From contig CAIWCC010000099.1 in the NCBI GenBank assembly GCA_903911085.1, forward strand, positions 1 through 64,000: a stretch of DNA of 64,000 bases, read 5' to 3'. Below, piece by piece: positions 1 to 64,000 of the stretch. Under the pieces are notes generated by a model. It was not told where the DNA came from. It saw nothing but the letters and a program-made list of their open reading frames with translations, and did no database searches. A program made the position numbers and the translations under genes. This DNA is from an uncultured Bacteroidales bacterium (GTDB lineage Bacteria > Bacteroidota > Bacteroidia > Bacteroidales > Paludibacteraceae). Position 1 is the stretch's first letter. Each line of letters begins with the position of its first letter.

Positions 1-428
1 CCTGTTTCGCTGCCCAAACCCAAGTGCCATTTGCCTATGGCAGCTGTTTTGTAACCCATCGATTGCATCATTTTGGGCATCGTATATTGCTGTGGTTTAA
101 TAATCATTGCTGCATCACCGGTAGCAATTCCGGTACCTTCTTTGCGCCATGCATACTGTCCAGTCAACAAAGCATAACGCGATGGTGTGCTCGTTGCAGC
201 ACCACAATTTGAATTAGTGAAACGTACACCTTCCGAAGCCAACTTGTCAACATTCGGAGTTTGAACCTTTGAATAACCATAACAACTCAAATCGCCATAT
301 CCAATATCATCGGCATATATAAGTACTATATTGGGTTGTGCTTGTTTTTTATCTTTAGAATTACCTGCAATTAAAGCTGTAGGTAACATAGATAGACTTG
401 CGTAAGATAAAATCGTTAGTTTTTTCAT
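1..428 (-). CDS. Sulfatase, S1 type, partial (3' end beyond the left edge)
   Basis: About 142 N-terminal residues are visible, starting at ATG 428-426; the rest lies beyond base 1. A signal peptide (MKKLTILSYASLSMLPTALIA) is followed by the N-terminal metal-binding block (NIVLIYADDIGYGDLSCYG), the active-site signature S-T-P-S-R followed by YALLTG, and the GKWHLG block. These three blocks together are diagnostic of formylglycine-dependent S1 sulfatases. The residue to be oxidised is serine, so maturation would need an anaerobic, SAM-dependent maturase (anSME), which is not in this window. The gene begins 20 bp after the GH95 stop codon and is probably co-transcribed with it, pairing sulfate removal with fucose removal. 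The sulfate position it cleaves cannot be told from the sequence. Confidence 0.93.
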   Translation of the reverse strand, partial: MKKLTILSYASLSMLPTALIAGNSKDKKQAQPNIVLIYADDIGYGDLSCYGYSKVQTPNVDKLASEGVRFTNSNCGAATSTPSRYALLTGQYAWRKEGTGIATGDAAMIIKPQQYTMPKMMQSMGYKTAAIGKWHLGLGSET

Positions 429-448
429 TTTAAAAATCGTATATATAG

Positions 449-2815
449 TTAATATCTTATTTCTTTGGTTTTTCCTTTTTCAAGCGTAACGGATTGAAGA
501 ACCTGACCATTTTTCAGTTTTATGGTTTGAGTTGAATTACTCTTTAAAAAAACAGATGTTACTTTAGCATTTTTCCAGGTCACTTCTACTTCAACTCCTC
601 CACGTGCTTTCAAACCGCTGAAACTACCTTCTTTCCAACTATTAGGAATTCCGGGCAGAACTTCAATACATCCATCGTGACTTTGGAGCAACATTTCGCC
701 AATTCCCGCACAGCCTCCCAGATTTCCATCTATCTGAAAGGGTGGATGCGCACAAAATAAATTAGGATATGACCCACTACCTGATTTCATATTTGTGCCT
801 TGCTGTTCGGTAGGTTCCAATAGGTTTTTGAGGAGCAAATAGGCTCTGTTTCCATCTTTCAGGCGTGCCCAAAAGTTTATTTTCCAAGCCCGTGACCAAC
901 CAGTTCCGGCGTTGCCACGACGCTCCAATGTTTTTTTACTGGCAGCTATCAATTCAGGTGTTTTACTTTCTGTAATCAAACTTCCGGGATAAAGTCCGAA
1001 TAAATGTGAAACATGCCGGTGTTGTGGGTCGGTTTCTTCATAATCCTCCAACCATTCCTGCAAATAACCTCCTTTTTTGCTAATTTGCATTGGTGCCAAC
1101 TGTGTCAGGGCTACTTTCATTTGATTGGCAAAATCAGCATCAACATCGAGTATTTTAGATGCTTGTATTGTATTGTTATACAGCTCGGTAATAATCTGGA
1201 TATCCATGGTGGGTGCCATACAAACATAAATAGGTGTTTTGGTATCTGGGATTCTGAATCCATTCTCTGGCGATGAAGATGGAGCTGTAACCAACCAACC
1301 GTGCGATTTTTCTTTAATCATGCTGGACAGAAAGAACTCTGAAGCTCCTTTAAGTACCGGATATATTTCGCGAAGATATTTTTCGTCTTTTGTAAAAGCG
1401 TAATGTTCCCACAAGTGCAAACACAGCCATGCACCGCCGGTGTTGGTTGCTCCCCACGATGCTTTTTGAGCTGGAGCGGTAAATTTCCATGGATTGGTAA
1501 CCACGTGGGCAATCCACCCTTTAGCATTGTAAAACGATTTGGCGGTTTCTTCGCCCGAAGGCACCATTTTTTTTGTCAGTTTTACCAACGGAAGTGCAAG
1601 TTCCGAAAGATTAGCCACTTCCACCGGCCAATAATTCATTTCTACGTTAATATTCAAGTGGTAATCGCCGTTCCATGCTGTCTGAATTTTATTTGCCCAC
1701 AAACCCTGCAGATTTAAAGGCAGCGAATTTTCGCGCGTGCCTGAAATCATTAAGTAGCGTCCAAATTGGAAATATAATGCTGCCACTGCCGGATCGTCGT
1801 TAGTCTGAAAACGAATTAATCGCTCGTAGGTTGGCAATTCAGAGTTTCCCTTGCCAAGATCCAACTTTACACGATTGAATTTTTCCTGATAAGCTTTTAT
1901 GTGATTGCTTTTGAGTGTTTTATACGGAGTTTTCAATGCCTGAGCAATAAATTTCTGTGCTTTTACTTCAAAATCCGGTTGTTTGTAGTCTGTTGTAGCG
2001 GAGAAGTAAATATAGGCTGTAGATGCATTTTTTACATGAATTGACTTATCATTAGCTACAACAGTTCCATCTTCACTTATCACTTTTGTGATGGTGGCGT
2101 ACCTCATTCCTTTTCCATCAACGCCATTGTTTAATTGTCCAGTCATAAGTAACTGCCCACCTTTTGTTGAAACGGTGGCACGTTCGGCCCTGTCAATTGA
2201 GACATCAAAATTCAGTGCTTTCGACGCATTGGAAGTCAACTTTATAATAATCAGATCGTTGGTGTGCGACACAAAATATTCCCGTGAATATTTAATACCG
2301 TTAAGCGTAAAATCCGTTTGGGCAATGGCATCGTTTAGCGATAACGACCGACGATAATTGGTTGCACTATCACTTTTTGAATCAACGTTATTGAATCGGT
2401 AATCAATATGCAAATTGCCTAAATTCTGAAAACAACCGAAAGGCAAATCAGCTCCTTTAACTCCACCGGTTCCCTGCCCTTTGCATTTAAAATACTTAAA
2501 CATCAAATCCTGTGCTTCCAGATTTTTTCCATCAAGCAATAATTCCCTGATTTGGGGTAAATACTGTAAAGCTTCTGGATTACTTGTATCTTCTTCGCTG
2601 CCAGACCATAATGAAATTTCATTCAACGTAATATTTTCTTTAAATACACCACCATCCGGCATAGCGCCAAGCCTTCCGTTACCAAGTGGAACACATGCTT
2701 CCCACATTTTAGCAGGTTGCTTGTACCAAAGCACCAGATTTTGATTCTCTGCTTTTGCATTAAAGAATGATATAGCTAATAATGAGCCGATTATAATTTT
2801 TTTGAACGTTTTCAT
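449..2815 (-). CDS. GH95 family alpha-L-fucosidase (or alpha-L-galactosidase)
   Basis: 788 aa with signal peptide (cleavage near ANAKA, residue 22). The N-terminal block WEACVPLGNGRLGAM (about 38-52) is typical of GH95. The catalytic residues known for the family are present in context: the Asn pair in HLNIN (N388, N390), the general-acid Glu in SSSPEN (E517), and the Asp in FQIDGN (D696). GH95 inverting enzymes release terminal, usually alpha-1,2-linked, L-fucose; some members act on L-galactose. There is no lipobox and no T9SS CTD, so a periplasmic location is expected. It is upstream of the partial sulfatase on the same strand. A hairpin terminator at 2874-2910 separates it from the small gene upstream, and I see no clear promoter in the remaining gap. 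Confidence 0.95.
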   Translation of the reverse strand: MKTFKKIIIGSLLAISFFNAKAENQNLVLWYKQPAKMWEACVPLGNGRLGAMPDGGVFKENITLNEISLWSGSEEDTSNPEALQYLPQIRELLLDGKNLEAQDLMFKYFKCKGQGTGGVKGADLPFGCFQNLGNLHIDYRFNNVDSKSDSATNYRRSLSLNDAIAQTDFTLNGIKYSREYFVSHTNDLIIIKLTSNASKALNFDVSIDRAERATVSTKGGQLLMTGQLNNGVDGKGMRYATITKVISEDGTVVANDKSIHVKNASTAYIYFSATTDYKQPDFEVKAQKFIAQALKTPYKTLKSNHIKAYQEKFNRVKLDLGKGNSELPTYERLIRFQTNDDPAVAALYFQFGRYLMISGTRENSLPLNLQGLWANKIQTAWNGDYHLNINVEMNYWPVEVANLSELALPLVKLTKKMVPSGEETAKSFYNAKGWIAHVVTNPWKFTAPAQKASWGATNTGGAWLCLHLWEHYAFTKDEKYLREIYPVLKGASEFFLSSMIKEKSHGWLVTAPSSSPENGFRIPDTKTPIYVCMAPTMDIQIITELYNNTIQASKILDVDADFANQMKVALTQLAPMQISKKGGYLQEWLEDYEETDPQHRHVSHLFGLYPGSLITESKTPELIAASKKTLERRGNAGTGWSRAWKINFWARLKDGNRAYLLLKNLLEPTEQQGTNMKSGSGSYPNLFCAHPPFQIDGNLGGCAGIGEMLLQSHDGCIEVLPGIPNSWKEGSFSGLKARGGVEVEVTWKNAKVTSVFLKSNSTQTIKLKNGQVLQSVTLEKGKTKEIRY

Positions 2816-2873
2816 TCAATGTATTTGTGAGTGTTAAATTTAAGGAAGAGAATACTTGTTTTCGAAATAATTA

Positions 2874-2910
2874 AAAACAGGTTATCTTTGAAAATTAGAT
2901 AACCTGTTTT
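2874..2910 (-). terminator. Rho-independent terminator of the small exported-protein gene
   Basis: Perfect 14-bp inverted repeat, 2874-2887 pairing with 2897-2910, with a 9-nt loop. Arms are AAAACAGGTTATCT and AGATAACCTGTTTT. Read on the minus strand the stem runs into five T. It lies 10 bp past the stop codon at 2920, and the arms are also bounded by T on the opposite strand, so it may work in both directions. Confidence 0.85.
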
Positions 2911-2919
2911 CCAGTAATA

Positions 2920-3321
2920 TTATTGCTTTGGTTGTTCAGGCTGTTGAGGTTGCTGTGGCAGCTGTGGTTTGTTTTTTGCTGCAAACTCTTTTTGCCATGC
3001 TCTCATTTTGTCGCCCAATTCTTTGCCAAAAGTATCGTCTACTTTTTTATTGTAATCTAAATTACTTTCTTTACGCAAAGCTTTCTTTTCATCATCGGTA
3101 GTTGCAGTTTTCATCTTTTCAGTCATTACCTTATTTTTTTCAACAAAAAGTTGAATTCCTGTGGTTGTTTGTTCCGGCGTTAATTGTAAATCCTTTGCCA
3201 TTAGTTCAAACTGTGCAGTTATTTTTTCATTCGCTTTTTTTGGTGCTGCAGACTGACTCATTACTAAAGTAGACATGAACACTAGGCTAAATATAGCCAT
3301 AACTAATTTTAATTTTCTCAT
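2920..3321 (-). CDS. Small exported protein with an LTPEQ motif (CpxP/Spy-like), function unknown
   Basis: 133 aa from ATG 3321; an upstream in-frame ATG at 3342 is equally possible, and 3321 gives a more compact signal peptide (MRKLKLVMAIFSLVFMSTLVMSQ, one residue or so past 20 shown here in part as a hydrophobic core). The mature part is helical and highly charged, contains LTPEQ as in periplasmic LTXXQ/CpxP-Spy proteins, and ends in a Gln/Pro-rich tail. I do not recognise a specific family. The gene is divergent from the beta-helix gene and carries its own copy of the putative HTCS operator (3432-3468) and a perfect -7 box. It is therefore probably induced with the locus and may act as a periplasmic chaperone or binding protein. 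It is followed by a strong terminator, so it is likely monocistronic. Confidence 0.75.
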   Translation of the reverse strand: MRKLKLVMAIFSLVFMSTLVMSQSAAPKKANEKITAQFELMAKDLQLTPEQTTTGIQLFVEKNKVMTEKMKTATTDDEKKALRKESNLDYNKKVDDTFGKELGDKMRAWQKEFAAKNKPQLPQQPQQPEQPKQ

Positions 3322-3401
3322 TTTTTTAATTTTTAAAGTCATTATTTTTTGTAAGTTTTTTAAACATTATTCCAAATCAGAGATTTTGAATAATTTGGAT
3401 G

Positions 3402-3468
3402 CAAATGTAGTATTTTAAGCCGATACAATACGGGGACAGATTCGGATTTTAAACGGTACTAATTCGTA
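3402..3468 (-). promoter_or_regulatory. Putative HTCS operator and promoter for the small exported protein
   Basis: On the minus strand, the distal half site TACGAATTAGTACC begins at 3468 and the proximal half site TCCGAATCTGTCCCC begins at 3446, 22 bp later. A perfect Bacteroidota -7 box, TACATTTG, begins at 3409, exactly 37 bp after the proximal half site. Four other promoters in the window have the same architecture. Assignment to the HTCS is inference. Confidence 0.65.
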
Positions 3469-3546
3469 TTTATCGTATTTGAATTTTTTATATTAAATAT
3501 ATTTGAATTTTCGAATATCAAAAGTGATGATATATAATTTCAAAAA

Positions 3547-3612
3547 TACGAAAACACCCCTTTTATATACGAATCAACCCCCTTTAATCTTTATTGATTT
3601 TTTATTAATTTG
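3547..3612 (+). promoter_or_regulatory. Putative HTCS operator and promoter for the beta-helix/GH-A unit
   Basis: Direct repeat TACGAAAACACCCC (from 3547) and TACGAATCAACCCCC (from 3568), 21 bp apart. The -7-like box TTAATTTG (one mismatch to TAnnTTTG) begins at 3605, again 37 bp after the proximal half site. It lies divergently from the element at 3402-3468, so one intergenic region holds two copies facing opposite ways. Confidence 0.7.
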
Positions 3613-3658
3613 TACCCTAATATATTATGCGGTTATAAAACAATGCAAAAGTAAATTC

Positions 3659-5494
3659 ATGAGTGTATTTTATAAAATCATTCTCATTTTTCTAATATGC
3701 CTAAACGGAACTTTGCAAGCTGAAACACAAAAGCTTTTTTATATCGATCCTCTTAATGGTGATAATGCAAATGTTGGCAATACGCCTGAAAATCCATTAA
3801 AAGATATTAAGAATATTTCTTCAACACAGTTAGTTCCGGGTTCTAAAATTTTATTCAAAGCCGGTACAATTTACAAAGGAAGTGTTACGCTCGTTGATGT
3901 GAAAGGTACGGCAAACGAACCGGTCACTATTTCAACCTATTGGGATGGAATGCCATCTGCAACATCCGCTGCAACAATCAATGCTGCAGGTTATTTGAGT
4001 GGAATACAACTCGATAATTGCAGCTTTATTGATGTTAGTAAATTAAAAATCACAGCAAATGGTGGCGGATTCGTTATACCTTCGCAAGCAAATGAAAACA
4101 TGAGGTTGGGAGTACTTGTAAGAACCACCAAAATTGGTGAAAACAAAAATATTCACCTTTCTGAACTTACCATTTTTGATATTTTTTATCAGGAGAAAGG
4201 CTATGTGACAAATACACAAGATGATTCAGATCCGCACGGCTATGGAATACGTTTTTTCAACCAAACAACAAACGCCACATTAAAAAATATAGTAATAGAG
4301 AATTGTACAGTCACCAATGTCAGCCATACCGGAATTCGCTTTTCGGGTAAAACGACCAGTTATATTGACAGTATTAACGTAATTTCAAATACTATTACAC
4401 ACGTTGGCGGTCCAGGTATGATGGTAGGTACAGCAAGATACGGACGTTTTGCTTACAATACCGTTGACGATTCAGGTTCAGGCAACGATTCCCGCAACTG
4501 GAAAAGGGGAAGCGGACTTTGGACATGGAGTGCTTATGATATTTTGGTTGAGCGTAACAACTTCAGTAATGCCAAAGGGAAGGGTGATTCATGTGGATCG
4601 CACATCGATTATAACTGCACAAACGTGGTGATGCAATATAATTTTTCGTACAACAATGCCGGTGGATTTATTGAGGTTTTGGGCAATAATTTCAATTGCA
4701 GCTATAGGTACAATATCAGTGTAAACGATGGCTGGCGGGTAAAAGGCGTGAATGGTGCAGACCAGGAAGGTAAAACCATTATGCTTAGCGGTTTTAGCAG
4801 TGGCAAAAGCAAAGGACCATATTTCACCTACATTTACAACAACACCATCTTTGTGAAATCGTCAATGATTGCAAAATATTCGTTCGAAAACACCGCACAA
4901 GGAATACTGATAGCAAACAATATTTTTTGTGTAACTGGGGATTCACGGTCTGTATTGGGCGATCAGACCAAAGCTGCAACTCAAGTAAAAGTTGACGGAA
5001 GCGATGTATTTTTCAAGAATAACCTTTTTCTGAATGCAAAAAACTGGCCTGAAATAGAACGGATTAAAGATGCTGCACCATTTTACGGAAATCCATTTTT
5101 TCCAAATTCGGGAGGATTAAATCTAACTGATTATATCCCAAAAAATGTGAGTTTGATAAAAGGAAAAGGCATTGTCATTCCGCAACTTCCGGGAGATACA
5201 ATTGGGTTGAAGATTGGGTTGAAAGTTGAGTCAGACATTTTAGGAAAGCCCGTTGGCAGTTTGCCCGACATGGGAGCAATCTCTGTCGATTCAATTCCTG
5301 AAAATGCTCCAAATGAGTATACTACAGCAAAATTTATTTCGCATGGAGAGGAATTTTTCTTTACCTATAATGGTGCAGCAACACTCACGCTTTACGCTCT
5401 AAACGGACAAATAATTCAAACCAAAAGATTTGTTGGTTCTGTCACATTTACCTGTCCAACAGGAATTTATATTATCAATATCAAAAAAAACTAA
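3659..5494 (+). CDS. Secreted right-handed beta-helix protein with T9SS CTD
   Basis: 611 aa. I chose ATG 3659 because it opens a proper signal peptide (MSVFYKIILIFLICLNGTLQ); the upstream extension of the frame lies over the promoter. Residues of about 27-540 form a right-handed parallel beta-helix with a YIDPLNGDN opening. A conserved core includes RGSGLWTWS, GSHIDYNC.NVVMQYN and GWRVKGVNGA. The end (from about 545) is a T9SS type A CTD. Paralogues are at 41067-42761 and 42817-45318. Beta-helix folds occur in polysaccharide lyases and in glycosidase families such as GH110, GH120 and GH141 (the last includes a fucosidase). The family here is not identified, so a specific reaction is not claimed. 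It lies 40 bp before the next gene and probably forms a two-gene unit with it. Confidence 0.85.
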   Translation: MSVFYKIILIFLICLNGTLQAETQKLFYIDPLNGDNANVGNTPENPLKDIKNISSTQLVPGSKILFKAGTIYKGSVTLVDVKGTANEPVTISTYWDGMPSATSAATINAAGYLSGIQLDNCSFIDVSKLKITANGGGFVIPSQANENMRLGVLVRTTKIGENKNIHLSELTIFDIFYQEKGYVTNTQDDSDPHGYGIRFFNQTTNATLKNIVIENCTVTNVSHTGIRFSGKTTSYIDSINVISNTITHVGGPGMMVGTARYGRFAYNTVDDSGSGNDSRNWKRGSGLWTWSAYDILVERNNFSNAKGKGDSCGSHIDYNCTNVVMQYNFSYNNAGGFIEVLGNNFNCSYRYNISVNDGWRVKGVNGADQEGKTIMLSGFSSGKSKGPYFTYIYNNTIFVKSSMIAKYSFENTAQGILIANNIFCVTGDSRSVLGDQTKAATQVKVDGSDVFFKNNLFLNAKNWPEIERIKDAAPFYGNPFFPNSGGLNLTDYIPKNVSLIKGKGIVIPQLPGDTIGLKIGLKVESDILGKPVGSLPDMGAISVDSIPENAPNEYTTAKFISHGEEFFFTYNGAATLTLYALNGQIIQTKRFVGSVTFTCPTGIYIINIKKN

Positions 5495-5534
5495 AACAGA
5501 TATTCGCAAACATATTTTCAAAAAATGCATTACA

Positions 5535-7817
5535 ATGAATAAACTGACTCTATTTACCCGAATCATATTCATAACTCTTTTCTCGTCTATTTCTATTGGC
5601 TTAAAAGCCCAGGAAATTAGCCCGTATCTTTTAGGGAACAATGCGTGGCTGGACACCTCAATACTAAATGATTTGTGGGACGATATGGCTTTGGCCGGTT
5701 TTCAAACCATTCGTATCGGTGGTGCTGGCGCTGAAGGATATTCGGCAACCAGTGCTAAATATCTAACACTTTTAAATGGAATACAATTGACAGGTGCACA
5801 GCCGATTGTGCAAGTCCCACGTTACTACACCACACAACAAGTAAAGGATTTATACACGAAAATAAATATTACCAATGGCAAAAACGTAAAGTTGTGGAGT
5901 ATTGGTAACGAACCCGACCATGCCAACAGACCAAGTCCGCCTGACTCGGTTTGCCGTTATATCCGTAGAATTTCATCAGCCCTTAAATCGATGAATCCGG
6001 ATATTAAAATTTTAGGTCCGGATTTAGCCAGTTTTAATACCACCACTCTCGACCGTTATATGGGAGGCGATTTGGATATTTCGGGAGCTGATGCTAATGG
6101 TAATTATTATCTTGATGTTTTTACATGGCACAGGTATATGTTTGTAAAACCTAATGGATTAGAAAGTTACGTCAATCAGTTCTACAAAAGAGCGGATATT
6201 GTCAATGTAAATCGTCCTGCTGGTAAAAAGCTGTCATGGGGACTGCCGGAATTTAACACTTCGTACGATAACAATAAAAACACTTTCGGACCCGATCAAT
6301 TGGTTTGGTCGTTTGCTGCCGGGCAATTTATTGCTGAAACATACGAAGTTGGGATGCGGCGTGGTGCAACTGTAATGAACGTCTGGAGTATGCTCGAAGG
6401 AAGTTCAAACAGGGCAAATACTGATTTAAGTATTTTTGATACAGATTTGAAAGGTCGTTCGAGCTATTATCACAGTCTGATGTTAGGTCAGAATATGAAA
6501 AAAAATTATGCAACCTCCACCGTCAATATCGATAGCGTTACTATAACTGGTATGAAGGATGAAACCGGAATTGCAGTGATGATTATGAACAAAAGCAAAC
6601 TAAATGGCTATGATTATACCTTGAAATTAAACACAAGTGTGATTAGCCCGGCAAGTACATTGAACATCAATGTGAATGCAGGAGTAACCGGTACAAATCA
6701 GCAATTATCGGGTTTTATACCATCAGCCGCCACTCAAATGTTATCGTTTGATGCAACCGGCACATTGATAAAACGCTACATTTATACAGCAAATGATGCT
6801 TATGTACGTAGAGGCCCGATAATTCAAACTGTATTTTGCAATAATCCGCCTTCCATCGATATTATTCCAAAGCAAATTAAAACTATCGAAAAAGGATTAT
6901 TTAGCGTGAATTTGAGTGGAATAACCGATGGCGATAAATGTTCGCAAGGCGTAACAGTATCGGCTGTTTCTAGCAATCCTGATATCGTTTCGGTGAATGC
7001 CGTAAACTACACTTCCTGCAGCAAAACCGGGACATTGGATGTATTGCCAAAAGCCGATGGAGAAGCAACAATTACAGTTACTGTTACGGAAATGCCTCAC
7101 AGCTGCTCGCCACTTACAACGACTACATCCTTTGTAGTTAGAGGTTATAATCCCATAACTATTCCGGGCAAAGTGGAAGCTGAAAATTATATTGACATGA
7201 CAGGTATTCAAACACAAACAACAACAACTGATACAAATGGCGGACTGAATGTGGGATATATTGATCAATACGATTGGATGAATTACGGCGTAAGAGTTGA
7301 AAAAACAGGCACTTATGATGTTAACTTCCGATTAGCCAGTTTTCCGACAACCGGACAAGGAGCTTTTGAATTAAAAAACGGTGGAACAACACTCGCAACA
7401 GTAAGTGTAACAAATACAGGTGGTTGGCAAACATGGAATACGCAGACAGCAAAAGTGAATCTCACAGCCGGTGATCAGATTCTGCGCATTAATATTACTG
7501 CGAGTGGGTTAAACCTGAACTGGATTGATTTTGTGGAGACAAGTACTGCAATATCAGATATTACAGACCCACAAGACAATTTCAGTGTCTATCAAAATGC
7601 GAACGATATAGTTCTTGATTTTGGTAATTCAAAATTGGTTGAAGATGGATCTGATTTATACATCGTAAATATGGCTGGACAAGTTGTTTATACAAAGAAA
7701 ATTGATTCATTTAAAAACAAGAGAACAATTGAAAAAAGTAAACTAAAGTCAGGTATGTATATTGTAAATTATAAATCAACAACTAGAAATTTCAAAGAAA
7801 AATTTATTGTGTATTAA
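5535..7817 (+). CDS. Clan GH-A-like glycoside hydrolase with CBM6 and T9SS CTD
   Basis: 760 aa from ATG 5535, with signal peptide ending near IGLKAQ. The catalytic domain (about 27-430) has two hallmarks of a retaining (beta/alpha)8 clan GH-A enzyme: WSIGNEPDH with candidate acid/base E126 and WGLPEFNTS with candidate nucleophile E239. The family is uncertain: GH39-, GH30-, GH51- and GH86-like enzymes all share this pattern. A short Ig-like or cadherin-like domain (about 440-535) follows. Next is a CBM6 (about 540-668: VEAENY, QYDWMNYGV, LNWIDFVE), then a CTD from about 685. CBM6 modules are common on enzymes that attack marine and plant cell-wall glycans. It is a surface or released endo- or exo-enzyme, co-transcribed with the beta-helix gene. 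Confidence 0.8.
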   Translation: MNKLTLFTRIIFITLFSSISIGLKAQEISPYLLGNNAWLDTSILNDLWDDMALAGFQTIRIGGAGAEGYSATSAKYLTLLNGIQLTGAQPIVQVPRYYTTQQVKDLYTKINITNGKNVKLWSIGNEPDHANRPSPPDSVCRYIRRISSALKSMNPDIKILGPDLASFNTTTLDRYMGGDLDISGADANGNYYLDVFTWHRYMFVKPNGLESYVNQFYKRADIVNVNRPAGKKLSWGLPEFNTSYDNNKNTFGPDQLVWSFAAGQFIAETYEVGMRRGATVMNVWSMLEGSSNRANTDLSIFDTDLKGRSSYYHSLMLGQNMKKNYATSTVNIDSVTITGMKDETGIAVMIMNKSKLNGYDYTLKLNTSVISPASTLNINVNAGVTGTNQQLSGFIPSAATQMLSFDATGTLIKRYIYTANDAYVRRGPIIQTVFCNNPPSIDIIPKQIKTIEKGLFSVNLSGITDGDKCSQGVTVSAVSSNPDIVSVNAVNYTSCSKTGTLDVLPKADGEATITVTVTEMPHSCSPLTTTTSFVVRGYNPITIPGKVEAENYIDMTGIQTQTTTTDTNGGLNVGYIDQYDWMNYGVRVEKTGTYDVNFRLASFPTTGQGAFELKNGGTTLATVSVTNTGGWQTWNTQTAKVNLTAGDQILRINITASGLNLNWIDFVETSTAISDITDPQDNFSVYQNANDIVLDFGNSKLVEDGSDLYIVNMAGQVVYTKKIDSFKNKRTIEKSKLKSGMYIVNYKSTTRNFKEKFIVY

Positions 7818-7843
7818 AATTTAGCTATTCATAAGGCTGGTAT

Positions 7844-7867
7844 AAAACTATTCTCGACTAGTTTTTT
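7844..7867 (+). terminator. Probable terminator after the GH-A/CBM6 gene
   Basis: AAAACTA (7844-7850) pairs with TAGTTTT (7859-7865) across an 8-nt loop and is followed by more T. The stem is short and AT-rich, so this is moderate evidence only. Its position, 27 bp after the stop codon and before the HTCS promoter, is right. Confidence 0.5.
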
Positions 7868-7870
7868 ATT

Positions 7871-7904
7871 TTTGCTATAAATCTCAAAAAAATATGTAAG
7901 TTTG
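7871..7904 (+). promoter_or_regulatory. Standard promoter of the HTCS gene
   Basis: A -33-type TTTG at 7871-7874 and a perfect -7 box TAAGTTTG at 7897-7904, separated by 22 bp (slightly long). No copy of the TACGAA/CCCCC operator is found here. The regulator therefore seems to be made constitutively rather than controlled through its own element. The leader of about 160 nt to ATG 8069 shows no recognisable riboswitch. Confidence 0.6.
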
Positions 7905-8068
7905 CATTCTAATATTTTAAAAAGAGATTAGATATAATGATTATTCTACTGAATTGAGTTAATCCGTTGATAATAAATAGAAAACCAATTGATTGTTTTT
8001 TGTTTAGTTTTGGAAACGAAATTTAATAGCAAATTATTTACATTTATACAATTGAAAAAAAATTGAGA

Positions 8069-11000
8069 ATGAAACAAATCGCACTACTATTTTTATTTGT
8101 TCTTCTGGTATTTCAAGCAAAAGCAAACATTTATTCCCCCACATTTAAAAATATAAACCTTGAAAACGGTTTGTCTAATAGCACTGTACGTAGTATAACC
8201 AAAGATGCTGATGGATTTATGTGGTTTGGCACTTATGATGGTTTGTGCAGATACGATGGAATAAACATGAAGGTTTTTCGTAAAATATCAAACGACTCCA
8301 CTTCGATTAATCACAATCATATTTCATACTTGTTTTGCGACTCAAAGAAGCAATTATATGTTGGCACCCGCAAAGGTTTAAATTTATACATTCCTAAAGA
8401 CGAAACCTTTAAACCTGTTCAGTTTCATGAATTTGACACTCATATTTTACGTAATTCGACAAGTGAAATAAATATTATTGTTGAAGATAATAAAAAAAAC
8501 TTGTTTGTAGGAACATTGGGAAATGGACTGTTGAAATTTAATGATACAACCAACGAATTTGAACAGATTAAAATTATTGACAATAAGTATAAATTGCCAA
8601 TACAAACCATTGCCGTAGCACCCAACAACGAATTGTACTTAGGTATTGGTAATAAGGGAATTGCAAAATACAACACTACTAATGGCAAAGTCGTTTTTAT
8701 AAACCAAGCTATTAAAGAATTTCATAGCATTTTGTACAACAATGACATTTTATATATTGGCACAGCAAAAGGGCTTGTTACTCTTAACCTTAAAACAAAT
8801 AAAATTAGTCAATTTGAAAATATTCCACAACTCAAAAGTATCATACATTTTTTGAAATTAGATATAAATAAAGTTTTGTGGATTGGCACCGAAACTAATG
8901 GAATTGTGCTTATTGATACCAAAAACAATGCTATGCAGTTCATATCGTCGGGATACCAAACTTCACTTTTAACAAGTGTAGGAATTTATTGTTTGTTCAA
9001 AGACGATAACAATATAAGTTGGATTGGAACCATGCGTGGTGGTGTTGAAATGTGGGATCCGAAACAAAATCAATTGTTTTCAAGAAGGAAAACAGAAAAT
9101 ACTACTCCAGCTGCCAATATGATTACCAGTTTTTTGGAAGTAAGCCCAAGTGTTTTGTGGATTGGCACAGATGGTGGTGGTTTGCAACAATTTAATATTG
9201 CCAAAGATAAATTTGAAGAAAATTCGATTCTTAACAAAATAAATAATATTGCAGGTAATGCAGTCATATCAATGGTTAAGGATAAGTTTGATAATGTGTG
9301 GTTTGCCACTTATGGAAATGGATTAATTTGTTATAACTTAAAATCAAGAAAAATATCGAAGATTAGTACTCAGAATTCCATTCTAAAATCGAATTATATT
9401 TGGTCACTTTACATTGATAAAGAAAGCAATTTGTGGATAGGCGGTATAACTAATGGCGGTTTGTTTCGGTACAACTATGAAAAACAGCACATTGAACTTA
9501 TCAATCTTAAAATTGACAATGCATTAACTATTAAAGAAACCAAAAGCCAAAAGATAATTATTGGAATTCGGAAGGGGTTGGTTGTGTATGATCCTGCTGC
9601 TAATACATCCTTTTTGATAAAAACTGATGTTGTGGTACGTTCCATTTGTGAAGATAAAAACAAAACAATTTGGATTGGTACTCAAGGGAATGGACTGATG
9701 ATTTTAGATTTGAAAACTAAAATATTGAAATTAGTAGACAATAATCTGAAATATTTAAAGCAAAGTTCAATTATGTCAATAATTGAAGATGAGAATAAGA
9801 ATCTATGGATAAGTACTACAAATGGACTTTATCGATTTAATTATACTACCAATTCTCTGACTTCCTATGATAAAAAAGATGGATTACAAAGTATTCAATT
9901 TAATTACTCTTCTGCGCTAAAAACTCAAGACAAAAAGTTGTTTTTTGGTGGTATTAACGGCTTTACTTTTTTCGATCCAAAAACGATTAAAAAACCTGTA
10001 GAAAAGTGTCCTTTGCATATTATTGACTTTTCGATATTTAATAATTCTATTTTTTCAAACAAATTACAGAATGAAAAAATAATTGATCAACTTTCAAAGA
10101 AAGATATAGTTTTAAAACACGATGATGCTTTTTTTAGGCTTGATTTTACTGCCATTTCTTTCGACAATCCCGAAAAAACACAGTACATGTACAAGCTCGA
10201 AGGATTGGATAAAGAATGGAATTATGCGGGTACAAACCATAATGCTAATTTTTCGGGATTGGAACAGGGCGATTATGTTTTCAAAGTTAAATATTCAACG
10301 CAGCCAGGTCATTGGAGTAACGAGGAGCTTGAAATAAATATTAAAGTTTTACCACCATTTTATCAAACATGGTGGGCGTATATGTTTTATTTCCTTGTAA
10401 TTTTAGGAATTATTTACATAGTTTTTCTTGTGCAAAGCAGACAGAATAAACTAAAGCAAGACTTGTTGATGGCTGATTTAAAAGAAGAACAAGTGAAACA
10501 GGTACAGCAAATTAGGGAGCAATTCTTTATCAATATTTCGCACGAACTGCGTACACCATTAACGCTGATTATCCCGCCCATGAAAGATAGTTTGTCGTCT
10601 GAACCTTTTGTGCCGTTGAACAGAAACGAATTGCAAAGCATTTTCAACAATGCCAATCGTTTACTTTTACTTATCAATAAATTGCTTTTATTCCGGAAAA
10701 CTGAAATGGGGAAAAATCAACTTAAAGTATCTCAAAGTGATATTGTTGTATTTACGAATCGGGTTTTTGAAAACTTTTCACAAATTGCTCGAAAGAAAAA
10801 TATCCAATTTATTTTTCAAGGACCTCAAAATCCTATTCAATTTTGGTTTGATAACGAAAAAATGGAGATTATTCTATATAATTTGTTATCAAATGCATTC
10901 AAATACACACCTGATGGTGGAAAAATTGAATTAAAAATTAAAAAGATAAATGATCGTCTAATAATAAATGTTTTAGATAGTGGTTGCGGAATTGCAAAAA

Positions 11001-12079
11001 CTGATTTAAATAATATATTTACTCGATTCTATTCATCAAATAAATTTGGCGGAATTGGAATAGGTTTATCCTTAGTAAAAACCTATGTTGAGTTGATGAA
11101 TGGTACTTTACTAATTGAAAGTGAGTTAAATAAAGGCACCAATTTTACTGTCAATTTCCAAATGGGCGCAGAATATAGAGCTGAAGAAATTGACAATGAA
11201 AATATAACAACCGATGTATTATCCGAAGATATTACTGAAATTGTGGGATTAGATACAGAAATTCAAATTTATCAAACAATTGATGAAAGTGCCGAAACCG
11301 AAAATTCTAATTTGCTGAAAATACTCATTGTGGATGATAATCTTGAGATACTAAGTTACATAAACAAGATTTTATTGTCAACAGGTTTGTACGAAGTTAA
11401 TCAAGCAACGGATGGAAAAACAGCTTTGAAAATGGCTAAAAGTTTCTACCCCGATATCATTATTAGTGATGTTCACATGCCTATTATGAATGGGTTAGAA
11501 CTGTGCCGTGCTATCAAAGAAGATGTAGAAACGAATCATATTTATTTTATTTTAATTACTGCCGATATATTTGAAACCACCGAAAATAATGGACTTGGAT
11601 TGGGAGCAGATGAATTTATCACCAAACCATTCGACAAAACAAAGCTTTTAAACAAAATCAAAACAGTTTTTAATTACCAACAAAGAATACGAAAATACTT
11701 TGAAAACACTTTCATTTTAGGTCAAAAAACCACGAATACAATAAGTGTTAATACTAGTTTTATCGACGAATGTGTAGCTATAATTAAAGCTAACTACAAT
11801 TCAGATAGTTTTAGTCCACTTTTATTTTCCGAAAAAATGAATATGAGTCAATCTGCTTTGTACAAGAAAATTAAGCTTTGTACAGGAAAATCAATTAACG
11901 AATTGATACGTACCGTAAAAATGTCAATTGCAGCAGAATTAATTTTGGAAGGGAAACTAAGCATTACACAAATTGGAGCTGAAATTGGAATTTACGATTC
12001 TAAATACTTCCGCGATTGTTTTAAAAAGCAATTCGGAGTCTCGCCTAGTAAATATGGTAAGCCGGAAGTGGATAATTAG
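8069..12079 (+). CDS. Hybrid two-component system sensor-regulator (HTCS)
   Basis: 1336 aa from ATG 8069 (a TTG two codons upstream was not used); signal peptide MKQIALLFLFVLLVFQAKA. The periplasmic part (about 25-690) is built from two-component-regulator propeller repeats (recurrent WIGT..GL), followed by a Y_Y_Y domain (about 700-760). One membrane helix follows (about 769-789, WWAYMFYFLVILGIIYIVFL). The cytoplasmic part has a HisKA domain with H825 in NISHELRTPLT and a HATPase domain (LLSNAFKY, DSGCGI, GIGLSL). A receiver follows, with D1134 in ISDVHMP and Lys in ITKPF, and then an AraC-type HTH (last 85 or so residues). HTCS proteins sense an oligosaccharide in the periplasm and activate their PUL. 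Its placement here, and SusC lacking a signalling domain, make it the likely regulator of this locus. Confidence 0.97.
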   Translation: MKQIALLFLFVLLVFQAKANIYSPTFKNINLENGLSNSTVRSITKDADGFMWFGTYDGLCRYDGINMKVFRKISNDSTSINHNHISYLFCDSKKQLYVGTRKGLNLYIPKDETFKPVQFHEFDTHILRNSTSEINIIVEDNKKNLFVGTLGNGLLKFNDTTNEFEQIKIIDNKYKLPIQTIAVAPNNELYLGIGNKGIAKYNTTNGKVVFINQAIKEFHSILYNNDILYIGTAKGLVTLNLKTNKISQFENIPQLKSIIHFLKLDINKVLWIGTETNGIVLIDTKNNAMQFISSGYQTSLLTSVGIYCLFKDDNNISWIGTMRGGVEMWDPKQNQLFSRRKTENTTPAANMITSFLEVSPSVLWIGTDGGGLQQFNIAKDKFEENSILNKINNIAGNAVISMVKDKFDNVWFATYGNGLICYNLKSRKISKISTQNSILKSNYIWSLYIDKESNLWIGGITNGGLFRYNYEKQHIELINLKIDNALTIKETKSQKIIIGIRKGLVVYDPAANTSFLIKTDVVVRSICEDKNKTIWIGTQGNGLMILDLKTKILKLVDNNLKYLKQSSIMSIIEDENKNLWISTTNGLYRFNYTTNSLTSYDKKDGLQSIQFNYSSALKTQDKKLFFGGINGFTFFDPKTIKKPVEKCPLHIIDFSIFNNSIFSNKLQNEKIIDQLSKKDIVLKHDDAFFRLDFTAISFDNPEKTQYMYKLEGLDKEWNYAGTNHNANFSGLEQGDYVFKVKYSTQPGHWSNEELEINIKVLPPFYQTWWAYMFYFLVILGIIYIVFLVQSRQNKLKQDLLMADLKEEQVKQVQQIREQFFINISHELRTPLTLIIPPMKDSLSSEPFVPLNRNELQSIFNNANRLLLLINKLLLFRKTEMGKNQLKVSQSDIVVFTNRVFENFSQIARKKNIQFIFQGPQNPIQFWFDNEKMEIILYNLLSNAFKYTPDGGKIELKIKKINDRLIINVLDSGCGIAKTDLNNIFTRFYSSNKFGGIGIGLSLVKTYVELMNGTLLIESELNKGTNFTVNFQMGAEYRAEEIDNENITTDVLSEDITEIVGLDTEIQIYQTIDESAETENSNLLKILIVDDNLEILSYINKILLSTGLYEVNQATDGKTALKMAKSFYPDIIISDVHMPIMNGLELCRAIKEDVETNHIYFILITADIFETTENNGLGLGADEFITKPFDKTKLLNKIKTVFNYQQRIRKYFENTFILGQKTTNTISVNTSFIDECVAIIKANYNSDSFSPLLFSEKMNMSQSALYKKIKLCTGKSINELIRTVKMSIAAELILEGKLSITQIGAEIGIYDSKYFRDCFKKQFGVSPSKYGKPEVDN

Positions 12080-12085
12080 CAAAAG

Positions 12086-12151
12086 CACAAAATGACCTAC
12101 ATATTATACGAATTTACCCCCTTCAAATCTATTTAAATTGCGTTACTTTTG
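12086..12151 (+). promoter_or_regulatory. Putative HTCS operator and promoter for the first giant protein
   Basis: The proximal half site TACGAATTTACCCCC begins at 12107 and the perfect -7 box TACTTTTG at 12144, 37 bp later. The distal half site at 12086 is degenerate (CACAAAATGACC) but sits at the expected 21-bp distance. The element begins 6 bp after the HTCS stop codon, so the HTCS and downstream genes are probably separate transcripts. Confidence 0.65.
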
Positions 12152-12212
12152 TCACTGATAGTTTTTTTTATAAAGACTTTTCTTTTGTTACATTTTACTC
12201 AATTAAAATACG

Positions 12213-15200
12213 ATGAAGATTTCGCGACTATTTGTATCAATCCTTTTTGTGTTAGTATCATTAGCACCAGCGTTTCCGTTGACATTTACATCTATTCCAA
12301 CTACAGAAATAGCCGAAGGTCAGTATTATTTTTATAAAATAATGTTGGACAAAACTATTCCCATAGGAAGTGTGGAAGTGATTGAAAAACCAGATTGGTT
12401 GAAATTAGATGCCGCAAATCAAATTTTGTCGGGTATTGCCGATGTTTCATGCCGAATTAATTCTGTAAAGATTGTTGCCAAAGATGGTTCAAAAGTGTTG
12501 ACTCAAAATTTCACTGTCAGCATTCGGCATTTGTACGAATTGCCCAAAATAATCACCGATTACGTTGAACCAACTAATTATCCGGAGTATAAACGACGAA
12601 AATTTCCAACACCAACATGGAAGACATTCAATAATACAGTTGTATTTATTGGAGGACGGTACTTATCCGATTTTCAATGGGAGAATCCAGACAATAAATT
12701 CGGCCCTGCGGGTGAAAGACCTGTGGCTCCTCGTTGGCTCGAAGGATACGGTGATGTTTTTTGGCCGGGAATTCGTTGGTTTGGCACGTTACAAAAAGAT
12801 CCCACAAAGGATGCTGCTTTCAAAACTGCCATGAAGCGCATGAAAGAACAAGGCATTTATTTATTCAACGTCGGAGGTTATGGACCTGGATCACCATTCA
12901 AAGGAAGTTTTGGTATGTTCAGATTGCCCGATAGTTATAGGGACGCATTGCAAACTAATTTTGGTGAGAAATTTTTAGGATTTGATATTGGTGAGCAAGA
13001 TGGGCGCTATTTGATGGTAATGAATAAAACTAATAGCAATAATTCACCTGACCGCTTTCAATCATATTTAAACTTTCATAACTACACACAACGGCTTTCC
13101 AACGATTTAGGAAATAAAATGACGCTGCTCACCGTGCAGTGGGGTTCACATTATCAGGCAAAAAACAACAATGTCTACATGATTGGTGCCGAATCACAAC
13201 CTAAAAGTTTTGTCACAAATAATTCGGTCAATTATATGATGTTGCGAGGTGCAGCACGGACATATGGTTTGACAGTATTTGGCAATGTTTCGGTTTTCAA
13301 TAGTGGTCCAAATGGAAAAGGTAGTTCAAAATCGTATGGGAAGTTGGGTGCAAAGTCAGGTCCAACAAGAGGAAACAGCCTCAATTTGATGCGCCGGATG
13401 ATGTTTTCGCAATATCTGTACAATTGTGCTATGCTTGGTTTTGAAGCGGGTTTATTTGAGCTTCCGCTTCCGTCTACCCAAAATGAAACTCCAATCACGG
13501 AAATTCAAAAACAGATGTATAAGTTTGTACAATCCAATCCTAGAGCAGGTGTGATGCATGCACCTGTAGCCATTATGCAGGATTTTTGGTCGGGTTGGAT
13601 TCCAAAGGGTGGTTTTTGCCCACTTCTAGAGGGAGTTTCCACTTTTGGAACGAATAAATGGGATAATGGTGATTGGCAAACTCATTTTATTATCGATAAA
13701 ATTTATACCGATTACGATAAAAATGGGGAAGATCCAGCAGAAGTTGGTGGACATTCAGATACTCCTTTTGGTGACATGGCTGATGGATTGCTGACTGATG
13801 CTTCCAAAGAAGTGCTTTCGCAATATGGATTAATTATTTTCAGTGGTGCGGTCAGGGAATCGGATTCTGAATTGAAAGACAAAGTCAACTATTATCTGAA
13901 TCAGGGTGGGAATCTTGTGTTAACTGCTCATGCTGCCCAAAAAATATTTCCGCAATGGCTTAGCTCTGACAATTCGTGGACAAAAGTTAGCAATCCTACA
14001 ATTAAATTCAACTCTGGAGTTGGTTGGTCGAACGATTTGGAAAAAAGTACAAATTTTGTTGATTCCGCCACATTTCTAATAAAAGATAAACTAACTTTAC
14101 CTGCTGGTTATCAGATGTTAGCATCTTCTGTTGTAAATGGAATTGAGAAGCCTGTCATAGTACGTATTAACATCGGCAAAGGAAGTTTAGTCCTGGATTT
14201 ATCCGAATTTGGATTAGACACTTCTGCCAAACAGAGCAAACTCTTACCTTCCTACTCACAGTTGCTCAACATGGAACTTAGCAAACAACAGCTTTTTAGT
14301 GTTGGTAACGAACACCTCTCTTTTATTACCAACCGATTAGATAGTTTGACATATACTGTTGGTATTTTCAATAATTCATTAAGCGAAAAATCCTTTAAAA
14401 TCGACTCCAAAATTGGATCTATTCAGAATATTTCCGAATTAGATCTCACCATGGGAAGAAAGCATATCAGTTCTAGCGTGGGCTATTGGCCAGAATTGTT
14501 TCAGGCAAACAACGGCGGAACTAATACCTCAACGACCATTATGGGCGGCGATGTGCGTTTTTTTAAAATTAGCTTGACAAAATCAACATTGGCAAATTCC
14601 GTTAGTCCCGTTGATTTGGGCTTTGGAAAGTATCCTACAAATAAGTATCTATATTTTCCATCGTTGAATCAAGCTGAGCATCAAATTCTTAAATGGAAAA
14701 CAATGTTGAATCATTTTGAAGGAATAATGGTTGATTGGGGAGAAATATTGGCTGCCGACAAAGCCACAATTTCAAAAAATACATCGTGGTTAAACTTCCA
14801 AAATCTGAAAATTGTGGTAGATTTCAGTCGCGGATTTGATACTGAATTTAAATTGCTTGCTCAAAATAAAAACAGTGAAACGCTGGATAAACTGGAAAGT
14901 GTGTTTGCAAAAATGCAGCTTGCTTTCGGCAAAAATGCTTCGAATGCTATTTTTCAAATTCCATTGGGTTATGAAAATGCTGAAGTAATTAAAGCTCTCA
15001 ATTCTATTTCAAAGCAGGCTAATAAACATAACATCAATTTGTTGGTTTATCCTTCCAACGAAGCTTCAACTGATAAATGCCTGGCAGTGATAAAGTCGGT
15101 TACGAGCAATAATTCCAATGTGAAATTCCTGTTGAATACAGCAGGTTCACTAAATATTGAGCACGGTATTAACTTAGCCGGAAGTCAATTAGGGGCGGTA

Positions 15201-16271
15201 ATGATAACACCAGATAATATCTCGAAAAGTTATGTTCCTGTTCAAAAACTAAATTCCGACATTATCCAAATCTTCAATTTCAATTTTGACAATTGGGAAA
15301 ATGTATACAATACTGTTATAAATGTGAACAAAAAAACTGAACCACTAAAATTTGGTACAGAAGGATTAACGAAACCTGAAATTCAATTTTCTGCTAAGTC
15401 TATCGATAATTATAAAGTAAATCCAGCTAATTTAAACACATTTCTTGCATTCCGCAATATGAATGATTTGAAAAGGGATGTTCTTGCAGTTGCCGACACT
15501 TTATTTACGTATTATGGCGGGGTGATGTTGGAAGCAAAATACCTGATGTGTCGTGATAGTTTGGCACTTATTGCCGACCGAGGTTGGCTCAACACTAAAG
15601 GCTTGAAGGTGATAGTAGATTTAAGTCAGGAGTTGAACAATTTCCCCAATTTAACTTGGTTTGAATTTCCATTTCAAGACGGTAATACCGCAAATACCGA
15701 TAGAATGTTGGAAAGCCAAGCATATATGCGCAGATTGATTGACAAAATGAAGATTCTGGGAGCGGAAAGCATAATTATTGGTGGTCACAATGGACCTGAA
15801 AACGATAATGGATATTCTACCGATCAACTGCCAGGAATAGAGAAGTTCATTGCTTATGCCAAATCCAAGTCGATAAAGGTTCATTTTCAAAACAACGAAT
15901 ATTTTAAAAATGCTGGTGGACAAACCTACAATAGTGCTTCAAATGTGGAAAGTTTAGTGGCGAATTTAATACAAAGCAAAGGTTTTACGAATCTCAGTTT
16001 TGCTTCAAATACCATCAATGTTTTTGCAGTAAACAGCAACAAAATTTACTACCCTTCAAAAGCTCCCGTTGGCATATTGATTATTGGTGGTTCTGCCTCA
16101 AGCAGATGTCGCATTCCAGTACCAATTAGTACTGAAACTCGCATTAACATAAGTGGAGCAGGCAATTATCCCGATATTATCAAAGTGCTTGATGGTGGTT
16201 ATGAGATAAACAAAGCCACTTTCGAAAAATTTGCCGGAGCAGATGCACGTTATTTAAAAAAGAGCAAATAA
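12213..16271 (+). CDS. Giant secreted protein of unknown family, candidate glycan-active enzyme (paralogue 1, no CTD)
   Basis: 1352 aa with signal peptide ending near residue 21. Layout inferred from the sequence: Ig-like domain (24-105). Then a probable catalytic region (110-450) with GFDIGEQDGRY (E261, D263), TVQWGSHYQAKNN, GAESQPKS (E327) and LMRRMMFSQYLYN before E411. Then a GATase-like alpha/beta domain (about 510-590: YGLIIFSGAVRES, LNQGGNLVLTA) like that next to barrels in GH42-type enzymes. A beta-rich region (690-790) follows. Last are two related halves (about 820-1050 and 1090-1300) with the shared pattern GxM(V/L)(D/E)...WLN...LK(I/V)xVD(F/L)S. I do not recognise the family. Acidic motifs and position before SusC suggest cleavage or binding of the main polysaccharide. 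Unlike the next gene it has no T9SS CTD. Confidence 0.75.
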   Translation: MKISRLFVSILFVLVSLAPAFPLTFTSIPTTEIAEGQYYFYKIMLDKTIPIGSVEVIEKPDWLKLDAANQILSGIADVSCRINSVKIVAKDGSKVLTQNFTVSIRHLYELPKIITDYVEPTNYPEYKRRKFPTPTWKTFNNTVVFIGGRYLSDFQWENPDNKFGPAGERPVAPRWLEGYGDVFWPGIRWFGTLQKDPTKDAAFKTAMKRMKEQGIYLFNVGGYGPGSPFKGSFGMFRLPDSYRDALQTNFGEKFLGFDIGEQDGRYLMVMNKTNSNNSPDRFQSYLNFHNYTQRLSNDLGNKMTLLTVQWGSHYQAKNNNVYMIGAESQPKSFVTNNSVNYMMLRGAARTYGLTVFGNVSVFNSGPNGKGSSKSYGKLGAKSGPTRGNSLNLMRRMMFSQYLYNCAMLGFEAGLFELPLPSTQNETPITEIQKQMYKFVQSNPRAGVMHAPVAIMQDFWSGWIPKGGFCPLLEGVSTFGTNKWDNGDWQTHFIIDKIYTDYDKNGEDPAEVGGHSDTPFGDMADGLLTDASKEVLSQYGLIIFSGAVRESDSELKDKVNYYLNQGGNLVLTAHAAQKIFPQWLSSDNSWTKVSNPTIKFNSGVGWSNDLEKSTNFVDSATFLIKDKLTLPAGYQMLASSVVNGIEKPVIVRINIGKGSLVLDLSEFGLDTSAKQSKLLPSYSQLLNMELSKQQLFSVGNEHLSFITNRLDSLTYTVGIFNNSLSEKSFKIDSKIGSIQNISELDLTMGRKHISSSVGYWPELFQANNGGTNTSTTIMGGDVRFFKISLTKSTLANSVSPVDLGFGKYPTNKYLYFPSLNQAEHQILKWKTMLNHFEGIMVDWGEILAADKATISKNTSWLNFQNLKIVVDFSRGFDTEFKLLAQNKNSETLDKLESVFAKMQLAFGKNASNAIFQIPLGYENAEVIKALNSISKQANKHNINLLVYPSNEASTDKCLAVIKSVTSNNSNVKFLLNTAGSLNIEHGINLAGSQLGAVMITPDNISKSYVPVQKLNSDIIQIFNFNFDNWENVYNTVINVNKKTEPLKFGTEGLTKPEIQFSAKSIDNYKVNPANLNTFLAFRNMNDLKRDVLAVADTLFTYYGGVMLEAKYLMCRDSLALIADRGWLNTKGLKVIVDLSQELNNFPNLTWFEFPFQDGNTANTDRMLESQAYMRRLIDKMKILGAESIIIGGHNGPENDNGYSTDQLPGIEKFIAYAKSKSIKVHFQNNEYFKNAGGQTYNSASNVESLVANLIQSKGFTNLSFASNTINVFAVNSNKIYYPSKAPVGILIIGGSASSRCRIPVPISTETRINISGAGNYPDIIKVLDGGYEINKATFEKFAGADARYLKKSK

Positions 16272-16311
16272 TTGTAAGCAAATTGTTCAAATTATGCGTC
16301 TTTTTTGCAAA

Positions 16312-16378
16312 TACGAAAACGTCCCCCGATAATTACGAATTTACCACCTATTTAATAATAGGATTTATGTTTACTTTG
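16312..16378 (+). promoter_or_regulatory. Putative HTCS operator and promoter for the second giant protein and SusCD
   Basis: Distal half site TACGAAAACGTCCCCC begins at 16312 and proximal half site TACGAATTTACCACC at 16334, 22 bp later. The -7-like TTACTTTG (one mismatch) begins at 16371, 37 bp after the proximal site. No promoter was seen between the downstream genes up to 27277, so this element probably drives the giant protein, SusC, SusD and the two binding proteins. Confidence 0.7.
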
Positions 16379-16431
16379 TATCGAAATCTAAACACAAAAA
16401 TGAAATTTACTGATTTGAAATAAAATTAGAA

Positions 16432-19400
16432 ATGAAAAAAATCATACATTTCAAAATAAAATTTATTATAACATTGCTTTTTCTTCTATTTTCGGGAGGA
16501 AGTGCTTTCTCTATTCAGGTTACTTCCACTCCAAAATCTGAAATTGCCGAAGGTCAATTTTATAACTATAAACTTCAGTTGGATAAAGTCATGACTGCAG
16601 GTAGTTTTACTGTGGTGGAAAAACCTAGTTGGTTGAATTTTGATGCTTCCACTCAGTTTTTATATGGCATAGCAAATGCTACGTATGGAGCTAATTCAGT
16701 GAAAATTACAATTACGGATGGTTCGGCCACTATTAATCATAATTTTACAATTAATGTTCGCCGTCTGAATGAACTTCCCAAAATAATAACCGATTACATA
16801 GATCCTACAAAATATCCCGAATATAAACGACGTAAATTTCCAACGCCAACATGGGAAACCTTTCATAATAAAGTACAATTTGTTGGCGGTAGACTTCTAT
16901 CAGGTTTTCAATGGGAAAATCCCGATAGTAAATTCGGTCCTGTGGGTGACAGACCTGTGGCACCACGTTGGTCGACAGGTTATGGTTCTGTTTTTTGGCC
17001 AGGCATTCGCTGGTTCAGCTCTATGGGAGCAAATCCGGCTACGGATGTTGCTTTTCAAACAGCGATGACCCGAATGAAAGATCAGGGAATTTATTTGTTC
17101 AATGTGGGTGGTTATGGACCAGGTTCCCCATTCAGAAGCAGTTTTGGAATGCTCAAGTTGCCCGAAAATTACAGAGATGCACTTCAAAGTAAATTGGGTG
17201 ACTCGTTTTTAGGTTTTGATGTGGGCGAACAAGATGGTCGTTATCTGATGGTAATGAGCAAATTCAACCAAAATAATTCTACTGATAGATTTCAATCGTA
17301 TTTGAATTTTCACAATTATATCAAACGAATTTCTGATGATTTAGGTAATAAAACATCATTACTTTCTGTTCAATGGGGATGGCACTATCAAGCCAAAAAC
17401 AACGATGTTTATATAGTTGGCGCTGAATCACAACCAAAGAGTTTTGTAAATAGCAACTCGCTAAATTACATGATGTTGCGTGGTGTTGCACGCACTTATG
17501 GATTGCCTCTTTTTGGAAATGTTTCGGTTTTTTGCAGCAATTCTAAAGGCGTAGCAAGTTCAAAAGCTTATGGAATTACTGGTGATACCAATGGGCCAAC
17601 AAAAGGCAATAGTTTGAATTTGATGCGTAGAATGATGTTTTCACAATATCTTTATAATGCGGCAATTTTAGGTTTTGAGGGTAATTTATTTGAACAACCG
17701 GCACTTTCTACTCAAAAAGAAACACCAATTTCCGAAATACACAAACAAATGTTTTTGTATGTGCAAGCGAACCCACGAGCCGGTGTAATGCATGCACCTG
17801 TAGCTGTGCTTCAGGATTTTCTGTCGGGCTGGATTCCCAAAGGTGGTTTTACGCCTTTAACAAGCTCAGTTACTACTTTTGGAACAAATCCATGGGATTC
17901 GGGCGATTGGCAAACTCATTACGTGATTAATAAAATTTATCCCGATTATGAGAAGAATGGCGAAGACGATACTGAACTTGGTGGTCAGTGCAACACCCCT
18001 TTTGGCGACATGGCCGATGGGTTGCTTACCGATGCATCTAAAGAAGTGCTTTCACGCTACGGTTTAATAATTTTCAGTGGACAGGTTAGAGAATTGGATA
18101 CTGAACTGAAAGATAAAATCAATTATTACATCAATCAAGGCGGTAACCTTGTCATTACGGCAAGAGTGGCACAAAAACTTTTTCCTCAGTGGCTTAACGC
18201 AGATGATTCATGGACGAAAGTAACGAATCCTACCATTTCGTTTACTTCTGGAGTTGGTTGGCCAACAAGCTTAGAACAAAATACAAGTTTTGTTGATACT
18301 GGAATATACCTTTTAAAAGATAAACTTACATTACCTGCAGGCTCACAAATTTTGGCTTCGTCAACCATAAATTCAATAAACAGACCACTTGTAGCAAGAA
18401 TTAATGTAGGCAAAGGAAGTGTAATTCTGTCATTATCCGAATTTGGAATTACTCCATCAGCCACTCAAAACGGACTTTTGCCTTTGTATTCACAGTTGCT
18501 TAGCATGGAGTTGACCAAACAACAACTTTTCAGCGTTGGCAATGCACAACTTTCTTTTGTAACAAACCGCTTGGACAGTACAAATTATACTGTAGGCGTA
18601 TTTAACAATTCGTTGAGTCAAAAAACTTTTCAAATTTCGTCAAAAATTGGTTCAATACAAAGTATAAACGAAGAAGATTTGACTATGGGGCGAACTCATA
18701 TTAGTTCGAGCATAGGTTACTGGCCTGAGCTTTATCAAACAAATAATGGTGGCACAAACACTGCAACCACTATAATGGGCGGTGATGTACGGTTTTTCAA
18801 AATCCGCCTTTCCAATCCGTCATTAGTTAATGCATTAAAATCTAGCGAAATGCCATATTCAGCATTTCCTACAAACCGTTATCTTTATTTACCAACTCTG
18901 AATAATTTAGAACAAAAAATTCTTAGTTGGAAAACTATGTTGAATAGTTTTGAAGGTGTAATGCTTGATTGGGGTGAATTATTAGTGGCCGACAAAGCAA
19001 CAATTAAAAAGAATGCTTCGTGGTTAAATCTTCAAAACCTGAAAGTTACAATAGATTTTAGCCGTGGGTTTGATGATTCTTTTAAACTTATTGCCAATGA
19101 TGAAAATAGCAGGTCTGAGATGTTGGAACGATTGAAGAACGTATTTGACAAAATGAACGCTTTATTTTCTAATAATGCTTCGAATGTGATATTTCAAATA
19201 CCTTCGGGAATTGAAAATGCGGGTGTAGTAAACGCACTTGATTTAATTGCCAAAGAAGCTGCAAAATTCAATATTAACTTGTTGGTATATAATGGAAAAG
19301 ATGTTGCAAATGATAACTGTTTGGCTATTACTAATTTGGTATCACAGAATAATTCCAACATCAAATATTTATTGAATACTGCTAATTTTTCCAACATCGA

Positions 19401-21075
19401 AAGTGGGATTAGTATTTCAGGGAATCAGCTTGGAGCGGTGATGATAAGTCCTGAAAATGTACAAAAAAATTATGCTTCGCTTCAAAATCTAAATTCCAAT
19501 ATTCTACAGATTTATAATTTCAATTTCAGCACGTGGGAAAGTGCTTACAACGTATTAACAAGTGTAACCCAAAAGACTGATGCTGTAAATTTTGGTATTT
19601 CTGGATTTACAAAACCTGATTTAAAAGATGTGGTTGGCGAAATATCTGACAATTATAAAACTAGTTCTCTCAGCTCAGGTTATTATCTGACATTTAGGAA
19701 CATAACAGATATTAAAAGAGAGGCGCTGGCAATTGCCGATACATTATTTGCTTATTATGGTGGCGTAATGTTGGAAGCAAAATACCTCGCAACCCGCGAT
19801 AGTTTGTCACTGTTGAACGACCGTCGTTGGTTAACGGCCAAAGGACTCAAAGTAGTGGTGGATTTAAGTCAGGAATTAAATAGTTTCCCAGATTTATGCT
19901 GGTTTGAATATCCTTATGAAGCGGGTCGTCCATCAAATACCGACAGAATGCTTGAAAGCCAGGTGTATATGAAGAAAGTTGTAACCAAAATGCAAATTAT
20001 TGGTGCTGAGAATATTATTATTGGTGCACACAACGGGCCTGAAAACGACAATGGTTATTCGATAGATCAATTTGCTGGTATTGAACGATTTGTAACTTAT
20101 TGCAAATCCAAATCTATTAAAGTTCACTATCAAAACAATGAATTTAACAAAAATGCAGAAGGAGGCACTTATAACAATTCATTAAATGTGGATAAATATA
20201 TTGACAGTCTGAGAATTAATAAAGGCTTGAACAATCTTAATTTTGCAACGAATTCTATTAATACACTTGCTTCGAACTCGAGTCTAATTTATTATCCTAC
20301 AAAGGCACCATTAGGTACATTCATTATTGGCGGATCATCTTCCAACAAAAACAGAGTACCGTTACCAATAAATTATGATACAAGGATAGATATTACTGGA
20401 ATAGATAGCTATACAGATGCATTGAAAATACTTGACGGAGGGTACGAAATAAACAAAACTTCTTTTGCAAAAAATGCTGGCGATGATGCACGCTATTTAG
20501 GCAGAATAAAAAATATTATTAAGAATAATATTCCTTCAATAGTATCAACTCCTATTACGAAATTAGGTACTGGCAATTACAGTTATACAATTGTGGCAAC
20601 TGACATCGACAATGACTTATTAACCTATAGGAAAGCAATTTTACCATCTTGGCTGAATTTCGATCCAATAAATCATTCAATAACTGGCACTGCGCCGCAA
20701 AGTGCAGCAGGTAAAACTTTTCCAGTTAAAATTCTAGTAAGCGATGGGACAACAGAAGTATCGCAATCGTTCAGTATTAGTGTCGATGCAGCTTCAGGAT
20801 ACAGTGTAAATAATGCTTTGCCGAGCGAAATCTCTGTTTATCCAAATCCTGCAAAGGAAAATGCAACAATTTTTATCGGCAATAATGCAAACCAAATTAA
20901 TTCAATACAATTAACCGATCTTATTGGACGACAAATTCAAATGTTGTCAATTGACTCTTCCCGCAATGGAAATATTCAAGTGTCATTAAAAGATATTCCA
21001 AATCAGTTGGGATTGATTAAGATTGAGTTTAAAGATGGGCAACAGCTTAGTCTAAAGTTGTTTATTCAAAAATAA
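16432..21075 (+). CDS. Giant secreted protein of unknown family, candidate glycan-active enzyme (paralogue 2, with Ig-like domain and T9SS CTD)
   Basis: 1547 aa with a signal peptide ending near GGSAFS. It is collinear with the preceding protein over about 1330 residues and is its tandem duplicate. All the acidic motifs are kept (GFDVGEQDGRY, VGAESQPKS, LMRRMMFSQYLYN then GFEGN), as are the GATase-like domain and the duplicated C-terminal halves. It then adds a putative Ig domain (LPSWLNFDPINHSITGTAP, about 1380-1455) and a T9SS type A CTD (from SVYPNPA to the end). So this copy should be exported to the surface or released, while the first would stay periplasmic. The conserved motifs are the places to look for catalytic residues. 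Function unknown; an enzyme or binding role on the main glycan is inferred from position. Confidence 0.78.
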   Translation: MKKIIHFKIKFIITLLFLLFSGGSAFSIQVTSTPKSEIAEGQFYNYKLQLDKVMTAGSFTVVEKPSWLNFDASTQFLYGIANATYGANSVKITITDGSATINHNFTINVRRLNELPKIITDYIDPTKYPEYKRRKFPTPTWETFHNKVQFVGGRLLSGFQWENPDSKFGPVGDRPVAPRWSTGYGSVFWPGIRWFSSMGANPATDVAFQTAMTRMKDQGIYLFNVGGYGPGSPFRSSFGMLKLPENYRDALQSKLGDSFLGFDVGEQDGRYLMVMSKFNQNNSTDRFQSYLNFHNYIKRISDDLGNKTSLLSVQWGWHYQAKNNDVYIVGAESQPKSFVNSNSLNYMMLRGVARTYGLPLFGNVSVFCSNSKGVASSKAYGITGDTNGPTKGNSLNLMRRMMFSQYLYNAAILGFEGNLFEQPALSTQKETPISEIHKQMFLYVQANPRAGVMHAPVAVLQDFLSGWIPKGGFTPLTSSVTTFGTNPWDSGDWQTHYVINKIYPDYEKNGEDDTELGGQCNTPFGDMADGLLTDASKEVLSRYGLIIFSGQVRELDTELKDKINYYINQGGNLVITARVAQKLFPQWLNADDSWTKVTNPTISFTSGVGWPTSLEQNTSFVDTGIYLLKDKLTLPAGSQILASSTINSINRPLVARINVGKGSVILSLSEFGITPSATQNGLLPLYSQLLSMELTKQQLFSVGNAQLSFVTNRLDSTNYTVGVFNNSLSQKTFQISSKIGSIQSINEEDLTMGRTHISSSIGYWPELYQTNNGGTNTATTIMGGDVRFFKIRLSNPSLVNALKSSEMPYSAFPTNRYLYLPTLNNLEQKILSWKTMLNSFEGVMLDWGELLVADKATIKKNASWLNLQNLKVTIDFSRGFDDSFKLIANDENSRSEMLERLKNVFDKMNALFSNNASNVIFQIPSGIENAGVVNALDLIAKEAAKFNINLLVYNGKDVANDNCLAITNLVSQNNSNIKYLLNTANFSNIESGISISGNQLGAVMISPENVQKNYASLQNLNSNILQIYNFNFSTWESAYNVLTSVTQKTDAVNFGISGFTKPDLKDVVGEISDNYKTSSLSSGYYLTFRNITDIKREALAIADTLFAYYGGVMLEAKYLATRDSLSLLNDRRWLTAKGLKVVVDLSQELNSFPDLCWFEYPYEAGRPSNTDRMLESQVYMKKVVTKMQIIGAENIIIGAHNGPENDNGYSIDQFAGIERFVTYCKSKSIKVHYQNNEFNKNAEGGTYNNSLNVDKYIDSLRINKGLNNLNFATNSINTLASNSSLIYYPTKAPLGTFIIGGSSSNKNRVPLPINYDTRIDITGIDSYTDALKILDGGYEINKTSFAKNAGDDARYLGRIKNIIKNNIPSIVSTPITKLGTGNYSYTIVATDIDNDLLTYRKAILPSWLNFDPINHSITGTAPQSAAGKTFPVKILVSDGTTEVSQSFSISVDAASGYSVNNALPSEISVYPNPAKENATIFIGNNANQINSIQLTDLIGRQIQMLSIDSSRNGNIQVSLKDIPNQLGLIKIEFKDGQQLSLKLFIQK

Positions 21076-21126
21076 ACTCTGTTTTAAATTTGATATGTAA
21101 AAAATTAAATCACAAAAAAAATATTT

Positions 21127-24100
21127 ATGAAAAAAATCTTTTTATTATTTATTCTAATTTTAGCTTTTACATCGGTTGATGCACAGCAACGAAAAATATC
21201 CGGCGTGGTGAAATCGTCTGATGGGGAAACTATTCCTGGAGCAAATGTTATTGTTGCGGGTACGAAAATCGGAACAATAACCGATACTGATGGGAAATTT
21301 AGTATAGCTGTTCCTGCAAAATGCGAAAGTATAATAATTTCATTTATAGGTTATACTACTAGAATAGTTAATATTGAAAAGAAACTTGTTTTTGAAATTG
21401 TTTTAGAAGATGACTCTCAAGTATTGGAAGAAGTAGTAAAGGTTGGTTATGGTACTCAAAAACGTGCCAATTTAACAGGTGCAGTAGGTACAATTAGTGC
21501 CGCATCCATTGAAAATAAACCTATTACTAGTGCATCTCAAAGTTTGGCGGGGAAAATTGCTGGCGTTCAAGTTTCACAAGGTTCGGGAGTAGCAGGTGCT
21601 GATGGTGCCGAAATTACAATTCGTGGATTGGGAACTTTGAATAACACTTCTCCACTTATCCTTATTGATGGTGTTATTTCGGATAATTTTGACATGATAA
21701 ATCCAAGTGATATTGAATCTATTTCAGTTTTGAAAGATGCAGCATCAGCATCAATTTACGGGTCAAAAGCAGGAAATGGAGTTATTTTAGTAACAACCAA
21801 AAAAGGTACAACTGACAAAAAAACTGTATTTACCTACGATATGGGATACTCAACCTCAGAAATTACTGAAACAAGTAAACCCAAAATGATTACCGATCCG
21901 GTTGTGTTTATGCAATTGATGAATGAAATAAAATCAAATGCCACTGCACCTCCACTTTTTAAACAATCGGTAATTGATCTTTATAGTACACCTTCGTATC
22001 GCGAAGCTTGTACAGTGGACTGGTTTGACGAAATTTACAAAAAAGGAACCATTCAGGAACACAATATCAGCGCAAAAGGCGGTACAAAACAAACGCAATA
22101 CTTTATGTCGCTTGGTTTTATGAATCAGGATGCCATTATTATGGATGGAAACTATAAACGGCTTACGGCCAGAATGAATATTGAAACTGAGATTATTCCT
22201 AAAGTAAAAATGGGAACAAGTATCGGTTACACTTATGGCAATCAAAGAACTCCAAATGGTGCTATAGATAATAATTCCTTATTATCTATTTTGCGGGCTA
22301 CTCCTTTAAGTCCAGCTTACACCGATAATGGTATGTTAGCAGCTCTTGATGGAAGCACTTTATCGGTTAGTACAAATGATGGTAGTTTACAAAAAGGAAA
22401 TCCACTCACAGAATTTGCAGGAAATGACATGAGAAGTATTAGAAATAATATTGTTGGAAATATGTTTGTGGAATGGGAAGTGATAAAAGATTTGAGATTA
22501 AAAGGCACTTTTGCTGCCAACATAAACCTAATCGATGTCTTATCGTGGAATGGTACAACTGAGTCGAGAAACTGGAGGTATAAGGAAATTCTTGCCGACC
22601 CAAGTAATCTCTTGACAATTGCTGATTTGACAAATAATAGTGGCTTTGGGAGCATGGGACAAGGTGCTTCTCGAAACTATGTTTTAAACCCGAATTTGCA
22701 ATTGACCTACAAAAAGAAAATTGGGTTACATAATTTTTCAGGATTAGCAGCTATAAGTTCAGATCAAAAAAGCTCCAACTATTTTTCTACATTACGCAAC
22801 CATTATGAATCAAATTATGTAAGGATATTCTCTGCTGGTGATCCTTCAACAATTCAAAACGATAGTCGGATTTCTCAAAGTGCGGTTATTTCTCAGTTTG
22901 GAAGAATAAATTACAGTTATGATGACCGATATTTATTTGAAGCAAATATCCGCAGGGATGGTTCGTCACGATTTGGCGCAAATTACAAATATGGTGTTTT
23001 TCCTTCTTTTTCGGGCGGTTGGATAATTAGCAACGAAAAGTTTTTTAAATCTATAACTCCTATCAACTTCTTCAAATTGAGGGGATCGTGGGGACAACTT
23101 GGAAATCAAGGATTGGGCGATTTTGACTATGTAGCAAAAGTTACTTACAGCAATGCCAATTATATTTCAGGCACAGAGGTTGTGAATGGTGCTAAAGCAG
23201 AAAGTTATGGAAATCCCGATTTGCACTGGGAAACTACAACAATGAGCAACTTTGGGATGGATCTCCATTTGTTTAAATCATTAATAAATATTGAGGCAGA
23301 ATATTTTAATAGAACAACAACAAATGTATTGTATGATACACCATTGCCAAAGGAAACAGGTTTTTTGTCAGTAATGAGTAACTTGGCAAGTGTAGAAAAC
23401 AAAGGTTTTGAAGCCGCCATAAATTTCAATAAAAAAGTAAGGAAATTTCAAATATCTGGTGGAATAAATGGTTCTTATATCAGAAATCATGTAATAGCAA
23501 TCAATCCAACGTTAACAGGTGAGACAGATCGTTATATTTCAATTACCGGAAATAAAATTTTACAAAGAGGCGAGCCAATTAACTCCTATTATTTAGTAAA
23601 TTGGACTGGTGAAATTTATCAAACTGCCGATCAGGTAGCAAATTCACCTCATCAATACAATGCTGCACCAGGCGATTTAATTTTTCAAGATGTTAGTGGT
23701 CCTGATGGCGTTGCCGATGGTAAAATTGATGGTTATGACCGTCAGGTTCAAGGAACTGACTTTCCATTATGGACTTTCGGATCAAATTTAACTTTAAAAT
23801 ATAGAGAATTCTCAGTATCTGTAGATTTTCAGGGAATTGCTGATGCTTGGGGTTACGGAAGCAATGAATATTTCTATCCATCATTTCAGGGTTCAAACAT
23901 AGCTGAACATTGGCTTAATAGATGGACAAAAGATAATCCTAGTTTAACTACACCGCGTCTTTGGGAAGATCAAGGTCCTAACACTGAGAATCAAAATACT
24001 TATTTTTTGATGGATAGGTCGTATTTACGCTTGAAGAATTTTGTGGTAAGTTACGATTTACCTGCAAAAATCAGCAAATTGCTTTTTCTGACCAAAGTCA

Positions 24101-24240
24101 GGGTTTATGCTAGCGGTCAAAATTTATATACTTGGACAAATTATAAAGGTTTTGATCCAGAACGTGTAACTAACGCAAGTGCACGAGGTGGTGTTCCACA
24201 AACGAGAATAATTAAATTTGGTTTAAATGTTACTTTGTAA
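21127..24240 (+). CDS. susC: SusC-like TonB-dependent outer-membrane transporter
   Basis: 1037 aa. After the signal peptide (ends near TSVDAQ) comes a carboxypeptidase-regulatory-like domain (about 24-100: GVVKSSDGETIPGANVIVAG). The SusC signature VLEEVVKVGYGTQKRANLTG and the plug domain (ITIRGLGTLNNTSPLILIDG) come next, followed by the 22-strand barrel. It ends in IIKFGLNVTL with the aromatic-rich C-terminal strand typical of barrels. It imports oligosaccharides, using TonB energy, with SusD as lid. There is no N-terminal STN domain, which fits control by an HTCS rather than an anti-sigma system. It follows the second giant protein by 51 bp with no separate promoter seen. Confidence 0.97.
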   Translation: MKKIFLLFILILAFTSVDAQQRKISGVVKSSDGETIPGANVIVAGTKIGTITDTDGKFSIAVPAKCESIIISFIGYTTRIVNIEKKLVFEIVLEDDSQVLEEVVKVGYGTQKRANLTGAVGTISAASIENKPITSASQSLAGKIAGVQVSQGSGVAGADGAEITIRGLGTLNNTSPLILIDGVISDNFDMINPSDIESISVLKDAASASIYGSKAGNGVILVTTKKGTTDKKTVFTYDMGYSTSEITETSKPKMITDPVVFMQLMNEIKSNATAPPLFKQSVIDLYSTPSYREACTVDWFDEIYKKGTIQEHNISAKGGTKQTQYFMSLGFMNQDAIIMDGNYKRLTARMNIETEIIPKVKMGTSIGYTYGNQRTPNGAIDNNSLLSILRATPLSPAYTDNGMLAALDGSTLSVSTNDGSLQKGNPLTEFAGNDMRSIRNNIVGNMFVEWEVIKDLRLKGTFAANINLIDVLSWNGTTESRNWRYKEILADPSNLLTIADLTNNSGFGSMGQGASRNYVLNPNLQLTYKKKIGLHNFSGLAAISSDQKSSNYFSTLRNHYESNYVRIFSAGDPSTIQNDSRISQSAVISQFGRINYSYDDRYLFEANIRRDGSSRFGANYKYGVFPSFSGGWIISNEKFFKSITPINFFKLRGSWGQLGNQGLGDFDYVAKVTYSNANYISGTEVVNGAKAESYGNPDLHWETTTMSNFGMDLHLFKSLINIEAEYFNRTTTNVLYDTPLPKETGFLSVMSNLASVENKGFEAAINFNKKVRKFQISGGINGSYIRNHVIAINPTLTGETDRYISITGNKILQRGEPINSYYLVNWTGEIYQTADQVANSPHQYNAAPGDLIFQDVSGPDGVADGKIDGYDRQVQGTDFPLWTFGSNLTLKYREFSVSVDFQGIADAWGYGSNEYFYPSFQGSNIAEHWLNRWTKDNPSLTTPRLWEDQGPNTENQNTYFLMDRSYLRLKNFVVSYDLPAKISKLLFLTKVRVYASGQNLYTWTNYKGFDPERVTNASARGGVPQTRIIKFGLNVTL

Positions 24241-24250
24241 AATTTGGAAG

Positions 24251-25873
24251 ATGAAAAAGAATAAGATAATATTTTTGTTTTTGATAGTTGCAACATTATT
24301 TAGCAGTTGTGATAGCATGTTGGACTTAAAACCTGAAGATTCAGTCTCAAAAGAGGCATTTTTCAATACCCAAAAAGATTTTGAATTAGCCTTAAATGGC
24401 TTGTATTCAAGTCTTAGAAGCATTAATGGAAATAAATGTGGTATTGAGGGTACTTATGGCGGCGATCTCTTTTGGGAAGTTTGTGCCGATGTTATGTACT
24501 ACAAAAACTCATTTACGCACCCTTGGTTCGATATTTCGTCCGGAAATATGAATCCAAATACAATTAATATTGGTTTTATTTGGGAAAGAGGCTACTATAC
24601 AATCAATTGGGCAAATACCATTATTGAGCAGTTGGAAGTAAAAAAAGATATAATTGATCCAGAGTTTGCCAAACAAGTAGCTGGAGAGGCACATTTTATT
24701 CGTGCTATAGCTTATCTTCGTCTAACAAGTATTTATGGTGCAGTGCCTTTGATAGATAGAATATTGACACCTGCAGAATCAAAATTGCCTCGAACTTCGG
24801 TGAATGATATAACCAATAAACTTATTGTTCCCGATTTAGATATTGCCATTGCCAATTTGGGTGAACTTCCTTATCAGAAAAAATGGGGAAAAGCCACTAA
24901 ACAAGCAGCTATGGGCATGAAAGTTAGGGCTTTGTTGTATAATAAAGATTATCAAGGAACAGTTGCAGCTGCAAATCTATTAATGGAATTTGAGAAAGTT
25001 TCAATTGTTGAATTTGGTTCTGACTATGCCAAAATATTTGCCAACAATAATGAAAATAACGGTGAAATATTATTCTCAATTAAATACTTAGCTGGCGGTT
25101 TCAAACAAGGTGGTAGTTTTGCAACACCTTTTGGACCAAAAAAAATTCCAACACTTTCAGCGGCATCTGCAAACGTAAACGGTTCATGGTCAACATCTAC
25201 CATTGCTCCTGAATTTATAGATTCATATTATATGAAAGATGGACTCCCTGCCAGTCAGTCACCTCTATTTCTATCATCCAGTCCGTGGTCAAACCGTGGA
25301 GCACGTTTCGAAAGTACTTTTTACATCGGTGGATTTTCAAAATTCTCGAATGGAGTGGCGTTTACTAGTACTATGGTGGGCGTAAATGCATTGAGCGATT
25401 ATGTTAGTAAATATCCGTTTAATGTAAATAAGGGATATATGAATGAGGATGTAAAATTGAGCTGGTTAGATGAAGATGAATCCGACTTTATAATTTTGAG
25501 ATATACCGATGTGTTGATGATGTACGCTGAAGCAAAAACTGAATTAAATCAAATAAATGATACTGTTTACAATATTATGAATATGGTTAGAACACGTGCT
25601 GGCGTTGCACCTATTCCGTCAAATCTTAGTCAGGATGAAATGCGAAACGCTATAAGGCTAGAAAGGAAATTAGAATTTGCTTTTGAAGGACTTCGATATT
25701 TTGATATTCGCCGTTGGGGTATTGCTGAGGAGGAATTTAACGCAATAGCATCCGATAAAGTTTATAGCTTTGGTTCGGTAAAATCCTTTAAATCGTCTAA
25801 TTATCTTTGGCCAATCCCTCAGTCGGCAATCGATGTAAATCCAAATTTATCACCAAACAACCCAGGTTATTAA
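24251..25873 (+). CDS. susD: SusD-like outer-membrane glycan-binding lipoprotein
   Basis: 540 aa from ATG 24251, 10 bp after the susC stop (upstream in-frame start codons overlap susC and were not used). Lipobox LFSSC with the lipidated Cys at residue 20. It has the typical SusD opening DLKPEDSVSKEAFFNTQKDF, helical TPR-like segments, the C-terminal block RLERKLEFAFEGLRYFDIRRWG, and the closing LWPIPQSAIDVNPNLSPNNPGY. It caps the SusC barrel and captures oligosaccharides at the cell surface. Confidence 0.97.
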   Translation: MKKNKIIFLFLIVATLFSSCDSMLDLKPEDSVSKEAFFNTQKDFELALNGLYSSLRSINGNKCGIEGTYGGDLFWEVCADVMYYKNSFTHPWFDISSGNMNPNTINIGFIWERGYYTINWANTIIEQLEVKKDIIDPEFAKQVAGEAHFIRAIAYLRLTSIYGAVPLIDRILTPAESKLPRTSVNDITNKLIVPDLDIAIANLGELPYQKKWGKATKQAAMGMKVRALLYNKDYQGTVAAANLLMEFEKVSIVEFGSDYAKIFANNNENNGEILFSIKYLAGGFKQGGSFATPFGPKKIPTLSAASANVNGSWSTSTIAPEFIDSYYMKDGLPASQSPLFLSSSPWSNRGARFESTFYIGGFSKFSNGVAFTSTMVGVNALSDYVSKYPFNVNKGYMNEDVKLSWLDEDESDFIILRYTDVLMMYAEAKTELNQINDTVYNIMNMVRTRAGVAPIPSNLSQDEMRNAIRLERKLEFAFEGLRYFDIRRWGIAEEEFNAIASDKVYSFGSVKSFKSSNYLWPIPQSAIDVNPNLSPNNPGY

Positions 25874-25893
25874 TTAAAAACAATCAAATTATT

Positions 25894-26430
25894 ATGAGAA
25901 AAAATGCATGTTTTATCGCACTAATGTTGTTTGTGTTTTTACAAACAAATGCTCAAACGATTGTATTCCAGGACAAATATGACGAAACCAAGGCAGGTGT
26001 TGACCTTACTACTGCGGGTTATACTTTATCTCCAAAATCAATGGTTGCAACCGTTCAATCAAAAGATGCAATTGGTAATAATGGTTCTCAATTTGTAAAG
26101 ATAGCTGTCGACACTCAAAATTCAATTGCTTTTGGACCAGCGGTAAAAAAACTGGAACCGGGTAAGACATATACTTTCGAAGTAATGACTTCGGCACCTG
26201 TAGCTAAAAACCGTACTCCATACATCCTTATTGGCGATCAAAAACCTGGAGCTGGAGGTAGAAAAGTGGGTGGAGATGTGGTGAATGCAGCCGAGTGGAC
26301 AAAATCTTCAAAGTCTTTTACTTTGCTTCCTGGAGAAACAGATGTAAAATTTCAGGTTTATAGTGCCGAGAAAACAATTGATTTATATATTGATGACTTC
26401 ATTGTTTACGAAGGTAAAGCAAAAAAATAA
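25894..26430 (+). CDS. Secreted carbohydrate-binding-like beta-sandwich protein, no CTD
   Basis: 178 aa from ATG 25894, 20 bp after susD, with a signal peptide ending at QTNAQ. The body is one beta-sandwich of the CBM4/9-like kind (GNNGSQFVKIA, LEPGKTYTFEVMTSAPVAKN, LYIDDFIVYEG). The next gene encodes a close homologue that adds a T9SS CTD, so the pair is a tandem duplication. A gene right after susD often encodes a surface glycan-binding protein (SGBP); this one lacks a lipobox. A glycan-binding role is inferred from fold and position. Confidence 0.72.
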   Translation: MRKNACFIALMLFVFLQTNAQTIVFQDKYDETKAGVDLTTAGYTLSPKSMVATVQSKDAIGNNGSQFVKIAVDTQNSIAFGPAVKKLEPGKTYTFEVMTSAPVAKNRTPYILIGDQKPGAGGRKVGGDVVNAAEWTKSSKSFTLLPGETDVKFQVYSAEKTIDLYIDDFIVYEGKAKK

Positions 26431-26503
26431 TTATCTTTACGAAAAAAAATATTCTAAAAACAGCTATTCAAATAATTATTATCAACTTCTAAAAAAAAGT
26501 ATC

Positions 26504-27277
26504 ATGAAAAAGAACTTTACACTAATTGCTATGCTCATGTTTATTTTAACTAACATGACTGCTCAAACCTATTTGCATCAGGACAACTTTAATTCAGCTG
26601 CTGTTGATGCTACAGTTTCTTCACTAGGTTACACGTTAGGGCAAGTAGGAACCATTCAAGCGGCAGATGCAGCAGGAAACAATGGTTCACAATTCGTTAA
26701 GATTACCCAAAATGGTGCCAATATGAGTTTAAAATCACCAGCAATAACAAACTTTGTCGTTGGAAAAAATTATACGCTTGAAGTTAAGACCAATGTACCA
26801 TCAGCAAAAAACCGTACTCCTTATGTTTGGATAGTTGGTGGTACTAGACCAGGAGGTGTTCTTGGAGGAAGCATAGTTTCGGCTATTGGTTGGACTAAAT
26901 CTACATATACTTTTAAATTATTAGCTAATGAAACCGAGTTTAGAGTAGGTGTTTATAGCGGTAACAATAATACTGTTGATCTTTATGTCGATGATTTAAT
27001 GCTTTACGAAGATCAAGGTACTTCTGTTTCAGATGTAAATGTTTCTAGCGTAAAGGTTGTGAAAAATTTACTTGGCGGTGAATATCGAATTATTGGTGAT
27101 GAAATAGTTCGTTCATATAGTATTTACAACATGAACGGTCAGCTTATAATGCAAAGTAACAACCTAAATTCTCAGGATATTTCTGTAAATTTAAATAATC
27201 TCTCAAAAGGAATATATATATTCAAAATAACTGACAAAAATTCTCAAAATTACATTCAGAAAGTGTTAAATCAATAG
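26504..27277 (+). CDS. Secreted carbohydrate-binding-like protein with T9SS CTD
   Basis: 257 aa from ATG 26504, signal peptide ending at NMTAQ. Residues of about 22-170 match the preceding protein domain for domain (AAGNNGSQFVKIT, VPSAKNRTPYVWI, VDLYVDDLMLYED). A CTD follows from about 180 (YSIYNMNGQLIM, LSKGIYIFKIT). It is probably a surface or released glycan-binding module. It closes the unit that starts at 16432; the 183-bp gap to the next gene has no copy of the operator. Confidence 0.75.
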   Translation: MKKNFTLIAMLMFILTNMTAQTYLHQDNFNSAAVDATVSSLGYTLGQVGTIQAADAAGNNGSQFVKITQNGANMSLKSPAITNFVVGKNYTLEVKTNVPSAKNRTPYVWIVGGTRPGGVLGGSIVSAIGWTKSTYTFKLLANETEFRVGVYSGNNNTVDLYVDDLMLYEDQGTSVSDVNVSSVKVVKNLLGGEYRIIGDEIVRSYSIYNMNGQLIMQSNNLNSQDISVNLNNLSKGIYIFKITDKNSQNYIQKVLNQ

Positions 27278-27460
27278 GCGGCTAGAAATAGAATTGTTAT
27301 AGGATTGTTGATTCGCAGGCATTTCTAAGCATCTCTTTTTGAATGAATTAATCTAGTTTATTTTTACATAATTTTCACTTATGGAATTGGTCTAAAAACC
27401 GATTCTTAAACCTTTATTTTCTCATTCGAAAAAAGTTAATTTACTATTAAAATATAATTT

Positions 27461-29395
27461 ATGATTGCTCCAATAAAATACCGTTCAATCGGAAAAATGT
27501 TTTTTATAACATTTTTATCTAGTTTAGCATTGTTTGGAAATGCTCAAAAGGCGCTTCAAATTCCAGCAAAAATTGATTTCGAAGCTAAAGATGTTTTCCC
27601 TTGGATTACTGTTGGAAAATCTACTAAATTATCCAAAACTGTTTACAAAAATGGTAGTCAAGCTCTTGAGATTGCTTCGGGAAGTGCAGCGCAATGCAAT
27701 TTAATTTTGGTACCAAATTCAACTTATCAGATTACTGCTTGGGTAAAAACCGAAAGCGGTTCGGATGAAATACAGTTGAATATGCTTGGATTGGCTGAAA
27801 ATAATATTAGTGTAGCTAGTGCTTTGACAGGTTGGACGTTGGTTAAGAAAGAGTTTCATTCGGGCGAATGTCAAAATAAAGGTATAATCGAATTAGCAAA
27901 TCCTGACAACTCCTCAAAAAATAGTGTTTGGGTAGATGATATTCAGATTGATCGCATTGGAGATTTTGTAAGTGTAAAACCTGCTGGAATTAAGCCACTT
28001 CCCATTCGCAAACAAGTTCTCGATCAGGGCATTTTAGCCCAACCAGATGAAAAATTAGCTTGGTTACTCGATGCAAAGTTTGGGATGTTCATACATTGGG
28101 GCTTGTATTCAGCACATGGTCAAGGAGAGTGGGTTATGTACAGATCTGCTATTTCTCCCGATAATTATCGAGTGTATGCTTATCCAACTATTGGTGATAA
28201 ATATTTTTCAGCCGATAAATATGACCCGAAAGCTTGGGCAAAATTAGCCAAAGCAGCTGGTATGAAGTACATGAATTTAACTACTATGCATCATGATGGT
28301 TATGCAATGTTTGAGAGTAAATATATGAATGCATTTACATCAAAACAAACACACAACCGCGATTTTGTGAAAGAATATGTAGATGCTTGTCGTGCTGAAG
28401 GATTGAAAGTTGGCCTTTATAAAACGCTAATAAATTGGCGTTTCCCTGGATATTTTGATGTGACGGGCACTGATTGTAAACCAAATCCTTTTGGATATAC
28501 TACTGATATAGCCCACAAAGAAAATGCACGTTTGATGAAAGAAGAGCTTTACTGCCAAGTAAAAGAGTTAATGACCAAATATGGAAAAATTGATCAGATT
28601 TTTTGGGATGGAGGTTGGTTAGGTCAACAAGGCGGCGATGCTGATGGCGCTTATTTCTGGGAATCGGGCAAATACCTCGACACCAAAAACCAATGGCCTG
28701 TTAACCCGTATTTTCAAGACTTGGATGATATTACAGGTAAACCTCTTGGTTTGATGGGTATTGTACGAAAATATCAACCTGATATTATTGTAAATCCACG
28801 TTGCGGTTGGTATGGTGATATTAAAGCGGAAGAAGGCAATGCACCAATCACAGGTGCTGTAAGAACAGAGGATATTTATGAAAAATGTATGTCAATTGGT
28901 ACGGCTTGGGGCTATGCGTCCAATTATGAAGATCCTAATAAAATCAAATCATTAGACTTTTTGAAAAGGATGTTATCCGATTGTGTTATACGCAATATGG
29001 TGTACTTATTAAATGTAGGACCAGACAAACACGGAAAAATTCCGCAACCTGCACAGGACAGACTTCTCGAAATGGGTAGATGGCTCGAACAAGTTGGCGA
29101 AGCAGTGTATGGAACTCGTGGAGGTCCGTGGAATCCGAAAGATGGACAATATGGATTTGCTTACAAAGGCAATACAATCTATGTTTATTTATTGAGCGAT
29201 TTTAAAGGCCAAGCACTTACATTGCCATCACTAAATAAAGGTCAGAAAGCTGTAAAAGCCTATGTTGTTTCGGATAAAACACCTGTGAAAATGAATCAAA
29301 ATAAGGGAAGAGAAATTACCTTATCAGGAATTAATCGTACAGACAAAGCTGTTACAATTATTGCTGTTGAATTGAATAAAAACGTGATGGAATAG
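27461..29395 (+). CDS. GH29 alpha-L-fucosidase with N-terminal carbohydrate-binding-like domain
   Basis: 644 aa. The signal peptide core is FFITFLSSLALFGNA, so M1 or M13 could be the start. An N-terminal beta-sandwich (about 32-168) resembles CBM4/9-type modules. The GH29 barrel (about 195-560) has KFGMFIHWGLYS, TMHHDGYAMF and the nucleophile Asp in IFWDGGW (D383). E474 in IYEKC sits where many GH29 enzymes have a conserved Glu that may be the acid/base. A C-terminal beta-sandwich follows. It hydrolyses alpha-L-fucosides with retention. No lipobox or CTD: probably periplasmic. It differs from the other two GH29 proteins here in its N-terminal module and in its active-site context. Confidence 0.92.
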   Translation: MIAPIKYRSIGKMFFITFLSSLALFGNAQKALQIPAKIDFEAKDVFPWITVGKSTKLSKTVYKNGSQALEIASGSAAQCNLILVPNSTYQITAWVKTESGSDEIQLNMLGLAENNISVASALTGWTLVKKEFHSGECQNKGIIELANPDNSSKNSVWVDDIQIDRIGDFVSVKPAGIKPLPIRKQVLDQGILAQPDEKLAWLLDAKFGMFIHWGLYSAHGQGEWVMYRSAISPDNYRVYAYPTIGDKYFSADKYDPKAWAKLAKAAGMKYMNLTTMHHDGYAMFESKYMNAFTSKQTHNRDFVKEYVDACRAEGLKVGLYKTLINWRFPGYFDVTGTDCKPNPFGYTTDIAHKENARLMKEELYCQVKELMTKYGKIDQIFWDGGWLGQQGGDADGAYFWESGKYLDTKNQWPVNPYFQDLDDITGKPLGLMGIVRKYQPDIIVNPRCGWYGDIKAEEGNAPITGAVRTEDIYEKCMSIGTAWGYASNYEDPNKIKSLDFLKRMLSDCVIRNMVYLLNVGPDKHGKIPQPAQDRLLEMGRWLEQVGEAVYGTRGGPWNPKDGQYGFAYKGNTIYVYLLSDFKGQALTLPSLNKGQKAVKAYVVSDKTPVKMNQNKGREITLSGINRTDKAVTIIAVELNKNVME

Positions 29396-29506
29396 ATAGC
29401 AATATGGTAATTTGAAAATGCTGTTTTAGGATTAATTTACACAGTATTACTAAACAACTTTAAACTTTAATTCTTAGAAAAAATACTTAAAAAATTCCCC
29501 AATTTC

Positions 29507-31318
29507 ATGAAATATCCTGTTTTCCTATTTGCTTTTATTATGTCAATAACCATTTTAACGGCTCAAAACTATAAAACTGAGTCGATACAAATGGATAAAA
29601 TGTGGGGTGAAACAACAGTATCAGTCGATGCATTAAAAGCTGGACGAGGCAAACTTTTCGACGAAAGTAATTTTGCAATGTTTATTCATTGGGGACTTTT
29701 TTCTTCGCTAGGCGGTGTATGGGACAACAAAACCTACTACGGCATTGGCGAGTGGATGATGAGAAAAGCTATGGCCAATATACCTGTTGACAAATACAGA
29801 GATATTGCTAAAACCTTCAATCCTAAGGATTTTGACGCAAAAGCAATTGCAAAGTTGGCGAAGGATGCGGGAATGAAATACATCATTATTACCAGCAAAC
29901 ATCACGAAGGATTTGCTATGTTCGATTCAAAAGCAGATTCGTTTAATATAGTTGCTGCAACGCCTTTTGCCCGCGACCCGATGAAAGAGCTATCTGCCGC
30001 CTGTCATGAATTGGGTCTTGGGTTTGGGTTTTATTATTCACACAATCAGGATTGGACTACGCCCGGTGGAACCAACGGACCAAAAACTTATCCCGATGGT
30101 TCACCAGCAACCTTTGATGAATATTTCAATAAAAAATGCCTGCCACAGGTAAAAGAAATTTGTACCAATTACGGAAAAATCGATTTCGTTTGGTTCGATA
30201 CACCGGGCAAGATGAAGGAAGAACAGGTTGTCGAATTAGTTAATACCGTTCGCAAACTCCAGCCCAATGTCATGATGTGCAGCAGGGTGGGACATGGTAT
30301 GGGTGATTATGCCAGTCTGGGCGACATGGAAGTGCCGATGCGGAATCATGAAGGTTTGTGGGAAACCTGTGATACCAACAATGACTCGTGGTCATATGCC
30401 TGGTACGATAAGAATTTTAAAAGTCCCAAAGAAATTCTACATCGTTTAATATCGACAGTAGGGCGTGGCGGAACGTATTTATTCAACATCGGACCAAATG
30501 GCATGGGCAAAGTTCCTGAAATAGCAGCGAAATTTCTCGAAGAAACAGGCAAGTGGATTCGAAAATATCCACAAGTTATTTATGCAGCCGGCAGTTCACC
30601 GTGGGGACATGCATTACCTTGGGGCGATGTTACTACTAAAGGAAATACAATGTACCTTTCTGTTTTCGATTGGCCGCAGGACGGTAAACTGTACCTTCCG
30701 GGATTAAAAACCAAAATAGTTTCGGCTTCTGTTTTAGAAGGAACTAATAAAACAGAATTACAATTTGAAGTAAAAAATGGTTGGACTATTTTTAAAGTTT
30801 CAGGTACTCCTGCCGATTTTCCTGTTTCTGTTATTGAACTGAAACTGGACGGCGTTGCCGAAAAAGCAAAGGTAAATACCGACCATGCCATTTATCCAAA
30901 TATCTCTTCTACCTTATCAACCGAATTTGCTGAAGTAACCGGAGCAACTAAAAAAGGGGTGAACTGGATGGAGAAATTTGGTGAATGGAAACACGTTAGC
31001 CAAATAAGCGACTGGAACGAAAACAGCAAAGCAGTTTGGAAAGTTGATGTCAATACACCGGGATATTACGCTTTAAGTCTACGTTACAAAGGGGCAGGTA
31101 AAGTAGCAGGTAAATTAGTATGGCACACCGAAACTGATGAAAAAATAGTTGTACAAAACCAACAAGCAGTTACCGAAAAATACCAAACCTATCCTATGGG
31201 TATCCTTGAATTTAAAACTGCTGGAAAACATACCATATCAGTTTCATTGGTTGAGGGTGATCCAAAAATCTCCAGTCTCGAATCAATTATTATTTCACCT
31301 GTGGTGATGTCCTTTTAA
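29507..31318 (+). CDS. GH29 alpha-L-fucosidase with extra C-terminal beta-sandwich
   Basis: 603 aa, signal peptide ending at ITILTAQ. The GH29 barrel (about 45-370) shows FAMFIHWGLFS, TSKHHEGFAMF, nucleophile Asp in VWFDTPG (D231) and the conserved WETC (E286). The C-terminal part (about 375-600) contains the usual beta-sandwich and a further domain of about 130 residues (WKHVSQISDWNENSKAVWKV onward) that looks like an additional carbohydrate-binding or DUF-type module. Retaining removal of terminal L-fucose is expected, probably in the periplasm. Its last 29 bases overlap the 3' end of the convergent sulfatase gene. Confidence 0.93.
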   Translation: MKYPVFLFAFIMSITILTAQNYKTESIQMDKMWGETTVSVDALKAGRGKLFDESNFAMFIHWGLFSSLGGVWDNKTYYGIGEWMMRKAMANIPVDKYRDIAKTFNPKDFDAKAIAKLAKDAGMKYIIITSKHHEGFAMFDSKADSFNIVAATPFARDPMKELSAACHELGLGFGFYYSHNQDWTTPGGTNGPKTYPDGSPATFDEYFNKKCLPQVKEICTNYGKIDFVWFDTPGKMKEEQVVELVNTVRKLQPNVMMCSRVGHGMGDYASLGDMEVPMRNHEGLWETCDTNNDSWSYAWYDKNFKSPKEILHRLISTVGRGGTYLFNIGPNGMGKVPEIAAKFLEETGKWIRKYPQVIYAAGSSPWGHALPWGDVTTKGNTMYLSVFDWPQDGKLYLPGLKTKIVSASVLEGTNKTELQFEVKNGWTIFKVSGTPADFPVSVIELKLDGVAEKAKVNTDHAIYPNISSTLSTEFAEVTGATKKGVNWMEKFGEWKHVSQISDWNENSKAVWKVDVNTPGYYALSLRYKGAGKVAGKLVWHTETDEKIVVQNQQAVTEKYQTYPMGILEFKTAGKHTISVSLVEGDPKISSLESIIISPVVMSF

Positions 31319-32675
31319 CCGACTCATTATTAAATAAATCGCGATGAATCTCCCGTGTAACATCATTCCACTCTCCTTCATTCCATAGCAAGGGAGTTAT
31401 TAATCCTTTTTCCCACTGTTTAATTTTATCCATCATTTGTCTGTAAATTAACGGTTTAGAATCACAAAGGTCTTTTGTTTCTCCCAAATCATTTTCCAAA
31501 TCATATAGTCTTTCACCAACTCCAACCACACGAATTAATTTGTATTTACCCATACGCATAGCAGCCATATCTTCTTTTCGCCAGAACAGATTTTCATGCG
31601 GTGTCCCTTTCTTTTTACCTGATAAATAAGGCAATAAATTTACTCCATCCAGCGGTTTTTTGGTTGATTTCAAATCAATTTCGGCTGCCGACATGGCAGT
31701 TGGCAATATATCTAATGAAGAAACAAGACCGTCAAATTTCCCCGAAAACTTATTTCCATATTTCACAAAGTAAGGTGCCCGATGTCCTCCTTCAAATTTA
31801 TTTCCTTTGAATCCTTTTAAAGGATAATTTGAGGAAGTGTTATTGCTGGCACCACCATTGTCATTCACAAAAAATATCAAGGTATTATCGAGTTTCCCCG
31901 ATTTTTCTAGTTGCCGAACCACATTACCAATAGCGGCATCTACCGAATATGTCATTGCTGCCAACATTTGACGACCGTGTCCGTTAAATCGTGCCAAATC
32001 TTCTTTTGTGGCTTCCATTGGTGTATGCACTGCATTGAAAGCCAGATACATCAGAAATGGTTTATTCGGTTGCTCAGCTATAAATTCAGCGGCTTTGTCA
32101 CCCAACTCAGTAGTTATATATTTTGAAAATGGAACATACAAACCATTGTATTGAAGTGCTTTTTCATTTCCTTTTTTATCATCTTTCCCGGCATTATAAA
32201 AGTACGAACGAGATCCGGAAATAAAACCGTAGAAATGATCAAATCCCCTTTTGTTTGGGTGATAGGCTGCTTGAGCTCCCTGATGCCATTTTCCAAGGCA
32301 ATAAGTTGTGTAGCCGTTCTTTTTAAAAATGTCGGCAAATGTTTCTTCGTCGAGACCTAAACCAGTGCCTTTGGGCGAAAGATTACACTCGTATCCGTTA
32401 CGCTGCTGGTATCGACCTGTAAGTATTCCAGCTCTTGAAGGTCCACTGACAGTGGCACTTACATGACCATCGGTGAAAACGACAGCACCGTTTGCCAACT
32501 TATCAATGTTTGGTGTGAGCAAATCTTTTGAACCCATAAATCCAAAATCATTATAACCCGCATCATCAAGTATAATAATCAACACATTTGGTTTAATAGT
32601 TTGTGCCTTTTTCACAGCGTGTAAGGGACAAATAGCGCTTGTAATTCCTAATGCTCCGAGGAGTATGTTTTTCAT
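31290..32675 (-). CDS. Sulfatase, S1 type, serine-dependent
   Basis: 461 aa with N-terminal signal peptide (MKNILLGALGITSAICPLHA). The metal-binding block LIIILDDAGYNDFG, active-site signature S77-G-P-S-R (followed by AGILTGR), GKWHQG, and the distal metal-site block FVNDNGG are all present. Serine at the formylglycine position implies an anaerobic maturase. It is the last gene of the minus-strand run. It starts 15 bp after the GH29 stop codon, so the two are likely coupled, removing sulfate and then fucose. The 3' end overlaps the convergent GH29 gene at 29507-31318. Sulfate regiochemistry cannot be assigned. Confidence 0.94.
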   Translation of the reverse strand: MKNILLGALGITSAICPLHAVKKAQTIKPNVLIIILDDAGYNDFGFMGSKDLLTPNIDKLANGAVVFTDGHVSATVSGPSRAGILTGRYQQRNGYECNLSPKGTGLGLDEETFADIFKKNGYTTYCLGKWHQGAQAAYHPNKRGFDHFYGFISGSRSYFYNAGKDDKKGNEKALQYNGLYVPFSKYITTELGDKAAEFIAEQPNKPFLMYLAFNAVHTPMEATKEDLARFNGHGRQMLAAMTYSVDAAIGNVVRQLEKSGKLDNTLIFFVNDNGGASNNTSSNYPLKGFKGNKFEGGHRAPYFVKYGNKFSGKFDGLVSSLDILPTAMSAAEIDLKSTKKPLDGVNLLPYLSGKKKGTPHENLFWRKEDMAAMRMGKYKLIRVVGVGERLYDLENDLGETKDLCDSKPLIYRQMMDKIKQWEKGLITPLLWNEGEWNDVTREIHRDLFNNESVKRTSPQVK

Positions 32676-32690
32676 TTTTTTGTAAATTTA

Positions 32691-34154
32691 TCAGAATGAA
32701 ACCTTGATAACATATCCATTTTCAGGACAAAAACCCTTTGGTATTTTTATTGTTAATCCCTCTTGCTTTTGTTTAAATTTCACTTTCCCAAAACCCAAAA
32801 TTTCAGCCCTTTTTATTTTTCCGATTTCCGAACAGAATGATTTTATAACTGCTTCTTCGGTTGGTTTTTCGATAGAAATGGCATACAAAGATTTTCCTTT
32901 TTGGGTAAACCAAAAGTCTTCCGGAGTAAAATTAGCTTTAAATCCTTTTTGGGATCTGGCGGTAGTTCCTTCCATATTCAGATTGGTTGGACCTTCATGC
33001 ATAATTTTCCATTTTTGCGTTCCGTAAATTGCTTCACCGTTTATTTTCAACCATTTGCCGGCAACCCGCAGGTTATTGGCACTTTGCTGAGTCACCAGTC
33101 CTTCGGATGTAGGGCCAATGTTCAGCATATAATTTCCACCTTTCGATACAATCTCAATCAGCCAGTAAAGCATTTCTTTGGGCGTTTTCCAATCGTTGTC
33201 GTACGATTTGTAACCCCATGAGTTATTGTGTGTTCCAACTGTTTCCCATGGTTTTGCAATGCCATTTGCATCAACAGGTATCTTATTGTCGCCGGGAATA
33301 ATATAGTCGCCCAAACCATTACCAATACGCTCGGTAATGATAACCTGGGGCTGTATATCGTACACAATTTTATAAAACTCGTAGCTCTGTTCGGGTTTCA
33401 AACGCCAGGGCATATCGTACCACAGGCATTTCAAATCAGGGTAATTATGCATCAATTCTTTTACCTGAGGGTATGCTTTTTTTTGCAGATATTCTTCAAA
33501 TGAATTTGGGCTTGGATCCCAGGTATTGGCACCAAAAGCAACGTTTTTTATTCCTACATTCATTTTGTTGGCAATGGCTTCGGCAAGTTGCCCATCACCG
33601 CCATCCATCCAGTCGATATTGTGCGAGTAATAAACGCCAAAATCCAGTCCCTGCCTTTTGCATGCATTGTAAAGTTCTCTGAGCACATCTCTTTTAAACG
33701 GTGTGGCATCCACTATGTTGAATTTGCTGGCTGCCGATTGATACATGGCAAAACCATCGTGATGTTTCGAAGTTAACACCACGTATCTCATTCCGGCTTC
33801 TTTGGCCAATAACACAATGGAATCGGCATTGAACTGAACCGGATTGAACTGATTAGCCAATTCGGCATATTCAGCCCGTGGAATTTTTGCAGACGACATA
33901 ATCCATTCTGCCAATTGGGATGATTTGTATTCTTTAAGCGTTTTTCCTTTCCAAACTCCGGCAGGAATAGAGTACAAACCCCAGTGTATGAACATGCCGT
34001 ATTTTGCATCCCTGAACCAATCGAAAGTTGCTTTTTTGGATGCATTCATCTTTTTCCATTCCACTGCATGCTCTTTTGAAATGGAGTCATTGGTTTGTGC
34101 AAAACCAATTTGTATAAACAAAGAAAGTAATAATACAGTGCTGATTCTTCTCAT
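32691..34154 (-). CDS. GH29 alpha-L-fucosidase
   Basis: 487 aa, signal peptide ending at IGFAQ. The GH29 barrel shows KYGMFIHWGLYS, TSKHHDGFAMY, nucleophile Asp in LWYDMPW (D247) and WETV (E304), with a C-terminal beta-sandwich (about 370-487). It resembles the 603-aa GH29 more than the 644-aa one and lacks any added module. The ATG overlaps the TAA of the M60 gene by one base, indicating translational coupling to the peptidase. Confidence 0.94.
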   Translation of the reverse strand: MRRISTVLLLSLFIQIGFAQTNDSISKEHAVEWKKMNASKKATFDWFRDAKYGMFIHWGLYSIPAGVWKGKTLKEYKSSQLAEWIMSSAKIPRAEYAELANQFNPVQFNADSIVLLAKEAGMRYVVLTSKHHDGFAMYQSAASKFNIVDATPFKRDVLRELYNACKRQGLDFGVYYSHNIDWMDGGDGQLAEAIANKMNVGIKNVAFGANTWDPSPNSFEEYLQKKAYPQVKELMHNYPDLKCLWYDMPWRLKPEQSYEFYKIVYDIQPQVIITERIGNGLGDYIIPGDNKIPVDANGIAKPWETVGTHNNSWGYKSYDNDWKTPKEMLYWLIEIVSKGGNYMLNIGPTSEGLVTQQSANNLRVAGKWLKINGEAIYGTQKWKIMHEGPTNLNMEGTTARSQKGFKANFTPEDFWFTQKGKSLYAISIEKPTEEAVIKSFCSEIGKIKRAEILGFGKVKFKQKQEGLTIKIPKGFCPENGYVIKVSF

Positions 34155-36397
34155 TAGTTTTTATTTTTAAGTAACATCCCTGATTTAATTGTTTTATTAT
34201 TAAACACTTTAACGATATACAATCCTTTATTCAATATGTTGATATTTATTTTGTTATCTGAACAATTCGTCTGTTTCAGTATCACTTTTCCTGTCAAGTC
34301 GGCAATTTCTACATTATAAGGTTTTTCTGCTTCATCCAGGCTGATAAAATCAGTTGCCGGATTGGGGTATATCTCTATTTTCTTAGTTGAATTTACATTA
34401 ATTATCGCATTTGGTGCCGGACGACCATTCGGAAAGTACCGGTCAATAATTTTTTGCATAGAAATAACTGCCGAATCGCCCTGAGCGGTATCATATACCG
34501 GAAGCCACACATAATACCAACCCTGTCCATAATACGGACTTTGGCCTGCGCCGATTGTTCCGGGAAAAATCACATGCGCATGGGTATTAAACTGCTCACT
34601 GTTGCGGGGAATAATTGATTTATAATATATTAGTCTATCGTAAATCTCCACCGAGGGTTTTAGTCCGGCAGCAGCGATAGCGGACTTCAGATTAGCACCA
34701 TTTTCGGGCTTTATGCCCCAGAAATGAATAAGCGGTGTCAAATCCACACCGGCAGCTTTCGACATTCTTAAAATACGATTATCTGTTGGGTCTGAATTGG
34801 TTGGGTAGGTTATTCCTTTCTCATAATCCTCATGAACCGATTTCCAAAATTTAGTCAGAGCATCCCAACCAAAAAGATTGGCAATTTCGCCATATTTTCC
34901 ATACCCGCGCTGTTGATATTTCATTTCATCCCCTTCAGCATTCGAATGATCCATATCATTCCCTTTTCGGAAATTCTCGGTTACCATCCACATGATGGCT
35001 GTTTGTGCAAGCGTAATCTGGGTTTTATCGCCCACCGACAAAGAGAATGCTTTGTTAAGTTCCATGCCGAATTTCATATTTTGCATGGCTACAAAAAGGA
35101 TATTTACTGCCGCTTCACTTTCACCGGTAAACTTAGTAAATAACTGTGCATGACCAAGTTCATGGAAAACCGTCCAGTCCGAAGTTTGTGGTCCTTTGAG
35201 CATAAAATGGTTTTTATTACCCGTTTCCGTTGCGGTGGGAGTGTACGGATAGTTCGATTGAGGATAGCCGGGGAAATTTGCAGTTCCGCGCATCAACACA
35301 TCTATTTGCAAATACAACACGGTTTTGTTCCGAACCAACGGAGTGCCAAAAAGTTCAGAAACCGCATCCAGACTTTTGTCCCAATCATTCATCAAAGTAA
35401 CCGGATTATCGAAATTATAAATCCAACTTGTAGGAACCTGCATCATAAACTTGTCCGATTCAAAATCTGCCCATGGGCCGGTTTTTTTCCGCTCAACATT
35501 TCTCCAGTTTTCAAGTGTTGTTTTATCAAAACTTCGTGCTGAAAAGAAGGGTGATTCTACAGCATTTCTGATTTCAACATCCACCAAACCATTGTTGGCA
35601 AGATGCGGAACTTCTATGTAAATGCCCCCACCCAATGGATTTGAAACGCGCGTAATTGTATCCGTTATCGGGGAAACAATACTTACCCTGTCAAACCGCT
35701 TGATAGTGGTTTTGGCTTTTAAATCCCACGAATGTGCCCCAACACGAACATTATATCCTTTATTTGCTATTGCCGATGGTACTTTTATTACAACCACTGT
35801 GCCCGGAGCGAGATAACAGCCGGTAGGTCTGCGCGCCGGATCGGTGGAATACATCACCGGATTGCCCCAGTCTTTATGTACAGAACCATTAATTTTCACT
35901 GTCTTTGTAACTGTAGAATCTGCAGGTGCTGCCACGGCACCGGGAAAATATGCTGAGGATTCAAATTTAAAGCCTTTGAAAATATTGGGATTACGCTTTA
36001 AAGTTGAACTTGTGTAAGCATAATCAATCAGACCCTGCTGAAGTGCATAAATGGCTTGGACGAGTTCAAAACCGCTAATTGTAGCCCGTGTGAAACCACT
36101 TTTTGTTGAACTATTTATAAAAATGGCACCTTCGTGTTTTTCGTACGAACGAACTACATCAAAGGCTTTTAAGATGATTGAATCGGAACTGCCCAACAGT
36201 GCCACATTGTTTTTTATGATGGTAGACTGAGCTGTGATTTCGGTTGAATTTAAAATTACAGAACCGGAAATATGGTCTTTTAATTTTTGAAATGCAGTAG
36301 AAAGATCTTTGACAGCCGAAAATGCATTTCCTGAAACAAGTGAAGATACTGAAATCAGAACGGCAACAATAATCTTTGGGGATTTGCTTAATATCAT
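34154..36397 (-). CDS. M60-type (enhancin/mucinase-like) metallopeptidase with T9SS CTD
   Basis: 747 aa, signal peptide ending near GNAFS. The zinc motif is HELGH (H412, E413, H416), followed at the expected short distance by GESE (E426/E428) for the third ligand, which is the M60 pattern HExxH(x8-24)E. An N-terminal region of about 150 residues and a beta-rich domain (about 160-290) precede the catalytic part. The end (from IEIYPNPATDF) is a T9SS type A CTD, so the enzyme works at the surface or outside the cell. Characterised M60 peptidases cut O-glycosylated proteins such as mucins. Being coupled to a fucosidase and a sulfatase hints that the natural substrate includes a glycoprotein. Confidence 0.88.
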   Translation of the reverse strand: MILSKSPKIIVAVLISVSSLVSGNAFSAVKDLSTAFQKLKDHISGSVILNSTEITAQSTIIKNNVALLGSSDSIILKAFDVVRSYEKHEGAIFINSSTKSGFTRATISGFELVQAIYALQQGLIDYAYTSSTLKRNPNIFKGFKFESSAYFPGAVAAPADSTVTKTVKINGSVHKDWGNPVMYSTDPARRPTGCYLAPGTVVVIKVPSAIANKGYNVRVGAHSWDLKAKTTIKRFDRVSIVSPITDTITRVSNPLGGGIYIEVPHLANNGLVDVEIRNAVESPFFSARSFDKTTLENWRNVERKKTGPWADFESDKFMMQVPTSWIYNFDNPVTLMNDWDKSLDAVSELFGTPLVRNKTVLYLQIDVLMRGTANFPGYPQSNYPYTPTATETGNKNHFMLKGPQTSDWTVFHELGHAQLFTKFTGESEAAVNILFVAMQNMKFGMELNKAFSLSVGDKTQITLAQTAIMWMVTENFRKGNDMDHSNAEGDEMKYQQRGYGKYGEIANLFGWDALTKFWKSVHEDYEKGITYPTNSDPTDNRILRMSKAAGVDLTPLIHFWGIKPENGANLKSAIAAAGLKPSVEIYDRLIYYKSIIPRNSEQFNTHAHVIFPGTIGAGQSPYYGQGWYYVWLPVYDTAQGDSAVISMQKIIDRYFPNGRPAPNAIINVNSTKKIEIYPNPATDFISLDEAEKPYNVEIADLTGKVILKQTNCSDNKININILNKGLYIVKVFNNKTIKSGMLLKNKN

Positions 36398-36464
36398 GAT
36401 TTGTTTGTGATTTAAGGTTACATTCTGTGTTATTTGTAAATATTTGAATAGAAAAAAAATCTAA

Positions 36465-36626
36465 CGACACAAGGTATCGGCATTTGGCGTCCTGAATTTG
36501 AGAATGCTGGAGTGTTCACTGTCACACTACGAATACTTGAACGCGAGAGTAAAACTACCGAAAGACTATCAGCCAATCCATTACCTAAAAGAGCGAGTTA
36601 GAAAATCGTACATTGATATTGAATAA
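36465..36626 (+). pseudogene. Possible C-terminal remnant of a foreign gene
   Basis: A stop-bounded plus-strand frame of 54 codons, without a start, reads as plausible protein (ALL in one frame: LRMLECSLSHYEYLNARVK, then LPKDYQPIHYLKERVRKSY and IDIE). Local base composition is richer in G and C than the flanks, and it lies on the opposite strand to its neighbours. It looks like the tail of a mobile-element or chromosomal gene left behind by rearrangement. I cannot name the family, and it could be a chance frame. Confidence 0.3.
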
Positions 36627-36644
36627 TTAATTTTTGTAATTGTT

Positions 36645-38150
36645 TTATGACTTAATTATACTCCTACTTGTGAGTCTTCCGTCTAAGGTTAAATTTACGA
36701 TGTAAATATCGCTGGGTAAATCAACCAGATTAATATTTAAAAGAAACGAGTCAGATATTTCCATTTTTTTTATTTCGGTTCCTAATGAGTTAAAAATTTC
36801 AACTTTTATCTGATTGTATTTTTTATTTAATGAAATGTTGCAAACATCTTTAACCGGAACAGGATAAATAGTTAATAAGTTATTGTCGGACTCTACATTT
36901 TTAACTTCGCTTGTTCCAATATTCCGAACCAATCTCACATAATTATAAATTCGTATGGCATCGCCTTGCGGTCCAAAACCTGTTGGAAAACTTGCCGGAT
37001 CACCCGTTTTTGGGTCACTACGCTGAGCACCGGCACCGTGCACATCAACCCAACCACCATAAACACTCATGTAGCCCATTGCTCTTCCAAACGAAACATA
37101 ACAAGCATCTGTTCCATCAGAGGGAGTTTGCGAGCAAAAAGTGGTACTGCTCATATAATAAGGGTAATCTGTAACACCAGCCTCGTTGGTGATTTTTGTA
37201 CAATTAAACAGAGGATTTATTGCTGCAGAATTAGTTGTTGCCGGCGAACGGCTATAATCAATCAAAGCTTGCAGTTCTTTGACATCAGGTAATCGCCAAT
37301 CTGAATAACCCGCATAACTGAAATCTTCGGCATAAACCAAGGCATCTTTCCAAAGTATTGGTGCTCCATTGTCATTTTGCATCCACATAAGTCCGGTAGC
37401 ATTGTCGGTGATAGTTCCATTGCCATTGTCTGCAAAACTGTTTTTGCCATAATCAATATTGCCACGCACATACTGCACATAATACTTTTTAAGGTTGTTT
37501 GCCGGATACCCCTTGATTCGTCCGTCAGCAAAATTAACCCCAAACATAGTGGATTGCCCACCCATAGTTGTAGAAACGTATATGGACGAAGTTGCATATT
37601 GCGCATCTATCAATCGTTCGTTGGAAGTTCCTCCATGACTACCTGAATTTATATCGCCATATCCAAAGTTAAAGTAACTGGTATTAATAAATGGGACTGC
37701 AGTTCCTTGGGTAGTTGCTGTTGGATTTGCCTCTGCTCCGTAATACATAATTAAGGAGTATTGCTCTTTAATGGTTGGTAGTCGCCAGTCTGTGTATCCA
37801 CCAGTTCTACATTAAGATGTTCCTGCCAGTGCAGTTGCATACGTCGATTTGTCGTAATAATTGATAGTGCCATCGTTGTTTTTGTCGATTGTTTTTTCCC
37901 ACATTAACCCACTAACGTTATCATTAATAGTGCCATTGCCATTGTCGGTGTACGAAGGCGTATTTCCGGGATGATTGGTGTTTTGACCGTAAAAAGCTTG
38001 ACCTTGAGTAGGTAAACTTATAATTCCGGTGGTGTTATAGGAATTTGTTTGACCTGTACCCACAATTTTGTAGGTCTGTCCGTAAACCGTCACAATTTGT
38101 GACATTAATATTGTAATGACAATAAAGCTGTTAATTACTATACGTTTCAT
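36645..38150 (-). pseudogene. DUF1566 (Lcl C-terminal-like) protein gene interrupted by an in-frame TAA
   Basis: Two segments, 38150-37812 (signal peptide plus first DUF1566 part) and 37748-36645 (second DUF1566 part plus T9SS CTD), lie in the same frame. They are joined by 21 sense codons after a single TAA at 37814-37812. The joined text around the stop reads ATALAGTS, stop, CRTGGYTDWRLPTIKEQYSL, which is continuous DUF1566 sequence; a Ser or Leu codon is expected at the stop. Without it the protein would be about 501 aa with two DUF1566 units (NGNGTI.DN.(S/T)GLMW and DWRLP both occur twice). It starts inside the metallophosphoesterase stop codon (ATGA overlap). It is either a recent nonsense mutation, a sequencing error or a read-through gene. 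Function unknown. Confidence 0.85.
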
Positions 38151-39385
38151 AAGCTATTATTTCTAATGATTAATTTTTTAATTGAATTATTGTTCTGAAC
38201 AATATAAACACCATTCTGAAATGTTGATGTATCAATAGATTGATTATCAACGATTATATCTTTCCATACCAAAACCCCAAGTTGATTAAAAATACTTGTA
38301 TTGCCATAAAATCCCGAAAGCGTAATTGAGTTTGACGCAGGATTTGGAAAAATTTGCGGATTTTTCTGAACCATATTATCAATACCTGTTAAAGCGTTTG
38401 CACTGTATTGCACTACGCTTGGTGAATCAATGTATTCATATTTCGAAGTTGTGGTATTCCAGTTCCGCTTTTTCCAGGTAATGGTCACGTTAAGATCTTT
38501 CATCTCCTCTCCACTTATTTCAACCAATGCATAACCAAATTCCATTTCGTGGTATAATCTTTTGAGAGTAAAGGGACTGTTAATGCCATTATAGTTGCTG
38601 TATTGCGACATTAACCAACCGCCACCTGTGCCAACCAAATATTGGATTACATCATTATTCGCATTTCCATCGCCGTCATCTACATTGGCCACATCCAAAA
38701 AATGGTCGTGCCCACAGAAATAGACCTTCACACCTGCATGCGAAAGACTTTGCCAGAATGTATTTCGTGCTGAAACAGAGTCATCAAGGCAGTCAGCATG
38801 AAATATTTTAAAGGCAGATTCGTGTCCAAAAACAAAAACATGAGGTTGTTTTCGGGCTGCAAGTTGTTGATCAAGCCACGTTTGATTTACTTTATGGATA
38901 TTTTTATAATCATCAAGACCTATAAACAATGCATTCTTATGGGTAAATGAATACGTGAAATTTTCTTCGCCCGATGGGCCGTTTTGTGGAAGTGCGTATA
39001 AACTTGAAAATACATTGTTCCATGCCAGCATACTGCTTTTAGCATCATTTTCATGATTGCCGTATATTGGATAAATACCTATACCCTTATCATACAGAGG
39101 TTTTAGCAATGACTGCCAATGTTCAAATTGGATTTGAAGTTTTGCACTTGAACAAGCCAGACCACCTTCGGCAATATCACCCGGAACTAAAAGACATTCG
39201 ATATTATCTGCCAGCATAAAAGGAACCATCTCTGCAATAGTATCTGACGACCCAACATGCGTATCGCCAACAACTGCAAAACGCCATTTGGTTTGTCCAT
39301 TTGTCGCAAAATTTACAGCAATAATAATTACAAAAGTATACATGTATTTTGCAATTTCACTGCACATTGAATTGGGTTTTATCAT
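38147..39385 (-). CDS. Calcineurin-like metallophosphoesterase with T9SS CTD
   Basis: 412 aa. The N-terminal hydrophobic stretch (about 13-30) acts as a signal peptide, with M1 or M7 as start. The metallophosphoesterase metal ligands are in order: VVGDTH (D41, H43), PGD (D70), GNHE (N110, H111), FGHES and CGHDH. The end (IFPNPASNSITLSG onward) is a T9SS CTD, so it is secreted. The substrate may be a phosphate or sulfate ester, or a nucleotide, released outside the cell; the sequence does not say. It is followed by the broken DUF1566 gene with a 4-base overlap. The 170-bp gap upstream shows no operator copy. Confidence 0.88.
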   Translation of the reverse strand: MIKPNSMCSEIAKYMYTFVIIIAVNFATNGQTKWRFAVVGDTHVGSSDTIAEMVPFMLADNIECLLVPGDIAEGGLACSSAKLQIQFEHWQSLLKPLYDKGIGIYPIYGNHENDAKSSMLAWNNVFSSLYALPQNGPSGEENFTYSFTHKNALFIGLDDYKNIHKVNQTWLDQQLAARKQPHVFVFGHESAFKIFHADCLDDSVSARNTFWQSLSHAGVKVYFCGHDHFLDVANVDDGDGNANNDVIQYLVGTGGGWLMSQYSNYNGINSPFTLKRLYHEMEFGYALVEISGEEMKDLNVTITWKKRNWNTTTSKYEYIDSPSVVQYSANALTGIDNMVQKNPQIFPNPASNSITLSGFYGNTSIFNQLGVLVWKDIIVDNQSIDTSTFQNGVYIVQNNNSIKKLIIRNNSL

Positions 39386-39555
39386 GGGTTAAAAATTTAT
39401 TTATTTTGTTGCTTTTTAATTTTCAGGTTGTATTTACATAAACTTATGACGTTAAAACAACTATTTTGTTTAAATCAAAATAAATAAATTCAGTAGAAAC
39501 TGTAATTCTATAAATGAAAGTGGTAATTCATTTTATGATAATTTAAATTCAATGC

Positions 39556-41055
39556 TTATTCTTCTGATTTATTCCTTGTTTCAGTTCCAACAGACAACGG
39601 ATTTGCCGAACTGCCTTTAAGTGCTTTCAAGCCAAGTTCCTGACGAATTTTTGCGTCTTCAAACTTTGGTTCGTTATTTTTTTCGCAATATTCAATTAGT
39701 TTCTTTGTCAAACTGGCTTTGATTTTTAAATAGGACGATTTGTTGTAATAATTAATAAGTTCATCCGGGTCAACCTGTTTATCAAAAAGCCATGGCTCAT
39801 CACCCGTTTTTGTTGAGAAAACCAATTTATAACGATCGGTTGTAACACTTAACCAACCGGTATTAAGGCCTGTTGAACGCGAAAAAACACAGTTTCTGCC
39901 TTTTGCAGCTTTATTTCCCTTCAAAAGTGGAACTATAGAAATACCATCAACTTTAGGCATATTATTTAGCCCGCATAATTCGGCTAAAGTTGGAAATACA
40001 TCTATATTTGAAACAGCCTCGTTTACCACTTTCTGGGCTGGAAGTAGTTTAGGAGCGTATATTATGAATGGCACTTTCATGGATGCATCCAACGGAATAC
40101 TTTTGTCAACACGTCCGTGTTCTCCAGCCATATCACCATGATCGGATGTAAAAATTATTATTGTGTTTTCCAATAATCCATTGGTTTTTAATGTGCTGAT
40201 TAATTTTCCGATATTATCATCTATACATTTTACCATTCCCCAATAGTTGCGATAATCATCTTGAGTAAGGTTGACATTACCACTTGCCCAACCTGGATAT
40301 AAACTCATGTCTTTAGCAGCTGTGGGTGGTTTTTGAAAGTTGAAGTCTTTGAACAAATTATAGTATGGTTGTGACACTACATTGGCACTGTGTGGATCGG
40401 GTATGCTGAGGAAAAACAAAAAAGGCTTCGCTTTTTGACTCACAATGAATTCCTGAGCTTTACTTGTCAGGTAATCAGTCATAAAATCGTAGCCTGGTTC
40501 AAGGGTCGATTCTTTTTTTACCAGCAAAGGATTCCCTCCGTTGATATTTTCTTTAATCGATTTATAATGACCTCTGTTGAACATGTATTTGTTTGAATTC
40601 CAGCCATAATTGGGCATAGGAGTCCAACCCGGTTTGGCTTCACCGCTCAAATGCCATTTGCCTGCGTAACCTGTTTCATACCCATTTTCCGCAAAAAGTT
40701 GAGGCAAGGTTTTCAACGAAGTATTTAACGCAATATCGTTGGTAATACAATTCGTTTTTTGCGGATACAAACCTGTCATAAAACTGGCACGTGAAGGCGT
40801 ACTCACAGGAGTTGACACATAACAATTATTCATTATTACGCCATTGTCCGACAAAAATTTGATATTCGGAGTAGTTAACGGCACATTATTTCCCCACGGA
40901 TGACGTTGAGCTTCGCCCATCAAAGGCAGGTAAGATTCCAATGTGCGGAAATTATGCTCGTCAGTATAAATAATTAGTACATTAGGCTTATTTACAGCTG
41001 CTTGTGAAATTCCACTTGCCACTAATGCAAGCGATAGAAGTGTTGATTTTTTCAT
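39556..41055 (-). CDS. Sulfatase, S1 type, serine-dependent
   Basis: 499 aa, signal peptide MKKSTLLSLALVASGISQA. Blocks: LIIYTDEHNFRTL (metal site), active-site S85-T-P-S-R followed by ASFMTG, YAGKWHLSG, and FTSDHGDMAGEHG. The TDEHN and DHGD(M)AGEHG blocks resemble those of S1 sulfatases related to choline or heparan sulfatases, but this does not assign a substrate. It lies 11 bp after the beta-helix gene at 41067-42761 and probably shares its transcript. Confidence 0.94.
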   Translation of the reverse strand: MKKSTLLSLALVASGISQAAVNKPNVLIIYTDEHNFRTLESYLPLMGEAQRHPWGNNVPLTTPNIKFLSDNGVIMNNCYVSTPVSTPSRASFMTGLYPQKTNCITNDIALNTSLKTLPQLFAENGYETGYAGKWHLSGEAKPGWTPMPNYGWNSNKYMFNRGHYKSIKENINGGNPLLVKKESTLEPGYDFMTDYLTSKAQEFIVSQKAKPFLFFLSIPDPHSANVVSQPYYNLFKDFNFQKPPTAAKDMSLYPGWASGNVNLTQDDYRNYWGMVKCIDDNIGKLISTLKTNGLLENTIIIFTSDHGDMAGEHGRVDKSIPLDASMKVPFIIYAPKLLPAQKVVNEAVSNIDVFPTLAELCGLNNMPKVDGISIVPLLKGNKAAKGRNCVFSRSTGLNTGWLSVTTDRYKLVFSTKTGDEPWLFDKQVDPDELINYYNKSSYLKIKASLTKKLIEYCEKNNEPKFEDAKIRQELGLKALKGSSANPLSVGTETRNKSEE

Positions 41056-41066
41056 CGCTCTATGGT

Positions 41067-42761
41067 CTATTTTGTAATTTCTATCGCTCCCATATCGGGT
41101 TTACCTGTAATTTTATTACCCAGAATGTCTCTTTCAACTTTTAATCCCAGGACCAATCCAATTGAATCGCCCGGAATTTTAGGAATTTCAATGCCTTTGT
41201 CTTTAATCAAATCAATGTTGGTTGGAATATAATCAGTCAACTTTAATCCGCCGGCATTTACAAAACCCGGATTGCCATATACAGGACTATTGTCTTTAAT
41301 CAGAATTGACGTTGGCCAGTTGTTTTCATTCAAATATAAATTATTTTCAAAAAATACGTCTTTTACTGCCACTTTCCCTTTTTTATCAGGTACATACTGG
41401 TCGCCTTGAACTTCGCTACTATTACCTTCGATTACAAAAATATTGTTGGTTACGCAAATGCCAGCTGATGTGCGAGCAACGGCAACTTTAGCAACAATTT
41501 CTTTTTTTACATAGATGGTATTATTGTAAAAATAACTATTGAAAGGTCCTTTAGGTCCATTGGAGCAATAGCCACTCAACCAGAAAATTTTGCCTTCCTG
41601 AAACGCACCATCTACTTTTTTCACCCGCCAACCATCGTTTATGCTAACATTGTAGCGATAAGCACAGTTATAATTATTCCCTAAAATCTCGCAAAAACCA
41701 CCCGCATTGTTTACGCTGAGGTTGTATTGCATAATCACATTATTGCAGTTAAAATCTATATGAGCTCCGGCAGAATCGCCTGGACCTTTTGCATTCAAAA
41801 ACTGGTTTTTTTCAATCACCACGTCCGATGTACTCCAGGTCCACAGACCACTACCGCGCGCCCAATTACGGGTATCGTTGGCACTTCCGGAACCATTCAC
41901 CACGTTATTTCTGACAATACCTTTGTAAACTCCCGACATTTGCATACCAGGGCCGCCAACGTTTGAAACTTTTGAATCAGATATTTCAATATTTTCAATC
42001 CCTTTTATTCTGGCTGTCAGTTTTATTCCGGTATGGCTAGTATTGCTTATCTCACAATTTTTAACGCTAATATCTTTCAATAATCCATCTTTTGTGTTAT
42101 TTATAAATCTAATTCCCCAACCGTAACGTTGGGTTCCGTTGGCAGTATTTGTTTCATTTTTATCGCGTATAAATCCAGGATTCTCGTAAAAAATATCTTT
42201 CACTGTTACTCCGGTAATGCCCACATGTTCGTATAAGCCAGATTTAGTGGCTTGTACCAAAATACCGCAGCGCATATCTCTGTCTTTATCACTTTCGTTT
42301 ATCATTCCGCCACCATTTGCCTGAATTACAAGGTTCTTTATTTCCACAAAACTGCAATTTTCAACCAACACACCTGCATAAAAACCTTTTGCATCAATCA
42401 ATGCACGATTTTTATTTTCATTAGTAACGTAACTGCTTATTACAATTGGTTGATTCAGAGTGCCTCTGATGTCATTTAAAAATAGTGAGCCATAGAAAGT
42501 GTTGCCAGCAGCCAACAAAATTGAATCGCCAGGATTTAATTTCAATTCAGAAACTTTATTTAAATCTTTAAACGGTTTATTTAATGAACCTTGATTTTTG
42601 TTATTTCCAAAGTCTGAATTGAAATAATACGATTTGGATGCTTTAATGCTTTTTTTTTGTACTGCCAAAGTTGGGAATAAAAGTGAAACTGAAAAAATCA
42701 GAGTAAAGAAGTACTTTAATGATAATGCTGACTTTTGGAATGAACTTTTGTGTGTCTTCAT
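41067..42761 (-). CDS. Right-handed beta-helix protein without CTD
   Basis: 564 aa with a signal peptide (core YFFTLIFSVSLLFPTLA). It is a paralogue of the proteins at 3659-5494 and 42817-45318. The same landmarks are present: SYYFNSDFGNN opening, TSHTGIKL, GGPGMQM, RGSGLWTWS, GAHIDFNCNNVIMQYN, GGFCEILGNN, GWRVKKVDGAFQEG, and the ending GKPDMGAIEITK. It stops there, without the C-terminal T9SS domain of its two relatives, and so is expected to remain in the periplasm. Candidate acidic residues are in the GDSAGAHIDFN block. It is flanked by a sulfatase and the longest paralogue. A polysaccharide lyase or beta-helix glycosidase role is possible but unproven. Confidence 0.82.
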   Translation of the reverse strand: MKTHKSSFQKSALSLKYFFTLIFSVSLLFPTLAVQKKSIKASKSYYFNSDFGNNKNQGSLNKPFKDLNKVSELKLNPGDSILLAAGNTFYGSLFLNDIRGTLNQPIVISSYVTNENKNRALIDAKGFYAGVLVENCSFVEIKNLVIQANGGGMINESDKDRDMRCGILVQATKSGLYEHVGITGVTVKDIFYENPGFIRDKNETNTANGTQRYGWGIRFINNTKDGLLKDISVKNCEISNTSHTGIKLTARIKGIENIEISDSKVSNVGGPGMQMSGVYKGIVRNNVVNGSGSANDTRNWARGSGLWTWSTSDVVIEKNQFLNAKGPGDSAGAHIDFNCNNVIMQYNLSVNNAGGFCEILGNNYNCAYRYNVSINDGWRVKKVDGAFQEGKIFWLSGYCSNGPKGPFNSYFYNNTIYVKKEIVAKVAVARTSAGICVTNNIFVIEGNSSEVQGDQYVPDKKGKVAVKDVFFENNLYLNENNWPTSILIKDNSPVYGNPGFVNAGGLKLTDYIPTNIDLIKDKGIEIPKIPGDSIGLVLGLKVERDILGNKITGKPDMGAIEITK

Positions 42762-42816
42762 GTTTTTTTTGAGTTTATTTTGAGAAGAAATTTATACTGA
42801 ATTGATTGCCATTATT

Positions 42817-45318
42817 TTAATCAACTATCGCCTTATGAACTTCATTGTTCACCTTCACTATATAAATGCCTTTTGGGCAAAATACTGTCGTAGAATTTGT
42901 GAATTGTTTTGATTGAAAAATTATTCCAGAAATGTTATAAAGTGTGATGGTAGATTGACCTTCGTTTTCAATACTTAAACCTCCATTGATGGATGAAACT
43001 GATGATTTGTCGTCATTTAAACGAGCGATTGCACTCACTGGGGTTATGGCGATAGCTCCCATATCCAATACATCGCCAATTGGATTTCCCAGAATGTCAG
43101 CGTTTACTTTCAGCCCAATTTTCAAACCAATGGCATCGCCTGGAAGATATGGAATGGCAATACCTTTGCCTTTCACTAAGCTCAAATTATGCGGAATATA
43201 GTCCTCTATTTTCATACCGCCAGCATTGGCAAAACTTGCATTGCCATAAATTGGTGCAGCATCTTCAATTTTTTCAGCTCCTGGCCAGTTTGTTGTTTTC
43301 AGGAAAATATTGTTTTTGAAAAATACATCACCGTCATCTGTTTTTACACGTGTGGAAGTACTCGTTTGATCGCCCAATACGGACGCAGAATTTCCCAAAA
43401 TATGAAATATGTTATTGGCTATCAGTACACCATTTGCAGTGCTTTCCAACGAATATTTTGAAACCATGGTAGATTTTACATAAATGGTATTGTTGTAAAT
43501 GTAGGTGTTATATGGTCCAATTCCATCAGCTGGTCCAACATATCCGCTCAACCATAATGTTTTACCTTCCTGAAACGCACCATTGACCCCTTTTACACGC
43601 CAACCATCGTTCACACTCACATTGTAACGATAGCAGCAATTGCGATTATTGCCCAAAATCTCAACAAATCCTCCTGCATTATTGGCCGAAAAATTATATT
43701 GCATCACCACATTTGTGCAATTATAATCGATGTGCGAACCAGCAGTGTCGCCTGGTCCATTGGCATTTGTAAAGCTATTATGTTCAATCAACACATCGTA
43801 AACTCCCCATGTCCAAAGTCCACTTCCTCTGTGCCACATACGTGTATCGTTGCTCGAACCGGAATTGTCAACCGAATTGTACGCAAATCGTGCATATCTA
43901 GTAATGCCAGTCTGAATGCCTGGACCGCCAACATGACTGATTGTATTGTTTAAAACTTCGATACTGTCAATAAAATTTCCGCTACCTCCGTTTATTTTTA
44001 GTCCAGTATGACCAACATTGGTAATATAGCAGTTTTTTACGGAGATATTTTTAAGAGTCGCATTTGCAGTTTGATTGTAAAATCTTATTCCATAGCCATT
44101 TGCATCTGTTTCTCCAGCCCCTGTTGCATCATAGCCAGGGTCATAAAAAAACACATCGCTGATAGTGAGATTTGATAGATGAATTTCACGATTGTCGCCA
44201 ATTTTTGTGGTACGAACCAATACACCGCATCTAATTTTTTTGTCGGCCAAAGATGGAATCACAAAGCCACCACCGTTGGCAGTTAATTTTAATTTGCTTA
44301 CATTGATATAACTACAATCTTCTAGTTGTAAGGCGCTTAAATATGATGCTCCATTGATAGTTGCAGGCTGAGTTTCTGATGGTAATCCATCCCAATATGA
44401 AGAAATGGTTATTGGTTCTGCTTTTGTGCCCTTCACGCCTGACAGAGCTACTGTGCCATTAAAATTGGTTCCCGCTTTAAAAAGAATTTGAGTGCCGGGA
44501 ATAAACATTGAAGACTGGATATCATTAATGTCTTTTCTAGGGGCTTGTGGCGAATCGCCTTTATTGGTATTATTTCCGTTCAAAGGATCAATGTAATATA
44601 GTTTTTGAGTTGGCTGCTCGGTTTGTTTTGGAACCACATCTCCCCAAAATTCTATCCAATCAATAAAAATTGAATTATTACCATCAACTGCACCCGAGAA
44701 TTCAAATGTCAGGTTTACAGGTTGTGTAAAAGAATAATCCAGACTTGCATTCCAGGCTTTACCAGTGAAAGTATTGGTTGTTACATTGGCAAAAGTGGTG
44801 GAAGTTAGTGAATAACCATAAGCTCCTCCAGTATTACAAAAAGGAAATCCAAGCGTAAAAGGTTGCATCGAATTTAATGTTGAAACATTCAAGTCCGGTC
44901 GCAATGCGCAACGTAAGCCTATGCTTTTAGTTATAGTTGAACCAATTACTGTTTTATAGCGAATAACAGCCTTACTTATAGTCACTTTCTTTCCTTCAAC
45001 AGGTGTAACGGTTATGTAATGAAAACGATTGTTGATATACAATAATCCGCTATCGGCTTTGGCGCCTGAAGGTGTAAATTTAATACAATCAGCACTTTCA
45101 CTTGTTACTAATGAATTTGCAACCGAAGCAGTTGAATAGTTAATTGAATTGAACTCACTACCAAAAGTCACACCGGCAAAATTTGTAGTAGGTACATAAC
45201 TTTGACTCGAAAATGCTCCTGAAACCTTATTGAAATCGTAACGTGCCAAAAGATTTTGTGAATTTCCGTTGAATGAAATAAGAGAAAGATATATAAGAAA
45301 AAATATGTATTTATTCAT
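42817..45318 (-). CDS. Beta-helix protein with N-terminal beta-sandwich domain and T9SS CTD
   Basis: 833 aa, signal peptide ending at SFNGNSQ. Residues of about 21-232 are a beta-sandwich (ARYDFNKVSG start, FIDWIEFWGDV end) that looks like a binding or choice-of-anchor domain. The beta-helix follows (about 240-750: YIDPLNGNNTN, RGSGLWTWG, GSHIDYNCTNVVMQYN, GWRVKGVNGAFQEG), then a CTD. The helix part is closer to the 3659-5494 protein than to the 41067-42761 one. It appears to be a surface or released version with an added binding module. Upstream is a repeat-rich region (45332-45652), so its promoter could not be located. Confidence 0.82.
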   Translation of the reverse strand: MNKYIFFLIYLSLISFNGNSQNLLARYDFNKVSGAFSSQSYVPTTNFAGVTFGSEFNSINYSTASVANSLVTSESADCIKFTPSGAKADSGLLYINNRFHYITVTPVEGKKVTISKAVIRYKTVIGSTITKSIGLRCALRPDLNVSTLNSMQPFTLGFPFCNTGGAYGYSLTSTTFANVTTNTFTGKAWNASLDYSFTQPVNLTFEFSGAVDGNNSIFIDWIEFWGDVVPKQTEQPTQKLYYIDPLNGNNTNKGDSPQAPRKDINDIQSSMFIPGTQILFKAGTNFNGTVALSGVKGTKAEPITISSYWDGLPSETQPATINGASYLSALQLEDCSYINVSKLKLTANGGGFVIPSLADKKIRCGVLVRTTKIGDNREIHLSNLTISDVFFYDPGYDATGAGETDANGYGIRFYNQTANATLKNISVKNCYITNVGHTGLKINGGSGNFIDSIEVLNNTISHVGGPGIQTGITRYARFAYNSVDNSGSSNDTRMWHRGSGLWTWGVYDVLIEHNSFTNANGPGDTAGSHIDYNCTNVVMQYNFSANNAGGFVEILGNNRNCCYRYNVSVNDGWRVKGVNGAFQEGKTLWLSGYVGPADGIGPYNTYIYNNTIYVKSTMVSKYSLESTANGVLIANNIFHILGNSASVLGDQTSTSTRVKTDDGDVFFKNNIFLKTTNWPGAEKIEDAAPIYGNASFANAGGMKIEDYIPHNLSLVKGKGIAIPYLPGDAIGLKIGLKVNADILGNPIGDVLDMGAIAITPVSAIARLNDDKSSVSSINGGLSIENEGQSTITLYNISGIIFQSKQFTNSTTVFCPKGIYIVKVNNEVHKAIVD

Positions 45319-45331
45319 TTTAAAATTGATG

Positions 45332-45652
45332 TATGAGTATTCTTATGAATACCTAAATGAATTTTATGTGATTTGTAACACCAGAGGTGTTGACTTTGCA
45401 TAACCCCCAGTGAAACTGGGGGGTAATGAATAAGAAAATTAAGAACCCCGATAGGGGTTGACCATAAATGAACAAATGCGCTTATTCTAATGGTCAACTC
45501 CTCTGGAGTTGGTTCAAGTATTTTATCTCAGCCCCCCAGATAAATCTGGGGGTTATGCATAGTTAACTCTTACAGAGTTAGTTGTACTTGTTTCAAAATC
45601 ATTATATTGAAAATGCTTTACGTTATTTAATATAATTAAACGAATACTCATA
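45332..45652. repeat. Interspersed mosaic repeat (BIME/REP-like) bounded by 11-bp inverted repeats
   Basis: Fills the 382-bp gene-free stretch between the beta-helix and sulfatase genes. TATGAGTATTC (45332-45342) is repeated in inverse at 45642-45652. Between them are six small hairpins: 45377-45391 (AACACC/GGTGTT), 45404-45422 (CCCCCAGT/ACTGGGGG), 45444-45459 (AACCCC/GGGGTT), 45495-45511 (CAACTCC/GGAGTTG), 45533-45552 (CCCCCAGAT/ATCTGGGGG) and 45564-45580 (TAACTC/GAGTTA). The left and right halves mirror each other (TGCATAACCCCCAG against CTGGGGGTTATGCA; GGTTGACCAT against ATGGTCAACTCC). Such G/C-rich palindromes in an AT-rich genome are typical of REP elements mobilised by RAYT-type transposases. 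Confidence 0.7.
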
Positions 45653-45700
45653 ATTTATTATTTAAAGTGCTTGAAAATATTAAGTTATAGGCGCTGTCAA

Positions 45701-47146
45701 TTATTTTGTATTCTTAATTACTTCAAGCCTTTGTTTAAGTTCTTCTACCTTTTTAGGGAACTTATTGTATAAATTGACTTTTTCGGATGGGTCATTTTTT
45801 ATATTATAAAGTTGTCCTGGCAATGAATCGGTAGCTGCACTCCATCCACCGCTGCCTTTTCCGTCCACAAACTTCCAATCGCCTTGCCGAATGGAAAACA
45901 TCCCAAAAATTCCATGATGAATGAGGTCTTTGCGCGTCGTTTCTGTCGATGATTTTCCTTTAAAAATGGACAACATGCTAAAACTATCTTCAGCAACTCC
46001 ATCATTTATTTTCTGCCCAGTAATTTCGGCGCAAGTAGCCGTGAAATCCGTTAGGCAAACTAAATCTTTGCTAACAGAAGCTTTTTTAATAACTTTTGGC
46101 CAACGCACTAAAAAGGGAACATGATGACCACCATCCCAAATATCAGATTTTTCGCCTTTGAAAATATAATTTGCCTGATGTTTTGGAAATGCTTTCAAAT
46201 CTTCGGGCTTCCAATCCGAACCATTATCGCTAGTAAAAATAATCAGGGTATTTTCACTATTACCAGTTTTTTCAACTGCATCCAAAATGCGCCCCACCAC
46301 ATCATCCACATGACAAACAAAATCGCCATACATACCTGCCCCCGATTTTCCTTTGAATTTCTCAGCTGGAAGCCATGGAGTGTGCGGTGCTGTTAATGGT
46401 AAATAAACAAAATAGGGTTTGTCTGATTTGTAATTTGCAATATAGTTTGCAGCTTTGTCGGCAATCTTATCCAAAGTGTTAGGAATAATAAAATCTTCCG
46501 AACACAAACCTTTACGCCAAAAATCGCCTCGAGCACCGTCGGCTCCTTCAACAATTTTTAAATTTGGATTTACCACTTTTCTATTTTCTATAAAAACATA
46601 GGGATCCATATCGAGCGAAGCGGGTATTATGTAACTGTAATCGAAGCCATGATCGTTTGGAGTATCGGATAATGGTGCCAAAAAATCAGTCGTATTCGCA
46701 TTGGTTAGGTCAGGATTTTTGGTATTGAGTGATTTCTCTCCACTTTTTCTGACCCAGCCTAAGCCTAAATGCCATTTGCCGAAAATTGCTGTTTGATAGC
46801 CAGATTGCTTTAAAACTGAAGCAACAGTATTGCGGTCTTTTTCAATCAAAGGTCGTGAATAACCACCTAAAACACCTTTTTTTAGCGATGACCGAAAGGC
46901 ATAACGGCCCGTAAGAATTCCATATCGTGTTGGTGTGCTTACTGATGAATTTGAATGCGCTTCGGTAAAATGCATTCCTTCAGCACACAACCTGTCCAGG
47001 TTTGGTGTGGGAATTTGTGAATTGGAATTTAAGCTTTTCAAATCACCATATCCCAAATCGTCTGCCAATACATAAATGATATTAGGTTTGTTTTGGGCCA
47101 TCAGTGAGCCTGAAAGTAGTAAACCTGAAAAAAGAATTTTATTCAT
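45701..47146 (-). CDS. Sulfatase, S1 type, with S-T-P-T-R active site
   Basis: 481 aa from ATG 47146 (a TTG six codons upstream was not used), signal peptide MNKILFSGLLLSGSLMAQ. Blocks: IIYVLADDLGYGDL, active-site S70-T-P-T-R followed by YGILTGRYAFR, FGKWHLGLGW, and IIFTSDNGSDW. The LADDLGYGD and KWHLGLG blocks are those of arylsulfatase A-like S1 enzymes. The fourth position of the signature is Thr rather than the usual Ser. It stands between the repeat element (downstream) and a hairpin-bearing gap of 180 bp (upstream), so it may be a single-gene unit. Confidence 0.93.
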   Translation of the reverse strand: MNKILFSGLLLSGSLMAQNKPNIIYVLADDLGYGDLKSLNSNSQIPTPNLDRLCAEGMHFTEAHSNSSVSTPTRYGILTGRYAFRSSLKKGVLGGYSRPLIEKDRNTVASVLKQSGYQTAIFGKWHLGLGWVRKSGEKSLNTKNPDLTNANTTDFLAPLSDTPNDHGFDYSYIIPASLDMDPYVFIENRKVVNPNLKIVEGADGARGDFWRKGLCSEDFIIPNTLDKIADKAANYIANYKSDKPYFVYLPLTAPHTPWLPAEKFKGKSGAGMYGDFVCHVDDVVGRILDAVEKTGNSENTLIIFTSDNGSDWKPEDLKAFPKHQANYIFKGEKSDIWDGGHHVPFLVRWPKVIKKASVSKDLVCLTDFTATCAEITGQKINDGVAEDSFSMLSIFKGKSSTETTRKDLIHHGIFGMFSIRQGDWKFVDGKGSGGWSAATDSLPGQLYNIKNDPSEKVNLYNKFPKKVEELKQRLEVIKNTK

Positions 47147-47237
47147 TTTGGTTGATTTTATCAATTACAAAATTGTTTTTTTTAATTTCTGGGTATTTCA
47201 TTGGCACTAAAATATTGATTGCGTTCGAAAACCCTTG

Positions 47238-47269
47238 TTCTATTCTCCTTTTTGAAAAGGAGAATAGAA
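47238..47269. repeat. Perfect 15-bp inverted repeat in the gap before the sulfatase
   Basis: TTCTATTCTCCTTTT (47238-47252) and AAAAGGAGAATAGAA (47255-47269) with a 2-nt centre. It could end transcription of the GH128-like gene upstream. However, no T-run follows on the minus strand, so it may instead be an interspersed palindrome. Confidence 0.6.
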
Positions 47270-47326
47270 AAGGAAAAAAATTGAAATTTGCTAACTAAAC
47301 AACTTCCTTTTTTTTACTAAGATAAA

Positions 47327-49516
47327 TTAGAGTTTTAATATTTTTAGAATGGGTAAACCTTCGCAACGCAGCATGTATAAACCTGCTTTAAGAGTTGAAA
47401 TATCTATTAATTTTCCGCAATATATTTTTTCAAGCATTAATTTACCATCAATGTTATATATTTTTAGGGTTCTTCCGTTTTCCAATCCATTTATTTGAAA
47501 TTCATTAAAAACTGGATTTGGAGAAATATTTAAACTTGGATTTTTTAATTCGTTAATTGCAGTTGGATTTGTTACAGTAATTTTAAACTCTGTAGCAATA
47601 GATTGTGTTGACAAATCCTTAGCCAATACTTTAACTAAGTATTCCCCTGGTTGAGCAAAGGTATAATCTCCATTATAATTTGTTGAAACAGTAGTATCTT
47701 TATTTACAATAATACTCCATTTGAAAAATGCAGCTTTATTTTGAGTGGTCAACTTAGTTCCAGAATACGAAATTTTATGTGGCGCAGGACCAATAGTTGG
47801 TGAAACTTTCAACTTAAACACTCCTATAGTTGGATTGGTATCAGGTATATTACTTTCGGCTAACTTTTTAGCTTTGGCTATTTTTGTTCTGTAAATAAGT
47901 GGATTTCCTCTACTTGGTAAAGCTTCAAAATCACGATATGCTATTCCTTTCGGAGCTAATATATTCAGATACGATTCGTAGAGTTGAAAATATGAATCGG
48001 TTGGAACTTCCACACTTTTAAATGTAAAAATGGCATAACGTTCCACCATGGGCGAAGCATCCATTTTTTCGGTATAATCTTTCGTTCCATTATAATAAGT
48101 CAATGCGTTATCAGTTGCATCAGTGTTCCAATTGGCTCCAAAGCTGTATTCAGTAACCCAAACAGGTATTTTGTATTTGTCATACAATGGTTTCACCACA
48201 TTATTGATATAACTAGTTCCGGTGATTTTACCGTAATTATGCAGCGAAAAATAATCGACCCGATAGCCACGAGCCACGACGCTATCCATAAATTCATACA
48301 ATAGCGTTTTGTCTAACAGTGATGGTGCTCCTAATCTTAATCCGGCTTCCTGAAGTTTTGGCCAGTTGGCTAAACATTCGGCAACAGTCATGTTGGACTG
48401 ATCGGTGTGGTCTGGTTCATTAAAGCCTAGTAAATGAGTTACATCCGACTGAGTTTTTAACGCATCTATTTTGTCAATAACGCCCCATTTCCCCCATTGC
48501 ATTGGCACAAATTCGCGATTGGGATATGATACTGATTCAGTTCCGCCCGATCCCCAATTGTAAAACCAGTTGTCGTAAAAATTTTCGGCATGATTACCGC
48601 CACCAACTCCTTTTTTTGTAAGCCAACGCCAAGGAGTGACACGAATCATTTTAAGTGTATTATTCTTGCCATTCAAATTGTTGTTTATAATCAAATCGCT
48701 GTCTTCGGCAATGTAAATTTTGCTAGAACCACTTCCGTTTTCACTTTCAGCTATGCAAGCCATATAACCTCTTTTGAGAATGAATGATGCTCCAGTATTA
48801 GTGCTGTTTACGCCAATATTTGCACCTGCATTATAGCTGACCCTGAAATACTTGCTAGTTCCCGTCAAATTTGTTCCTGAATACAAATACATAGCTTTGA
48901 ATGATGGAGGTTGTGGAATTACCACAGTACCTCCATAATATTCAACTATACGAATGCTGCTTGTAGCAATAGCAGCAAAACCATTAATTTTCAGCTGCTT
49001 GACATATTTTTCTGTAACTTGAGCGGGTGTAAGTTGGTGGAAAAATACCCAAGCTTCATCGCCAACCAAATTTATTACAGAATTTGTTGACAAAGGCGTA
49101 TTTTCGTATAAATGCAACTCCGATTTTCCTTTCACTATAATTGATGGAGCTGCAATTTTTCCGGTCATAATTATCGAACTGTCTAATGTAATTGAAGACG
49201 TTGATTCAAACCCACTTATCGATGTGTAATCTAATTGAACTTTCGCTTTTTTAAATATAATTGTTCCACTGCCTGCATTAAAATATCCCTCCACAGCCTG
49301 AGTAGAGCCGATATTTGTTGTTGCACCAAAAGTTACATTTCTATCAATAGGTTGAGATGAATAAAGTGATGTTGTAAGTGCATTTCCAGTTGTATCATCC
49401 TTCCAATTTCGAGCGTCGAACAACGACACATTATTGTAAATTCCTGTCCAACTAATGCTTTGAGCTATTGAACCGAATGATACAAGCAGGAAATATATTA
49501 ATAATTTAAATTTCAT
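47327..49516 (-). CDS. GH128-like glycoside hydrolase with N-terminal beta-rich domain and T9SS CTD
   Basis: 729 aa, signal peptide ending at GSIAQ. About 270 N-terminal residues are beta-rich (SISWTGIYNN, NWKDDTTGNA) and look like a coat or adhesin-type solenoid. The catalytic core (about 290-545) has HLLGFNEPDH with E367 and VWVTEYSFGANW with E456. This is the pair found in the glycosyl-hydrolase catalytic-core family (Pfam Glyco_hydro_cc, GH128-related beta-1,3-glucanases). Then come a PKD-like domain (about 575-660) and a CTD (from LNISPNPVFNEF). Whether it cleaves a beta-1,3-glucan or another backbone here is not clear. It starts 3 bp after the stop codon of 49520-51925, so the two are tightly coupled. 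Confidence 0.82.
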   Translation of the reverse strand: MKFKLLIYFLLVSFGSIAQSISWTGIYNNVSLFDARNWKDDTTGNALTTSLYSSQPIDRNVTFGATTNIGSTQAVEGYFNAGSGTIIFKKAKVQLDYTSISGFESTSSITLDSSIIMTGKIAAPSIIVKGKSELHLYENTPLSTNSVINLVGDEAWVFFHQLTPAQVTEKYVKQLKINGFAAIATSSIRIVEYYGGTVVIPQPPSFKAMYLYSGTNLTGTSKYFRVSYNAGANIGVNSTNTGASFILKRGYMACIAESENGSGSSKIYIAEDSDLIINNNLNGKNNTLKMIRVTPWRWLTKKGVGGGNHAENFYDNWFYNWGSGGTESVSYPNREFVPMQWGKWGVIDKIDALKTQSDVTHLLGFNEPDHTDQSNMTVAECLANWPKLQEAGLRLGAPSLLDKTLLYEFMDSVVARGYRVDYFSLHNYGKITGTSYINNVVKPLYDKYKIPVWVTEYSFGANWNTDATDNALTYYNGTKDYTEKMDASPMVERYAIFTFKSVEVPTDSYFQLYESYLNILAPKGIAYRDFEALPSRGNPLIYRTKIAKAKKLAESNIPDTNPTIGVFKLKVSPTIGPAPHKISYSGTKLTTQNKAAFFKWSIIVNKDTTVSTNYNGDYTFAQPGEYLVKVLAKDLSTQSIATEFKITVTNPTAINELKNPSLNISPNPVFNEFQINGLENGRTLKIYNIDGKLMLEKIYCGKLIDISTLKAGLYMLRCEGLPILKILKL

Positions 49517-49519
49517 TCC

Positions 49520-51925
49520 TTATCTAATAATTAGTTTTTGAGTTGCCATTTCGTTGTTTTTGCTAACTAATTGTAAGAAATAATTTCCAGACGCAATGTT
49601 TAGAGGAATTGTTATTTCAGTTTCGTTGTTGATTTTTTGAATGAAAAATTCTTGCCCCTTAGCATCTAATAATTTGATTTGATTAAATTTGCCAATTGGA
49701 ATGGTCAGTTGAACGAAATTGGATGCTGGATTTGGAAATAATTTAAACTCGTTTTTTTTTAAGCGATTATCTAACAGTTCGTTAGTTACTGCTTTAACCT
49801 CCAATGGAACCGTTTGAATTAGCGTTTTGCCATTTCTGTTTACAATGAATCGAATAGTTGTATTACCAGCTTTGAGAGCTTTTAAGTTTCCTTTATTGTC
49901 CAACTGAACAATGTTGCGGTTGTCGCTCACCACCATTGCATTTGCATTTTTGACATCTATTGCTTTCCCATTTGACATTGATGCCGAAAATGTATAATTT
50001 CCTGCTTCATTCACTTCCAATGGTGTTTTCGAAATTGATAATGTTGTGTTCAGTAAATTTACACACTGAATAGTAACTGTATCTTTCATGGTTATTCCCA
50101 AAACTGTTACTTCAACAGCTATTTTGGCTTCACCTTGCGATTTAATTATTATGCCCCCGAAACTATTGATTTCAGCAATAGTTGGTGTTAAATTTACATA
50201 GCTCTTTTGAATATATTTTGCTTCTGGTATAACATTCCCCGACATTAGAATTGAAACTTTTGTTCCTGTTGCTTCTCCCACTTCCACTTCCGATTGAAAA
50301 GATTGAAAATTTATACTTGTGAGTTTATATTCAATAACTTGTATGTCAATTGTATCTTTCAAAGTTACATCGTTGATATGCGCAATAACTTCAATTTTTG
50401 CATTTCCAGGTACAATGCCGGTTACCAATCCTGAAGGACTAATTGATACTATAGAATTGCCAAGTAAATTATAAACAATCTGATCTTGAGTAAAGCCAGC
50501 AGGTTGATTGTTAGACATTAAACCTGTTAAGTTTAGCTGCGAAGTCAATTTTTCTTTTATAGTTGCATTATCTATAGCAAGTTGAATGGAGGCTAATTTC
50601 ACATTTCCGTCAGTTATTTTGCTTTGTAAAAACTGATTATTGGCTTTGTCCAAGTTGTAATATGTTGTATCTATTGTGGCATAGTTTGGCGAACTAACCA
50701 AAGCCAAGTCTGTTTTCGAAATTGCTAAATTGATACGATCGACAGCATATTGCGGGTATTGGTTGGTGCTGTAACCTATTGAAGCACCAGCTACATTGTT
50801 TTTTGCTTGAGCAAGCAATGACGTTAAATCTGTTTTTAATATTGGAACAGATGAAGTGGGATTATATGCAACATACCTCGTTGTAATGTCGGCAGCATTG
50901 GTTTGAATCAATTTTCCGAATTGCATATAGGCTTTCCCTTCCAATTGTGTGAGTACAAAATCATCAAAATTTATGAGACAGAGGTTGTTCACATTGTTCA
51001 ACTGCATGATGGCTTCGTTGCAGTCGGAAGTAGTTGTAAAATCAAGAGAATATTGTGTGTAAAGTAATTTATTGACTGTGAGAGGCGTAGATATTAAACC
51101 ATTCATGTAAATACCACCAGACATGGCAAAGATTTTCGATGAGTCGGCAGCAACTTTTGCCCAAAAAGTAAGTCGATATTTTGAGTTTGGCTGTACGTTC
51201 ATGTACACTCTAAAAATTCCAGTATATTTATTTCTCCAACGCATGGAATATTTACCCGAATGAACATTGGCTGGTAACGAATCGATGTATGGTTTTGTCC
51301 AGTTCAAGCTTCCACCCCATATTGCAAAATCAATTGCTTTATTCTCGAACCCAGCATTTGGCAAAAAGTCGTTTCGATCGGTACTGACAGATGCAATTTT
51401 TACACTGTCTTTATAAATAGAAGCTGCAGTACCTTCTACACTCAAACGGTAATTAGCCAAGTTTGAATTGTCAATATTTTTTACTAATGTGTCTCCATTT
51501 ATCTGGTTTACTATACTTTGTCCAAGTACCGAAACAAAAACACGTTTTCCTGTTTTTGAACGTACATCCAGACCAAGTCCCCCAGTTGCCGATTTATTAG
51601 CCGATTGCACTTCAACCGAATAATTATCAGTAGTAGGATTAAACTGAGTATCGGGTAGGTTAAAGCCATAAATGCCGCCCAAACTTGAAGTAATAATGGA
51701 TAAACCATTACTTGTTATATCCACTTTTGTGTTCTCACTTTTTACAAAATAAGCTGACCATGAAGGCATTGCAAATGCAGGATTTAACTTTCCATCGTAA
51801 ATTATGTTTCCATAAAGCGATGTTTTAGGTGCTGAAGTAGTTAAATTGCGATTTTTTTGTTTTGCCGACAACGAAATCATTAAAGTTAATCCGATGATTA
51901 ACAGTATTGTAGTGCGGTTTTTCAT
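49520..51925 (-). CDS. Multi-domain secreted module protein (CBM-like, Ig-like) with T9SS CTD
   Basis: 801 aa from ATG 51925. The frame extends upstream only to a GTG inside the esterase stop region, and ATG 51925 starts a clean signal peptide (core TTILLIIGLTLMISLSA). Two N-terminal beta-sandwiches follow. The first (about 40-170) is LamG-like. The second (about 190-330: PNAGFENKAIDFAIWGGS, GKYSMRWRNKY, LINFDDFVLTQLEG) is CBM4/9-like. A helical spacer (about 370-460), bacterial Ig-like domains (about 460-700) and a CTD (KLFPNPASNFVQL) complete it. No catalytic motif was recognised. The first module resembles that of the protein at 62431-63894. Probably a glycan-binding or scaffold protein. 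Confidence 0.75.
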   Translation of the reverse strand: MKNRTTILLIIGLTLMISLSAKQKNRNLTTSAPKTSLYGNIIYDGKLNPAFAMPSWSAYFVKSENTKVDITSNGLSIITSSLGGIYGFNLPDTQFNPTTDNYSVEVQSANKSATGGLGLDVRSKTGKRVFVSVLGQSIVNQINGDTLVKNIDNSNLANYRLSVEGTAASIYKDSVKIASVSTDRNDFLPNAGFENKAIDFAIWGGSLNWTKPYIDSLPANVHSGKYSMRWRNKYTGIFRVYMNVQPNSKYRLTFWAKVAADSSKIFAMSGGIYMNGLISTPLTVNKLLYTQYSLDFTTTSDCNEAIMQLNNVNNLCLINFDDFVLTQLEGKAYMQFGKLIQTNAADITTRYVAYNPTSSVPILKTDLTSLLAQAKNNVAGASIGYSTNQYPQYAVDRINLAISKTDLALVSSPNYATIDTTYYNLDKANNQFLQSKITDGNVKLASIQLAIDNATIKEKLTSQLNLTGLMSNNQPAGFTQDQIVYNLLGNSIVSISPSGLVTGIVPGNAKIEVIAHINDVTLKDTIDIQVIEYKLTSINFQSFQSEVEVGEATGTKVSILMSGNVIPEAKYIQKSYVNLTPTIAEINSFGGIIIKSQGEAKIAVEVTVLGITMKDTVTIQCVNLLNTTLSISKTPLEVNEAGNYTFSASMSNGKAIDVKNANAMVVSDNRNIVQLDNKGNLKALKAGNTTIRFIVNRNGKTLIQTVPLEVKAVTNELLDNRLKKNEFKLFPNPASNFVQLTIPIGKFNQIKLLDAKGQEFFIQKINNETEITIPLNIASGNYFLQLVSKNNEMATQKLIIR

Positions 51926-52002
51926 ATCTTTATTTATTTCGATTGAATTGATGTAAAATTTTATTTTATAGAAGTTACGTTTTGTTCCTAAAGTGATATT
52001 CT

Positions 52003-53352
52003 TCACATTCTGAACGGTGTAACAGGATAATTATCAGTTGAGAACAAATTCGGTTCAGCGTAGTTTTTCCAAAAATAGCGGACTTTAACTGGCACCAATA
52101 CTTCGTCGGCCCACACCACAACTGTTGTACCTTCGATACGAGCTTTGGCTGGATAATATACATCATTTGCGCCGGCAATTTCGAAAAGTTCTGGTGAATC
52201 ACCTACAGAAATTTTGAATCCTTTTTCGGCAAAATTGAAAAAAACACGCATTGCATTTTCTTCTACTGTAGCGGTGCGGAATTGTGGACTATTGAATGTT
52301 GCCACTTTTCCATAAACGCGCGCCAAAGCCATATCACACAATCGTTCACCTACAGGTTTCTTGTTGAGTGGGTGTATATTAGCTTCGTCGCCCACATCAA
52401 CTGTGGTAACAAAACCAGCATTTGGGAGTGTTTCAGCAATTTGTTGTTGTATTTCTCTGAACTCACGCCATTCGCCTTGATAGTTTGGTAATTGAACCAG
52501 ATAAAATGGTAGCATAGGATTTTTAAAATCGTTACGCCAACCTGTAACCATGGCATTTATTATAGCGGAATAGGTTTCTTTACGTGCCACATTGTTTTCA
52601 CCTTGGTACCAAAGCATTCCGGAAACTTTATAGGGTAAAATAGGGTTAATCATACCCATGTATAAACAACCAGGAATACGCTCGGTAGTAGGTGGTGTAA
52701 ATGCATTACGTACACTTGCAGGCAATGTTGCAAAAACTGAAGGATTTGTCCATTCTTCGGCTGCTGTACCACCCTGATAAGCTCCAATCATACCAACTGG
52801 AACATTCAGAGATAGTTGCAACTTTCTTGCGAAAAAATAACCAACCATACTTACGGCTGAAATTTTATCAATAGAATCGCCATGAGCCCAAATTCCGTTT
52901 AGTGTATCCAATGGTACTGACGAATTGGTAACTTTTGTTCTAAAAAAACGCACATTGGCATTTTTGTAAGTAGTGGCATTATTTACTCCAAGCGGTAAAT
53001 TCATGTTAGACTGACCCGAACAAAACCAAACTTCTCCAATTAGTACTTCGTGAATTACAGAATCGTTAACATGAATGGTATAAGGTGTAAAGCTGCCTTC
53101 TGGAGTGGTGAGGTAAGCTATAAATTTTCCATTTGTATCAGCTACCGTTTTTACGGGTGCATTATTCCAACTTCCAGTTATTGTTACTTGTGTTCCTGGA
53201 ACTGTTTTTCCCCAAATTGGTGTCTCGGTTTCTCGCTGTAATACCATACCGTCGCTGAAAAGTTTCGATAGTTCTATTGTTTGTGCCGAAACTGATAAAC
53301 ATGTTGCTAATAAACATAAAAGCAACATTTTAGTTGATTTGTGATTCTTCAT
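52003..53352 (-). CDS. Sialate O-acetylesterase-like SGNH esterase
   Basis: 449 aa from ATG 53352, signal peptide ending at VSAQ (longer in-frame starts give no signal peptide). It shows the family architecture: an N-terminal beta-sandwich (SDGMVLQRETETPIWG). The SGNH core follows, with VWFCSGQSNM (catalytic S115), the oxyanion region MLWYQGENN, and NIHPLNKKPVGERL (catalytic H326, preceded by D321). These esterases (SASA/CE20-type) remove O-acetyl groups from sialic acid or from other glycans. It heads the minus-strand run; a -7 box lies at 53429-53436. In this locus it may deacetylate the fucan or glycoprotein glycans to let the fucosidases act. Confidence 0.9.
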   Translation of the reverse strand: MKNHKSTKMLLLCLLATCLSVSAQTIELSKLFSDGMVLQRETETPIWGKTVPGTQVTITGSWNNAPVKTVADTNGKFIAYLTTPEGSFTPYTIHVNDSVIHEVLIGEVWFCSGQSNMNLPLGVNNATTYKNANVRFFRTKVTNSSVPLDTLNGIWAHGDSIDKISAVSMVGYFFARKLQLSLNVPVGMIGAYQGGTAAEEWTNPSVFATLPASVRNAFTPPTTERIPGCLYMGMINPILPYKVSGMLWYQGENNVARKETYSAIINAMVTGWRNDFKNPMLPFYLVQLPNYQGEWREFREIQQQIAETLPNAGFVTTVDVGDEANIHPLNKKPVGERLCDMALARVYGKVATFNSPQFRTATVEENAMRVFFNFAEKGFKISVGDSPELFEIAGANDVYYPAKARIEGTTVVVWADEVLVPVKVRYFWKNYAEPNLFSTDNYPVTPFRM

Positions 53353-53428
53353 TTGTGTTGTTAATTTTTCTTTTTTCTTTGTTTGAAAAAAGAAGTGATA
53401 ATAATAGTTGTTTTGAATCGATATTTTA

Positions 53429-53436
53429 CAAAGATA
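53429..53436 (-). promoter_or_regulatory. Putative -7 box of the esterase unit
   Basis: TATCTTTG on the minus strand matches TAnnTTTG exactly, about 77 bp before ATG 53352. No -33 TTTG at the standard distance and no TACGAA/CCCCC repeat are seen upstream, so its control seems to differ from the five operator-bearing promoters. The 312-bp gap between 53353 and 53664 holds only this box and the terminator at 53589-53618. Confidence 0.4.
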
Positions 53437-53588
53437 GATGTTAGTTGTTTTTTTTAGGTTCAATCATTATTCAAAAAAGTCCAGTTAATGACCAAATATC
53501 CTAAATTACTACTGACAAGTTAGTTTTGCTTTTTTCTATTGAGTTTTTACTGCAAAATAATTGGTTTTTAATACTTTAATTTCTGAAT

Positions 53589-53618
53589 AAAAAATCCTCA
53601 ATTTCTTGAGGATTTTTT
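53589..53618 (-). terminator. Rho-independent terminator after the 657-aa protein gene
   Basis: Perfect 13-bp stem, 53589-53601 pairing with 53606-53618, with a TTTC loop. On the minus strand it ends in T6 directly after TTGAGGA. It lies 47 bp past the stop codon at 53665 and separates this gene from the esterase unit. Confidence 0.88.
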
Positions 53619-53664
53619 TATTTTTATCAATATGAAATTGTCGTATTAATAATGCTTGATAGTA

Positions 53665-55638
53665 CTAATTCTGATTAACAACTTTCTTTGTCCAATTTTT
53701 GGAGCCAGCTTCAATTTGAATAATATACAAACCATCAATTAAAAGCGGTATTTCCATTGAGCTGTTTTGTGCTACTTTATTAGCTACCAATCGTCCTAAT
53801 GAATTATAAACTCGAACTAAGGATTGAACAGATAAATTATTTAACTTCACAATTTTATTTGCAAATGAAATAACAGGTTCGTTCAATTGATTATTTGATG
53901 AAATAATGCTAGTGGTGATTGTAGGAGTGGCTTTAACTGGAATTTTTCTGGTCATGCTTGTGCTGCTAATAATCAGTGTATCAATAATTTCAGTAGTGGT
54001 GAAAGGTGCAGTGAATTTTACAGAGATACTTGTTCCCGCAGTTGCATCAACAAGTGAAACAGCAGCATTGGAAACTAAACTAAAATTTACTCCGTTTTTA
54101 AGCGACACAGACAAGTCACCAGCCAAATTGCAAGCTTGAATTGGAGTGTTGATGGTTAGTTCACTGCCTTGAACAACACTTCCAAAATTTATGGTTTTGC
54201 TTGAAGGTACGTTTAGTAAATCGGGTGTTAGTGAGTTGTTTACAACAATACTATCAATTAAAATATTGTTCAAACTTACTTTTAGTCCAGTAAAGGTCAA
54301 TTTACTGTTTGCGGTTCCTTTAAATGTTGGTGATGTAATTTTTACTAAAGCAGTGGTTGCTTGTTGGCCTTCACAAATTAATTCAGTACCATCCAAATAT
54401 ACTTTATAACGACCATCGGTATTTCCAGCTAAATTTCTTGTTTTGAAAGAAAATTTGAAAGGCTGACTTAAATCAATAGGCGGTGTAGTTAAAAATGCCG
54501 AATCGGAGGAAGTGTTTCCAATACAAACTGTACCAAGATTTGGTGACGATGCTTTAAATGAATAAATTTTATTTCCAGTCCAGCCAAGAACTTGTGAAAA
54601 TGCTGCATCTTCTGGGTTTAATGCAACTAAACCCGCCAAAGTAGTATTTGATGACGCAGCATCATAATTCGAAAAATCTTCGTGAAATAAATCACAAGTA
54701 GCTGTAAGGGGAATATCTACCGATGTTGCATTAACACTTTCGATATGCAAAGTGGTTGTCCGAGCTGACAATGAAGCTGTAGCATTTGCCGAAACTAAAA
54801 CTGTTTGTGATCCACCATTTAAAGTTGCTGCATCAATAGATGCTTTGTCAACTGAAAAATCAGATGCATTTCCACCAACAAATGAGAAATTGGTGGCATC
54901 CGTCATACTTGCTCCAGTTACAACAAAAGAAGTTGAAGCTGAATGACCTTTTGAAGTTTTGATTGTTAGACTTGTTTTGTCAGTTCCAAAAGCTGGACTA
55001 AATGAAACTGTACCATAAACTTCTATTTTGTCAATTGTAATTATATCTGCTGTGGTAGCTGTAGATGGTCCAAATGCCAAATACTGTGGAGTAGTATTTA
55101 TCACAGCTGGTATTGAAGGAGTCGGCATTTGATAAGTGTTAAATGTAGTAGTTCCAATGTTGCCAGTACTCACATATCCCGTATACATATTTGTTGGATA
55201 AGATGCCCCGTAATTTAATTGAATTTTTCCACTAGTAGTAGTTGTTGCCACACTTCTTTTAAATGTAACATCCACTCTGTTAACCTTAAATCCACTTGTT
55301 GCAGCATCTTTTGTAATAGAAAATTGCACTGCTTTTTTTGCAGCACCAGTATTTGCACTTGTTGACCAATTGCTTGTTAAAAGTGCATCGCCAGAATATG
55401 AGGCTGATATTGCATTTGAAGGTATGTTTCCAACCCCAATTATTATTTCTGAAAAAGTAATACCAGAAGATACACTTGTTGGTTTTGTTTGGTCAGTTCC
55501 AGTTGTAAATTCATACTGACCAAGTAGAATATCAACGGCAAATAATGAAGGTGTAAGAAAAAATGATACTGCAAAAATTACTGAAGTAAGTTGAGCTCTA
55601 AGGCTCAATGATTTGAAAAGCGTAGTTTGTTTTTTCAT
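53665..55638 (-). CDS. Secreted multi-domain adhesin-like protein with T9SS CTD
   Basis: 657 aa, signal peptide ending at PSLFA. A beta-sandwich (about 35-212: ILLGQYEFTTG, TIDKIEVYGTV) is followed by an Ig-like domain (about 218-315). A second sandwich follows (about 317-470: CDLFHEDFSNYD, YKVYLDGTELICEG, NNILIDSIVVNN), then another Ig-like domain (about 475-575) and a CTD. No catalytic motif was recognised. The whole is collinear with the first 590 or so residues of the next gene upstream (55808-59926). A strong terminator between the two genes suggests its own, unidentified promoter. The role is likely binding of the glycan or of a surface. Confidence 0.75.
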   Translation of the reverse strand: MKKQTTLFKSLSLRAQLTSVIFAVSFFLTPSLFAVDILLGQYEFTTGTDQTKPTSVSSGITFSEIIIGVGNIPSNAISASYSGDALLTSNWSTSANTGAAKKAVQFSITKDAATSGFKVNRVDVTFKRSVATTTTSGKIQLNYGASYPTNMYTGYVSTGNIGTTTFNTYQMPTPSIPAVINTTPQYLAFGPSTATTADIITIDKIEVYGTVSFSPAFGTDKTSLTIKTSKGHSASTSFVVTGASMTDATNFSFVGGNASDFSVDKASIDAATLNGGSQTVLVSANATASLSARTTTLHIESVNATSVDIPLTATCDLFHEDFSNYDAASSNTTLAGLVALNPEDAAFSQVLGWTGNKIYSFKASSPNLGTVCIGNTSSDSAFLTTPPIDLSQPFKFSFKTRNLAGNTDGRYKVYLDGTELICEGQQATTALVKITSPTFKGTANSKLTFTGLKVSLNNILIDSIVVNNSLTPDLLNVPSSKTINFGSVVQGSELTINTPIQACNLAGDLSVSLKNGVNFSLVSNAAVSLVDATAGTSISVKFTAPFTTTEIIDTLIISSTSMTRKIPVKATPTITTSIISSNNQLNEPVISFANKIVKLNNLSVQSLVRVYNSLGRLVANKVAQNSSMEIPLLIDGLYIIQIEAGSKNWTKKVVNQN

Positions 55639-55759
55639 GATTTTTTTTTAAAATTTAATATGTTAGTTTTAATATGTTTATAGCTAAATTCAAGTTGTAA
55701 ATGCAATTTTATTGTTTGTCTGTTTGAAATTATTAAGAAATTTTATCTCCCAAAAAATG

Positions 55760-55791
55760 CTCAAAGGTCAGTAAATAACTGACGCTTTGAG
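55760..55791 (-). terminator. Rho-independent terminator after the 1372-aa protein gene
   Basis: CTCAAAGGTCAGT (55760-55772) pairs with ACTGACGCTTTGAG (55778-55791) with one bulged base and a 5-nt loop. On the minus strand a T6 run follows two bases after the stem. It lies 17 bp past the stop codon at 55808. Confidence 0.85.
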
Positions 55792-55807
55792 TTTTTTTTC
55801 AGTTCGA

Positions 55808-58800
55808 CTAAAAAATGATTTTTTTCAGCCAATTCTTTCCACCAGCTTCAATTTTCACCATGTATATGCCTTTTGCTGAGAGATTTATTTCCAATGAAGT
55901 GTTGTTTGACGTTTTGTTAATCACCATGCGTCCAATTGCATCAAATACTCGAACATTTGCTTTTGCAACCAAATTATTAATTGACAGTTTACAGTTGACA
56001 ATTGACAGTTGAGGTGCATTTACATCAGTTTCATTTTCAATTGCAGTTGGAACACGCTGAGCAGTTATAGCAAAGCGTGAATTGTTTGTTCCAGCAGCAG
56101 CTGTAAATGTGTAATTGGAAGTTAATAAATTGGTGACAGTAGCTGGATTTGTTCCATTATCAGTTAACAACAACTTCGACAAACTTGGTGCTTGTGTAGC
56201 ATCAACACTAATAGTAGTAGTTCCAGCTGTTTTGGTATAAAAACCAATAGGAAGATTAACCACATTTGTCATTGGTAAAGCATTATATGAATAATTTACT
56301 CCGCCCAACATGGTATAAACTTGTGGTTTATCGGTTCCAATACCAATCATTTTTTCATAATCCTGACCAATTTCATAAGCTGTACTTTGATTATTATCCA
56401 TTATCAAGTTGGTTTTGTCAATTCCAGTAGAACTTGCAAAATTTATTTGAACCTTATCCGATAAATCTGTATCGACAGTTGTTTTTGCTCCTTGACGACC
56501 TAGATAGTTGAATGAAACTGTGTTTCCACTTCCTATCTGAACAAAATATGCTGCCATTGGTGGAATAGTATAATTTTCATTATTGCTAACGTCGGTATAA
56601 GTAACATTATTTCCATCGATAAATGACATGTGTGTAGCACTAGTTTTTGCTCCATTGCCATTAAAATTACTCAAATAAGGTAACCCAATTAAGTTCCAAC
56701 CATAATTATTACCACCTGCATCGCCAGTGAATGCTGAAACTGGAACGGTACGACCATCTGTTTCTGCATGAAGAACACTCGGAGTTAAAGGGATGGACAA
56801 TTCTACATTATATGTTGCACCTAGAGTTTTCAGACCAAATATATAACCTTTATTAGCTTGAAGAATTGTGCGTTCGGCCAAAGTAGGAGCTACAGCAATG
56901 TGTTTCCAGTTACTGCCTGTACCAAAGTTAGCACGCTTTTGACCATCGTAATACTTAATAAACCAATCGCCACCATCACCTAAAGTACCCAATGAATTAC
57001 CATCCGATTTGGTAATTTCAGCAACTGTTACATCGCATGGGAATGACATAAAATACCATTTCGTGTCATCGATGGTTTTAAACAAGCGCACCGTAGTAGC
57101 ATTAATATCGGCATCAATTTTTGCACTAAAGGTAGATGCATCTTTGCCTGCTTTTAATGTTACTGTTTCAACTGTTATTTGACTATTTACATTTAGTTTT
57201 CCACCAGCATCAACGGTTACACTATTTACTTTTGGTGACGAGTTTACTGTCAATGTACCGTTGTTAGAAACAGTTAAATTAGTTCCTGCATCAACAGCTA
57301 AATCACCCAAATTTTGTGTGGCTGCAACTGGTACAGTGTTTTGTTCTAAAATGGATATTGTACCAACGGCTGGTGTAAAACTATAATTGGTTGCTGATAA
57401 ACCGCTTACAATTGGTGTTATTGTAACGCCCGAAGTTCCGGAAGCTGTAGAATTGGTGAAAGTGCTTGAATAAGAAACCGAGCCGCTAATCACGCCTGCG
57501 CCTTCGCTATTTACAAATCCAGAAGGAGTATAAGTTCCACCAGCAGTTACCGAGGCTACTGCTGTTCCATAAGCCACCGATTGATTTCCTGCGGTGATGG
57601 TTAAAGCTACTTTGGCTATACTAAAAGTATAATCTGCCGATGTTGCCGCATTGTAATTAGTAGTTGCAGTTGCACTTGCCACCACTTTGTAATTTCCAGC
57701 ATTGGTAGGGGCTGTAGCTGATGAATATGCTGCACCATCTGTATTTGTATATAACAATGATGTAGTGCCAACTCCGCCATAAGTAATAGTGGATGGACCT
57801 TGCGCAGCACCAGTGTAAGTAAAGCTTTGAGTTCCCGAAACACTAATTGTAGGAGTGGCTTTTGTTACACCTCCCGAACAAGTAACATCTTTCTGTGTTG
57901 CATTTGTTGAAGTTAAAGTAACAACCTCACCGTTGTAATTTGCTACTGATAAACCTGTTTTCAAACGAACATGAACAGTTGTTGAACCAATTGTTCCAGC
58001 TGCACCAATCACAATTGCCGAACTGCTGAAAGTACTATTATCAGCCGAAACTTCGTAATTGGTTGTGGGTGTAACTGTGATTCCTGCCGACATATCAGCT
58101 CCACTTATTGTGAAGTTCTTACTTGTGGATGGACCAGCGTTATAAGCATAACCAAATTCGGTTAAAGTAGTAGCAGAAGCAGTAATTGTGGGTATACCAA
58201 TTGGAGTTCCTTTCAATGTAATAGTTCTGCTGGTCATACCAGAGCTTGCAATTGTCAATGTTGCGGTGATTTCTGCACCTGGCATAGGCGCTGTAAACGT
58301 AACTGGAATTGTTGTTCCTGCTAATGCTGTAGCTTGTAAGACAGTTGTTCCTGATGGCAAACTGAAATCAGTTCCTGTAACAGATAGCGTCAAATTGTCG
58401 GTTAAGTTACAGGCCTGAATAGGAATATTAATTGTTTGTACTGATCCCTGAGTAAGACTTCCAAAATTAACTATTTTATTTGATGCAAGATTTAGCACAT
58501 CGGGAATTACTGTATTATTTACAACTATGGCATCAAAGAGAATATTATTTGCAGCTATATTTTGACCCGAAAAGGTTAATTTACTGCTTGATGTTCCAAC
58601 AAATGTTGGGGTAGAAACATCAGCTAAAACAGCTGTGTTGTCTAAACCTTCATACATCAATTCTGTACCATCTAAAAATACTTTGTAAGTATTAGCTTGT
58701 GTTCCAGTTAAGTTCCTTGACTTGAAAGCTACCTTAAATGGTTGACTTAAATCAATTACAGGTGTAGTTAAATATGCTAAATCCAAAGCAGTAGAGGCCA

Positions 58801-59926
58801 GACAAACTGTTCCATTATTCGGTGTAGCTGCTTTATATTGATAGAGTTTATGCCCTGCCCAACCAGAAACCAGAGATAATGATACATCGTCTGTGATGGT
58901 TAGCATTGTTCCTAATGTAGTATTACTATTAGCAGTTGCATCATAATTTGAAAAATCTTCGTAAAATAAGTCGCAAGTTGCTGAAATTGGTATATCTAAT
59001 GAGGTTGCTCCAACGCTTTCTAAATGTAAATTAGCTGTTGTTGTTCCAATTGGTAAAGTAGAAGAAGCAGTAACATTTATTGTTGGAGTAGTTCCAGCAT
59101 TTAATGTGGCAGCTGTTATAGAAGAATTATCAATGGAAAAATAAGAAGCACCAGCACCTGTTAATGACACATTAGTTACATTTGTCAGATTCGAACCATT
59201 TATTACCACAGGAGTTGCAAGCGAATGCGTCTTTGAAACTTTCAATGAAATACTTGCTTTGTTGGCTGCAATTGTACCAGCATATGTTACTGTACCAAAG
59301 ACTTCAATTTTATCAATTGTTAGTTGAATTGCTGTATTTGCGGCTGAGGCTCCAATAGCTATATATTGTGCTGTTGCATTACTTACTGAAGGAATTGGAT
59401 TTACTACTGTTACACCCGAAGCTGTATTTTCTGTTAATGGATAAGTTGCAAAGGAAAGTGTACCACAACTTGCATTACTTATTGCGTACGTTTTAGTAGT
59501 TGGATAAGCACTTGTTCCAAAATTTAATTGAATGATACCATTTGTCCCTATTGTTGCAACACTTCTTTTGAAAGTTACATCAACCCGGTTAACATCAAAT
59601 TGACTTGCTCCTGTACCTTTTGTAATTGTAAACTGTACTGTTTTAAAATTTGGAGAAGCAATTCCAGTACCTGTATTCCAGTTACTGGTAACTAAAGCAT
59701 CGCCAGAATATGAAGCGGTTATACCTGATCCAATCATTATATCAGACAGTGTAATGCCTGTAGCGACATTTGTTGCAGTTATTGAACCACCTGTAAACTC
59801 ATACTGTCCAATAAGAACATCCGCTGCAAATAACGAAGGAGAATAAAATAAAAAAAGACACAAAATGATTGTAAGAAGTTTTTCTTTAAGACATAACTTC
59901 AGATAGAAAGTGATTAGTTTTTTCAT
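55808..59926 (-). CDS. Very large secreted adhesin-like protein with MBG repeat and T9SS CTD
   Basis: 1372 aa, signal peptide ending at PSLFA. Residues of about 30-590 repeat the domain plan of the 657-aa neighbour (ADVLIGQYEFTGG, CDLFYEDFSNYD, FKVAFKSRNLTG). Then comes an Ig-like domain (about 590-700: NFTISGADMSAGITV, ATQKDVTCSGG) and MBG-type domains (about 700-870: FTYTGAAQGPSTITYGG, LTITAGNQSVAYGTAV). A long beta-rich region (about 870-1290) and the CTD follow. In-frame copies of a short TTGACAGTT repeat sit just before the CTD (55980-56010). No enzyme motif was found. Its promoter carries the HTCS-type operator (60005-60071), so it is probably induced with the PUL and may bind cells to the substrate. 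Confidence 0.78.
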   Translation of the reverse strand: MKKLITFYLKLCLKEKLLTIILCLFLFYSPSLFAADVLIGQYEFTGGSITATNVATGITLSDIMIGSGITASYSGDALVTSNWNTGTGIASPNFKTVQFTITKGTGASQFDVNRVDVTFKRSVATIGTNGIIQLNFGTSAYPTTKTYAISNASCGTLSFATYPLTENTASGVTVVNPIPSVSNATAQYIAIGASAANTAIQLTIDKIEVFGTVTYAGTIAANKASISLKVSKTHSLATPVVINGSNLTNVTNVSLTGAGASYFSIDNSSITAATLNAGTTPTINVTASSTLPIGTTTANLHLESVGATSLDIPISATCDLFYEDFSNYDATANSNTTLGTMLTITDDVSLSLVSGWAGHKLYQYKAATPNNGTVCLASTALDLAYLTTPVIDLSQPFKVAFKSRNLTGTQANTYKVFLDGTELMYEGLDNTAVLADVSTPTFVGTSSSKLTFSGQNIAANNILFDAIVVNNTVIPDVLNLASNKIVNFGSLTQGSVQTINIPIQACNLTDNLTLSVTGTDFSLPSGTTVLQATALAGTTIPVTFTAPMPGAEITATLTIASSGMTSRTITLKGTPIGIPTITASATTLTEFGYAYNAGPSTSKNFTISGADMSAGITVTPTTNYEVSADNSTFSSSAIVIGAAGTIGSTTVHVRLKTGLSVANYNGEVVTLTSTNATQKDVTCSGGVTKATPTISVSGTQSFTYTGAAQGPSTITYGGVGTTSLLYTNTDGAAYSSATAPTNAGNYKVVASATATTNYNAATSADYTFSIAKVALTITAGNQSVAYGTAVASVTAGGTYTPSGFVNSEGAGVISGSVSYSSTFTNSTASGTSGVTITPIVSGLSATNYSFTPAVGTISILEQNTVPVAATQNLGDLAVDAGTNLTVSNNGTLTVNSSPKVNSVTVDAGGKLNVNSQITVETVTLKAGKDASTFSAKIDADINATTVRLFKTIDDTKWYFMSFPCDVTVAEITKSDGNSLGTLGDGGDWFIKYYDGQKRANFGTGSNWKHIAVAPTLAERTILQANKGYIFGLKTLGATYNVELSIPLTPSVLHAETDGRTVPVSAFTGDAGGNNYGWNLIGLPYLSNFNGNGAKTSATHMSFIDGNNVTYTDVSNNENYTIPPMAAYFVQIGSGNTVSFNYLGRQGAKTTVDTDLSDKVQINFASSTGIDKTNLIMDNNQSTAYEIGQDYEKMIGIGTDKPQVYTMLGGVNYSYNALPMTNVVNLPIGFYTKTAGTTTISVDATQAPSLSKLLLTDNGTNPATVTNLLTSNYTFTAAAGTNNSRFAITAQRVPTAIENETDVNAPQLSIVNCKLSINNLVAKANVRVFDAIGRMVINKTSNNTSLEINLSAKGIYMVKIEAGGKNWLKKIIF

Positions 59927-60004
59927 ACTTTTGTGATTTTATTGATTTAAATAAATAGATTGTTCAACTGCTTTTTTTTTACGAAAAAACAGAATTTGAT
60001 TTTG

Positions 60005-60071
60005 CAAATATATTATAAGAATCTAGCATCGATAGGGGGTAGATTCATAAATTAGAAGGGGCAAAATCGTA
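60005..60071 (-). promoter_or_regulatory. Putative HTCS operator and promoter for the 1372-aa protein
   Basis: On the minus strand, distal half site TACGATTTTGCCCC begins at 60071 and proximal half site TATGAATCTACCCCC at 60049, 22 bp later. A perfect -7 box TATATTTG begins at 60012, 37 bp after the proximal site. It lies about 48 kb from the HTCS gene and extends the presumed regulon to the right part of the window. The rest of the 59927-60224 gap shows nothing else I can support. Confidence 0.7.
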
Positions 60072-60224
60072 ATTCAATAAATATAATCTTTTATAATCTC
60101 CAAAAACACTTATAAATTTTTGGTAATAATTGAATATGCAAAATGTGAATGCTAAATCTTTGTTGTGCGGTATTACAGCTTGAAAATGAGTAGTATATGA
60201 AGTGTTGCGGTAGGGATTAAAATA

Positions 60225-62120
60225 TTAAAAGCTGTCATCACCGTTAATATTTTTTCCTTTTAGAGCGTGCAGCATAAGTTCCATCAAGTTATTGGCAGGA
60301 TTCATTGCTTTGTTCTTATTGGTTTGTTCAAATCTGGTTTCAACAGCATCTAAAATTTGCAGTTGTTTTTCATTGTCAAGCGAAACTAAAAGATGCATTG
60401 TCATACGTAATAGTTCTGGATCTTTTTGAAGTAATAAAATCTGAACATTTTCTTTAAATTTGAAGTTCTCAGAAATCTTGAAAAGTAGTACAGAAAGATT
60501 AATTTGAGCAGGTGGAAAATCTTCGGTTGCAAGCAATTTAAGCAATTGTTTTTCCTTGTTTTTCAAACTGCACTCTTGTGAAAACAATCCAATACTTGCC
60601 CAATACCGAACATATTTGTTTTTATCAGATAATAATTTCATCTGTTCATTTACTGCATTCTTGCCTTTTCCTACCAATAATGCTGCATCTAGAATTTCTT
60701 TTATTGGATAATTGTTATCGTCAGCAGCCAATTGATAAGGCATTATTTTAGTAGTTTTAAACGCATATTCAGTCATAAAGTGGGCATCTCGCACTTTAAT
60801 CAATTCATTTTTCAGAGCATTACGCAGTTCATCAGCTTTTGTTTTTAATTCGGGTTTTTCAATCAAATTCACCGTTTCCCAAGTATCGTTTTGCAGGTCA
60901 AACAGGTATTCGGCTTGTCGGGGTTCGAGAATGGATTTTTGTTTGTCGTTGAGCAAGTTGGCTTTGTAATCGACACGAATTTGTTTTTGCAAATCGCTTA
61001 CGTCGTAGTACATATTCCATCGCACAAAAGGCTGAAACGGCATAAAAACACGGGTGAACAAATAGCGGCCATCGGTCACCGACCGTGAAAGTTCGCTACT
61101 TTCATCCGTTCTGTCCAGTGCCGGAAAAACATATTTCCTTTTGGCAGTGGGAGTGGAGCCCATAAACACCCGACCTTTCATATAATCGGGCAATGGAATA
61201 CCTGCAAGTTTCAACACCGTTGGCGCCATATCATCAAAACTGACTAATTCATCCGTTCCTACACCCGCGCCCCAAGGCGAAAGATGCTTGTATATGGGTG
61301 GAAACCATGCTATAAAAGCCACTTTATAACCCAAATTCACAGCACTGCCTTTTCCCCGCGTAATGCCTTCGCCATGGTCGCTGAAACAAAAAACAATAGT
61401 GCTGTCCTTTAATCCATCACGTTCCAACCTATCGAGCCATTGTCCAAATTCCTTATCCATGAGCGAGATAGAATTATAAACCCGAGAAATATTGTGTTGC
61501 ATTTCGGGCGAATTCCGATAAAACTCGGGCATTATGAGATTTCCCTCTTTTATCTTTTCGGAGTCATCCAGTTTAGAAAGCACTTTCTGTTCATAATCAG
61601 TCCAAGAGTTTGTCATGGTGCGCGACTGGTGACTGGCTACACTGTTATAAACCGCAAAAAATGGTTGCCCGGGGCGTCGATTCCACCAACCGGCTTTTTC
61701 CGAACAATCGTCCCATGCATCGGCAATAAATTGTTTTGCATTAAAGATATTGTAATCTGTTTTTACATTATTGGCAGTATAATAGCCTGCTTGCCGCAAG
61801 TAATATGGAAACCCTTTAATGTTTTCAGGAATGGCATATCCGCTGCGATGATTGCCGGTTCCCATGCCCGAAGGCCGCACTCCGGTAATTAAACAAAACC
61901 TACTTGCCGACGAAACCGCACCTGTTGAATAGGCCGCATCGAACCGCACACCTTCTTTTGCAAGATGGTCAATATTGGGTGTATGTGCTTGTTTATTGCC
62001 ATAGCATCCAATAAACTCAGGCGAAGTATCTTCGTATGTCAGCCAGAGAATATTGGGTTTTTGCTGTGCAAAAAGTGCTGATGAAAGTGCTAATGCGGTA
62101 AATGTAAGTTGCGATTTCAT
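60225..62120 (-). CDS. Sulfatase, S1 type, with S-S-A-S-R active site and C-terminal helical repeats
   Basis: 631 aa from ATG 62120 (the frame extends further upstream, but ATG 62120 opens the signal peptide MKSQLTFTALALSSALFAQ). Blocks: NILWLTYEDTSPEFIGCYG (metal site), active-site S70-S-A-S-R followed by FCLITG, FCFSDHGEG, and MAPTVLKLAGIP. Ala replaces the usual Pro of the signature, a variant known in some S1 subfamilies, and Ser is again the residue to be oxidised. The last 130 or so residues (YVRYWASIGLFSQEC, LRMTMHLLVSLDNEKQLQ) look like HEAT-type repeats. The sulfate linkage attacked is unknown. A 311-bp gap with a long inverted repeat lies upstream, so it may be transcribed alone. 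Confidence 0.92.
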   Translation of the reverse strand: MKSQLTFTALALSSALFAQQKPNILWLTYEDTSPEFIGCYGNKQAHTPNIDHLAKEGVRFDAAYSTGAVSSASRFCLITGVRPSGMGTGNHRSGYAIPENIKGFPYYLRQAGYYTANNVKTDYNIFNAKQFIADAWDDCSEKAGWWNRRPGQPFFAVYNSVASHQSRTMTNSWTDYEQKVLSKLDDSEKIKEGNLIMPEFYRNSPEMQHNISRVYNSISLMDKEFGQWLDRLERDGLKDSTIVFCFSDHGEGITRGKGSAVNLGYKVAFIAWFPPIYKHLSPWGAGVGTDELVSFDDMAPTVLKLAGIPLPDYMKGRVFMGSTPTAKRKYVFPALDRTDESSELSRSVTDGRYLFTRVFMPFQPFVRWNMYYDVSDLQKQIRVDYKANLLNDKQKSILEPRQAEYLFDLQNDTWETVNLIEKPELKTKADELRNALKNELIKVRDAHFMTEYAFKTTKIMPYQLAADDNNYPIKEILDAALLVGKGKNAVNEQMKLLSDKNKYVRYWASIGLFSQECSLKNKEKQLLKLLATEDFPPAQINLSVLLFKISENFKFKENVQILLLQKDPELLRMTMHLLVSLDNEKQLQILDAVETRFEQTNKNKAMNPANNLMELMLHALKGKNINGDDSF

Positions 62121-62194
62121 GGATTTGAATAAATAATGCAAATTAAGACTGAATCTATTAGTGTTTATATAAGTTGAATTTAAAGATAATAGCA

Positions 62195-62365
62195 CGCGGA
62201 TTTACGCTGATATAGCGGATCTAATACGGATTTAATCTCGCCTTTGGCGAGCTGATTAAGACTCAGTTCTTTAAATCAGACCCGATTTATCGGGGATAAA
62301 AATCCGTTATAAATCCGTTTTTACTTTTTATCAGTACAAATCCGCTAAATCCGCGTAAATCCGCG
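62195..62365. repeat. Long inverted-repeat element (MITE/REP-like) upstream of the sulfatase
   Basis: The 26-bp left arm, starting CGCGGATTTACGC at 62195, matches the reverse complement of 62340-62365 at 24 of 26 positions. Inside are further copies of the ACGGATTT motif in both orientations and two small hairpins, TCGCC/GGCGA (62238-62250) and CCCGAT/ATCGGG (62281-62294). The element is richer in G and C than its flanks and accounts for most of the 311-bp gene-free gap at 62121-62430. It looks like a non-coding mobile repeat. Confidence 0.7.
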
Positions 62366-62430
62366 TTCCAATTCTTAGTTTTAAAAAAATTAAAAGTCAA
62401 TCTATCAAACATATAAAACTTGTATTAGTT

Positions 62431-63894
62431 CTATTTCACGGCAAATTTTACCGCAATCGTTGATGCTTTTGAAGTTAATTTGAGCAGATAAATACCATTG
62501 GTTGGAGTTTGAATTGTGAATGAATTTCTACCAACATAACTTTCAATGTGTTGTGTTTTTATAATACGTCCGGTCATATCAATTAACTGTAAACCAATAG
62601 TTTCGTTTTGTGTCAACTCATAACTTACATTCATGCTTTTTGACCCATTTTGCGAAACAATAATATTTGCCGTATTACCTTTAATAGTATAAACTCCCGA
62701 ATTAGCATCAGGTGCATACGCGCCACTCATATCATACGCAAAACCGCCCATGGTGAAATCCTCGTCTCCAATCTCGTTGTCTTTTCCAAAACAAACATAG
62801 CTTTCATTTTCAACCCGTTCAAGTTTTAAATCATCTATCCAGAAGTGGCAGGCAGCAGTTGGATTATTAATCAAATCAACCACAATCGTCCCTTCCTTTG
62901 TAACATCAAACACATATTGTTTAAAATTATAAGCCAAATTGCCATTAATCATTGTGTTTGAAGCAATTAGCGTAACGGTATCTGTTGACAACAACTTTAT
63001 AGAACCTGTGTATTTATGATAAGCCAATCTGGTTTTTGACCAATAAGAAAGGCGGTAACGGCCAGGATTGGTAACTAATTTTTTAATCCACACATGACCC
63101 GATGTTCCATTTGTACCCCAAAGCGAACTTGCCCCAGCCTTTACATTTGCTTTAATGGTATCAATTCCCATGGTTGCCCAAGAGCTGTACGTAATATCAG
63201 CATCGGTTGATAGAGCAAAAAGGAATCCACCTTCGTTATCGTATTTTTTAGCAGGATGTGGCGGTGTGGCAAAACTATTCAGCGTTTCAATAACCGAATC
63301 CTTTAAAATTGATTCAACTCCTTTGTAAGCGGCTCTTGAACTAATTGCACCATCCACATCAATCAGTCCAATTGGTTCGGAATCGCGATAAATATAGGCT
63401 TTATCCGTTGCATCAACTGCCACACGGTAGGTGTGCATCAATTTGTTATTCAGATTAGTAGCTATTACTTCTTTGACAACCGAAGGATAGTAAGTCATGT
63501 TGTACACCGAATTCGTATCAATGCCAATTTGAACGCGCTTGCCAACAACACCCTGCATTTCGAGTATAAATCCATTTGTTGTCGATTTATTTACCGCAAC
63601 TTTCGCCTCAACTGTGTATGGACCACTGATTGCAAATCCTTTTGAAGCTGGCAACGACCATAAAATGGGTGAAAAATTCACACTCCGAACATTCAAATTT
63701 AAGCCTTCGGCGGTTTGAGTATAGGTAATGCTGTCGGGTTTGCCAATGTTTTTGGTAAAAATCAGAGAGTCGGGTTTACCCTGACCATCGTACAATTTGT
63801 TGGTTAACATGCCTTTAACGGGAAGTTCGGCCTGCAAATTTGTTGCACAAATACTAAGTATTGTTACAACTAAAAAAAGCGTAGTTTTTTTCAT
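62431..63894 (-). CDS. Secreted carbohydrate-binding-like protein with T9SS CTD
   Basis: 487 aa, signal peptide ending at ATNLQA. The first domain (about 25-170) is LamG-like, with GPYTVEAKVAVNKSTTNGF and VVGKRVQIGIDTNS. It resembles the first module of the 801-aa protein at 49520-51925. The second (about 215-370: YDNEGGFLFALS, PGRYRLSYWSKTR, CHFWIDDLKLERVE) is CBM4/9-like. A CTD follows (QLIDMTGRIIKTQ, TNGIYLLKLTS). No catalytic residues are evident. It begins 12 bp after the stop of the gene cut by the right edge and is probably co-transcribed with it. Confidence 0.78.
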   Translation of the reverse strand: MKKTTLFLVVTILSICATNLQAELPVKGMLTNKLYDGQGKPDSLIFTKNIGKPDSITYTQTAEGLNLNVRSVNFSPILWSLPASKGFAISGPYTVEAKVAVNKSTTNGFILEMQGVVGKRVQIGIDTNSVYNMTYYPSVVKEVIATNLNNKLMHTYRVAVDATDKAYIYRDSEPIGLIDVDGAISSRAAYKGVESILKDSVIETLNSFATPPHPAKKYDNEGGFLFALSTDADITYSSWATMGIDTIKANVKAGASSLWGTNGTSGHVWIKKLVTNPGRYRLSYWSKTRLAYHKYTGSIKLLSTDTVTLIASNTMINGNLAYNFKQYVFDVTKEGTIVVDLINNPTAACHFWIDDLKLERVENESYVCFGKDNEIGDEDFTMGGFAYDMSGAYAPDANSGVYTIKGNTANIIVSQNGSKSMNVSYELTQNETIGLQLIDMTGRIIKTQHIESYVGRNSFTIQTPTNGIYLLKLTSKASTIAVKFAVK

Positions 63895-63906
63895 GATAAT
63901 TTTTAT

Positions 63907-64000
63907 TTAAAAAGTAAGTAATATTTTTTGTGATTGACTGACACCATTTCTGGTGCATTTTACGATATAAAACCCATGTTGATTTATGCTAATTTGTTGA
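63907..64000 (-). CDS. C-terminal end of a T9SS-exported protein (partial, runs off the right edge)
   Basis: Only the last 30 residues are visible, ending at TAA 63909-63907. They read QQISINQHGFYIVKCTRNG then VSQSQKILLTF, which matches the final strands of a T9SS type A CTD (pattern GFYIVK...KILL). The body of the protein lies beyond base 64000, so nothing can be said of its function. Confidence 0.7.
   Translation of the reverse strand, partial: QQISINQHGFYIVKCTRNGVSQSQKILLTF

Follow-up and report, generated by a model that had tools for sequence, protein, structure and literature searches.

Hybrid two-component systems (HTCSs) decide which complex sugars Bacteroidota digest, and the DNA targets that we found in print are those of gut Bacteroides. 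A 2013 study (Ravcheev et al., PMC3878776) predicted motifs for 16 of the 36 HTCSs that B. thetaiotaomicron encodes, and its main text describes the sites as direct repeats, one per monomer, spaced on average 21 bp apart and tied to susCD/enzyme operons, with motif similarity tracking the similarity of the helix-turn-helix (HTH) domains. An earlier note on the DNA analysed here, according to which few HTCS operators had been defined this closely, was therefore overstated. Gel shifts described in the text of PMC11253607 demonstrated binding of the receiver-HTH fragments of BT4124 and BT4663 to the bt4114 and bt4662 promoters, and BT0366 likewise binds its promoters in gel shifts (main text of PMC5061871); a supplementary figure of the latter paper places the predicted BT0366 site and the -7 boxes on one sequence, from which a register could be read. 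The Bacteroidota housekeeping promoter consists of a -7 TAnnTTTG and a -33 TTTG, as stated in the text of PMC7366714.

We analysed a window of 64,000 nucleotides, the whole stretch under study, from contig C99 of an uncultured Bacteroidales bacterium. It contains five elements, each composed of two direct half-sites with TACGAA and a C-run, at spacings of 22, 21, 21, 22 and 22 bp in order of position, and in all five the proximal half-site starts 37 bp before an 8-bp box. Both of these readings agree with the earlier note, as does the state of the boxes, three of which match TAnnTTTG perfectly and two with one mismatch (these are the predicted -7 boxes of the five window promoters). The distal half-site is weaker than the proximal one, above all at 12086, where it reads CACAAAATGACCTAC and shares 9 of 15 letters with its proximal half. 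The large secreted proteins encoded at 12213-16271, 16432-21075 and 55808-59926 matched no solved structure, and no family was found in them besides sorting, Ig-like and MBG domains. We are fairly confident that the elements are the operators of the HTCS encoded at 8069-12079 (HTCS1); what the sequences show directly is that the sites exist and keep a common register, that they are confined to part of one contig, and that elsewhere they co-occur with one HTCS clade.

Table 1. Predicted operators and associated features in the window (positions count from its first nucleotide).
Feature	Position	Strand	Distal half-site	Proximal half-site	Spacing (bp)	Box	Genes faced	Basis or remark
Predicted HTCS1 operator and promoter	3402..3468	-	3468-3454	3446-3432	22	TACATTTG (3409-3402)	140-aa ORF 2920-3342; GH95 gene 449-2815	predicted
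Predicted HTCS1 operator and promoter	3547..3612	+	3547-3561	3568-3582	21	TTAATTTG (3605-3612)	3662-5494 (beta-helix); 5430-7817 (CBM6)	predicted; divergent from 3402-3468 (-)
Predicted HTCS1 operator and promoter	12086..12151	+	12086-12100 (degenerate)	12107-12121	21	TACTTTTG (12144-12151)	12213-16271	predicted
Predicted HTCS1 operator and promoter	16312..16378	+	16312-16326	16334-16348	22	TTACTTTG (16371-16378)	16432-21075; susC 21127-24240; susD 24227-25873; later genes	predicted
Predicted HTCS1 operator and promoter	60005..60071	-	60071-60057	60049-60035	22	TATATTTG (60012-60005)	55808-59926; perhaps also 53665-55638	predicted
Probable operator of second HTCS	53429..53496	-	53496-53483	53475-53462	21	TATCTTTG (53436-53429), 39 bp after proximal start	leads into ORF 52003-53463; ATG at 53352	predicted
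HTCS1, hybrid two-component system	8069..12079	+						Pfam architecture; SHELRTP box
HTCS1 receiver and AraC-type DNA-binding part	11300..12079	+						helices from AlphaFold2 model
SusC/SusD pair	21127..25873	+						Pfam; downstream of 16312 operator

Chance is an unlikely source of the five elements. A box with at most one mismatch is present at offset 37 in all of them and at every other offset from 15 to 74 in one at most; with boxes of this kind occurring 94 times among 6,243 intergenic strand positions, the number of offsets, of 51, expected to carry boxes in five out of five by chance is 4e-8. In leave-one-out runs of weight matrices over the 146,365-bp contig, the left-out elements scored 28.6, 42.1, 27.6, 36.5 and 37.6 bits, against 13.6-16.9 bits for the best non-member (excluding a sixth site, described below, and readings shifted by one or two bases), which in four of the five runs was the 60005 element read one half-site off. 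Nor is the motif scattered over the genome, the outcome that the earlier note had named as counting against its reading: a sequence-only profile run on the 6.25-Mb genome gave six matches of 41.5-52.6 bits, which are also the six elements from which it was built, and the next match reached 15.3 bits (E 0.14). All six lie on C99 between 3.4 and 76.5 kb, with the HTCS1 gene at 8-12 kb. The profile search scored 150 of 4,607 candidates after a loose first look, and a further genome-wide model search scored 150 of 8,722, so that weak sites may have escaped either.

The sixth element, C99:76435-76501 (-), lies 12.4 kb past the window in front of a SusC gene (L012:13121-16318), and its half-sites are 22 bp apart. 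It surfaced through the pattern and the five-element matrix before entering any model, and nothing else scored high; these two points are the independent evidence for the motif. The 16312 (+) and 76435 (-) elements are near-copies, including the bases after the box, and the genes behind the 12086 and 16312 elements are paralogues (65% identical); the six therefore do not represent six independent events. Pattern matches on contigs C69, C200 and C206 were rejected, as they fall within copies of one dispersed repeat of ~500 bp and lack a box in the required position, and so was C210:14628, a single half-site without a partner. C222:27706 is a pattern match with 3 mismatches. On 100 relatives, a six-sequence model yielded four outside matches of 18-21 bits (G011, G005, G079 and G083), none of which was counted: in G011 the match runs into an inverted repeat flanked by convergent genes, and in G005 one half-site is good, close to an HTCS and a SusC-like fragment, with the box 35 bp away.

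HTCS1 holds every HTCS domain in a single chain, namely propeller repeats (Pfam Reg_prop, 6e-37), Y_Y_Y (2e-17), HisKA (3e-7), HATPase_c (5e-25), a receiver (Response_reg, 4e-24) and an AraC-type HTH (HTH_18, 8e-15). The histidine of SHELRTP (residue 826) and D57 of the receiver stretch, which is invariant in 13 sequences, we take to be its phospho-acceptors. In the AlphaFold2 model of the 11300-12079 stretch, residues 184-195 form an HTH helix with SQSALYKKIK (from the second letter) and residues 234-245 an HTH helix with SKYFRDCFKK. No TACGAA-type half-site was found in the 260 bases before the HTCS1 gene itself. From sequence we infer how HTCS1 may bind, dimerise and activate, and what it may sense. 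A glycan fragment, probably rich in fucose and sulfate to judge from the gene content, would be recognised by the periplasmic propeller, and the kinase would phosphorylate the fused receiver; two AraC-type DNA-binding domains would then occupy adjacent positions on the same face of the DNA, each on its own half-site, the TACGAA and C-run parts, about one helical turn apart, each being contacted by one HTH. The proximal half-site would end where a -33 element is expected. A TTTG near -33, as in the Bacteroidota -7/-33 promoter, is absent, and none of the six promoters has a TTTG between the proximal half-site and the box. With the -7 box present and that TTTG missing, transcription probably requires that RNA polymerase make contact with the operator-bound HTCS; taken alone, the missing -33 TTTG is weak evidence, since this motif was not seen in Flavobacterium johnsoniae either (text of PMC7366714). 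The regulon would span both sides of the HTCS1 gene and a second susCD operon just outside the window.

HTCS1 might also bind the elements mainly to repress, or bind them constitutively, although we consider this unlikely. The S/C-H-I-P contact motif, which most but not all HTCSs have and which is informative without being defining, is absent from its receiver, which has NHIY, as does that of its orthologue (see below), and the text of PMC11253607, where the motif is described, ties departures from it to phosphorylation-independent binding, considers repression for such proteins and cites one repressing HTCS. Against this, a site in the place of the -33 element, at promoters without one, is an activator-dependent layout, and the distal half-site lies further upstream rather than over the -7 box or the start. 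Activation by HTCS1 is the reading that we prefer. A general rule, by which HTCS loci would carry repeats 21 bp apart upstream of a -7 box, was tested and found not to be specific. For the 78 boxes examined across 20 other HTCS stretches, lag 21 exceeded 200 of 200 shuffles (z 4.2), and it did so also in 93 boxes of 24 control stretches from the same genome (z 3.4), some of which may contain other sugar clusters. We therefore claim the register only for HTCS1, for the second HTCS described below, and for the HTCS locus on C141 (L087; three promoters).

The earlier note had called HTCS1 the only such regulator here. This holds for the window, where Pfam was run on 30 of the 33 ORFs of at least 120 aa (the other three being small antisense ORFs), and fails for the contig, which carries a second HTCS gene outside the window at C99:122772-126812. 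Near that gene we found a distinct motif, with TTTGR 39 bp before the box; it was first spotted by eye and counted afterwards, and seven sites are attributed to the second HTCS, one of them (53429-53496) in the window. In leave-one-out runs, three of the six training sites were clear (86138, 96572 and 118280), 113265 tied with the best other match, and 115069 and 122596 failed, while the site at 53429, which the matrices had not seen, scored 30-37 bits in all six runs. When scanned over the contig, this matrix listed no HTCS1 element above 12 bits.

An orthologous HTCS is encoded on MAG contig JAUZOU010000246.1 of another genome (G451). It matches HTCS1 at 59.5% over 872 aa, at 68% over the 249 aa of the response-regulator part and at 71% over the 91 residues of the DNA-binding domain, and its first recognition helix is identical. 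A model blind to this genome found the element there at 22.5 and 18.5 bits (E 4e-4 and 0.008), these being two copies of one site at overlapping contig ends. Together with a weaker second copy, to which it stands back to back, the element separates a SusC frame from one of 1,171 codons; the locus continues with SusD and a GH95 homologue (44%), and these genes match window genes behind HTCS1 operators. The genome thus probably carries the element twice: the weaker copy, at 9.9 bits and E 4.1 under the blind model, was taken by eye for its position before susC and became strong only after joining the model, and its half-sites are 21 or 22 bp apart, according to where the weak one is placed. The HTCS of G451 sits on a different contig from the operators, and its contig (4,989 bp) yielded no element. 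Conservation before homologous genes, where an orthologous HTCS exists, accordingly concerns one genome with contigs not joined. Neither 393 genomes from the order (E 1e-62) nor 393 relatives of G451 (E 1e-60) yielded a second orthologue of HTCS1; a separate scan of the collection picks up close relatives only.

Across 395 genomes scanned, including that of the window, seven element matches appeared in six other genomes; each genome was given a loose first look with 13 candidates scored, and weak sites may be missed. An HTCS is encoded within 6 kb of the element in six of the seven stretches fetched around these matches, the exception being L204, with no HTCS in its 19 kb; the matches in L202 and L204 lack TTTG at the right place. 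The first recognition helix is S-H-S-[SN]-L-Y-K-K-I-K in all six nearby HTCSs and S-Q-S-A-L-Y-K-K-I-K in HTCS1 and its orthologue, and the joint pattern S-[QH]-S-x-L-Y-K-K-I-K was found in none of the 20 other HTCSs of the window's genome and in none of 11 related HTCSs elsewhere. In a tree of 39 rows, the eight operator-linked HTCSs form one clade (96/83), requiring 1 change as compared with 7.5 in shuffles; four of the eight are near-copies from one genus, so that about four lineages count. In 11 stretches (L125-L135), three of them short (3.8, 5.8 and 12.5 kb), no element was found; none of their HTCSs has the HTCS1-type first helix, and 10 of 11 have the second helix F-R-D-C-F-K-K-Q-F-G, whose frequency is due in part to its use as a search pattern. 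Support for assigning the elements to HTCS1, as the earlier note proposed, comes both from the orthologue, whose first helix is identical and whose genome carries the element among homologous genes, and from the clade near the same element elsewhere. We give even odds to a wider rule: in families and orders throughout its class, this clade would read half-sites of the TACGAA-C-run type in a fixed register, placing the TTTG of the -7 box 41 bp beyond the proximal start, and other HTCSs would use other half-sites in a similar register.

The same observations bear on the possibility that a different regulator (the second HTCS, another of the HTCSs of this genome, or an unlinked AraC-type protein) reads the operators, with HTCS1 a bystander. 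The genome encodes 21 HTCSs, HTCS1 included, and one of the others shares its contig; however, that one has a motif of its own whose matrix does not recover the HTCS1 elements above the level given, and the helix common to operator-linked HTCSs occurs in HTCS1 alone among the 21. We consider a different reader slightly less probable even than repression or constitutive binding. For the elements to be mere copies, whether of a repeat or of one duplicated promoter, and not a maintained regulatory site, is very improbable, and both the leave-one-out runs and the comparison across genomes already speak against it: the near-copies and paralogous genes would fit such an origin, but outside the 16312/76435 pair the half-sites and box are alike while the spacers differ, and G451 and three further genera show the same design.

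With HTCS1 as the regulator, the regulon of this cluster, rich in fucosidases and sulfatases, has been narrowed to six promoters with a base-level register, and cross-genome evidence underlies the choice of regulator. The link between recognition helix and half-site sequence offers a concrete, testable rule; if the clade rule generalises, target promoters of HTCSs could be read from the genome by recognition helix and geometry, and where regulons interleave, as two do on this contig, each gene could be assigned to its own.

Comparison with known systems shows that all six promoters share the -7 box of the Bacteroidota housekeeping promoter with at most one mismatch, whereas its -33 TTTG is replaced in position by the proximal half-site. 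HTCS1 belongs to the same protein class as BT4124, BT4663 and BT0366, for which binding was seen by gel shift, and has the same kind of target, but it is a different HTCS that departs from S/C-H-I-P. The B. thetaiotaomicron regulons of PMC3878776 have the same direct-repeat design and the same association with susCD/enzyme operons; what differs here is the organism, the fucosidase- and sulfatase-rich cluster and the TACGAA and C-run half-site, although the latter may be one of the 16 published motifs, the comparison having been made with the main text. The distance to the -7 box is measured here, while the passages of that study on its sites give distances from site to site and not to the promoter; the terms “tttg” and “promoter element” do not occur in its main text. 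Novelty is modest, as HTCS operators built of direct repeats with a spacing of about 21 bp have been in print since 2013. With one further genome copy in the same gene stretch, and the same site and kind of regulator in other bacteria, the element set adds a well-founded new instance to a design already known.

The earlier note had proposed that five promoters in the window share an operator of two direct half-sites at a fixed distance from a −7-like box (TAnnTTTG). On reading both strands and aligning the elements, we recovered exactly its coordinates, its half-site spacings of 22, 21, 21, 22 and 22 bp, its 37-bp distance from the proximal half-site to the box (5/5), and its three perfect boxes and two with one mismatch. 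The half-site is best rendered TACGAA[T]-N3/4-CCCC, and its proximal copy is the better conserved. Boxes with no more than one mismatch occupy 94 of the 6,243 strand positions in intergenic DNA. By chance, 4e-8 offsets would be expected to carry such a box in all five elements, and at offsets 15-74 other than 37 a box is found in at most one of the five.

Elements of the HTCS1 operator type and the probable operator of the second HTCS (window positions unless another contig or stretch is named)
Feature	Position	Strand	Sequence	Context
Element	3402-3468	(-)		divergent pair with 3547
Element	3547-3612	(+)		divergent pair with 3402
Element	12086-12151	(+)		precedes gene 12213-16271
Element	16312-16378	(+)		precedes 16432-21075 and susCD
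Element	60005-60071	(-)		precedes 55808-59926
Sixth element	C99:76435-76501	(-)		precedes SusC/SusD operon (fetched stretch L012:13121-16318 and 11275-13101)
Probable second-HTCS operator	53429-53496	(-)	TTTGGTCATTAA...TTTTGAATAATG...TATCTTTG	then ATG at 53352

A sixth element lies beyond the window on the same contig (C99), and was detected by the pattern and the five-element matrix before it entered any model. When each element in turn was left out of the matrix and the 146,365-bp contig was scanned, the left-out element scored 27.6-42.1 bits vs 13.6-16.9 for the best non-member. A sequence-only six-element profile, run against the genome of 6,251,348 bases with 150 of 4,607 first-look candidates scored, placed these six at 41.5-52.6 bits and the seventh best at 15.3 bits; given this drop, the random or scattered occurrence that the earlier note had named as counting against its regulon was not seen in this search. 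Operator-like sequence occurs by chance in a dispersed ~500-bp repeat (C69:14526, C200:9460 and C206:65431, in L015, L016 and L017, respectively), whose C69 copy is 82% and 88% identical to the other two.

The proposed reader, HTCS1 (8069-12079), has all HTCS domains, with SHELRTP as its histidine box. It is one of 21 HTCSs in this genome, counted as matches spanning the whole response-regulator part among 46 at E ≤1e-8, and its closest paralogues there are 37% identical. No TACGAA-type half-site occurs within 260 bases upstream of its own gene, though −7 boxes are present there. Two AraC-type domains would occupy direct half-sites separated by two helical turns, and the proximal half-site ends where a −33 element would lie. 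The −33 element is absent from HTCS1-operator promoters, and, taken with the direct half-sites, this layout would fit an activator replacing the −33 contact. In the receiver loop, HTCS1 (11300-12079) and its orthologue carry NHIY and the second HTCS SHTP, instead of the S/C-H-I-P found in most HTCSs according to the accessible part of PMC11253607, so that a different mode of control, repressing or phosphorylation-independent, is possible.

The window, the first 64 kb of the 146-kb contig, encodes a GH95-type protein, Alpha_L_fucos (GH29-type) proteins, sulfatases, a SASA-type esterase, right-handed beta-helix proteins, SusC/SusD, CBM proteins and many secreted proteins that carry a type IX sorting domain. 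Because of these families, we infer a substrate rich in fucose and sulfate. The large secreted proteins of 12213-16271 and 16432-21075 (65% identity) matched no curated catalytic family and no solved relative by sequence; each lies behind an HTCS1 operator, and a homologue lies behind a like element in another genome (G451), making them a candidate new glycan-active family. Upstream of ORF 36645-37748, positions 37749-37948 resemble coding sequence with a break, like a worn-out gene.

A scan of one genome per species over 84,980 species, which detects close relatives only, yielded 36 loci, one of them close: MAG contig JAUZOU010000246.1 of G451, at 68% (next 40%) and 59.5% over 872 aa. In G451, a SusC frame and a 1,171-codon frame (measured stop to stop and truncated where the contig ends) flank two elements that stand back to back; the HTCS orthologue is on a different contig. 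A model not trained on the two elements gave the first site 22.5 and 18.5 bits, both readings of one site at the overlapping ends of contigs C119 and C54; the site facing susC reached 9.9 bits with the unseen-data model and would not stand alone. An ungapped alignment brings the boxes of the two sites into register, and a model built with the sites included scores them, by construction, at 42.8 and 37.0 bits. The SusC frame (30%) and a GH95 homologue (44%) each match a window gene behind an HTCS1 operator, and the 1,171-codon frame is 30% identical to both 12213-16271 and 16432-21075.

Searching 395 phylum genomes, including the window's own, with an eight-sequence model (E ≤0.001) gave seven matches in six other genomes of three genera; four of the seven matched the whole model. 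Of the 18-19 kb stretches fetched around all seven, six hold an HTCS, with 0.3-5.6 kb between it and the element; L204 had none, with a 1,081-aa ORF behind its element. The distance from the proximal start to TTTG is 41 bp in L198, L199, L200 and L203 and one base more in L201, with no clear TTTG at the corresponding place in L202 and L204. All six HTCSs share the first recognition helix S-H-S-[SN]-L-Y-K-K-I-K, corresponding to S-Q-S-A-L-Y-K-K-I-K in HTCS1 and its orthologue; this helix was found in 0/20 other HTCSs of the window's genome and 0/11 related HTCSs (L125-L135), around which no element was found in the stretches fetched. In an AlphaFold2 model (mean pLDDT 80) these stretches fall in helices 184-195 and 234-245, which we take to be the recognition helices by what is generally known of AraC-type proteins. 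The eight operator-linked HTCSs group as one clade (96/83) in a tree built from 39 response-regulator parts, with one change vs 7.5 in shuffles; four of the eight, all from one genus, are nearly identical, so the clade represents about four lineages.

The second HTCS on C99 (122772-126812) appears to have its own motif. Among ten perfect −7 boxes examined upstream of genes at 81-131 kb, six have TTTG[AG] within the 25-50 bp before the box, always exactly 39 bp before, and a like half-site 21 bp further upstream. Genome-wide, the six-site model found one further site above 18.0 bits, 53429-53495(-), at 26.1 bits (E 6e-5), 69 kb from the HTCS gene; by matrix it scores 34.9 bits, and the next-best site of the contig 14.5. 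This is probably an operator of the second HTCS. The minus-strand genes below 53.4 kb, with HTCS1 operators on either side, would then perhaps be under the second HTCS, and the two regulons interleave. Leave-one-out over the six sites gave three clear results, one tie and two failures, and the second motif is therefore less sure than that of HTCS1. Around another HTCS (L087, C141:22000-41999), three promoters carry TACTATT-type half-sites 21 bp apart, all at the same distance from the box; these may be operators of a third type. The −7 boxes of the control stretches L014-L017 and L166-L185 also show excess 21-bp-spaced similarity (z 3.4), and this spacing may therefore be shared by other regulators.

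The −7 consensus is taken from the accessible text of PMC7366714. Gel shifts are described for three HTCSs in the portions seen of PMC11253607 and PMC5061871, and no HTCS operator is given in those of PMC12125979 and PMC6874557. In the literature covered, with most subscription journals and supplements outside it, we found neither a fixed distance from HTCS site to −7 box nor a helix-to-half-site rule; the newest part is thus the candidate recognition rule linking helix to half-site, which is open to testing. According to the available part of PMC3878776, motifs were predicted for 16 of 36 B. thetaiotaomicron HTCSs, as direct repeats averaging 21 bp that place a dimer on one face, and similar HTH domains go with similar motifs. 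The HTCS1 operator resembles these motifs in its direct repeats about 21 bp apart, and the fit of the operator set to the already known HTCS design is well supported.
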